From: an uncultured Bacteroidota bacterium
GTDB taxonomy: Bacteria; Bacteroidota; Bacteroidia; Chitinophagales; Saprospiraceae
Length of the DNA: 34,283 nucleotides
Direction of reading: 5' to 3'
NCBI GenBank assembly: GCA_903933805.1
Contig: CAIZLM010000049.1
Location: forward strand, 1 to 34,283
Shown here in pieces: positions 1 through 34,283 of the stretch. Within the stretch, counting starts at the first letter, position 1. Every line of letters begins with the position of its first letter. The notes beneath the pieces are model-generated. The model was not told where the DNA came from, made no database searches, and worked only from the letters and a program-made list of their open reading frames with translations. A program made the translations under genes and the position numbers.

Positions 1-13
1 AGGACTCAAAAAC

Positions 14-176
14 GTAACTGGTTAGCATGGTCGCGTCTGAGACAAAAAAGTGACCATTTTTTGCCAGACGAAGCAGATTTTTGTAGGCCGTAGCAGCGCT
101 ACGGTCAAAAAAATCTGCGAAGTAGGGCGGAAAATGGGCCTTTTTGGGACAGACAGCGTGCCACCTAACCAGTTAC
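14..176 (-). repeat. Family A nested palindromic element, long form
   Basis: The ends are inverted repeats (GTAACTGGTTAG at the left, CTAACCAGTTAC at the right). Inside them lies a second hairpin centred near 95, where GCAGATTTTT and CCGTAGC pair with GCTACGG and AAAAATCTGC around an AGC loop. The same 163 bp unit occurs in the opposite orientation at 26386-26549, and short forms occur at 14365, 20702, 22461 and 29238. In this copy the forward sense of the element runs on the minus strand, so any gene it leads would lie to the left of the window. Confidence 0.85.
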
Positions 177-191
177 CCAAAAACAAGTAAT

Positions 192-233
192 AAAATGCCG
201 CATCACACGTCAAATGGTGGCGCGGCATTTTTT
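192..233. terminator. Bidirectional intrinsic terminator downstream of the WG-repeat gene
   Basis: A perfect 10 bp stem (AAAATGCCGC at 192-201, GCGGCATTTT at 222-231) encloses a 20 nt loop. It carries a T-run on the plus strand and an A/T flank on the minus strand. It sits 45 bp past the stop of the minus-strand WG-repeat gene, so it probably ends that transcript. Confidence 0.75.
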
Positions 234-278
234 ATGCTCAGCAGTGGGCTAGGCGGACTCAAAAACAGCTATTGCCGC

Positions 279-1298
279 TCATTTTTCATCCCAGACCACC
301 TGTTGGTCCCGGTTGATATAGCGCCATTTTCCCGCCGACACAGTGCGAGCCAGCCCGTTTTGGAATGGCAGGGCGACATCAAATACGGCTGGAATATTGA
401 TTTTACCTGCGGTATCTATAAAGCCCCACTTGCCATTGGAGCGCACCTGCGCCAAGCCTTCGGAGAAAACACCGGCATCTTCGAATTTTGGCATAATCAC
501 CAATTTTCCCAATTTGTCGATATAGCCAAAGGCTCCATTGATTTCCACGAGTGCCAAGCCTTCGCCGAAATCGCCGGCCATATCAAAAGTGGGTTCAATG
601 GCCATGGAGCCATCCTGCCCGACAAAACCAAACTTGCCGGCCCGGAAAGCCAGTGCCATTCCATCAAAAAAATCACCCTGTACATGGCCTTTTACAAAAT
701 CAAATTGGGGCTGAACAATTTCCTTGCCTGCACGGTTTATCAGGCCCCAGCGCCCGTTTTGCACCACGACAGCAACATCACGTTGAAAGGCGAAGGCTGC
801 GTCCCAGTGGGGTTCTATCACCACCTGACCGGCGGTATTGATGAAGCCCCACAGGCCGTTGATGCCGGCAGGCGCCAGCCCACCGCGGAAATCTCCCGTA
901 CCGGTAAATATCGGATTGATCGCAAAGTTGCCTTTGATGTCAATAAAACCGGCACTTCCCTCTGTTTTAACAGCAGCGAGACCGTCGCTGAAATCTCCAG
1001 CTTCGTCAAATATAGCGGCTACGACTTCTCTTCCGTGCGCATCAATGAAACCCCAAGCATGCACGACTTGCGCCCGTGCTATACCTTCTTTAAAAATGCC
1101 TATGGATCGGTAAAGCCTGCGGACATACAATCGTCCCGCGGCATCTAGCAGCGCTCGTTGGCCATTTAATTGTACGGATGAGAACCCGTTTTGAAATTCA
1201 GAGACCTCTAAAAACTGAGGCTCGATTACAATCTCTCCATCGGTGTTGATGAACCCGAAATAACCGTTTTCCCGAATCTTAAATAGTGGTGGATACAT
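279..1298 (-). CDS. WG-repeat protein
   Basis: This 339-residue protein is built almost wholly from about ten WG-type repeats (PF14903 family). Each has a core such as WGFIDA, WGFINT, WGLINR, FGYIDK or WGFIDT, followed by a short strand, an E/QPxF turn and a D-F-x-x-G-L-A segment. There is no signal peptide or membrane segment, so a cytoplasmic location is likely but unproven. WG repeats are thought to form beta-rich interaction surfaces; no enzymatic residues are recognisable. The ATG at 1298 was kept because the repeat pattern begins right after it. It lies 201 bp downstream of the helicase on the same strand and is followed by a strong terminator. The function of this protein is unknown. 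Confidence 0.85.
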   Translation of the reverse strand: MYPPLFKIRENGYFGFINTDGEIVIEPQFLEVSEFQNGFSSVQLNGQRALLDAAGRLYVRRLYRSIGIFKEGIARAQVVHAWGFIDAHGREVVAAIFDEAGDFSDGLAAVKTEGSAGFIDIKGNFAINPIFTGTGDFRGGLAPAGINGLWGFINTAGQVVIEPHWDAAFAFQRDVAVVVQNGRWGLINRAGKEIVQPQFDFVKGHVQGDFFDGMALAFRAGKFGFVGQDGSMAIEPTFDMAGDFGEGLALVEINGAFGYIDKLGKLVIMPKFEDAGVFSEGLAQVRSNGKWGFIDTAGKINIPAVFDVALPFQNGLARTVSAGKWRYINRDQQVVWDEK

Positions 1299-1499
1299 GC
1301 TCTTGCTCTATACTGCTTTCTGGCGTAACGACGTCGGCGACACAGTGTTCGGACCAAAAAAACCTGTTTAAGGGCTCGGTCGGGGCGCCAAAGTCGTTAC
1401 TTTATGGTAAAGCTACTGTTTATTTCTCAAACGCGAAGGTAACAACTCTTGGCACACGATGTCTCGCTATGTTTATCGGAATACGGCAGCACGTGAGTT

Positions 1500-3977
1500 T
1501 CAGACCCCTTCTTCGGTCCCCACGCTTAAAAATTGTAACACCATTTTTAGCTGGCCGTAAGAATAAGTATCCTGAAAATGTGCCTTGGCTTCCGCGCTGG
1601 AAGCGGTGTTGTTTTTTCTGAAAAACTGTTCAATTTCCGCCACTTGATCCCGTTCCAAGAGTGCAAAGATATCCAGTTCCCCAATACCCACAAAATGCGC
1701 CAGATGTCCCTCAATGGTGCTGCGTACAAAGCCGCGTTCAGTGGCTATTTCATCTAGATTTTTTCCGGCTTTGAAAAGTTCTAAACTCACAGTTTTTGTA
1801 TCAATCTTAGCGGCTTTTACGGCCAGTGCTTCTGCCACGAAGCCCGACATTTGGTTTGTTTGCACCTTGTATTCAGTACAATAGTCCTGAATAATGGCGA
1901 TCAGCGCTGCGCCAAACCGCTGGCTTTTGGCTGCGCCGATTCCTTTTATTTTTTTTAAGGTTGGAAGGTTTAAGGGCAGTACTTGTACTATTTCAATCAG
2001 CGCGCTGGTGGGCAGTACCTCATAGAGAATCATGTTGTGGGTTTCTGCCATGGCTTCGCGCCATTGTTTCAGTCGAACGAAGAGAATTGGGTTGGGGGTG
2101 TTTTTCGGGGCTCCGCTGTACGGTTGGTTGGTGGTTGCCGGGGTGCTTTTTGCGGCGTTGAAGTCCAGTTCAGCATTTGCTCTTGCGCGCAGGTATGCTG
2201 TGGCAGAGAAACCGGTTTGAAGGGCAACGAAGCAAGCATTTTTAATGAAATATTCTTTTTTTAAGTTTATTACACCATCTTCCAGGGCTCTTTTTACCGT
2301 TTTATTGTCCGATAGGATGCTTATTTTCTTAAATTCCGGCAGCAGTTCTTTCCCAATTTTTTCTTCAAAGTAGGCGCCGGCCTTTTGCAGTCGGGCCATC
2401 AGGTCTTGGTTTTCTTCTGGCAGAACGGCGGCCGTCATGTATTGTCGAATTTGGGGTTTGAAGCGATCGGCAATACTGAGCACCTGTTCGATGGTGGTAG
2501 ATTCCAGCGTTTTGATGACCCCCCAAGCTTCCTGCAACAAGGGTGTTTCATGTTCGAGCAACAAGCGGTTCAACTGAGCGAATCGTCTGCGCAGGTGGGC
2601 AAAGTCAAACAGATCGAACAACAGTGATTGTTGGTATTCGGCTTTTGAACGGGAGAGATGTGCTTCGTCTGGGGCGTTACGGTCGGCATCATCGCTGTAA
2701 TTTTTGACAACCTGGTCGGTTTTGACACTGGAATAGTCAATGCGTGATCGGAGGACGATGCCCTCAAAACTTTTACATCGGCTCAGGGCGACGTACACTT
2801 GTCCGTGTGCAAATGCCGACTGGGCGTCTATGATGGCCCGTTCGAAGGTAAGGCCCTGGCTTTTGTGGATGGTAATAGCCCAGGCCAATTTGAGTGGGAA
2901 CTGGGTAAAGGTACCGAGTATTTCTTCGGACACCTCTTTGGTTTTTTCGTTCAGGGTGTATTTGACGTTGGTCCATTCGGCAGGAACCACTTCAATTTCC
3001 TCTTGTTCGCCGGGGCAACGAACGTAAATGGTGTTGTCGCCGAAGCGGGTTATTTTTCCAATTTTACCATTGTAGAATCTTTTTTCACGGGTCACGTCAT
3101 TTTTGACAAACATGACCTGGGCATTGGTTTTACAGCTGAATATTTCATCTGTCGGGTAAGAGAAAGCGGGAAAATTATTCTGAATAACGGCACTGAAGAC
3201 CTTCGAGGGTTGCTCAATGGCGGATAAATGTTCGTTGTTGATGGCTTGAGCCGAGGCGTTGTGGGCTGTCAGTGTTATGTAGGGCTCTTCCGTCGAAGGT
3301 TTAAAACTGGGTATATAGCGGCTATTGAGGGTCGCCAGCACTGTTTCATCAATGTTGTTGTCGCGCACCTTATTCAGCAGGCTGATAAAGGCATCGTCTG
3401 ATTGTCGGTAGATGTGTTTCAGCTCAATGGAAACGGGGTTGGTGTTGCGCAACGCCCGGCTCCCGAAGAAGTACATGGTATCATAGTGGTTGCGCAGCAG
3501 GTTCCATTCCTCCTCTTTTACCACGGGTGGCAACTGGTGTAAGTCGCCGATCATCAGCAACTGAACCCCTCCGAATGGTTTGTATCGGTCGCGGTATCGG
3601 CGCAGCACATCGTCAACGGCGTCGAGAAGATCGGCCCGAACCATGCTGATTTCATCAATGACCAGCAGGTCGAGACTTTGTATCAGGCGAATTTTTTCAC
3701 CGGCAAATCGGCGCTGTCGGGTTGGGTCCTGGGGCGTATCTGGTATAAAGGGCCCAAAAGGCAATTGGAAAAAAGAGTGGATGGTCATGCCACCGGCATT
3801 GATGGCGGCCACGCCTGTTGGGGCAACCACCACCATACGTTTGTTGGATTCTGCACTGATTTGGTGTAGAAAAGTCGTTTTTCCGGTTCCGGCTTTTCCG
3901 GTCAAAAAAATGTTCTTGTGCGTATTGCGCACATAGTCGAAGGCGAGTGCCAGTTGAGGGTTTGACTGAAATGACAT
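1500..3977 (-). CDS. Pif1-type ATP-dependent DNA helicase with HRDC and HTH domains
   Basis: This 825-residue superfamily 1B helicase is expected to unwind DNA 5' to 3'. Visible motifs are Walker A GKAGTGKT (27-34), motif Ia VAPTGVAA (51-58), Walker B IDEIS (107-111), motif III GDLHQLPPV (144-152), and the late motifs IHKSQGLTF and QVYVALSRC of the Pif1/RecD2 group. After the motor come a spacer, an HRDC-like segment containing LPTLKKIKGIG, and a winged-helix segment of the HTH_40 type (LFKAGKNLDEIATERG) near the C-terminus, as in RecQ-like proteins. The frame stays open to 4154, but that part runs through a family A repeat. The ATG at 3977, preceded by a TAATTTTG box, gives the usual family N-terminus, so it was chosen. 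A role in genome maintenance is inferred. Confidence 0.92.
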   Translation of the reverse strand: MSFQSNPQLALAFDYVRNTHKNIFLTGKAGTGKTTFLHQISAESNKRMVVVAPTGVAAINAGGMTIHSFFQLPFGPFIPDTPQDPTRQRRFAGEKIRLIQSLDLLVIDEISMVRADLLDAVDDVLRRYRDRYKPFGGVQLLMIGDLHQLPPVVKEEEWNLLRNHYDTMYFFGSRALRNTNPVSIELKHIYRQSDDAFISLLNKVRDNNIDETVLATLNSRYIPSFKPSTEEPYITLTAHNASAQAINNEHLSAIEQPSKVFSAVIQNNFPAFSYPTDEIFSCKTNAQVMFVKNDVTREKRFYNGKIGKITRFGDNTIYVRCPGEQEEIEVVPAEWTNVKYTLNEKTKEVSEEILGTFTQFPLKLAWAITIHKSQGLTFERAIIDAQSAFAHGQVYVALSRCKSFEGIVLRSRIDYSSVKTDQVVKNYSDDADRNAPDEAHLSRSKAEYQQSLLFDLFDFAHLRRRFAQLNRLLLEHETPLLQEAWGVIKTLESTTIEQVLSIADRFKPQIRQYMTAAVLPEENQDLMARLQKAGAYFEEKIGKELLPEFKKISILSDNKTVKRALEDGVINLKKEYFIKNACFVALQTGFSATAYLRARANAELDFNAAKSTPATTNQPYSGAPKNTPNPILFVRLKQWREAMAETHNMILYEVLPTSALIEIVQVLPLNLPTLKKIKGIGAAKSQRFGAALIAIIQDYCTEYKVQTNQMSGFVAEALAVKAAKIDTKTVSLELFKAGKNLDEIATERGFVRSTIEGHLAHFVGIGELDIFALLERDQVAEIEQFFRKNNTASSAEAKAHFQDTYSYGQLKMVLQFLSVGTEEGV

Positions 3978-3994
3978 AGTAGGTTTAGAAGGGT

Positions 3995-4002
3995 CAAAAT
4001 TA
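3995..4002 (-). promoter_or_regulatory. Candidate Bacteroidota -7 promoter box for the helicase
   Basis: On the minus strand this reads TAATTTTG, matching the TAnnTTTG consensus used by the Bacteroidota primary sigma factor. It lies 17 nt before the helicase ATG. The -33 region would fall at the edge of the adjacent family A repeat. Confidence 0.45.
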
Positions 4003-4015
4003 GTGTATATTGGTT

Positions 4016-4080
4016 GTAAATGGTTGGGTGGTGCGCTGTACGGCAAAAAATGGCCACTTTTTTGTCTCGGGCACAGCCAC
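4016..4080 (+). repeat. Family A element, degenerate short form
   Basis: The left arm (GTAAATGGTTGGGTGG) and the core GGCAAAAAATGGCCAC, TTTTTTGTCTC are recognisable, but the right terminal arm is lost. It lies 38 bp upstream of the helicase start, in the opposite orientation to that gene, and 188 bp upstream of the EamA gene in the same orientation. Confidence 0.75.
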
Positions 4081-4241
4081 ACAAGGCGTTGCCATTGTTT
4101 GTAATGGAGCCGAAAAGTGAAAATGCGGTCATTACATGGCGCCACCAGTAGCAAAGTTCCAGTTAATAAATATACGTATTATTTGCCAAACAACCAACAG
4201 CGTATCAATCATCTTACTGTTCAATATTGTATATTAATGTA

Positions 4242-4249
4242 TATATTTG
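4242..4249 (+). promoter_or_regulatory. Candidate -7 promoter box for the EamA gene
   Basis: The sequence TATATTTG matches the Bacteroidota TAnnTTTG box and lies 19 nt before the ATG at 4269. The same octamer precedes both YfhO genes in this window. Confidence 0.55.
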
Positions 4250-4268
4250 TCACCAAAGATACAATCCT

Positions 4269-4703
4269 ATGAACTGGTTTCAATTCAGCCTCATTACCAT
4301 CATATTGTACGGAATTCATGATATTTTGCTGAAACAGCTATCTGGCACGGTCAACAGCACGGTTTCCAGTTTGGCGATCAATGGCAGTGCTGCGTTGGTG
4401 TTGTTGTTGTATTTACTGGTACAGTCGGGTGGGAAGTGGCGTTTTCAAGGCTCGATATTTCAGATGAATACCGTCTATTTGGTAGTGGCGGGGGTTGCCC
4501 TGGGGGTTGCGACCATTACGTTTATGAATGCTTTTAACCGCGGAGGCAATTTGTCGATTGTTGTTCCGGTGGTGTACACCGGGGTTATTGGTATTTGCAT
4601 GTTGGTAAGCGTACTTTTTTTTCGGGAGAGCATGGATTGGCGCCAACTCATGGGTGCCTGCCTAGCGGTTGTCGGCATATTTTTGATGTCGTGGCCTACC
4701 TAA
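4269..4703 (+). CDS. Small EamA-type membrane transporter
   Basis: This 144-residue hydrophobic protein has about five predicted membrane helices (roughly 4-22, 33-51, 66-88, 94-117 and 124-141). The last three have the small-residue-rich pattern typical of one EamA unit of the drug/metabolite transporter superfamily, including NAFNRGGNLSIVVPV and a final helix GACLAVVGIFLMSW. Standard EamA proteins have two such units and ten helices, so this is a single-domain version that would act as a dimer if functional. The substrate cannot be told. A start 42 nt further upstream is possible but would overlap the promoter box, so the ATG at 4269 was chosen. It is transcribed divergently from the helicase. 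Confidence 0.8.
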   Translation: MNWFQFSLITIILYGIHDILLKQLSGTVNSTVSSLAINGSAALVLLLYLLVQSGGKWRFQGSIFQMNTVYLVVAGVALGVATITFMNAFNRGGNLSIVVPVVYTGVIGICMLVSVLFFRESMDWRQLMGACLAVVGIFLMSWPT

Positions 4704-4885
4704 GACCGCATCCGTAAACGAGTCGATCGTGTTACTGCATAATTCCGGCCCAAGTGGCCCGACCGACTTTCTTTGCCTGAAGCCCAATCTTCAATGATTT
4801 GAACCACTTCAGCGGTACTCCGATCAACGCAGTTTTTGTTTCCCATTTGTTCTTGCTATTTTTATGGCCGTAAAGATCGGGCAGC

Positions 4886-4924
4886 CATAAATAGAAGACA
4901 ATATGGGGTCCGTGGGAGGCTTAC
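4886..4924 (+). repeat. 39 bp direct repeat, copy 1
   Basis: CATAAATAGAAGACAATATG followed by a G-rich part ending GGGAGGCTTAC. It differs from copy 2 at a single base (C/T at 4910). A shorter related piece occurs inverted near 27590. Confidence 0.85.
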
Positions 4925-5055
4925 TGCGAAATCACGAAAATCGGGGCTCTTACCAATCACATCAACGCTAAGAAGCGCCACTCACTCCGCCGTATGCGCT
5001 TGGTGAAAACACCAAGCGCGGCGATCGGGATGATCGTGGCGAACACCAAGCAAGA

Positions 5056-5094
5056 CATAAATAGAAGACAATATGGGGTTCGTGGGAGGCTTAC
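5056..5094 (+). repeat. 39 bp direct repeat, copy 2
   Basis: This is the second copy of the repeat at 4886-4924, 170 bp downstream, with one mismatch. The ending GGCTTAC is repeated again immediately downstream (GTAGGCTTAC). Confidence 0.85.
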
Positions 5095-5112
5095 AAGGCA
5101 CGGTAGGCTTAC

Positions 5113-5152
5113 AAAAAAAATCCCATGCAGGGTACATCGACCGTGCATGGGA
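5113..5152 (-). terminator. Intrinsic terminator of the desaturase gene
   Basis: On the minus strand an 8 bp perfect stem (TCCCATGC ... GCATGGGA) is followed directly by eight T residues. It lies 21 bp past the stop codon of the desaturase. Confidence 0.85.
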
Positions 5153-5173
5153 GGTGGTGTGGGTAAAGTGTCC

Positions 5174-5902
5174 TTACGCTCGGCGCAGGGTGATCACTTT
5201 CAGTTTGTGCAAGAACCGGAGCATGGGGTACATGGGGTCAAATTCCCAACTTTTTGACGCAAAATTGGGGCTGTTTGGGTGTTTGTGGTGGTTGTTTTGA
5301 AACAGTTCTCCCATCAGCAGGATATCAAATGGCAGGGTGTTGCGCGAGTCGTCTCCGTTGTCGAAGTTTTGGTAGCCGTACTTGTGTCCGCACCAATTCA
5401 CAATAGCACCGTGAAGCGGGCCCATCAAAAAGTGTAGCGGTAGCAGCAGGTACATCCACCAGGAGGTGGCGAAAAAGATGTAGAAAGCCGTGTAGCCAAA
5501 GCCCCAGATGATTCGGGACGTCCAGGAGCTGCCGAATTTATCCAGCCAGTTCCACGTCGGGTAATTGCCCAAAAATTTCGAGGATACTTGCGTTGTATTG
5601 CGCATCAAGCCATCAAAAATTCGAGCAGTGTGCAGCATCATAGACACCACATCTTTGAAAAAATTGGGGGAGTGCGGATCTTGTTCTGTATCCGAAAAAG
5701 CGTGGTGCATCCGGTGCATGATGGCATAAGCCCTTGGCACGAGGTAAGAAGAACCCTGTGATGCGTAGGTTAAAAAATGGAAGGTACGCTCCCAAAATAT
5801 GTTCATGGTGAACATTTTATGGGAAGCATATCGGTGGTGAAAAAAGGTTTGGAGGAAAATGGCACTGAACCAGTGCCCTGCGAAAAAGCTTAATACAATC
5901 AT
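5174..5902 (-). CDS. Fatty acyl-CoA desaturase (membrane di-iron)
   Basis: This 242-residue integral membrane desaturase would introduce a cis double bond into a saturated acyl chain. The histidine boxes that hold the di-iron centre are visible: HHRYASH (22-28), HRMHH (63-67) and NNHHKH (203-208), plus HGAIVNWCGHKYG before the last box. Hydrophobic stretches alternate with these boxes as in the stearoyl-CoA 9-desaturase family. The protein is shorter than eukaryotic forms and close in length to short bacterial ones. The ATG at 5902 gives an N-terminal membrane helix. It stands alone between its own terminator and a 290 bp gap. Substrate chain length cannot be told from sequence. Confidence 0.92.
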   Translation of the reverse strand: MIVLSFFAGHWFSAIFLQTFFHHRYASHKMFTMNIFWERTFHFLTYASQGSSYLVPRAYAIMHRMHHAFSDTEQDPHSPNFFKDVVSMMLHTARIFDGLMRNTTQVSSKFLGNYPTWNWLDKFGSSWTSRIIWGFGYTAFYIFFATSWWMYLLLPLHFLMGPLHGAIVNWCGHKYGYQNFDNGDDSRNTLPFDILLMGELFQNNHHKHPNSPNFASKSWEFDPMYPMLRFLHKLKVITLRRA

Positions 5903-5951
5903 GTAAGGAAGTGAAGTTTATCAAGTGCAATGGTATTCTATTCTGCTGAGA

Positions 5952-6007
5952 ATATAAAAAAACGAATGGCCAGTCGCACAATCAAACGGTGAGCGGCTGA
6001 CCATTCG
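5952..6007 (-). terminator. Intrinsic terminator for the minus-strand glycoside cluster
   Basis: A 15 bp stem (CGAATGGCCAGTCGC at 5963-5977 with GCGGCTGACCATTCG at 5993-6007, two mismatches) is followed on the minus strand by a T-rich tract (TTTTTTTAT). It lies about 190 bp beyond the stop of the cytochrome fusion gene. The rest of 5903-6193 is AT-rich and shows no gene. Confidence 0.65.
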
Positions 6008-6193
6008 CGATGAAATAATGAAACAATCAATGGCTTGAACAGAAAATAAAAAAATTTATCGCTGTTTTTTCACTCAAATAGCAATAGATTGTTTTTTTGT
6101 CCTAGATTGTTATTTTTTTAAGAAATTATGCACGCCGATTGCCGGGCCAGCACCTTTCTGAGCAGCGTTGTGTTTTGTCTGCTAAAATCGCGG

Positions 6194-8176
6194 TTATTTT
6201 TTGAGGGTATTGATCCAGGCGGCTATTTTCTCTACGTCTTTTTTGGGAACCTGCAACATGGGCGCCATCGGGGTATAATCGGGCCAGTTTTCAGGTTTTG
6301 GGTTGTACACCAGCGATACAATTTGTGCCACAGTGTACTTGCGTTTGGCTACTTCTGAGTAGGCGGGACCGACCATGCGTTCGTAGGGTTTGTGACAGGC
6401 AGCGCACGTGTATTTGATCATCAGGGCTTTTGCCTCGGTGTCATTGATGGCGGTGGAAGTCTCGGCTTTGTTGGGCGCAGTTTTTTTGGCTTCTCCCGCT
6501 GTGCTTGGCCGTGCTTCTTTCATTTGCTTGTCAGGGGTACTCACGGCTTTGCCGGGATCGGTAACCGCGCCTATTGGGCCTGATTTTGGCTTGGGTACTG
6601 CCAACGGAAAGCTTGCTTTTTCTCCGGATGGAATGCTGTTGAGGGTGTAGTAAGCCGACGTATGCAGGAGGGGCAATGCATCTGTGTAAGATCGCACGCC
6701 AAGCGGCTGTATTTGGTGGATAAACCCTTCTCGTAAACTGTCCACCACAATGCGGACCCGCAACCCATCGGCACTTACTTTTGCGCCAAGAACAGCATTG
6801 TCTTTGACGTCAATCGTCGGGCTTCCATACACGGGGTGATACTTGTAACGGTAGCTGCTCGCGAGGTAATTGTCCACGTTTTGGGCGGTATTTTTATCGA
6901 CAGGTAGCGTAAATTCTATTTCAAAGCCGTCGGGTAGTGCGCGTACGGCTTTCATTTCGAAGGGCATTTGACCCGTCCACACAAGGCGTTCAAGCCCGTA
7001 GGGTTCTTTGCCGGTACTTCCCCAACCCCGGTTGGTACCACCGACGTACATGGTGGCGCCATTGCCGGCCCAACACATGCGCAACACGCCAGAGCGGAAT
7101 CCGCTCCTGAAGTCAAAGGATGCGCCTTGCCATTGTCCGTTCACTTTTTCGAGGAAAACACGGGCAATTTTTGACATACCTTGGTCTCCAACAAACAATT
7201 GTCCGGCAAAGGGGCCAAAGTTACCTTGGGTTTCGTCGGGCAATATTTCTGATGTAGAGACGCCTAAAATTCCGTGTGGCAGCCAAACTGCCGGGCTCTT
7301 AACGTGTTGATAGGGGTATGTTTTGTGGCCCAAGTCATAAATGGTGGTCGCGGGTTCGTCGGCGATGTATTCCGGTTTTTTCTTGGGGTCATCGCGTGGA
7401 TCGACCTGTTTGAAAACCATTTCGCTGCGCATTTTCACCGGAGACTCGGGTCTGTCGGCCCACACCAACGATGCTGGATGCCCCATAAAATCGCCTTCTT
7501 CCACATGTGATACAAAGCCTGAGCCCATCCAATCTCCTTGGTTGTCCCCATAGAAGAACTCGCCGTTCACCATGCCTATTCCGCAGGGAGATCGCATGCC
7601 CGCCGCGAAAGGTTTCATCTTCCCATCGGCAGATATTTTCATGGCCCATCCGCGCCATGGCACAAAACTTTTACCGGACCACCAGTCTGATGCGCCAAAA
7701 CTGACGTTACCGGTGACGATAAAATCGCCTTCGGGCGTCACCTTAGGTCCGAAGCTGTATTCGTGGTAATGGCCGGAAAGCGGCCAGGCAAAGACGGTTT
7801 CATAGCGATCGGCAACACCATCGCCGTTGCGGTCTAGGAGTTTGGTGAGTTCCCCGCGCTGCGCACAATACAGTTGTCCGTCTTTGTTGGCCAATCCGAG
7901 AATTTCGTGGAGGCCGGTAGCAAAGCGTCTGTAGTGTGGCTCCATGGAAGCGGGGTTTTCGATCACCCACACATCGCCGCGCCGGGTACTTGCGGCGATG
8001 CTGCCATCGTTCAGGGCACAAATGCCGCCGACTTCCAGTACAACACCTTCTGGAATGGGCACTTTTAGGATGCGGTAATAGTTGTCTTCCGTGGGTTGTG
8101 GAAGGGTGTCTTGGGCAGGTAATATGTTCACCATCAGGGTGGCGAGCAAAGCGAGCGGCAAGTGTATAAACTTCAT
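6194..8176 (-). CDS. Exported sugar-dehydrogenase-like beta-propeller with C-terminal cytochrome c
   Basis: This 660-residue protein begins with a signal peptide (MKFIHLPLALLATLMVNILPAQ). Residues of about 30-490 resemble the PQQ/L-sorbosone dehydrogenase-like propellers of membrane-bound dehydrogenases, with DRNGDGVADRYE, GMRSPCGIGM and FVGDQGMSKIARV segments. A low-complexity Pro/Lys/Ala linker follows, then a cytochrome c domain with CAACH (591-595) and a probable Met ligand in TPMAPM. It probably oxidises a sugar-type substrate outside the cytoplasm and passes electrons to its own haem; this role is inferred. An upstream extension to 8398 would overlap the preceding gene and lacks an export signal, so the ATG at 8176 was chosen. 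It lies 55 bp after the DUF1080 gene and is probably co-transcribed with it. Confidence 0.85.
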   Translation of the reverse strand: MKFIHLPLALLATLMVNILPAQDTLPQPTEDNYYRILKVPIPEGVVLEVGGICALNDGSIAASTRRGDVWVIENPASMEPHYRRFATGLHEILGLANKDGQLYCAQRGELTKLLDRNGDGVADRYETVFAWPLSGHYHEYSFGPKVTPEGDFIVTGNVSFGASDWWSGKSFVPWRGWAMKISADGKMKPFAAGMRSPCGIGMVNGEFFYGDNQGDWMGSGFVSHVEEGDFMGHPASLVWADRPESPVKMRSEMVFKQVDPRDDPKKKPEYIADEPATTIYDLGHKTYPYQHVKSPAVWLPHGILGVSTSEILPDETQGNFGPFAGQLFVGDQGMSKIARVFLEKVNGQWQGASFDFRSGFRSGVLRMCWAGNGATMYVGGTNRGWGSTGKEPYGLERLVWTGQMPFEMKAVRALPDGFEIEFTLPVDKNTAQNVDNYLASSYRYKYHPVYGSPTIDVKDNAVLGAKVSADGLRVRIVVDSLREGFIHQIQPLGVRSYTDALPLLHTSAYYTLNSIPSGEKASFPLAVPKPKSGPIGAVTDPGKAVSTPDKQMKEARPSTAGEAKKTAPNKAETSTAINDTEAKALMIKYTCAACHKPYERMVGPAYSEVAKRKYTVAQIVSLVYNPKPENWPDYTPMAPMLQVPKKDVEKIAAWINTLKK

Positions 8177-8231
8177 ATTTCGTTGAAAATAAGGTTCTTG
8201 AATAGCAAAAAGAGGCTGTTGGGGCGTTTGG

Positions 8232-10091
8232 TTACCACAGGATGGTCCATTCCACGTTGGAATTGGCCGGTAAAAAGAGTACGGAGATTCCTCCAGTGGA
8301 CTCCAACACGGGCTTGGCTCCACCGGTGGTTTGAATGAAATAGCGTTTGTCATCCACGGTCCAGAGGTTATCACCGGATTTTTCGATCTTTTTACCAACA
8401 GCCAAACGCACTACTTGTGCAGCGCTGTTTTGCGCACCGTTGGTGAAGGTCAGTGATCTGTTGAGTGTTTTTCCGGCAGAAACCCGAATTTTATCGGCTA
8501 TTTCAGTGCCTGAAAGGGTGTATCGGAAGGTCGGATAGCCCATTTCATCGAGGTCGTACCCGAGTGGTTTGAACCCGTGTACTGGGTCGTTTTGCGCGGT
8601 GGTGAGGTCGAACAAACGGTCTTTGGTTACCACTGTTTGAATGTCATCCAATGGTAGAATGGCCCCCCGCGGGCGAGATGACCCATCGCCGCGGTTGTCC
8701 CACATGGGTGATGTGTGGAGAAAATTGCCCTTCCACAGTTGTACCACGGCGCCATTGTCGAGGTCGTAGGTATAGTGGAGGTGGGTGGGGTCGCCTACCT
8801 GAACAGCATGCACCACACGTTTGCTGTTTGGGTTTTTAATGTTGAGAAAATTCTTGTCGCCGCGCACAGAATTGGGCAGAGTCACATCCATGAAGGAACG
8901 AAAAACGGTGGGTTTTGCAGCGTCCAATGTGATAGGGTCTGAGGCTTCGAGGGCGAGTACGGATCCCATGCTGTGCAATGCTGTTGGGCCTGCACCAGGC
9001 GCGGCGATCCACAATCCCAAGAAAGGAGACATCCAGCCGTCCATTTTGTAGTTGACAATTTCAATCGTATGTGGTCCTTTAGACAGGGTAATATCGGCGC
9101 TGCGTTGGTCAGCAACGTAGGTCCATTGGTCGCCGAGGATCTCTTTCCCATCAACGAGCAGGGACGATTTGCCGGCGGCTTGCAGCACGATGTGGTGGTT
9201 TCCGGTTTTTGGAGCGGTAAAACTACCATTGAAGATGTTCGCGAAGCCGTCGTTTTTGTCTGCGACTTCCCAGGTCAACTGGTCGGTGGATCCTGTTTTG
9301 TCGGCTTTTTTATTGGCAAAATCTTCCGGGTAGCGAAAATTACCGTTGATCACTTTATAGGTGAATTTACCCACGTTGACAGGCTCTCCGCTTTTGTCCA
9401 CAATGTGAAAATTACGGAAGGCAACGGGTCCGTGGTCACCTTGGATCATGAAAGGCCCTTTTGTGGCCTCCTGCTCTGAAATAGGGCCTCCGGTTGGTCC
9501 GGTGAGTTCAAGGTTCTCGTGGACGGTTGCGCCATTCAAGACGACTTTCAAGAGTCTGGCGTTGGCAATTTTTTTGCCAGTGGCATCAAATCGCGGCGCT
9601 TGGAAGGCGATCTCCAGGTGTTGCCACAAACCGGGGGCCAAGCAGGCATTCAAGCGCGGTGCGTGGCCGTCAAAAAGTTCGGCATCGGGATTCCAGCGCC
9701 GTCTGGCGTAAATGCCGGCGCAGTCAGAAAAGGCTGGGTGTTGCTGTCCCCAACTATCGAATAATTGCACTTCATACCTTCCTTGGAGGTAAAAGCCCGA
9801 GTTGGAATTTCGGGCCATCATGAAGTCGAAAGAGACTTCCACATCGCCGTACTCGGCCACAGAAATCAGGTTGTTGCGATTTTTTGTAGTGGGCAAATTT
9901 GCCACCACACCAGTTCCTTTGGTTGGTTTCATGGCATCATCTTCCTCGAGGTCGGCGGTTACATCGGCCACGATTTGCCAGTTTTGGACCTCATTGGGTT
10001 TCCAAAATGAAAGGTCATTGAGTGGGATGGTATCCTGGGCGGAAGCCAATGCCGTGTGTACTATAAAAGGTATCAGTAGAATTCTTCGCAT
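8232..10091 (-). CDS. 3-keto-disaccharide hydrolase-like (DUF1080) and PA14 domain protein
   Basis: This exported 619-residue protein has a signal peptide (MRRILLIPFIVHTALASA). Residues of about 25-235 match the DUF1080/3-keto-disaccharide hydrolase fold, a concanavalin-like jelly roll, with NSGFYLQGRYEVQLFDSWG, CAGIYARR and the closing segment GDHGPVAFRNFHI. Residues of about 245-375 look like a PA14 carbohydrate-associated domain (GFANIFNGSFTAPKTGNHHI, LLVDGKEI, HTIEIVNYKMDGW). The C-terminal third is not recognised. Some DUF1080 members hydrolyse 3-keto glycosides made by sugar oxidoreductases, which fits the dehydrogenase-like gene directly downstream. The start at 10091 was chosen over one 24 nt upstream because it gives a clean signal peptide. 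Confidence 0.85.
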   Translation of the reverse strand: MRRILLIPFIVHTALASAQDTIPLNDLSFWKPNEVQNWQIVADVTADLEEDDAMKPTKGTGVVANLPTTKNRNNLISVAEYGDVEVSFDFMMARNSNSGFYLQGRYEVQLFDSWGQQHPAFSDCAGIYARRRWNPDAELFDGHAPRLNACLAPGLWQHLEIAFQAPRFDATGKKIANARLLKVVLNGATVHENLELTGPTGGPISEQEATKGPFMIQGDHGPVAFRNFHIVDKSGEPVNVGKFTYKVINGNFRYPEDFANKKADKTGSTDQLTWEVADKNDGFANIFNGSFTAPKTGNHHIVLQAAGKSSLLVDGKEILGDQWTYVADQRSADITLSKGPHTIEIVNYKMDGWMSPFLGLWIAAPGAGPTALHSMGSVLALEASDPITLDAAKPTVFRSFMDVTLPNSVRGDKNFLNIKNPNSKRVVHAVQVGDPTHLHYTYDLDNGAVVQLWKGNFLHTSPMWDNRGDGSSRPRGAILPLDDIQTVVTKDRLFDLTTAQNDPVHGFKPLGYDLDEMGYPTFRYTLSGTEIADKIRVSAGKTLNRSLTFTNGAQNSAAQVVRLAVGKKIEKSGDNLWTVDDKRYFIQTTGGAKPVLESTGGISVLFLPANSNVEWTILW

Positions 10092-10112
10092 GTTGTTGTG
10101 AATTTTGAAATG

Positions 10113-10120
10113 CAAATATT
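10113..10120 (-). promoter_or_regulatory. Possible -7 promoter box for the DUF1080 gene
   Basis: On the minus strand this reads AATATTTG, one mismatch from TAnnTTTG, and lies 21 nt before the ATG at 10091. It could allow expression independent of the GH97 gene upstream. Confidence 0.35.
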
Positions 10121-10261
10121 GGTGTAACGACTTAAATGGCTTACTGTTTGATCATTTTTGTTGTGAAATGCGTTGATATATAGATGAATCACGCGCCCAT
10201 TCGACTGTGTAACTGATTTTTTTGCCCTGTGTGGCACAATGGTGTTGGTACAGATATAGGG

Positions 10262-12352
10262 TTACAAGGCCTTTAGGGAGACAGCGCATCCACCACCGGC
10301 CGCCAGATTTATCTTCAGTGTTTGCCCTTTGCGCACGGTTATTTTTCGGATGGAGACAGGGTACGGGTCTTTTTGATAATCCGCTTTGGGGCCGTCTTCG
10401 TAAATGGTTGCCTCGTATGCTTTTCCTTTTTCCAAGAAGTCAAGTTTCGTTTTGAAACGACGTGGTGTTTCGTCGGTCATGCTGCCCATAAACCAGTTGT
10501 CGGAGTGTTTGTCACGCCGGGCAATGGTGACATAGTCGCCGATGGCAGCGTTCAAAATTTTGGTGTCTGACCAGTCTGTCGGCACATCTCGGATGAACTG
10601 AAATACTGCCGGGCGTTTTTCGTAGTTTTCCGGTAGGTCAGCTGCCATTTGAAGTGGGGAGTAAAGCGTTACGTAGAGTGCGAGTTGCTTGGCCACGGTG
10701 GTGTGTATCCGTTCTTTTTTGTTTGGGTCAAATTGATTGACGGCTATTTGAAAAATACCGGGGGTATAATCCATTGGGCCTCCGAGCAATCGCGTAAAGA
10801 GGAGAGTAAGTTCGTGGCTGGGGTCGTTGCCCTTGCTCCAAGCGTTGTATTCCATGCCACGTGCGGCCTCACAGGCCATGAAATTGGGCCAGGTGCGGTG
10901 TAGTCCACTGGGGCGAACAGGCTCGTGGGCACACACCATGATTTCATTTTTTGCAGCCCGACGCAGTACTTCATTGTAGTGATTGACCATACTTTGTCCG
11001 TCGTGCCACGCGCCTTTTGGTTGAATGAAGCCTACATAGCCAGTTTTTATGGCATTGAAACCGTTCATTTTGAGGTAAGCAAAGGCGGAGTCCATTTGCC
11101 GTTCGTAGCTGGGTACAACCGAGGCTGTTTCATGGTGCACAATAATTTTCACGCCTTTTTCGCGTGCATACCGGCTTATTTCGGCCATGTCATAGTCGGG
11201 GTAGGGCTTTGTAAAATCAAAAACTTCTGATCTATCAACATTAAACCACTCGTCCCAGCCCTCGTTCCACCCTTCAACCAGTACGCCAGCGAAGCCATTA
11301 TTGGCAGCAAAATCGAGGTATTTTTTTACGTTTTGGGTTGTTGCGCCGTGTCTGGTTGACAAGGTGCCGTCTTTTTCGCGGTAGTTCCAGCCTGACTTGC
11401 CGTTGTGCATTTCCCACCAGATACCGACATATTTTTGCGGTTGGATCCATGATAGGTCGCCTTCAATTTTGCAGGGTTCGTTCAAATTGAGAATCAGGTG
11501 GTTGCTGAGCAATCCGGCAGGGCTTGCATTGGTCAGGATACAACGCCAGGGCGTATTAAATGGCAAGGTATTGGTTGAAACAACAGCTGGGTTTGCACTG
11601 GGAATGATGTGAGCGCTCAAGCGGTGGGTGGGGCCATCTACGTCGAGGTGCATTGCACCATAGTCTGTGAGTGCAGCTTCAGCAATCGCAATACACGTGC
11701 CGGCGGCGGTCTGCATGGTCACCGGAGTTTGGACGGCACGGTCATTGACAATGTGTTGGTTGAATGGCTCTATGTCTGTGCGGTAACGGGATGCATCAAT
11801 GGCGCTTAATTTGGAATGTGAGTAGGTGTGTTCGTTGGAATCCCAGTCGCTGGGCGCCCACCAAGCCTGTAAGTCCTCCTGCATTTGGAAAGTTGTCGTC
11901 TCTTTTAAGACAACGATACTGTCGATGGTTTGATTTTGAGGGAATTCATAACGGAATCCCACCCCATCGTCAAAAACACGAAAAACAACGGACATCTGGA
12001 AACCTTGGGCGTCTTTCAAGTCCAGGGAAATGGCATTGTAATGCTCCTGAATTTCCGACACCTCCCCCCATACGGGCTTCCACACGCCTTTTTGGGTGGA
12101 TGTGTGGTGGCCAACCAGCACCAAATTTTGGGTGAGATCATGGTCGCGCAATTGGAGCCCGAGCGCGGAATGGTTTACGATCGGGACCCCTTGGTAATGC
12201 ACCTGATAGCCGGCTTCGCCTTTCTCGTTGAGCGAAACCGCCACTTGTACCTTGCCATTCGGAGAACCGATGGTTTTTGAAAAAACTTGGGAAAAAAGTA
12301 CCGTGGGGGTGAGCCAAAGTGCCGTCAAGCAATAAATAAAACTTCGTTTCAT
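10262..12352 (-). CDS. Glycoside hydrolase family 97 (alpha-glucosidase/SusB-like)
   Basis: This 696-residue exported enzyme is predicted to cleave alpha-linked glucosides or galactosides. A signal peptide (about 1-21) is followed by the GH97 N-terminal beta-sandwich, a catalytic (beta/alpha)8 barrel (about 300-570) and a C-terminal beta domain. Visible family motifs are HHETA (406-410), KTGYVGFIQPKG (436-447), DGQSMVNHY (451-459), AHEPVRPSG (475-483) and EAARGMEYNAW (495-505). The retaining subgroup has an Asp nucleophile in the K-x-D segment. Here that position is a Gly (IKTGYVG), which together with Glu477 and Glu495 points to the inverting, SusB-like alpha-glucosidase subgroup; this assignment rests on family knowledge. 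It is the first gene of the minus-strand glycoside cluster, 170 bp before the DUF1080 gene. Confidence 0.92.
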   Translation of the reverse strand: MKRSFIYCLTALWLTPTVLFSQVFSKTIGSPNGKVQVAVSLNEKGEAGYQVHYQGVPIVNHSALGLQLRDHDLTQNLVLVGHHTSTQKGVWKPVWGEVSEIQEHYNAISLDLKDAQGFQMSVVFRVFDDGVGFRYEFPQNQTIDSIVVLKETTTFQMQEDLQAWWAPSDWDSNEHTYSHSKLSAIDASRYRTDIEPFNQHIVNDRAVQTPVTMQTAAGTCIAIAEAALTDYGAMHLDVDGPTHRLSAHIIPSANPAVVSTNTLPFNTPWRCILTNASPAGLLSNHLILNLNEPCKIEGDLSWIQPQKYVGIWWEMHNGKSGWNYREKDGTLSTRHGATTQNVKKYLDFAANNGFAGVLVEGWNEGWDEWFNVDRSEVFDFTKPYPDYDMAEISRYAREKGVKIIVHHETASVVPSYERQMDSAFAYLKMNGFNAIKTGYVGFIQPKGAWHDGQSMVNHYNEVLRRAAKNEIMVCAHEPVRPSGLHRTWPNFMACEAARGMEYNAWSKGNDPSHELTLLFTRLLGGPMDYTPGIFQIAVNQFDPNKKERIHTTVAKQLALYVTLYSPLQMAADLPENYEKRPAVFQFIRDVPTDWSDTKILNAAIGDYVTIARRDKHSDNWFMGSMTDETPRRFKTKLDFLEKGKAYEATIYEDGPKADYQKDPYPVSIRKITVRKGQTLKINLAAGGGCAVSLKAL

Positions 12353-12483
12353 AATTTTTCGCGTATTACGTTGTGCAAAGCAACTGTAAAGCCAGCATAT
12401 TCCTTTAACTTTTCCGAATGTCAGGCAACTTTTCTCATATTTAATCCATCTTTGCAGCGTTCACCCTTTTATCAATATTACCC

Positions 12484-13761
12484 TTGGATATTTTATCACG
12501 CCTGCGTATTTATTTTTCCTTGGCATGCTTGCTTTGTTGGGGTGGAATGGTGAGCGCACAAACGCAGAACACGGTAATAGACGACCAAATACTGACCGTT
12601 CAACTGACCCTTTCCGGTGCACCGCTGTCCCTGCCCATGGTGGATCTTCGAGCCGGAAATGGAGCGCTTTCGCTTCAATTTGATCACTTGGGAGATGAAT
12701 TGAAGGACTACGAATACACCATCGTCCATTGTAACAACGACTGGGAGCCCTCAGAGCTGGATGACAATGAATACATTGATGGGTTTACGGAAGACAGAAT
12801 TACCAATGTTGCCAACTCCTTTAACACATTGGCCCAATACACGCATTATGCCTTGTCGTTGCCCAATGCAAACATGCACTGGACTGTTTCCGGCAATTAT
12901 TTGCTCAAGGTTATTGACAAAGATGACGATGATCGACTGGTGATTGTGCGTCGTTTTATGGTGGTGGAGCCTTTTTGGCGTATTGATGCGGCGTTTGTCC
13001 GAACCGTTAAAGTGGACAAACTCAACACCAGCCACGAAATTGATTTTGACATTGTCACCAAAGGTGCTCGCATTTCCAATCCCCAGAACGATGTACAGGT
13101 GTATGTGTTGCAAAATGGCCGTTGGGACAATGCCATAGGGCCGTTGAAACCCTTTATCGTACGCAGTGAGTCACTTTCCTTTGATTATCAGGATGTGGTG
13201 GTGTTTCCGGCGGGCAAGGAATTTCGTTTTTTTGATATGCGCACCTTTGATTACCGGGGCGAAGGGATAAAAATCATCGCGGAACAGCACGATAATTATG
13301 AGGTTACGCTTCGTACGGATGAATCGCGATTCGATCGATCTGTTTCATATCAAGTGGATGCCGACGGACGTTTCGTGGTAGGCAACAACAATTTCAACCA
13401 GACGCTGCTTCAATGTGACTACGCCAATGTTCTTTTTTCGATCCGTCAGAACATGCCCTTGGAGGAGGCGGACGTGTATGTTTTTGGAGAATTGACCGAT
13501 TGGCAATTAAAGCCTGAATTCAAAATGTCATACAGCCACGATGCCCGTATGTACTATTGTGAAGCATTGTTGAAGCAGGGTTACTATAACTATCAATATG
13601 TAGTCTTGGATCATCGTACGGGCGAATTAGACCCGGATGGTTTTGAGGGAAACTGGTATGAAACAGGCAATCAATACACCATATTGGCGTATTTCCGTCC
13701 TTTTGGGGCCCGTTATGATCGTTTGATGGGTGCTGTAACATTGAACAGTGCTAGACAGTAG
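12484..13761 (+). CDS. Type IX secretion system plug protein (DUF5103)
   Basis: This 425-residue exported protein has a signal peptide ending near VSAQTQ. The remainder matches the DUF5103 family, with signature segments RAGNGALSLQFDHLGDELKDYEYTI-type N-terminal strands, HCNNDWEPSEL, GNYLLKVI, FFDMRTFDYRG and the tail DPDGFEGNWYETGNQYTI (residues 371-388). Structural work on the family places such a protein as a periplasmic plug of the SprA translocon of the type IX secretion system. No in-frame ATG gives a signal peptide, so a TTG start at 12484 is used; this is the least certain part. It is transcribed divergently from the GH97 gene across 131 bp and is convergent with gmhA, with only 6 bp between stops. 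Confidence 0.88.
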   Translation: MDILSRLRIYFSLACLLCWGGMVSAQTQNTVIDDQILTVQLTLSGAPLSLPMVDLRAGNGALSLQFDHLGDELKDYEYTIVHCNNDWEPSELDDNEYIDGFTEDRITNVANSFNTLAQYTHYALSLPNANMHWTVSGNYLLKVIDKDDDDRLVIVRRFMVVEPFWRIDAAFVRTVKVDKLNTSHEIDFDIVTKGARISNPQNDVQVYVLQNGRWDNAIGPLKPFIVRSESLSFDYQDVVVFPAGKEFRFFDMRTFDYRGEGIKIIAEQHDNYEVTLRTDESRFDRSVSYQVDADGRFVVGNNNFNQTLLQCDYANVLFSIRQNMPLEEADVYVFGELTDWQLKPEFKMSYSHDARMYYCEALLKQGYYNYQYVVLDHRTGELDPDGFEGNWYETGNQYTILAYFRPFGARYDRLMGAVTLNSARQ

Positions 13762-13767
13762 CGTGCA

Positions 13768-14349
13768 TTAGGATGCTCCGAAGAGTTCTTTTTCAACGAT
13801 TTCACAGATAATATGCCCCAGGAGAATGTGTGCTTCTTGGATCCTGGGTGTAACTGTACTGGGGACATTCAGTAGAATATCACAGGAGTCCTTCATTTTT
13901 CCACCGGTTGCGCCGGTCATGCCAACCACCACCATGTTCATTTTTTTGGCCATATCAATGGTTTTGAGAATATTGGGGGAATTGCCGGAGGTACTGATGG
14001 CGACCAAAACATCTCCTTTTCGGCCGGCGGCTTCCACCATTCTGGCGAAAACAGCTTCGTATCCATAGTCGTTGGCAACGGCCGTCAGGAAAGACGTGTT
14101 GACGTGTAATGCCTCTGCAAAAAGCGGTGGCCTGTCTGCGAAGAACCTGCCGGAAAGTTCTGCGGCCAGGTGTTGAGCATCGGCTGCGCTGCCACCATTT
14201 CCGCAAAAAAGTACTTTACCACCAGCCTGGAAGGTGGTGATGAAATGCTGTGCTGCTTGCTCAGTATGGGATAGCAGCAAGTCGTCGGTTAAGATGGCCT
14301 GTTTGACGGCAATACTGTCTTGGATTGATTGAAGGATAATGGAGTTCAT
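13768..14349 (-). CDS. gmhA: D-sedoheptulose-7-phosphate isomerase
   Basis: This 193-residue SIS-domain isomerase would convert sedoheptulose 7-phosphate to D-glycero-D-manno-heptose 7-phosphate in the cytoplasm, the first step towards LPS or S-layer heptose. Visible motifs are FCGNGGSAADAQHLAAEL (48-65), whose His60 and Glu64 correspond to zinc ligands of GmhA, STSGNSPNI for phosphate binding, and the C-terminal QEAHILLGHIICEIVE with further metal-binding His residues. Length fits the family (about 190). A short family A repeat begins 15 bp upstream of the ATG and probably lies in its leader. No other heptose genes are in the window, so the pathway context is incomplete here. Confidence 0.9.
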   Translation of the reverse strand: MNSIILQSIQDSIAVKQAILTDDLLLSHTEQAAQHFITTFQAGGKVLFCGNGGSAADAQHLAAELSGRFFADRPPLFAEALHVNTSFLTAVANDYGYEAVFARMVEAAGRKGDVLVAISTSGNSPNILKTIDMAKKMNMVVVGMTGATGGKMKDSCDILLNVPSTVTPRIQEAHILLGHIICEIVEKELFGAS

Positions 14350-14364
14350 GGTTGAAAAATTTTA

Positions 14365-14441
14365 GCAACTGGTTGGTGGTCGCGTCTGAGACAAAAAAAT
14401 GGGCTTTTTTGGACCAGACAGCGTGCCAACTAACCAGTTGC
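14365..14441 (-). repeat. Family A element, short form, upstream of gmhA
   Basis: This 77 bp imperfect palindrome has GCAACTGGTT and AACCAGTTGC ends. The inner GTCTGAGAC and A/T tracts flank GGGC, a variant of the TGGCCA core. The ends read GCAAC/GTTGC instead of GTAAC/GTTAC on both sides, a paired change that keeps the stem. Its forward sense is on the minus strand, the same as gmhA. Confidence 0.9.
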
Positions 14442-14499
14442 AAATTTTATTAAGCTAGCATCTTGCTGCCATGTCAAAAATGTTTGCGAAACTTGCACC

Positions 14500-15030
14500 A
14501 TGATGATAGAAACTGAACGTCTATGGCTGGTTGTTGCCGATTTGCCCAAACTGGAGGCCATTGTTTCGGAAGACCAAGATACGCTTTCCAGCCTGCTTGG
14601 AGGGGTAGATATTGCGTCGCAATGGTTGCATTTTCCGGAGGCCATGGTTTGGATGCGCGATTATTTGCGGGAAAGTGAAGCGGAGTTGGGGTGGTGGAAC
14701 TATTTAATCATTCACCGACAGGCAGGTAAGCTCATCGGTTCAGGTGGTTTTAAGGGGCCGCCTTCGTACAACGGGGAGGTAGAGATAGGCTACGAGATAG
14801 CGCCGGCGTATCAGGGGCAGGGATTGGCCACAGAGGCGGCGCGCGCGTTGGTTGAATATGCCTTCAACAATACCGCTGTTCGGTGTGTGATGGCCAACAC
14901 CTTGGCCGAGGAAAACGCATCAAACCATTTGCTGTACAAGATTGGATTTGAATGGATGGGAGAAGAAGAAGATTTGGAGGAGACAAAATTTTGGGTTTTT
15001 CGCCAATTAAAAATTGGCGAAAAACCCTGA
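14500..15030 (+). CDS. GNAT family N-acetyltransferase (RimJ/RimL-like)
   Basis: This 176-residue protein matches the GNAT fold used to transfer acetyl from acetyl-CoA to an amine. It opens with TERLWLVVAD, has the core strand GKLIGSGGFKGPP, the beta-4 strand GEVEIGYEIAPAYQGQG leading into the pyrophosphate loop Q-G-Q-G-L-A-T-E-A (about 104-114), and the closing ENASNHLLYKIGFEWMG, all typical of the Acetyltransf_3 branch. The acceptor is unknown. The last codons are made from a perfect 16 bp inverted repeat (14993-15027) that includes the sequence up to the stop. It is divergent from gmhA, with the family A repeat between them, and convergent with the acyl-CoA dehydrogenase gene. Confidence 0.85.
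   Translation: MMIETERLWLVVADLPKLEAIVSEDQDTLSSLLGGVDIASQWLHFPEAMVWMRDYLRESEAELGWWNYLIIHRQAGKLIGSGGFKGPPSYNGEVEIGYEIAPAYQGQGLATEAARALVEYAFNNTAVRCVMANTLAEENASNHLLYKIGFEWMGEEEDLEETKFWVFRQLKIGEKP
14993..15027. repeat. Perfect 35 nt palindrome at the 3' end of the GNAT gene
   Basis: GGGTTTTTCGCCAATT (14993-15008) and its exact complement (15012-15027) are separated by AAA. The arms encode the last residues of the acetyltransferase and end just before the TGA stop. It could act as a bidirectional terminator between convergent genes, although there is no T-run after the stem. Confidence 0.85.
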
Positions 15031-15044
15031 TTTAAGACACATAA

Positions 15045-15093
15045 CCTAGTGCAGCGTCCAGTTAATGGGCCATTGACTGTACACGGCACTAGG
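15045..15093. repeat. Family B palindromic element, short form
   Basis: This is a 49 bp imperfect palindrome with ends CCTAGTGCAGCGTCCAGT and ACTGTACACGGCACTAGG and a TGGGCCA centre. The same ends border the 165 bp unit at 27859-28023. It overlaps the stop codon of the acyl-CoA dehydrogenase (15089-15091) and may also serve as a terminator. Confidence 0.8.
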
Positions 15094-16249
15094 CGTTGGC
15101 CACGTACAACTCTCCCAGCAGCACATTGCGGGAAATGACGATCCGTTGGACTTCCGAAGTGCCTTCATAGATTTGGGTGATTTTAGCATCCCGCATGAGT
15201 CGCTCCACGTGGTATTCTTTTACAAACCCATATCCGCCGTGTATCTGCACGGCTTCCACGGAATGTTTCATAGCAGCATCTGAGGCAAAAAGCTTGGCCA
15301 TGGCAGCAGCCTGGTCATAATTGAGTTTTTGGTCTTTCAGGTGTGCGGCTCGGTGCACCAACAGGCGTGCGGCTTCTATGTCAGTGGCCATATCAGCAAT
15401 CTTGAAAGCGATGGCTTGGTGTTGGCTGATGGGTTTTCCGAATGCGGTGCGTTCCTTGGCATAGGCAACCGACAACTCATATGCTCCTGCAGCGATGCCC
15501 AACGCCTGAGCAGCGATACCAATGCGGCCTCCTGAAAGGGTTTTCATGGCAAATTTGAATCCAAATCCGTCTTCGCCGATCCTGTTTTCCTTGGGGACCT
15601 TCACATCGGAGTACATGATAGAGGTTGTATCAGAGGAACGAATGCCCAATTTATCTTCTTTCGCACCGATGGCGACGCCGGCAGAATCGGCTTCCACGAT
15701 GAGGCAGTTGATACCTTTATGCGCCTTATCCGGATAGGTTTGAGCCATCACCAAGTGCACTTTTGACGTAGCGCCATTGGTGATCCAATTCTTGGTACCA
15801 TTGAGCAAATAGTGGTCTCCCATGTCAACAGCAGTTGTGCGCTGGCTGGTGGCATCACTGCCGGCTTCCGGTTCTGAGAGGCAGAACGAACCGATCCATT
15901 CTCCCGTTACGAGTTTGGGCAGGTACTTGCGTTTTTGTGCTTCCGTACCGTAGGTTTCGATACCCCAGCAAATCAACGAATTGTTGACCGACATGATCAC
16001 AGAACAGGAGTTGTCAACCTTTGAAATCTCCTCCATGGCCAGCACATAAGCAAGGGAGTCCATGCCGCCGCCGCCGTATTCCGGGGATACCATCATGCCG
16101 AGGAAACCGAGTTCCCCCATCATTTTGACTTGTTCCGTCGGGTAAATACCCTTTGAGTCGCGTTCGATGACGCCGGGTTTGAGTTCGTTTTGTGCGAAAT
16201 GCCGTGCGGCTTGTTGCACAGCCAAATGTTCTTCGGTTAGGTGAAACAT
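15089..16249 (-). CDS. Acyl-CoA dehydrogenase (short-chain/butyryl type)
   Basis: This 386-residue flavoenzyme catalyses alpha,beta-dehydrogenation of an acyl-CoA in beta-oxidation, passing electrons to electron-transfer flavoprotein. Visible signatures are FCLSEPEAGSDA (about 127-138), GTKNWITNG, the FAD-contact GYGFVKEYHVERLMRDAKI, and the catalytic base Glu362 in QIYEGTSE. The position of the glutamate and the length are those of the butyryl/short-chain branch; exact chain-length preference cannot be read. The ATG at 16249 gives the standard FHLTEEH N-terminus. Its final codons and stop lie inside a family B palindrome, so the C-terminal ANA may derive from that insertion. No ETF genes are adjacent. 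Confidence 0.93.
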   Translation of the reverse strand: MFHLTEEHLAVQQAARHFAQNELKPGVIERDSKGIYPTEQVKMMGELGFLGMMVSPEYGGGGMDSLAYVLAMEEISKVDNSCSVIMSVNNSLICWGIETYGTEAQKRKYLPKLVTGEWIGSFCLSEPEAGSDATSQRTTAVDMGDHYLLNGTKNWITNGATSKVHLVMAQTYPDKAHKGINCLIVEADSAGVAIGAKEDKLGIRSSDTTSIMYSDVKVPKENRIGEDGFGFKFAMKTLSGGRIGIAAQALGIAAGAYELSVAYAKERTAFGKPISQHQAIAFKIADMATDIEAARLLVHRAAHLKDQKLNYDQAAAMAKLFASDAAMKHSVEAVQIHGGYGFVKEYHVERLMRDAKITQIYEGTSEVQRIVISRNVLLGELYVANA

Positions 16250-16292
16250 ACAATGGTGGTGGTTGTGGTGATAATGGTACTATCTGGTAAAT

Positions 16293-16320
16293 TGTAACCA
16301 ATGAGGTGGCACGCTGCTTG
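16293..16320 (+). repeat. Family A half-copy
   Basis: GTAAC, six altered bases, then AGGTGGCACGCTG match the left arm of family A. The core and the right arm are missing. It lies 43 bp upstream of the acyl-CoA dehydrogenase start, in the opposite orientation. Confidence 0.5.
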
Positions 16321-16352
16321 CTTGAAACGGCCTAATTCCCGCAAATTCGCAA

Positions 16353-17180
16353 TTATTCAACAACATGCGCTTCAACAGCCTGCAGGACAACCTTATCCGG
16401 AATTCCGGTGCGGTGTACGTATGCCACAACAGCGCAGTGCTTGTCGTTCCATGTTTCGGGCAACACCACGCTAAACGTCTTGCTGATCAGGGCTCCACTC
16501 ACCAAGGCTTCCGGAATGGTATTGCCGTTGGGTTGGGTGACTACATCGCGCAGCACATGTCGGTGAACATAGTTTTTAACAATGACACTGTGAACATTTT
16601 GCACGTCAACAATACTGTCCTCCGTGATGACCACGGTGAGTCCAAAGGCGCCGGTAAGAGTTTCTCCAGGCGCAATATTGACCCGAATATCCAGTTGGCG
16701 GGAAAGGGCGTTATATTCTTTGACGAGGTAAAGTCCGAGCGCATAGTCTTTGCCAAACTCGGCTGTAATAAGCCCTGGCCACTCTGATGGCGGTGCAACA
16801 AAAAGTGATGTGGCATTGGGTGGTGAAAATCGCGCGATGGCGGCGCAAGGCGCGGCTTCAAATGGGCCAACAAAATCTGCCAGTGCCTTGCCATCGGTGG
16901 TGCGGAAATCGTAAAGACTGCCATTTGCGCCGGCGTAGGGCACTGAAAAGTCTGGGGCCGCGTGATTGGAAACCACGATCAGGTTCTCCTCGCCATACGT
17001 TTCTTGTAGGCCCACCAACAGATCTGTGCCATCGGGACAATTGGAGCATTTGACGCCCGTCAGCTCCTCCACCAACACCTTTCGTGCGCCAACGGATAGT
17101 TCCGGAATTACAAGGTCTTTTTCTGCGCAGCCCCAGAGGCTGATGGCAATCAGTGCAAGAAATGGAAGTCTGTTTTTCAT
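16353..17180 (-). CDS. Omp28-related lipoprotein with thioredoxin-like CxxC motif
   Basis: This 275-residue envelope lipoprotein has a signal peptide with lipobox SLWGC (Cys18). Residues 36-50 read LVEELTGVKCSNCPD, with a CxxC pair (Cys45, Cys48) placed as in thioredoxin-like folds and in the Omp28 family of Bacteroidota outer-membrane proteins. The C-terminal half is a beta-sandwich-like region (VNIAPGETLTGAFGLTVVIT). It may bind or reduce a partner in the periplasm, but no function is established from sequence. It lies 33 bp after the DUF6029 barrel gene on the same strand, so the two are very likely one operon and may form an envelope complex. Confidence 0.85.
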   Translation of the reverse strand: MKNRLPFLALIAISLWGCAEKDLVIPELSVGARKVLVEELTGVKCSNCPDGTDLLVGLQETYGEENLIVVSNHAAPDFSVPYAGANGSLYDFRTTDGKALADFVGPFEAAPCAAIARFSPPNATSLFVAPPSEWPGLITAEFGKDYALGLYLVKEYNALSRQLDIRVNIAPGETLTGAFGLTVVITEDSIVDVQNVHSVIVKNYVHRHVLRDVVTQPNGNTIPEALVSGALISKTFSVVLPETWNDKHCAVVAYVHRTGIPDKVVLQAVEAHVVE

Positions 17181-17213
17181 GGTAATACGTAATTTTTCGC
17201 GTATATTTTCGCG

Positions 17214-18851
17214 TTAGAAAGAAGAATTGACTTGCAATTTAACCCCTGAAAAGGCAGGTTCGAATCGGCAAATACCCCCGGCGCAATTGATACCTTCCAC
17301 CTGTTTCACCCAGGCCAATCCAATCCTGTTGGCTTGGTGGGTATAACTGATTTGAATTGTCGGGAAATGCAGGCCATCGTATTTCAATTTTTCGGGCGCC
17401 ACATCGTTTGTGTCTTGGTGTTCAAGTTTGTACATATCGGAAACTGCAATGAGCCAATGTGGAGCCATACCAAACTCTACCACAGCATTCAACCACGAAC
17501 CGAATTCCTGTTCTGTTTTGAGGTATTGTGCTTCTACCCGAACAGATTTTCTGGACGAAAATTTGTATAAAAATTCTGCGTAAGGTGTGGTAGCGTCCAC
17601 GTAAGTGCCTTTGCCTTGGTACACGAAAATGTTGTAGCGCAGCAGTTGCAGGCCGCCGGTGAATTGCCAAATACGTTTGTGTTTCCAGGTAAATTCCGGC
17701 GTTATTTCCCGATAAAGTTCTGTGCCATCGGGGAATTGAATGTCTGAAAAGTTGATACCCACCGCCAGTTTTTTGTTTACCTTATAGTGAACATCCACTT
17801 GGATGGCTTGTTCATCAATTTCCTGCGTAGCCGGGCTGAACCGTGTCGTCAGGCGGTACGTATTTTGTTTTGCCATGGGTGGCAGGAAGTTGATGGGGCC
17901 TTGTACGCCGAGTGCAAAAGGGTTCTGACGGAAAGCAAAATTGTTGGTGCGTTTGAGCTCCAACGTGACACCCAAGCCCTTTTGGGAATAGGCCAAACTG
18001 CTGTACAAGGAATGACCTTTGCGGTTCTCAACTTTTCCGGGCACGCCTCTAACGTTTACCGCGTTGGGGTCGTTGATCACATCGTATGATTTCAGCGCGC
18101 CCTCCACATACCAAATAAACCGGCCGGCGGTAAGGGTATTGTACACCGTTGCAGCGTAGGTATTGTACTGAGCCCCGGTACTGTCTTGTGGCGCATACGT
18201 GGCAATGGTATTGACAATTTGGTCCACCGTTTCTTTGGCGTACGTGCGTCCTACAACCCCGACCCCTGGAGCGAGCGTGATGTTTTTAATGGAGTCAGGC
18301 TTGATAAACCCCTCCAATACGGCCCCACGGATGACGGTGTTGTACAGGTTGAATTGCTGCTTTTGGCGGCCGGTGAAACCTTTTATCTTCCAGTTTTCAT
18401 TCAGGGCATAGCTTGCTTTTACCCCCAACAACGCATTGTCAATCATCAACGCACGCTCTTCATAGGCGCGGTAGATCATCCCCGAGCCAATTTGATCGTA
18501 TAAATAGCCGCCTTCCAGTTCTAATTTTCCGACTTTTTTGCGGATAAACCAACGGCCAATTCCCTGATTGGTGTACGAATCACTGGGATTCAACAAGTTG
18601 GAATTGTTGAACATGTCAAATCGCATACCCAAATCAAAGCCCCATTTGGAGTAATTGAGGTTGAGCCAACTTTCGGCGCCAAATTTTTGGTAGTCATACT
18701 GGGGGATCCCCGAGCCAACGCGTTTGTCATCTGAGATGAAAAAATTCGCGTTTGTCTGAAGCCCGCCGGTGATGGGGCTGTTCTGATCCTGTGCCTCTGC
18801 GGCGATACCCGTGAGCAGTGACAATAAAGTTAGCAGTAGCTGTTTTTTCAT
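17214..18851 (-). CDS. DUF6029 family outer-membrane beta-barrel protein
   Basis: This 545-residue exported protein has a signal peptide (MKKQLLLTLLSLLTGIAAEA). The rest is a succession of alternating amphipathic strands with aromatic girdles (SWLNLNYSKWGFDLGMRFDMF, KVGKLELEGGYLYDQIGSG) and ends in a strand finishing with Phe, as outer-membrane barrels do. It fits the DUF6029 family. It may display ligands or transport a small substrate, but neither is shown. Downstream comes the Omp28-type lipoprotein, a pairing that suggests a shared task. A TACCTTTG promoter box lies 25 nt before the ATG. Confidence 0.8.
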   Translation of the reverse strand: MKKQLLLTLLSLLTGIAAEAQDQNSPITGGLQTNANFFISDDKRVGSGIPQYDYQKFGAESWLNLNYSKWGFDLGMRFDMFNNSNLLNPSDSYTNQGIGRWFIRKKVGKLELEGGYLYDQIGSGMIYRAYEERALMIDNALLGVKASYALNENWKIKGFTGRQKQQFNLYNTVIRGAVLEGFIKPDSIKNITLAPGVGVVGRTYAKETVDQIVNTIATYAPQDSTGAQYNTYAATVYNTLTAGRFIWYVEGALKSYDVINDPNAVNVRGVPGKVENRKGHSLYSSLAYSQKGLGVTLELKRTNNFAFRQNPFALGVQGPINFLPPMAKQNTYRLTTRFSPATQEIDEQAIQVDVHYKVNKKLAVGINFSDIQFPDGTELYREITPEFTWKHKRIWQFTGGLQLLRYNIFVYQGKGTYVDATTPYAEFLYKFSSRKSVRVEAQYLKTEQEFGSWLNAVVEFGMAPHWLIAVSDMYKLEHQDTNDVAPEKLKYDGLHFPTIQISYTHQANRIGLAWVKQVEGINCAGGICRFEPAFSGVKLQVNSSF

Positions 18852-18876
18852 GTAGAAAACTTTACAAAGTGCGTGG

Positions 18877-18884
18877 CAAAGGTA
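18877..18884 (-). promoter_or_regulatory. Candidate -7 promoter box for the DUF6029-Omp28 operon
   Basis: On the minus strand this reads TACCTTTG, an exact TAnnTTTG match, 25 nt before the ATG at 18851. The rest of the 355 bp gap up to 19206 holds element C and a small hairpin at 19024-19042 (TTTACGG/CCGTAAA). Confidence 0.5.
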
Positions 18885-19051
18885 GAATCCCCTGGATTGT
18901 TCTCACGCATTTGTCGCTTTGATTTAGTCGTAGGCAGTCAAAACAAACAAAGCAGTGGTAACAGCAGTAAAATTGAGCTAAAAAAGCCCCAAAAAGAAAT
19001 AGTGGTGTAAACACAGGGTACTATTTACGGACGGACCGTAAACATCAAGCC

Positions 19052-19192
19052 TACTGGTACTGCGTCAAGTCGGTGACAGCACCAAAGAGCGGTCCGTTTT
19101 TCCTTTTCAGAATTGCTCTTCGGTTATCAGGTCTCGCCTTGGCAAAAGGAACCTTGTCTGCCCCAATATCATATCGTGACGCAGTACCAGTA
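19052..19192. repeat. Element C: 141 bp unit with 16 bp perfect inverted ends
   Basis: TACTGGTACTGCGTCA at 19052-19067 is the exact reverse complement of 19177-19192. The 109 bp between shows no gene and no extended pairing. This is the layout of a miniature inverted-repeat element. No second copy was seen in the window. Confidence 0.7.
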
Positions 19193-19206
19193 TCGAAAGG
19201 TTGTTG

Positions 19207-19830
19207 TTATTTTCCCAACATGCCACCCAGCAGGTTGCCCAGCATATCACCGGCAGAAGGCTGTGCTTGATTTTGGTTGCCACCCATCACTTGTCCCAGG
19301 ATGGAACCGATCAGGTCTCCCATGCCGGTTTGTTGTTGTGCTTGTTGTGCAGAGCCCATCAAAACGCCTGCAAGTCCGCCCAAATCGAGTCCGCCAGAAC
19401 TTTTAGCTTTCCCCAAAGCACTCATGACAAGCGGCGCGAGAATCGGCATCAGCTTCATGACCTGACCCATATTTAACCCGGAGGATTGTCCGATTTGTTC
19501 GGCTGCGGCCTCTTGGCGGTCGCCGAGCACGTGCCCGAGAATGCCAGATCCATTGGCGGCTTTAGAAAGGCCATCGCCGCCTTGCATCAGACCACCAACC
19601 ATGCCGAGTACATCGTCGATGATACTGCCATCATGGTCGCGATCCAGGGCTGCGCTGAGCGCAGAAAGCCCGCCTTCAGATGTGGCATTGTTGGCCAATC
19701 CGCCCAGCAATGTGGCGAAAATTCCGTTGGCGGCCTGCGTTGTTTGTTCAGGCGATGCGCCGACATGATCACTGAGTTGTCCCACCATATCGGGCGAAAG
19801 CTGGCCCTGCAGCATGCTTAAGATATCCAT
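19207..19830 (-). CDS. DUF937 domain protein
   Basis: This 207-residue protein starts MDILSMLQGQLSPDMVGQL and shows the DUF937 pattern of small helical repeats with Gly/Leu/Met-rich turns (ANGIFATLLGGLAN, GILGHVLGDRQEAAAEQIG, LMPILAPLVMSALGK). The last 60 residues are rich in Gly, Gln and Met, ending DMLGNLLGGMLGK. There is no signal peptide or catalytic signature. DUF937 proteins are widespread in Bacteroidota and Proteobacteria without an established function. The gene stands alone, with element C starting 15 bp past its stop. Confidence 0.8.
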   Translation of the reverse strand: MDILSMLQGQLSPDMVGQLSDHVGASPEQTTQAANGIFATLLGGLANNATSEGGLSALSAALDRDHDGSIIDDVLGMVGGLMQGGDGLSKAANGSGILGHVLGDRQEAAAEQIGQSSGLNMGQVMKLMPILAPLVMSALGKAKSSGGLDLGGLAGVLMGSAQQAQQQTGMGDLIGSILGQVMGGNQNQAQPSAGDMLGNLLGGMLGK

Positions 19831-20083
19831 AATCGTAAGTTTGTTTTTAAACTGAAAGAGGTGATTGTTGTTTGAAAAGAAAAAACGCCATTATATAAGG
19901 TGCAATATTAGAAACAAGTTTGTAAAAAATGCTGTTCAAGCTGTTTCATTGGGCTCAAACGGGGCCAAAAATTTAAAATCTGATAAAATATTGTTGATCA
20001 CCCCGTTTATTTTTGGGAAAAGCCGCAATTTTGGGCGGTCGTGCATTTAAAATAACGCCGCTCAGCATCCGCAAGCGGCACAG

Positions 20084-20695
20084 ATGAGCGAATTTCGAAG
20101 CGCAATGGATTACCAGGCTGCAAAACAATTTATCCTCACCAAACTCCGCAACGAGCTGTCTGTACAGCTCCGGTATCATGGCGTGCGCCACACCCTGGAT
20201 GTTCTCAAAATGGCTTCGGAAATTGCTGCGCAGGAAGGTATCAAAGGGCACAACCTCCAGCTTGTCAAAACAGCGGCACTTTACCACGATGCCGGGTTTG
20301 TGAAAAACAAACACGCAGGCCATGAATTGGAAGGCTGCCTGATGGTACAAGCCATCTTGCCCACGTTTGGATATTCCCCCTCCGATGTGGAAACAATCTG
20401 CGGCATGATCATGGCCACTAAAATACCACAGTCGCCCACCAATTTACTCGAGGAAATCCTCTGTGATGCAGACCTTGACTACCTCGGTCGCGACGATTTT
20501 TTTAGCATTGGCAACACGCTTTTTGAAGAACTGCAGGCCTACCACTTACTCCAAGGCGAACAAGCGTGGAATCGACTACAGGTCAGTTTCCTCTCTACCC
20601 ACCGGTTTCACACAAGCACAAACATCGCCATCCGAGAACCCGTCAAATTGCGCTACCTCCATGATCTCAAAGCTCTGATAGCAACCTATGCTTGA
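20084..20695 (+). CDS. HD domain phosphohydrolase
   Basis: This 203-residue protein carries the HD-superfamily metal-binding set: His36 (GVRHT), His68-Asp69 (LYHDAGF), further His residues in KHAGHELEG, and the late Asp in LCDADLDYLG. Such proteins hydrolyse phosphate esters of nucleotides, sometimes cyclic or alarmone nucleotides; the substrate cannot be told here. The ATG at 20105 (MDYQAAK) is an alternative start. It lies upstream of mutY on the same strand, with a family A repeat in the 99 bp between them. Confidence 0.82.
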   Translation: MSEFRSAMDYQAAKQFILTKLRNELSVQLRYHGVRHTLDVLKMASEIAAQEGIKGHNLQLVKTAALYHDAGFVKNKHAGHELEGCLMVQAILPTFGYSPSDVETICGMIMATKIPQSPTNLLEEILCDADLDYLGRDDFFSIGNTLFEELQAYHLLQGEQAWNRLQVSFLSTHRFHTSTNIAIREPVKLRYLHDLKALIATYA

Positions 20696-20701
20696 TATTT
20701 T

Positions 20702-20777
20702 GTAACTGGTTGGGTGGCACGCCATCTGGCAAAAAATAGCGATTTTTTGTCTCAGCCGCGACTACCTAACCAGATGC
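20702..20777 (+). repeat. Family A element, short form, upstream of mutY
   Basis: GTAACTGGTTGGGTGGCACG begins the left arm, followed by GGCAAAAAATAGCGATTTTTTGTCTCAG-type core sequence and CTAACCAGATGC at the right end. It ends 17 nt before the mutY ATG and is in forward sense relative to it. Confidence 0.9.
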
Positions 20778-20794
20778 GATATTTTACCTCTTCC

Positions 20795-21880
20795 ATGAAC
20801 AACGCAACACACTTTTTCCGCCGCCATCTCTTTGAATGGGCTGCCGCAAATCCACGGCCCATGCCGTGGAAAGGAGAAAAAGATCCGTATAAAATTTGGC
20901 TTTCAGAGATCATCCTCCAACAAACCCGGGTGGAGCAGGGTTGGCCATATTTTGAAAAATTTGTCGCGCATTACCCCCATGTGCGCGCCCTGGCAGACGC
21001 CCCGGAAGACGACGTGTTAAAACTCTGGGAGGGACTGGGGTATTATACCCGTGCCCGAAACCTACACGCAGCCGCCAAGCACATAGCCTATGAACTGGGC
21101 GGCATCTTTCCCAATACCTTTGACGCCCTGCTGGCGCTGCGTGGGGTGGGGGACTACACCGCCGCAGCCATTGCTTCTTTCGCCTACAACCTCCCACATG
21201 CCGTGCTTGATGGCAACGTCTACCGCGTTTTGGCCCGTTATTTTGCCATAGAAACACCCACGGACTTGCCGGTCGCAAAAAAACAATTTTCTGCCCTGGC
21301 CCATGAAATGCTCGATCCTGTGCACCCCGCGGCTTTCAACCAGGCGATGATGGATTTTGGCGCCACTTGCTGCACGCCCTCCCAACCCGGCTGTGGTGGA
21401 TGCCCCTTGCGACCCGAATGTGCTGCCGCCTGCAGCAATAGGGTGGGGGAATTCCCTGTCAGGATCAAGAAGATGGAAAAGAAAAAACGCTTCTTTATGT
21501 ATGTAGTGATCAGACATGGGGAACAAACCTGGTTGCGCAAACGCGCTTCCAATGATATCTGGCGGGGCTTGTATGAGTTCCCCATGTTGGAAGTAGCACA
21601 ATTGGCGGAACTCCACACCAGGTCCATCGAGCAGGTTTTGTGGCCCGACGGACTGCCGCCAGCAGCCAAATGGGGCAACACCTCAGAATATTATCGGCAT
21701 ATTCTCACCCACCAAGACATCGAAGCAGCGTTTATCGAATTACATTTGCCCTTGGGAACAGACCCTGCGTTCTTTCGCCTACCATGGCTCGAAGGAAGTT
21801 TTGAAGTGCCATATCTGGAAGCCAAAAAAAAATTCGCCTTTCCGCGATTGATTGTTCGTTTTTTTGATAAAAATGTTTAA
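20795..21880 (+). CDS. mutY: A/G-specific adenine DNA glycosylase
   Basis: This 361-residue base-excision repair enzyme removes adenine mispaired with 8-oxoguanine. It has the MutY catalytic Glu38 in SEIILQQTRVEQ, a helix-hairpin-helix LRGVGDYTAAAI (115-126), catalytic Asp139 in VLDGNVYRV, and the 4Fe-4S ligands Cys193, Cys200, Cys203 and Cys209 (C-x6-C-x2-C-x5-C). The C-terminal 130 residues correspond to the NUDIX-like 8-oxoG recognition domain. The frame is open upstream to 20714, but those codons lie in a family A repeat, and MNNATHFF at 20795 gives the usual N-terminus. It is followed by ssb and gldE, an order common in Bacteroidota. Confidence 0.95.
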   Translation: MNNATHFFRRHLFEWAAANPRPMPWKGEKDPYKIWLSEIILQQTRVEQGWPYFEKFVAHYPHVRALADAPEDDVLKLWEGLGYYTRARNLHAAAKHIAYELGGIFPNTFDALLALRGVGDYTAAAIASFAYNLPHAVLDGNVYRVLARYFAIETPTDLPVAKKQFSALAHEMLDPVHPAAFNQAMMDFGATCCTPSQPGCGGCPLRPECAAACSNRVGEFPVRIKKMEKKKRFFMYVVIRHGEQTWLRKRASNDIWRGLYEFPMLEVAQLAELHTRSIEQVLWPDGLPPAAKWGNTSEYYRHILTHQDIEAAFIELHLPLGTDPAFFRLPWLEGSFEVPYLEAKKKFAFPRLIVRFFDKNV

Positions 21881-21963
21881 CTTTACATTGCGTTCATTCA
21901 AAAAGCGCCTAAAAACAACTTTCACTATTTTTTTCACGCTTCTTAAACTTTATTTTTTTCAAC

Positions 21964-22407
21964 ATGATCAACAAAGTAACCCTTATTGGAAACCTCGGCG
22001 CTGATCCAGAGGTACGCCACTTGGACAATGGAACAGCCGTCGGCCGCTTTTCTCTTGCCACCAATGAAAACTACCGAGACAAAGATGGCAACTGGCAAAA
22101 AATCACCGAGTGGCACAACGTCACCGTTTGGCGTGAGTTGGCAGAACGCGCCGAAAAACAACTCAAGAAAGGCATGATGGTCTTTGTGGAAGGCAAAATT
22201 TCCTACCGCAAATACACCGACAAGGAAGGTGTGGAACGCACCAGCACCGACATTGTCGCCAACACCCTTCGCTCGCTCGAACGCAGTGAAAATACCGGTG
22301 AAAGCCGTTTCACGACCGGTGAAAATGTGACGGTCGGTAATGGCCGAGAAACAACGACGACTGCTCCACAGCATCAAGTTGCTGAAGGCGACGATTTGCC
22401 GTTCTAA
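21964..22407 (+). CDS. ssb: Single-stranded DNA-binding protein
   Basis: This 147-residue SSB coats single-stranded DNA in replication and repair. The OB fold is clear: MINKVTLIGNLGADPEVRH, GRFSLATNENYRDKDGNW, TEWHNVTVW and GMMVFVEGKISYRKYTD. The disordered tail ends in the acidic tip DDLPF, which recruits partner proteins. Length is a little below the E. coli type and typical for Bacteroidota. It lies 83 bp after mutY and is followed by its own hairpin terminator. Confidence 0.95.
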   Translation: MINKVTLIGNLGADPEVRHLDNGTAVGRFSLATNENYRDKDGNWQKITEWHNVTVWRELAERAEKQLKKGMMVFVEGKISYRKYTDKEGVERTSTDIVANTLRSLERSENTGESRFTTGENVTVGNGRETTTTAPQHQVAEGDDLPF

Positions 22408-22417
22408 ATACCTCATA

Positions 22418-22460
22418 AAAAGGGTAAGAAGCGCCTTTCTTGGCCCTTCTTACCTTTTTT
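22418..22460 (+). terminator. Intrinsic terminator after ssb
   Basis: AAAAGGGTAAGAAG (22418-22431) pairs with CTTCTTACCTTTT (22446-22458), and the right arm runs into a six-T tract. The next family A repeat begins at the very next base (22461). Confidence 0.8.
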
Positions 22461-22537
22461 GTAATTGGTTGGGTGGCACGATGTCGGGCAAAAAATGGCC
22501 ACTTTTTTGTCTCAGACGACACCACCCAACCAGTTAC
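22461..22537 (+). repeat. Family A element, short form, upstream of gldE
   Basis: GTAATTGGTTGGGTGGCACG starts the left arm. The core AAAAAATGGCCACTTTTTTG and GTCTCAGACG follow, and it closes with CCCAACCAGTTAC. It ends 16 nt before the gldE ATG, in forward sense, directly abutting the ssb terminator. Confidence 0.92.
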
Positions 22538-22553
22538 CCTTTTTTATCCCGCT

Positions 22554-23813
22554 ATGATGCTCCTCCTTTTCTTCGGACTACTCTTATATACACTCGTGTT
22601 GCGCTCAGAACAGGCACTGATGCGGTTATCTGCCCACGACCTCGATCTGTTGCGCGCCAATGAACACCGAGCTGCTGTTAGGGTGATACGTCTGACGGAA
22701 CAACTCCGCGCTACCATGGCCGCCTTGGTACTCGCTAGGATTTTGCTCGCCTTGCTCATTGGGGTAGGTTGTATCAATAGCCTCTTGACCAACTATTGGT
22801 TTAAAACGACTCTTTTTGACTTCTCTGCGGATCATAATTTATCAGGGTCGCTCGTTTGGGGCAGTGTCGGCATTGTACTTACAGCAGGCACAACCTTTCT
22901 GCTTTGGACTTTGCAGAAAATGCACCTGCTAAAAAATAATAACAGCAATGGCTCATTGCCGTTACAACGGCTGGGACTTTTTGTGTCATTTTGGAAATTT
23001 CTTTTTTCACCGTTTATCTACCCCGGGAAAAAGTCAACAATCGACCTTGTGGCTGCTGGATCGGCTACTGATCCTGTCCTCAGCAATGCTGCAAACAGTG
23101 AAAAACGGGAACTGGAATTGCTCAAAAGCATTGTTCAATTTGGCGATGTTACCATTAAGCAGGTGATGCAGCCCCGTTCAAAAGTCGTGGCGGTGGATTT
23201 TCGCGCCACTTTCGCGGAACTGCTCAACATCGTGTGCGTAAATGAATTCTCCCGAATGCCCGTGATCGATGAAGACCTCGACAATGTAATGGGTATTCTC
23301 TACGTCAAGGACCTCGTGCCCCACCTCGACAAGCCGGCTGATTTCGAATGGCAACCACTCATTCGTACCAACCTCATGCTGGTGCCTGAGAGCAAACGCG
23401 GCAGTGAGCTCTTACAGGAGTTTAAACAGGAAAAGATGCACATGGCGGTGGTTGTAGACGAGTACGGTGGCTCTGCGGGCATCGTTACGCTGGAAGACAT
23501 ACTAGAAGAGGTTATCGGCGATATCCGCGACGAGTTTGATGAAGACAGTGATATCCGCTACCGGAAATTGGACGACAACAACTACCTGTTTGAAGGGCAG
23601 GTACTACTCAACGATGTGTGTCGTATCACCGGGTTGCCCGGCAATGCTTTCGATACCGTTCGCGGCAATTCAGACACATTGGCCGGCCTGGCCCTCGAAC
23701 TGCGCGGCGATATCCCTCCTGTGGGCGAAGAAATAGCGTGGGGGCAGTTCTTGCTCACGGTGATAGCCGCCAACAGCCGTAAAATTGAGCAATTAAAATT
23801 TACTTGCTGCTAA
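22554..23813 (+). CDS. gldE: GldE-type membrane protein with CBS pair and CorC/HlyC domain
   Basis: This 419-residue inner-membrane protein has the CorC/HlyC layout: three to four hydrophobic helices in the first 170 residues (DUF21-like), a linker with KRELELLKSIVQFGDVTIKQ-type sequence, two CBS motifs (VMQPRSKVVAVD onward, and MAVVVDEYGGSAGIVTLEDILEEVIGDI), and a C-terminal CorC_HlyC module (YRKLDDNNYLFEGQV, VGEEIAWGQFLLTVI). In Bacteroidota this protein next to mutY and ssb is GldE, linked to gliding and type IX secretion through GldD; otherwise it would be called a hemolysin-type transporter. The open frame extends upstream into a family A repeat, so the start was placed at MMLLLF. The usual neighbour gldD is absent, replaced by a YfhO gene. 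Confidence 0.85.
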   Translation: MMLLLFFGLLLYTLVLRSEQALMRLSAHDLDLLRANEHRAAVRVIRLTEQLRATMAALVLARILLALLIGVGCINSLLTNYWFKTTLFDFSADHNLSGSLVWGSVGIVLTAGTTFLLWTLQKMHLLKNNNSNGSLPLQRLGLFVSFWKFLFSPFIYPGKKSTIDLVAAGSATDPVLSNAANSEKRELELLKSIVQFGDVTIKQVMQPRSKVVAVDFRATFAELLNIVCVNEFSRMPVIDEDLDNVMGILYVKDLVPHLDKPADFEWQPLIRTNLMLVPESKRGSELLQEFKQEKMHMAVVVDEYGGSAGIVTLEDILEEVIGDIRDEFDEDSDIRYRKLDDNNYLFEGQVLLNDVCRITGLPGNAFDTVRGNSDTLAGLALELRGDIPPVGEEIAWGQFLLTVIAANSRKIEQLKFTCC

Positions 23814-23862
23814 CGGGTTTTTGAATATCTGCTGTTGCGCCAATTCAATGACGTGTGTTTCT

Positions 23863-23870
23863 TATATTTG
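23863..23870 (+). promoter_or_regulatory. -7 promoter box of the first YfhO gene
   Basis: The sequence TTTCTTATATTTGCC (with the TATATTTG octamer) lies 28 nt before the GTG start. It is repeated almost exactly before the second YfhO gene (29361-29368), so the promoter appears to have been duplicated with the gene. Confidence 0.6.
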
Positions 23871-23898
23871 CCGAGTACCAAAATTTCAACTATAGACC

Positions 23899-26379
23899 GT
23901 GGCTAAAAACGCACACAAAAAAGTTGCTTCAGCTCCAAAGCCGGCACCCTACTCCAATCTGACGTTTCCTGAAATACCTTGGCTGGCATGGGTCAACAAA
24001 CACGGTTCGCTGTTGTACCTCATAACAGCAAGTGCAATGTTGCTGTTTCTCTTCCGTGATTACCTTTTTGGGTCGCTGTTGTATTTGTTTGACGACGTAG
24101 GAAGCGACACAATTAACGTGTTTTATCCATCACTGAAACACGTGGCGGCCTACCTGCGCGAAGAAGGTTTGCCAGCATGGTCATTCCGACAGGGAATTGG
24201 TCAAAATATTTATCCGGGTAGTATTTCAGATGTTTTTAACTACCCACTTTATGCGTTGGGTTCAGAGAAACTGGTTTACGGAATAGCCTGGATCGAATGT
24301 TTCAAGCTTTTGTTGGGCGGTTGGCTTTTCACCCGTTATTTGAAAATGATGGCATTGGAAGGTTATGTTGCCATGATTGGTGGGCTACTGTTCGCTTTTT
24401 CAGGGTATGCCATGATAGGAAGTGGATGGTATATATTTTCCGGTAATCTCACACATTTTGCCTTGCTTTTATTGGGCTTTGAGCTGTATTACCAACGCAA
24501 ACAATGGTGGCTTTTTCCGCTGGCAGTGGGTCTTTTGGCTGCCGTTCAGGTCGTTTTAGCTTATTTTTATCTTGTCTTTTTAGCCATATATTTTCTTTGG
24601 CGTTATTTTACGTCGGGTAGGGAGCGGAGTTGGAGTGATATTGTACAGTTATCAGGGGTACTGATTGCTTTGGCGCTCTTGGGTTTCGCGCTGACATTGC
24701 CCATTTGGTTGCCTGCACTCAAAGAAATGTTGGACAGTCCGCGTGCGACCGTATCGAGTTTGTCGGACAAGCTTCGGTCTTTTCCGATGTTTGGCTTTGA
24801 CAATGCGGTAAATACTTCTTTGCTTGCCCTGCGTACATTTTCCAACAACCTCAACATCTCGGCTACCAATTTCAAACTTAACTACCTGGAGGCGCCGATG
24901 AATTACTGCGGCCTGCTGTGTTTGTTGTTGTTGCCGCAGGTATTTGTGGGTCTTGGGAAGCGCGACCGCATTGCTTATGGCGGGCTATTTGTCGTGTTTT
25001 TCATAACGCAGATTTTTCCTTATTTTAGGTACGCTTTTTGGTTATTTTCAGGTAATTACCACCGTAATCTATCCCATTTGTTTGGCATGGTGGTGCAGTT
25101 GTTGGCCCTGCTCGCCTTATTCAAAATGGTAAAGAACAAGAAGATCAATGTGTTGTTGTTGGTTATTACCTTGATTGGGTTGTTGGGGATCTTGTATTAT
25201 CCTTGGAAGGTGAAGGCTGCTCCCGAACCACAGTTTCTGGTGGCTTGCTTCTTGGTGTTGGAGGCCGTTTTAGTTTATTTGGCGATTCGGCCAGGTGGGC
25301 GGCATCTCGCATTGGCGGCATTGCCGGTTGTTTTGGTTGTCGAGCTGGTCTTTTCCGCTTGGCCGGTTATACACGATCGTTTTGCCATCACAAAAACACA
25401 ATGGGAAACGGATTATTACCAGGAACCCAATACGCTATCGGCCATTCATTGGATCCAGTCACAAGACTCCAGTTTTTACCGCATTATGAAGCCGGTGGGT
25501 TCGGGATCAAAGCGCTACAACAGCCTCAACGACGCCAAAGTCCAAAATTATTATGGTATGACCTCCTACCATTCGTTTAACCACCCCGGACTCATCAACC
25601 TACTGGTTGGAACGGGTGTTGTTGATACCAATTCTACCAGAAGAGATACGTTGGAGGGAGATACGCGATGGGCCATCGGCATTGGAAATGACCTGTTTTT
25701 GCAAACAATTACCAATTGCAAATATATTGTCAACAATAAGCCGCACTACAAGCAAGGAGCATTTATAAAATCGATCATGGACTCCCTTACATGCTTCGGC
25801 GACCAACGCGTCCTGCGGCTGAAGCTGGCCCTGCCGCTTGGCGTAGCGTATGAACATTATATGACCGAGAGCGAGGCATTAAAACTACGACCTCGCATAA
25901 ACAGACAATTGTCTATGATGAAGGTCGGTATTGTCAGGCAGGAGTTTGTGCCCCTGCTTGCTGGACTCAAAGCAGTGGTATCCGATTCCATTCCAGCGCC
26001 CGACAAATACACAATAGATATGATTTATGTCGATGTTGCAGCGCGACAAGTGGATACTTTTCGGGTTGACAAATTCAGCCAAAACCACATCACAGGCCAT
26101 ATTGACCTTAAAAAGAGGAAACTACTTTTTTTTAATATTCCGAATGATGAAGGGTGGCATATTACGGTGAATGGTCAACCGACAGAGCCGATTTTGGTCA
26201 ATTATGCTTTCATTGGACTTCCCTTGGACGCCGGGAGTCACATTATTGAGATGGTTTATCAGGTTCCTTTTTTGAAGACAGCAGAAATAGTAAGTTTGTG
26301 TGCAGGAATATTGTTTTTCTTGCTCATTTGTTTAAGTTTAGTGTTGAGCGCAAGAAAAAAATCCACGATCAAAGAATAA
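23899..26379 (+). CDS. YfhO-family multi-spanning membrane protein, copy 1
   Basis: This 826-residue protein has about twelve hydrophobic helices in its first 480 residues and a soluble C-terminal region of about 300 residues, followed by one last helix. This matches the YfhO family of GT-C-like enzymes, which add sugars to lipid-linked or cell-surface glycans in some bacteria. A conserved acidic loop follows the first helices (FDDVGSDTIN, about 64-73). The start is GTG in an identical setting in both copies (ACCGTGGC). Copy 2 at 29398 is nearly identical over the central and C-terminal parts but differs in the region of about 70-210 and in the last 60 residues. It takes the place usually held by gldD after gldE. 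The exact sugar transferred is unknown. Confidence 0.82.
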   Translation: MAKNAHKKVASAPKPAPYSNLTFPEIPWLAWVNKHGSLLYLITASAMLLFLFRDYLFGSLLYLFDDVGSDTINVFYPSLKHVAAYLREEGLPAWSFRQGIGQNIYPGSISDVFNYPLYALGSEKLVYGIAWIECFKLLLGGWLFTRYLKMMALEGYVAMIGGLLFAFSGYAMIGSGWYIFSGNLTHFALLLLGFELYYQRKQWWLFPLAVGLLAAVQVVLAYFYLVFLAIYFLWRYFTSGRERSWSDIVQLSGVLIALALLGFALTLPIWLPALKEMLDSPRATVSSLSDKLRSFPMFGFDNAVNTSLLALRTFSNNLNISATNFKLNYLEAPMNYCGLLCLLLLPQVFVGLGKRDRIAYGGLFVVFFITQIFPYFRYAFWLFSGNYHRNLSHLFGMVVQLLALLALFKMVKNKKINVLLLVITLIGLLGILYYPWKVKAAPEPQFLVACFLVLEAVLVYLAIRPGGRHLALAALPVVLVVELVFSAWPVIHDRFAITKTQWETDYYQEPNTLSAIHWIQSQDSSFYRIMKPVGSGSKRYNSLNDAKVQNYYGMTSYHSFNHPGLINLLVGTGVVDTNSTRRDTLEGDTRWAIGIGNDLFLQTITNCKYIVNNKPHYKQGAFIKSIMDSLTCFGDQRVLRLKLALPLGVAYEHYMTESEALKLRPRINRQLSMMKVGIVRQEFVPLLAGLKAVVSDSIPAPDKYTIDMIYVDVAARQVDTFRVDKFSQNHITGHIDLKKRKLLFFNIPNDEGWHITVNGQPTEPILVNYAFIGLPLDAGSHIIEMVYQVPFLKTAEIVSLCAGILFFLLICLSLVLSARKKSTIKE

Positions 26380-26385
26380 AATTTA

Positions 26386-26549
26386 GTAATTGGTTAGGTG
26401 GCACGCTGTCTGGCCCAAAAAGGCCCATTTTCGCCCATACTTCGCAGTTTTTTTGACCATAGCGCTGCTACGGCCTGCAAAAAAAATCGCTTCGTCTGGC
26501 AAAAAATGGCCACTTTTTTGTCTCAGAGGCGACCACGCTAACCAGTTAC
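26386..26549 (+). repeat. Family A element, long form, upstream of the GT2 gene
   Basis: This 164 bp unit has GTAATTGGTTAGGTGG and GCTAACCAGTTAC ends and an inner hairpin (CGCAGTTTTTTTGACC ... GCGCTGCTACGG ... TGCAAAAAAAATCGC). It is the inverted counterpart of 14-176. It begins 6 bp after the stop of the first YfhO gene and ends 37 nt before the glycosyltransferase ATG. Confidence 0.9.
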
Positions 26550-26586
26550 TTAATTTATTTCATCTCATAGTTCCAATTTTTCAGGC

Positions 26587-27531
26587 ATGGATAGTGACAA
26601 AAAAACACACATTTCAATTGTTTCTCCTGTTTACAAAGCGGAGAATATCGTTGAAGAATTAGTTGATAAAATCAAACAATCAGTATCTACACTTACCGAT
26701 AATTTTGAAATAATTCTAGTAAACGACTGTTCTCCGGATAATTCTTGGGCTAAAATACTTCAAGAATCTGAAAAAGATAGGCGCGTAAAAGGAATTAATT
26801 TAAGTCGCAACTTTGGACAGCATTTTGCTATTACAGCTGGCTTATATTATGTGAAAGGAGATTGGATAGTAGTTATGGATTGCGACTTGCAGGACAGACC
26901 AGATGAAATACAAAATTTGTATAAAAAAGCTCAAGAAGGTTGGGATATTGTTTATGCACGTAGAATTAAAAGAAAAGATAAATTATTAAAACGAATGTCT
27001 TCAATTATTTTTAATTGGGTTTATGTTTATCTTAGTGGTATTGAAAGGGATAAAAGTATTGCAAATTTCGGTATATATCATGCTAAAGTAATTGTTGAAT
27101 ACAATAAGATGAAAGAGTTAGCGCGTTCTTTTCCCTCGTTGATCCAGTATCTGGGTTTTAAATCATGCGCGATTGATGTTAAGCACTCAGAACGTTTTGA
27201 CGGTTCTTCATCTTATAATTTATCTAAACTTTTGTATCTTTCAGGTGATGTTATTTTATCTAATAGCAATAAGCCTTTGAAAATGACAATTAAGCTAGGG
27301 TTTTTTATATCATTTTTTTCGTTTTTTATATCAATTTATAATATTGGTGCTTATTATTTTGGCTTTATTAAAGTGGCGGGGTTTACTACGACTGTTTTTT
27401 CAATCTGGTTTGTTGGCGGTTTAATATTGACTGTACTAGGGATTTTAGGTTTATATATAGGTAAAATATTTAATGAAGTAAAAGGCAGACAACTATTTAT
27501 AGTTTCAGGTGAAATAAATATTGAGAAATGA
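26587..27531 (+). CDS. Family 2 glycosyltransferase with C-terminal membrane helices (GtrB/DPM-like)
   Basis: This 314-residue enzyme would transfer a sugar from a nucleotide donor to a polyprenyl phosphate carrier at the inner membrane. It has the GT2 opening ISIVSPVYKAENIVEELV, VNDCSPDNSW (46-55), the metal-binding MDCDLQDRPDEI (97-108), SRNFGQHFAITAGL, and two C-terminal membrane helices (about 237-260 and 270-296), as in undecaprenyl-phosphate sugar transferases. Its base composition is clearly more AT-rich than all its neighbours, with many AAA, ATT and TTA codons, suggesting recent transfer. It stands between two family A/YfhO blocks. A role in a lipid-linked precursor for the neighbouring YfhO proteins is inferred, not shown. 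Confidence 0.88.
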   Translation: MDSDKKTHISIVSPVYKAENIVEELVDKIKQSVSTLTDNFEIILVNDCSPDNSWAKILQESEKDRRVKGINLSRNFGQHFAITAGLYYVKGDWIVVMDCDLQDRPDEIQNLYKKAQEGWDIVYARRIKRKDKLLKRMSSIIFNWVYVYLSGIERDKSIANFGIYHAKVIVEYNKMKELARSFPSLIQYLGFKSCAIDVKHSERFDGSSSYNLSKLLYLSGDVILSNSNKPLKMTIKLGFFISFFSFFISIYNIGAYYFGFIKVAGFTTTVFSIWFVGGLILTVLGILGLYIGKIFNEVKGRQLFIVSGEINIEK

Positions 27532-28084
27532 AGTACACAGAAATTTGGGTTTTTCGTGACTTTATATGGGTTATTAAACAAGTAAAAACGTAAGCCTCCT
27601 ACCAAACCCATATTGCGTATCCGGTATCTTCAACCACTGCATGGCATAGCCAGTTTTATGCCAGTGTTTTCCAGACACACTTTTTGAGATATTACCGACA
27701 ATCAGAAGATAACACGTTAAAAGCCAAATATTTTTTTCGGCGTCTAAACCGGAAGGTTCGTAAAAATCTCTAAATTTGCGATAGTTCAGGATAAGCATAG
27801 ATTATCATGTCGTGAGAAAATACAAAAATCGGGCTTCCTACGTCTCTTATTAAATATGCCTAGTGTCGCGTCCAGTGAATGGCCCACGAATTGGGGAGGC
27901 AAATCTTTTCTTCATCAAGGCGTGAGGAGGGCGCAATACGGGATATTGTAACCGACGAACAACGCAGAGGAAGGAAAAATTGGACCGCCAAATCCATGGG
28001 CAATTGACTGGACACGGCACTAGTAGTATGCTGTGCGTATTGTGCAAAACCTGTTAGTCATTTACCAGTTACGTACTTTTTTTT
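27532..28084. other. Gene-free stretch of repeats and debris
   Basis: There is no convincing gene. A minus-strand frame (27798-27574, 74 codons, protein-like ending WLKIPDTQYGFGRRLTFLLV) has no recognisable family. It overlaps a piece related to the 39 bp repeat near 4.9 kb: GTAAGCCTCC followed by ACCCCATATTG-type sequence at about 27589-27616, inverted. A family B element fills 27859-28023. This looks like degraded insertion debris. Confidence 0.4.
27859..28023. repeat. Family B palindromic element, long form
   Basis: CCTAGTGTCGCGTCCAGT at the left mirrors ACTGGACACGGCACTAG at the right, with AATGGCCCA and TGGGCAAT continuing the pairing inward. The internal 110 bp shows no gene. The short copy at 15045-15093 has the same ends. 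The terminal TAGTGTC...GTCCA resembles the ends of the ISNCY element at 31995. Confidence 0.8.
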
Positions 28085-29212
28085 ATGCAAATTCCATTCA
28101 ATCGTCCATACCTCACCGGCAAGGAATTGCACTACCTCTATCAAGCGGTTCAGAACGGCCATCTCTCCGGCAACGGAATATTTACAAAGCATTGCCACTC
28201 ATTCTTTCAACAACAGTATGGTTATAAAAAGTGCTTATTGACAACATCGTGCACCGATGCACTTGAAATGACAGCGCTGTTAGCCGATATTCAATTGGGA
28301 GACGAGGTTATCATGCCATCTTTTACCTTCGTTTCAACAGCCAACGCTTTTGTTCTTAGAGGGGCTAAAATTGTCTTCGCTGACAGTCACCCTGATCAGC
28401 CAAATTTGGATGAAAGGTTGATTGAATCGCTTATTACCTCCCGCACAAAGGCAATTGTGGTGGTGCACTACGCCGGTGTGGCATGTAATATGACGCCAAT
28501 TCTCCAACTAGCAAGCCGTTACGGGTTAATCGTTATTGAAGATGCTGCCCAAGCGATTGATAGTTACTATGAAGGTAGAATCCTTGGCAGTATAGGTGAT
28601 ATGGCAGCCTTTTCTTTTCATGAAACTAAAAACTTACAGGCTGGGGAGGGCGGAATGCTCACGGTAAATAATGCTGATTTTGTCCACAGGTCAGAAATAT
28701 TGTGGGAAAAAGGAACCAACAGAACTGCGTTTTTTCGCGGTGAAGTTGATAAATACGGTTGGGTTGATATTGGAAGCTCTTTTTTGCCTTCAGAAATGGT
28801 GTCTGCGTTTCTTTTTGCCCAACTAGAACACCTGCAGGAGATTCAACAAAAAAGGCTTCATATTTGGCATCGGTATGCCAATGAACTGGCGCCACTCGCA
28901 GAAAAAGGCCACTTCCAATTGCCTGTTATTCCAAGTTATGCAAGCAACAATGCACACATGTTTTACTTAGTGCTCCCGTCTGAAATCATGCGCACTGTTT
29001 TAATCACTAAGCTGAAAGAAGCAGGCGTAAACGCTGTTTTTCACTACCAATCATTGCACAAATCTCCCTACTTTAATGACAAACATGATGGTAGGCAGTT
29101 GTTAAATAGCGATATATTCAGCGATTGTCTGTTAAGGCTACCTATATTTTTTGAATTAACAGAAATACAACAGTTGTATATAATAGATCAGATCAGTAGG
29201 GCTTATAAGTAG
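28085..29212 (+). CDS. wecE: dTDP-4-amino-4,6-dideoxygalactose transaminase
   Basis: This 375-residue PLP-dependent aminotransferase of the DegT/DnrJ/EryC1 group closely follows the WecE/RffA pattern, including GDEVIMPSFTFVSTANAFVL (72-91), VHYAGVACNM (127-136), VIEDAAQAID, the PLP-lysine segment FSFHETKN (Lys182) and EKGTNRTAFFRGEVDKYGWV. WecE makes dTDP-4-amino-4,6-dideoxy-D-galactose for surface glycans such as enterobacterial common antigen. One glycine of the family's GGEGG loop is replaced (QAGEGG), which is minor. It lies among glycan genes (GT2, YfhO) but no dTDP-sugar synthesis genes are in the window. The ATG at 28085 gives the expected N-terminus (MQIPFNRPYL). Confidence 0.9.
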   Translation: MQIPFNRPYLTGKELHYLYQAVQNGHLSGNGIFTKHCHSFFQQQYGYKKCLLTTSCTDALEMTALLADIQLGDEVIMPSFTFVSTANAFVLRGAKIVFADSHPDQPNLDERLIESLITSRTKAIVVVHYAGVACNMTPILQLASRYGLIVIEDAAQAIDSYYEGRILGSIGDMAAFSFHETKNLQAGEGGMLTVNNADFVHRSEILWEKGTNRTAFFRGEVDKYGWVDIGSSFLPSEMVSAFLFAQLEHLQEIQQKRLHIWHRYANELAPLAEKGHFQLPVIPSYASNNAHMFYLVLPSEIMRTVLITKLKEAGVNAVFHYQSLHKSPYFNDKHDGRQLLNSDIFSDCLLRLPIFFELTEIQQLYIIDQISRAYK

Positions 29213-29237
29213 GGGTCAATATTTGTTGTACGGGATT

Positions 29238-29318
29238 GTAACTTGTTAGGAGACACGCTGTCTAGTCAAAAAATGGCTACTTTTTTTACCTCAGATGCAG
29301 CCACCCAACCAGTTTTAC
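29238..29318 (+). repeat. Family A element, diverged short form, upstream of the second YfhO gene
   Basis: The left arm GTAACTTGTTAGGAGACACG and core CAAAAAATGGCTACTTTTTT are present. The right end CCCAACCAGTTTTAC has a two-base insertion. It lies 79 nt before the GTG start of the second YfhO gene, in forward sense. Confidence 0.85.
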
Positions 29319-29360
29319 GGGATTTTATTTATAATATATACGGACTGCGTATGCATTTCT

Positions 29361-29368
29361 TATATTTG
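29361..29368 (+). promoter_or_regulatory. -7 promoter box of the second YfhO gene
   Basis: TATATTTG in the context TTTCTTATATTTGCC, as before the first copy, 29 nt upstream of the GTG start. Confidence 0.6.
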
Positions 29369-29397
29369 CCCCGTATCAACTATTTCAACTATTGACC

Positions 29398-31878
29398 GTG
29401 GCAAAAAACGCACCCAAAAAAGCTGCTTCAGCTCCAAAGCCGGCACCCTCCTCCAATCTGACGTTTCCTGAAATACCTTGGTTGGTATGGGTCAACAAAC
29501 ACGGATCGCTGTTGTACTTTCTAACAGCAAGTGCTATGTTGCTGTTTCTCTTCAGTGACTACCTTTTTGGGTCACTGCTGTATTTGTTTGACGACGTGGG
29601 AAGCGACACGATTAATATTAATTATCCTTCTTTGAGGCTTGTAGCAGACTACTTGCATGAAGAAGGTTTTCCCGGATGGTCGTTTCGCCGCGGTATCGGA
29701 CAGAATATTTATCCGGGTAGCTTGTCTGACCCTTTTTATTACCCCTTGTTCGCACTGGGCGGTGAAAAATTGGTGTACGGAATAGCTTGGATGGAATGTT
29801 TCAAACTTTTGCTTGGTGGGTGGCTCTTCACCAGTTTCTTGAAAATGATCAAGTTGGACGGTTATGTAGCCATGCTTGGCGGGCTGTTGTTTGCTTTTTC
29901 AGGATATGCCATGATAGGAAGTGGATGGAATATATTTTCTACATTTCTTACCAATGCGGCCTTACTATTATTAGCGTTTGAGTTGTACTTCCAGCGCAAA
30001 CAATGGTGGCTTTTTCCGCTGGCAGTGGGACTTCTTGCTGCTGTTTCGCCTTTTTATAGCTATATTTATCTTTCTTTTTTGGCAGTATATGCGCTGTGGC
30101 GTTATTTTACTTCCGGTAGAGCGCGGAGTTGGACAGATTTCGTACAGTTATCAGTTTCACTGATTGCGTTGGCGCTCTTGGGTTTCGCGCTGACGTTGCC
30201 CATTTGGGTGCCGGCACTTAAAGAAATGGTGGACAGTCCGCGTGCGACCGTATCGAGTTTGTCGGACAAGCTTCGGTCTTTTCCGATGTTTGGCTTTGAC
30301 AATGCGGTGAATACTTCTTTGCTTGCCCTGCGCACCTTTTCCAACAACCTCAACGTCTCGGCCACCAATTTCAAACTTAACTACCTGGAGGCGCCGCTAA
30401 ACTACTGCGGCCTGCTGTGTTTGTTGTTGTTGCCGCAGGTATTTGTGGGCCTTGGGAAGCGCGATCGCATTGCTTATGGCGGTCTATTTGGCTTTTTTCT
30501 TATTACACAGATTTTCCCCTATTTCAGGTATGCTTTTTGGTTGTTTTCGGGCGATTACCACCGAAGTTTATCCCATTTGTTTGGTATGGTGGTGCAGTTG
30601 TTGGCCCTGCTTGCCCTATTCAAATTGGTCAAGAACAAGAAGATCAATGTGTTGTTGTTGGTCATCACCTTGATTGGGTTGTTGGGGATCTTGTATTATC
30701 CTTGGAAGGTGAAGGCTGCTCCCGAACCGCAGTTTCTGGTGGCTTGTTTCTTGGTGTTGGAGGCCGTTTTAGTTTATTTGGCAACTCGGCCGGGGGCGCG
30801 GCATCTTGCATTGGCGGCATTGCCGGTTGTATTGGTTGTCGAGCTGGTCTTTTCCGCTTGGCCGGTTTTACACGATCGTTTTGCCATGACAAAAACACAA
30901 TGGGAAACAGGTTATTACCAGGAACCCAATACGGTTGCGGCCATTGATTGGATCCAGGCACAAGACTCCAGTTTTTACCGTATTATGAAGCCGGTGGGTT
31001 CGGGATCAAAGCGCTACAACAGCCTCAATGATGGCAACGTAATGCAGTATAATGGTATGACCTCCTACCACTCGTTTAACCACCCCGGACTCATCAACCT
31101 GCTTGTTGGAACGGGTGTTGTTGACACCAATTCTACCAGAAGGGATACGTTGGAGGAAGATACGCGATGGGCCATCGGCATTGGGAATGACCTGTTTTTA
31201 CAAACCGTTACCAATTGCAAATATATTGTCAACAATCAGCCCCACTACAAGCAAGGAGCATTTACAAAAGCGATCATAGACTCCCTCACGTGTTTCGGCG
31301 ACCAACGCGTCCTGCGCCTGAAACTGGCCCTTCCGTTGGGTGTGACGTATGACCAATACATGACCGAAAGCGAGGCTTTCAAACTACGACCTCGTATAAA
31401 CCGGCAATTGTCTATGATGAAGGTCGGCATTGTCAGGCAGGAGTTTGTACCCAAGCTTGCTGGGCTCAAAGCAGTGGTATCCGATTCCATTCCAGCGCCC
31501 GACAAATACACAATAAATATGATTTATGTCGATGTTGCAGCGCGACAAGTGGATACTTTTCGGGTTGACAAATTCAGTCAAAACCACATCACAGGCCATA
31601 TTGATCTTAAAAAGAGGAAGCTACTTTTTTTAAATATTCCGCGCGATGAAGGGTGGCATATTACGGTGAATGGTCAACCGACGGAGTCTGTTTTGGTCAA
31701 TTATGCCTTCATCGGGCTTCCCTTGGACGCAGGGAGTTACGACATAGCGCTCACTTTTGAGGTTCCTCTGCTGAAAACAGCGGGCTTGATAAGCTTGTGT
31801 GCATTGTTGCTGTATGGAATATTGATGTTATTGCAGTTTGTGATCAAATTTAGGGCTAAGGGTATAAGAAGTAGTTAG
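29398..31878 (+). CDS. YfhO-family multi-spanning membrane protein, copy 2
   Basis: This 826-residue paralogue has the same layout as copy 1: about twelve helices, the acidic FDDVGSDTIN loop, a soluble C-terminal part and a last helix. Long stretches of roughly residues 245-500 and 560-770 differ by only scattered residues and are nearly identical at DNA level. By contrast, the region of about 72-210 shows many changes (for example YIFSGNLTHFALLLLGF versus NIFSTFLTNAALLLLAF), and the last 55 residues are unrelated in detail. This suggests duplication followed by gene conversion in the middle and divergence at the ends. A start two codons upstream (TTG) is possible, but the GTG matches copy 1. 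Acceptor or donor specificity may differ between the copies. Confidence 0.82.
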   Translation: MAKNAPKKAASAPKPAPSSNLTFPEIPWLVWVNKHGSLLYFLTASAMLLFLFSDYLFGSLLYLFDDVGSDTININYPSLRLVADYLHEEGFPGWSFRRGIGQNIYPGSLSDPFYYPLFALGGEKLVYGIAWMECFKLLLGGWLFTSFLKMIKLDGYVAMLGGLLFAFSGYAMIGSGWNIFSTFLTNAALLLLAFELYFQRKQWWLFPLAVGLLAAVSPFYSYIYLSFLAVYALWRYFTSGRARSWTDFVQLSVSLIALALLGFALTLPIWVPALKEMVDSPRATVSSLSDKLRSFPMFGFDNAVNTSLLALRTFSNNLNVSATNFKLNYLEAPLNYCGLLCLLLLPQVFVGLGKRDRIAYGGLFGFFLITQIFPYFRYAFWLFSGDYHRSLSHLFGMVVQLLALLALFKLVKNKKINVLLLVITLIGLLGILYYPWKVKAAPEPQFLVACFLVLEAVLVYLATRPGARHLALAALPVVLVVELVFSAWPVLHDRFAMTKTQWETGYYQEPNTVAAIDWIQAQDSSFYRIMKPVGSGSKRYNSLNDGNVMQYNGMTSYHSFNHPGLINLLVGTGVVDTNSTRRDTLEEDTRWAIGIGNDLFLQTVTNCKYIVNNQPHYKQGAFTKAIIDSLTCFGDQRVLRLKLALPLGVTYDQYMTESEAFKLRPRINRQLSMMKVGIVRQEFVPKLAGLKAVVSDSIPAPDKYTINMIYVDVAARQVDTFRVDKFSQNHITGHIDLKKRKLLFLNIPRDEGWHITVNGQPTESVLVNYAFIGLPLDAGSYDIALTFEVPLLKTAGLISLCALLLYGILMLLQFVIKFRAKGIRSS

Positions 31879-32086
31879 CCTTTTGTTCAAATTTTGAAGC
31901 ACCTCGAGTAGAAACTCTTTTAATTTGTTACAAATATAATACGATGAAGCATGAAAATAATTCAAAAAAATTAATTATGGCTAAAGTTATTATGTAGTGT
32001 CTGTCCATACAGTCGTAGCCGCTCATAAAGATAAGGCGGTCAATGAATTATACCCTTAGATGTCGAATAATTTTTAAACTTTGTGG

Positions 32087-33426
32087 ATGAAAACGCCCTT
32101 GTTTAGAGAATTAAGTACAAAGTATGAAACTCGAATTTGGCTCAATAACCCGGAACTTGGGTTAATAGATACGCTGTTAGATGCGCATCCGGAGTTGCTG
32201 GAGTATGTCAGAGAAGACATCACACGAGGTCAGAAGTCGAGTAATTTTGGACGGGGAGATATGCCGAGTGTAGAACAAATATTTCGTGCTGCGATCTACA
32301 AGGAAATAAAGCAACTGGACTACCGGGGATTAGAGGAGGCGCAGGATGATTCCCGGAGTTGTGCTGCCTTTATCCGGTTAGACCCGAATCGGTATTATAG
32401 TTTTCAAATGTATCAATCTTATATCTCAAAGATAAGTGAGGAGAGTTTGGGCAAAGTGATGGTGTTGCTCAATAAAATAGCGATTGATGAAGGCCTTGAA
32501 AGTGTTGAGCAGTTTCGCCAGGATAGTTTTGTAGTGGAGTCAGATATTCATTACCCGACCAATAATTCGCTTGTATGGGACTGCATCAAAGAGAGCCACA
32601 GGTTGTTAGCCCAATTGTCCAAAGAGGTATCAGAGCTTAAATATCAGAATTATTTGAAGGGGGCAAAGAAGACCTATTTCAAGATAAATAACACTAAAAG
32701 TGGCGATAAGCGAGTTAATTTGTTCATTAAACAACTGATATTGTTCACCAAAACGATCAATAATGTATCGAATGCGGTAAAAAAAAACTTGAAGTTAGTG
32801 TAGTTGGCCAAGGCATAATAACAGCCATGGAGCATCTTTTGCCTGTGATGAACCAAGTGTTCAATATGAGTTGTCAAAAGGAAATAGCCGGAGAAGCAGT
32901 ACCCAATGATCAAAAACTATTTTCGATATATGAGCTGCACACAGACATCATCGTGAAAGGCAGTCGGGAGATTAAATTTGGACATAAAGTCAATATAGGT
33001 ACAGGAAAGAGTAACTTGATATTGGTCTGTGAAATACTCAAAGGCAACCCGGCAGACAGTACTTTATACCAGCAAACGATTGATCAATTGATTGACTCAT
33101 ATGGTAAAACGCCACGCGATAGTGCCACCGATGGAGGGTTTGCCTCAAAGGCCAATGCAGAATACGCACAGGGCAAAGGCATCGTCAATATCGTCTTTAA
33201 TAAGATTGTGGGCAGTCTGAAAAATATAGTGACCAGTAAAAACATGGAAACCCGGCTGAAGAAATGGAGAAGCGGCATTGAGGCCAATATTTCCAATTTG
33301 ATACGAGGTTATAAATTGACAAGGTGCTCCTGGAAAGGACTTGAACATTTTAAGAGCAAAGTTTTGTGGAGTGTCATCGCTTACAATGTCAGGGTGATGA
33401 CCTCGGCAATCCTAAAACAGGTTTAA
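32087..33426 (+). CDS. ISNCY-family DDE transposase, made by -1 frameshifting
   Basis: The first frame (32087-32803) has the N-terminal DUF772-like domain (SVEQIFRAAIYKEIKQLDYRG, DDSRSCAAFIRL) and the first catalytic Asp148 by the numbering of the longest frame, in QDSFVVESDIHYPTNNS. The second frame (open through 33426) has ELHTDIIVKGSR, GHKVNIGTGKS, the second Asp in SATDGGFASK and the catalytic Glu in WRSGIEANIS. The frames join at an A9 run (32779-32787), where gtA-AAA-AAA-AAC offers canonical -1 slippery heptamers. After slipping, the frame is open from the run into the second part, giving one protein of about 446 residues. The zero frame stops six codons beyond. Sequencing error or decay is the alternative, but the intact ends favour a working element. 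Confidence 0.85.
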
Positions 33427-33449
33427 AAACCCTTTTATCGGGATTTTTT
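33425..33449 (+). terminator. Hairpin terminator after the transposase
   Basis: AAAAACCC and GGGATTTTTT pair around TTTTATC and end in T residues, immediately after the transposase stop. Confidence 0.55.
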
Positions 33450-33626
33450 AACACTTGAATGGGAAAAAACTGGCTATACTACGTGATAATTGCTAAAAAA
33501 CACAGATTTTGGCTCAAAGTGAAGCCAAAAAGTAACCACAAGCTGAAAAATTACAAAAAATGTCCTTCGTTGGTTGGCGAGGCGTGCGAAGACAAGCCAA
33601 ACCTGCGACTGTATGGACAGACACTA

Positions 33627-34156
33627 TCTAAACGAATTAATCCCGAAGCTTTATGTTCTAGTATTTGAGAAACAGATTCAATCAAGTCGTTTGAAAGTTT
33701 CCAAGAGTTGGAGCGGTTTCCCTTGTTCGCAAACAAAAGGGTAGAAGGTTTCTTTAATTCAACAAAGGTTGTAAAGAAGTTATCACCCAATAGATAATCT
33801 CCAATTACGGTATTTGAGCCGTCTAACTCTGCATAAGAAAGATGAACTTCTCTTTGCAGAATTTCTTGATAGCGATAATCTAAACCATAGCCAAAAATCC
33901 ACTGATTTTTTTCAAAAAAGTATTGCCAAACTTTTTCTTCACTGTGTTTCTTCAAGCCGTTTGCTTCGGCATAGGTTTTCCAATATTCCGAATTGTTTTT
34001 TAAGTCTGAAAATATTTGAAGTCCTCGTTTTCTAAATGCTGTGTTTACAATATCCTTTGATGAAATAATGCCTTCATTTATCAAAGTTTCTACTAATTCA
34101 GCACCGCCTTTTTTTGATAATAATGTTTTAACAGAACGTATAGAATCTGTATGTAA
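33627..34156 (-). pseudogene. Truncated Shedu (DUF4263/SduA-like) defence nuclease
   Basis: The minus-strand frame from 34156 reads through about 176 codons before it runs into the ISNCY end. It carries the Shedu C-terminal nuclease pattern: WQYFFEKNQWIFGYGLDYRY, then DGSNTVIGDYLLGD and FTTFVELKKPSTLLF, where GDYLL and ELK form a PD-(D/E)xK-type catalytic set. Shedu proteins are antiphage nucleases. The C-terminal end is cut at 33626 by the insertion sequence. At the N-terminal side the frame is open to a stop at 34157 without a good start codon (a TTG at 34084 is the first candidate), so the front half is also missing. It is probably non-functional. Confidence in the family is fair, based on these motifs only. 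Confidence 0.65.
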
Positions 34157-34283
34157 CTATCCAGCCGCCTTCGGCGGCGGAATGATATCGATCACTGCAT
34201 TGATTGCGTAGAATACAGATTGACCATTTTTGATAGCAGAATCAATAACGGAACGGATAACAGCAAATTCATGCTGTAAGGAC
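34157..34283 (-). pseudogene. C-terminal end of a transposase, cut by the window edge
   Basis: On the minus strand the frame reads ...HEFAVIRSVIDSAIKNGQ, followed by SVFYAINAVIDIIPPP and a stop at 34159-34157. The FAVIRSxIxSAxKNG pattern resembles the C-terminus of IS66-like transposases of Bacteroidota. A tight hairpin (GCCGCC TTC GGCGGC, 34164-34178) covers the last codons. Only about 40 residues are visible, so the family is tentative, and whether the gene is complete outside the window is unknown. Confidence 0.4.

Follow-up and report, generated by a model that had tools for sequence, protein, structure and literature searches.

Related palindromes recur in a 34,283-nt stretch of DNA (the window), several of them 5′ of a gene, raising the question of whether they are leader structures belonging to those genes or copies of something that moves. 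The 16-nt arm of these palindromes (family A), with up to three mismatches allowed, was matched 13 times in the window, whereas 0.26 matches were expected from shuffled sequences, confirming that the repeats are real. One of the 13 matches, at 9902, is intragenic and likely a chance match. The copies come in two forms. The long form of 163/164 nt is represented by c1 (14..176, minus strand) and by c6, 5′ of the glycosyltransferase gene GT2 (26386..26549, plus strand), and contains a core of approximately 96 nt, at 45..140 on the minus strand in c1 and at 26421..26516 on the plus strand in c6. The short form of 76-79 nt comprises c2 (4016..4091, plus strand) and four further copies: c3 in the interval between gmhA and a GNAT gene (14365..14441, minus strand), c4 5′ of mutY (20702..20777, plus strand), c5 5′ of gldE (22461..22537, plus strand), and c7 5′ of the second YfhO gene (29238..29316, plus strand). 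By eye, the flanking 8-mers are identical on both sides of c3 (AAATTTTA and AAATTTTA), c4 (GATATTTT and GATATTTT), c5 (CCTTTTTT and CCTTTTTT), and c7 (ACGGGATT and ACGGGATT); they agree at seven of eight positions for c1 (TCAAAAAC at 6-13 and CCAAAAAC at 177-184) and at six of eight for both c2 and c6. Copy c2 is decayed, and its nhmmer alignment reaches position 67 of the 78 in the model; its right arm is degenerate yet still readable by eye, so it is not a half-copy. A possible left-arm relic at 16294..16316 (plus strand) fell below the threshold of the genome search and is absent from the element set.

Beyond the window, 448 left arms were found genome-wide, and a 1.16-Mb sample, equal to 27.6% of the genome, yielded 305 elements, 302 of them intergenic. 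A perfect 8-bp target duplication flanks 62 of the 197 full copies in this sample, compared with 0.4 expected, and the mean identity of the flanking 8-mers across the 197 is 0.71, against an expected 0.33. The target site is AT-rich and symmetric (98 sites). The elements are 76-79 or 163 nt long and non-coding, with 16-nt inverted-repeat ends that start GTAACTGGTTAG, a target duplication of fixed length (8 bp), and a high copy number. The palindromes are therefore copies of a MITE, a non-autonomous transposable element, and the target duplications of 8 bp, together with a copy number in the hundreds, bear out that half of the earlier proposal which had seen them as mobile. They resemble the bacterial MITEs reviewed in PMC10969869, including the Correia elements, and MITECca01 of Cardinium, for which PMC9769881 gives 169 copies making up 3.5% of the chromosome in a single lineage; these too are short, non-coding, and mostly intergenic, with inverted-repeat ends and many copies. 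In the sample, 105 of the 197 full copies, a majority, lack the core. These short forms have several different junctions and more diverged arms and form no separate cluster, suggesting that they probably arose later, by repeated internal deletion, and that it is the long form that spreads.

The core, the hairpin-forming inner part of the 163-nt form, is not confined to this genome. A model of it matched 94 of 398 genomes and 40 of 112 genera of the bacterial family, in elements of similar size with unrelated ends. There were 105 core loci, with ends unassigned in 17 of them, and removal of loci in repeat places left 76 distinct elements with assigned ends, among them L186 (167 nt), the left end of which is doubtful. 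The 32 rows of A4 were chosen by hand so as to give roughly one for each end type in each genome. Tips of the GTAA/GTTA class are present in 29 of the 76 distinct elements, with perfect 8-bp duplications in 14 of the 29 and agreement at seven or more of eight positions in 17, where 1.0 is expected. Another 40 belong to a TA class, the tips of which were defined only after the TA flanks had been seen, and 28 of these 40 have TA on both sides; the remaining seven form a GAAG class. Between end classes, the core is 0.60 identical and the ends 0.27-0.28. A single 8-bp clade in the core tree is not rejected (p-AU, 0.109). In the portions of the MITE papers drawn on here, each MITE is linked to one parental element, whereas here one core is joined to several unrelated kinds of ends. 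In the sample of its own genome, the core outside family A gave two matches at noise level (E values of 2.1 and 7.9), and a search for plasmid relatives of two elements returned none at E 0.01.

The ends hint at the transposases involved. According to PMC11946415, IS66-family elements have ends starting with GTAA and 8-bp direct repeats; the palindrome element likewise has GTAA-type ends and 8-bp repeats, but carries no transposase gene. In two congeners, IS66-family elements begin with the same first 12 nt, GTAACTGGTTAG, and IS66-family elements with GTAACTGGTTAGCC ends are present in G009, with a perfect 8-bp duplication, and in G025. The matches between MITE ends and IS66 ends are just 12-14 nt long, approximately. 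The search for a partner by family in the own genome covered IS66, and a PF03050 search of that assembly found three IS66 loci, none with the palindrome ends; the partner of the element would be missing or unassembled. A search of the sample for pairs of terminal inverted repeats, with a partner lying between two MITE ends, gave two weak pairs and no transposon. In L053, a candidate of 874 nt flanked by two ends that point outward contains an ordinary-looking gene and was discarded. None of the IS66 elements examined has the core in its interior; L073 gave the one strong core match, a MITE-like copy (967-1068) that does not overlap the transposase open reading frame. Turning to the TA class, TA on both sides is also the pattern of IS630/Tc1-type elements and their MITEs, from which these elements differ in sharing their core with the 8-bp class. 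IS630 elements of G646 have the tips TACACTGT and TAAGTA..TGGAC, and only these G646 elements have tips in common with TA-class MITEs. The IS630 ends in G223, G008, and G568 are unlike the MITE ends of the same genomes, and in none of the genomes was an IS630 element found that shares full ends with that genome's own TA-class MITE.

In the account that we favor, an IS66-family transposase would move the palindrome element in trans, while transposases of the IS630/Tc1 type would move its TA-flanked relatives. The long form would spread and give rise to short copies by repeated internal deletion, the core, as a folded strand of DNA or RNA, would be retained because selection favors spread, and on one or more occasions the ends of one transposase type would have been replaced by those of another. 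Taken as a whole, this account of a MITE with an IS66 helper, a core selected for spread, and exchanged ends is likely to be correct. More tentatively, and with slightly more doubt than confidence, we propose that the core of approximately 96 nt may be a helper-independent parasite module, which would have spread through the bacterial family in elements of approximately 160 nt and switched between the ends of unrelated transposase superfamilies, IS66-type and IS630/Tc1-type, with selection acting on the folded strand and not on the ends.

Pairing in the hairpins bears on such selection. In the 12-nt tips of the 197 full copies, 18 changes are paired and 312 are one-sided. Paired changes exceed the 10.4 expected from shuffles (P value, 0.0135), with 8 of the 18 at a single A/G site. 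Because one-sided changes far outnumber paired ones, pairing of the stem is not as a rule preserved once a copy has inserted, and the stem-preserving arm changes noted earlier for one copy do not generalize. In the core hairpin, the covariation score between families is 0.402, compared with 0.115 for shuffled and at most 0.093 for slid alignments, and core changes between families comprise 101 compensated, 24 broken, 8 wobble, and 7 double unpaired cases. Among copies of the own genome, the corresponding numbers are 10, 135, 47, and 5. The core hairpin thus covaries strongly between families but decays within its own genome. The tip changes and the own-genome core changes together rule out selection keeping the stem in single copies; the compensatory changes in the core speak for a selected fold.

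A neutral explanation of the same data is that genomes share the core through nothing more than common descent, that the paired changes stem from palindrome-templated mutation and not from selection, and that the ends drift or are exchanged by recombination. Palindromes can correct themselves without selection (quasipalindrome correction), and the slight excess of paired tip changes within the own genome is in line with this. However, the mechanism should also act on the core within the own genome, where changes mostly break pairs. Furthermore, predicted-unpaired columns near a CTTC motif remain conserved across families, and core-less copies form no spreading lineage. We therefore regard the neutral explanation as unlikely, although it merits serious weight.

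The core could instead be an RNA gene, distantly related to Flavo-1 RNA (RF01705) and carried as cargo by different MITEs. Flavo-1 is described in PMC2864571 and PMC9723704 as a hairpin with internal loops from Bacteroidetes, and its matches in a flavobacterium as indifferent to sense and antisense and often untranscribed (PMC9723704); host group, hairpin with internal loops, and indifference to sense are all shared by the present element. Among 20 core loci given for scoring, three matched along the entire Flavo-1 model, at 27.8, 25.3, and 21.8 bits. Even the best of these lies below the curated cut-off of 42 bits, whereas a genuine Flavo-1 locus reaches 62.2, and unrelated microRNA models score equally well. 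In viral contigs, a first Flavo-1 pattern gave no match and a second gave three (one gene-like stretch, no Rfam match). An RNA gene of this kind, related to Flavo-1, is accordingly improbable.

The preliminary description had read the palindromes as transcribed 5′ leaders or regulatory hairpins, recruited by genes in one orientation, on the basis of five copies of the same sense 5′ of gmhA, mutY, gldE, GT2, and the second YfhO gene; long hairpins are indeed predicted. The positions of these copies stand. By our own gene calls, whose start codons differ in places from those used before, four of the five lie 16-84 nt 5′ of a called start codon; c7 falls outside the leader count, as the called start of the second YfhO gene is 220 nt away. 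The selection of five was incomplete, however. Copy c2, 38 nt before the helicase gene, has the sense opposite to that gene, as does c3 relative to the GNAT gene: c3 occupies a divergent interval and is also 59 nt before the latter. This gives four same-sense and two opposite placements before starts in the window. In the sample, 134 placements are no more than 100 nt from a start codon, and 65 of them match the gene in sense (95% confidence interval, 0.40-0.57); for placements equally close to a stop the figure is 97 of 196, and for co-directional intervals it is 79 of 159, contradicting the proposed fixed orientation. Nor is there a preference for 5′ leaders, as only 52 of the 159 co-directional copies are closer to the downstream start than to the upstream stop (P value, 1.5e-5). 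Copies are densest in convergent intervals (3.6 per kb), followed by co-directional (2.4) and divergent (1.9) ones. A home-made caller supplied the gene starts, although the sense test depends on gene strand alone; 26 intergenic copies that are not flanked by called genes on both sides do not enter the interval tests. The excess near stops and the density in convergent intervals fit an element that inserts between genes and avoids promoter regions, not leader recruitment. With neither the fixed sense nor the fixed place of a leader RNA or riboswitch, tip changes that mostly break pairs, and no Rfam family at cut-off in the window, the leader reading is very improbable, and the genes next to the copies have not recruited them as leaders. 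It is as a rule that this reading is refuted; individual copies could still serve a host gene. Least credible of all is that the palindromes are of the REP type, moved by Y1 (RAYT) transposases: they are palindromic, intergenic, and high in copy number, but REP/RAYT palindromes are not known to have a target duplication, whereas the terminal inverted repeats and the clear duplications of 8 bp seen here suit a DDE transposase.

The case cautions against inferring a leader RNA from covariation by itself or from neighboring copies that happen to share one sense. Because a transposase binds the ends of a MITE, it is usually by them that the element is defined; in the present one, the ends can be replaced and the middle lasts. 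If the core aids spread whichever transposase is at work, small bacterial transposons would carry a working part that can be tested directly. On the more tentative proposal of a helper-independent module, motifs of Bacteroidota filed as RNAs of unknown function, such as Flavo-1, may be of the same kind.

Matches to the palindrome arms were found well above chance in the window (13, against 0.26 expected), bearing out the preliminary description of a repeated palindrome. Seven copies could be aligned end to end, five of them short (76 to 79 nt) and two long (163 and 164 nt), and because the left and right arms are unequal inside the ends, the sense of the element could be defined. The names given earlier to the neighboring genes were consistent with profile matches: mutY scored above its curated cut-off and the YfhO and GT2 domains above the Pfam cut-offs, with the gmhA- and GldE-family matches just or well under theirs. 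The two YfhO-family genes (23899-26379 and 29392-31878) contain stretches with 87 to 89% DNA identity and are apparently recent paralogues. A scan of the window against Rfam returned no family at its cut-off. A separate interspersed repeat was seen at 15050-15092, 27864-27906, and 27981-28023, and a similar stretch adjoins an element copy in locus L129.

Genes such as gldE suggest that the host belongs to Bacteroidota, perhaps to Saprospiraceae. The element was analyzed further in a sample of its own genome comprising 60 stretches and the window (1,162,246 of 4,206,178 bases). A profile search retrieved 305 elements at E<1e-4, and a reversed-sequence control retrieved none at this level. Left arms with up to three mismatches numbered 163 in the sample and 448 genome-wide; extrapolation from these gives an estimate of about 840 genomic copies, the sample being enriched about 1.3-fold, as long contigs were chosen for copies already known. 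With genes called by a home-made caller (839 genes, 86% coding), 302 of the 305 copies were intergenic. Of the 159 copies lying in co-directional intervals, 79 had the sense of the gene, as did 65 of the 134 placements no more than 100 nt from a start and 97 of the 196 at up to that distance from a stop; where intervals were divergent, 33 of 68 copies were directed to the nearer start. Only 52 of the 159 co-directional copies were closer to the start than to the upstream stop (P = 1.5e-5), and copy density per kilobase was 3.6 in convergent, 2.4 in co-directional, and 1.9 in divergent intervals. The window alone holds four same-sense and two opposite placements. The earlier proposal that copies sit in gene leaders in one fixed orientation is thus contradicted, both for sense and for place. 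Separately, a called gene's stop codon lay inside the element in 26 of 305 cases, ending at nucleotide 4 of the element end (GTAA) in 10 and at nucleotide 12 in 3, so that the element itself provides stops.

Full-length copies bear the marks of transposition. A perfect 8-bp duplication flanked 62 of 197 (0.4 expected), mean identity of the flanking 8-mers was 0.71 versus 0.33, and no other duplication length from 4 to 12 came near. Across the 98 sites where 7/8 or more positions match, the target shows AT richness and a symmetry spanning about 12 bp, and closeness to the consensus rises with duplication quality (rank correlation, 0.39). Adjacent copies about 8 bp apart were also observed in this genome (loci L043, L023, L057, L042, L026, L034, L018, and L029; L129-L136), all of them direct: 8/8 pairs at 6 to 10 nt, 15/15 under 30 nt, and 6/6 exact two-element junctions, compared with 116 direct and 90 inverted neighbors more than 200 nt apart. 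The partners of close pairs are unlike in form or decay, which looks like re-insertion into an old target. A looser tip search yielded two candidate head-to-head pairs, spaced 3 nt and 5 nt apart, and there was separately one inverted pair at 21 nt.

With up to three mismatches allowed, a search of the own genome and 59 other relatives located the 28-nt left arm in the own genome and in a single relative, G025 (two places); an exact 28-nt scan of a genome-contig collection, which may omit records near the window's genome, hit one MAG contig. The right arm (one mismatch) occurred in the own genome; of the order's 395 other genomes, 3 had it once each, at the level of reversed-pattern controls. 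Of the 41 other genomes in the genus, 4 had the 16-nt arm (one mismatch), with 10 of the places in G014, a genome carrying a related element of its own. BLAST with the long form matched 9 of these 41 genomes, at full length and about 70% in G014 and over the inner part only in G023, G008, G003, G012, G022, G063, and G031; wherever inspected, the ends of the inner-part matches were unlike those of the own element. These matches led to recognition of the core.

A model of the core, R2, was built from 17 aligned cores of nine genomes, with a 6-bp apical stem as its only structure and up to 10 candidates scored per genome. Of 398 genomes from the bacterial family, 94 were matched (E<=1e-4), the own genome included, representing 40 of 112 genera. 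Ends were assigned in 88 of 105 inspected core loci, leaving 76 distinct elements of 153 to 167 nt (71 of them 158 to 163 nt) once repeats were removed. The GTAA/GTTA class has 29 elements, with a perfect 8-bp duplication in 14 and at least 7/8 in 17 (1.0 expected). The TA class has 40 (tips, e.g., GACTTGTTG, AGTACC, CACTGTAAA, GACATTATTT, AGTAGTAAG, and GTCTTGTTC), with flanking TA on both sides in 28, one side in 11, and neither in 1; these tips were defined after the TA flanks were seen, and TA may equally count as part of the ends. The GAAG class has seven (genomes G436 and G539), with no clear duplication. Both main classes occur in one genome, G003. In locus L012, near position 9413, GTAACAGGTTGTAAGTGGTTGGG... 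and its reverse complement form a different, perfect palindrome directly after an element copy.

Among 32 chosen elements, core identity was 0.60 between the 8-bp and TA classes and 0.63 and 0.64 within them, and identity of the 18-nt ends was 0.27 to 0.28 between classes, 0.35 to 0.61 within, and 0.28 for composition-matched random sequence. The core carries about 1.2 bits of information per column, the outer arms about 0.3. On the core tree, the 8-bp label required three changes (bootstrap, 3 to 4) and the TA label five (4 to 6). The starred branches force just one change, and a single 8-bp clade was not rejected (p-AU, 0.109); the ends must therefore have been exchanged once between transposase types, and multiple exchanges are only suggested. 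Listings of open-licence PMC papers showed no bacterial MITE that combines a single core with ends of several kinds, which is no proof of absence in print.

Possible sources of the ends were found among insertion sequences. GTAA-starting ends and 8-bp repeats, ascribed to IS66 in one source (PMC11946415), fit the MITE ends; another gives one IS66 element with 8-nt repeats and a tip of another kind (PMC10017437). Eleven of the 42 genomes in the genus had PF03050 loci. IS66 loci had GTAACTGGTTAGCC ends in G009 (perfect 8-bp duplication; two repeated ORF pairs inside, resembling another insertion sequence) and G025 (6/8; apparent internal deletion), GTAACTATCCAG ends on own contig C180, and GTAAAAACTTAGCC ends in G007, several with perfect duplications; the remaining loci had GTAAGCC ends or none discernible. 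None of the own assembly's three IS66 loci carries the MITE's ends. Direct repeats at 4883-4924 and 5053-5094 of the window are identical to the end of an own IS66 element, L072 (GTAAGCCTCCCACG...), and are probably relics of a second IS66-derived family. PF13358 matches were found in 4 of 15 genomes given; the tips of the G646 elements, TACACTGT and TAAGTA..TGGAC, resemble two TA-class tips, but the element ends in G223, G008, and G568 are unlike those of the same genomes' MITEs.

Kinship of the core with Flavo-1 may be taken as a lead only. Sub-threshold matches occurred in 3 of 20 loci given (27.8, 25.3, and 21.8 bits; cut-off, 42), with scores comparable to those of unrelated microRNA hairpins. 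Published sources describe Flavo-1 as a probable RNA in Bacteroidetes without a cis-regulatory role (PMC2864571) and, in a flavobacterial transcriptome, its matches as indistinctly sense or antisense and many as untranscribed (PMC9723704). Outside Bacteroidota, Flavo-1 was seen at full strength (62.2 bits) on Paraclostridium bifermentans plasmid CP124692.1 (L266, 1991-2067), with similar matches on four further Paraclostridium plasmids.

In the predicted core fold, which may be that of a DNA hairpin, a cruciform, or an RNA, 95.3% of cells are paired and 14 of 21 pairs have both-sided changes. The covariation score was 0.402 (shuffles, 0.115 +- 0.013, reached by 0/500; slid partners, no more than 0.093), although the fold derives from the same alignment, whose rows are related, and the tool warns that such counts are thereby inflated. 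Between families, changed core cells were 101 compensated, 24 broken, 8 wobble, and 7 doubly changed and unpaired; in contrast, among 92 long copies of the own genome they were 10, 135, 47, and 5, respectively. Compensation thus proceeds along the spreading lineage, while single insertions decay. The core-less short copies show four junction classes (34, 29, 15, and 14; 13 ambiguous), about twice the median left-arm divergence of long copies (7.7% versus 3.8%), and no clustering together (0.44 versus 0.53 expected), and most likely arose through deletions that occurred repeatedly in inserted copies. These features fit our reading that selection would act on the spread of the element and not on its use by host genes.
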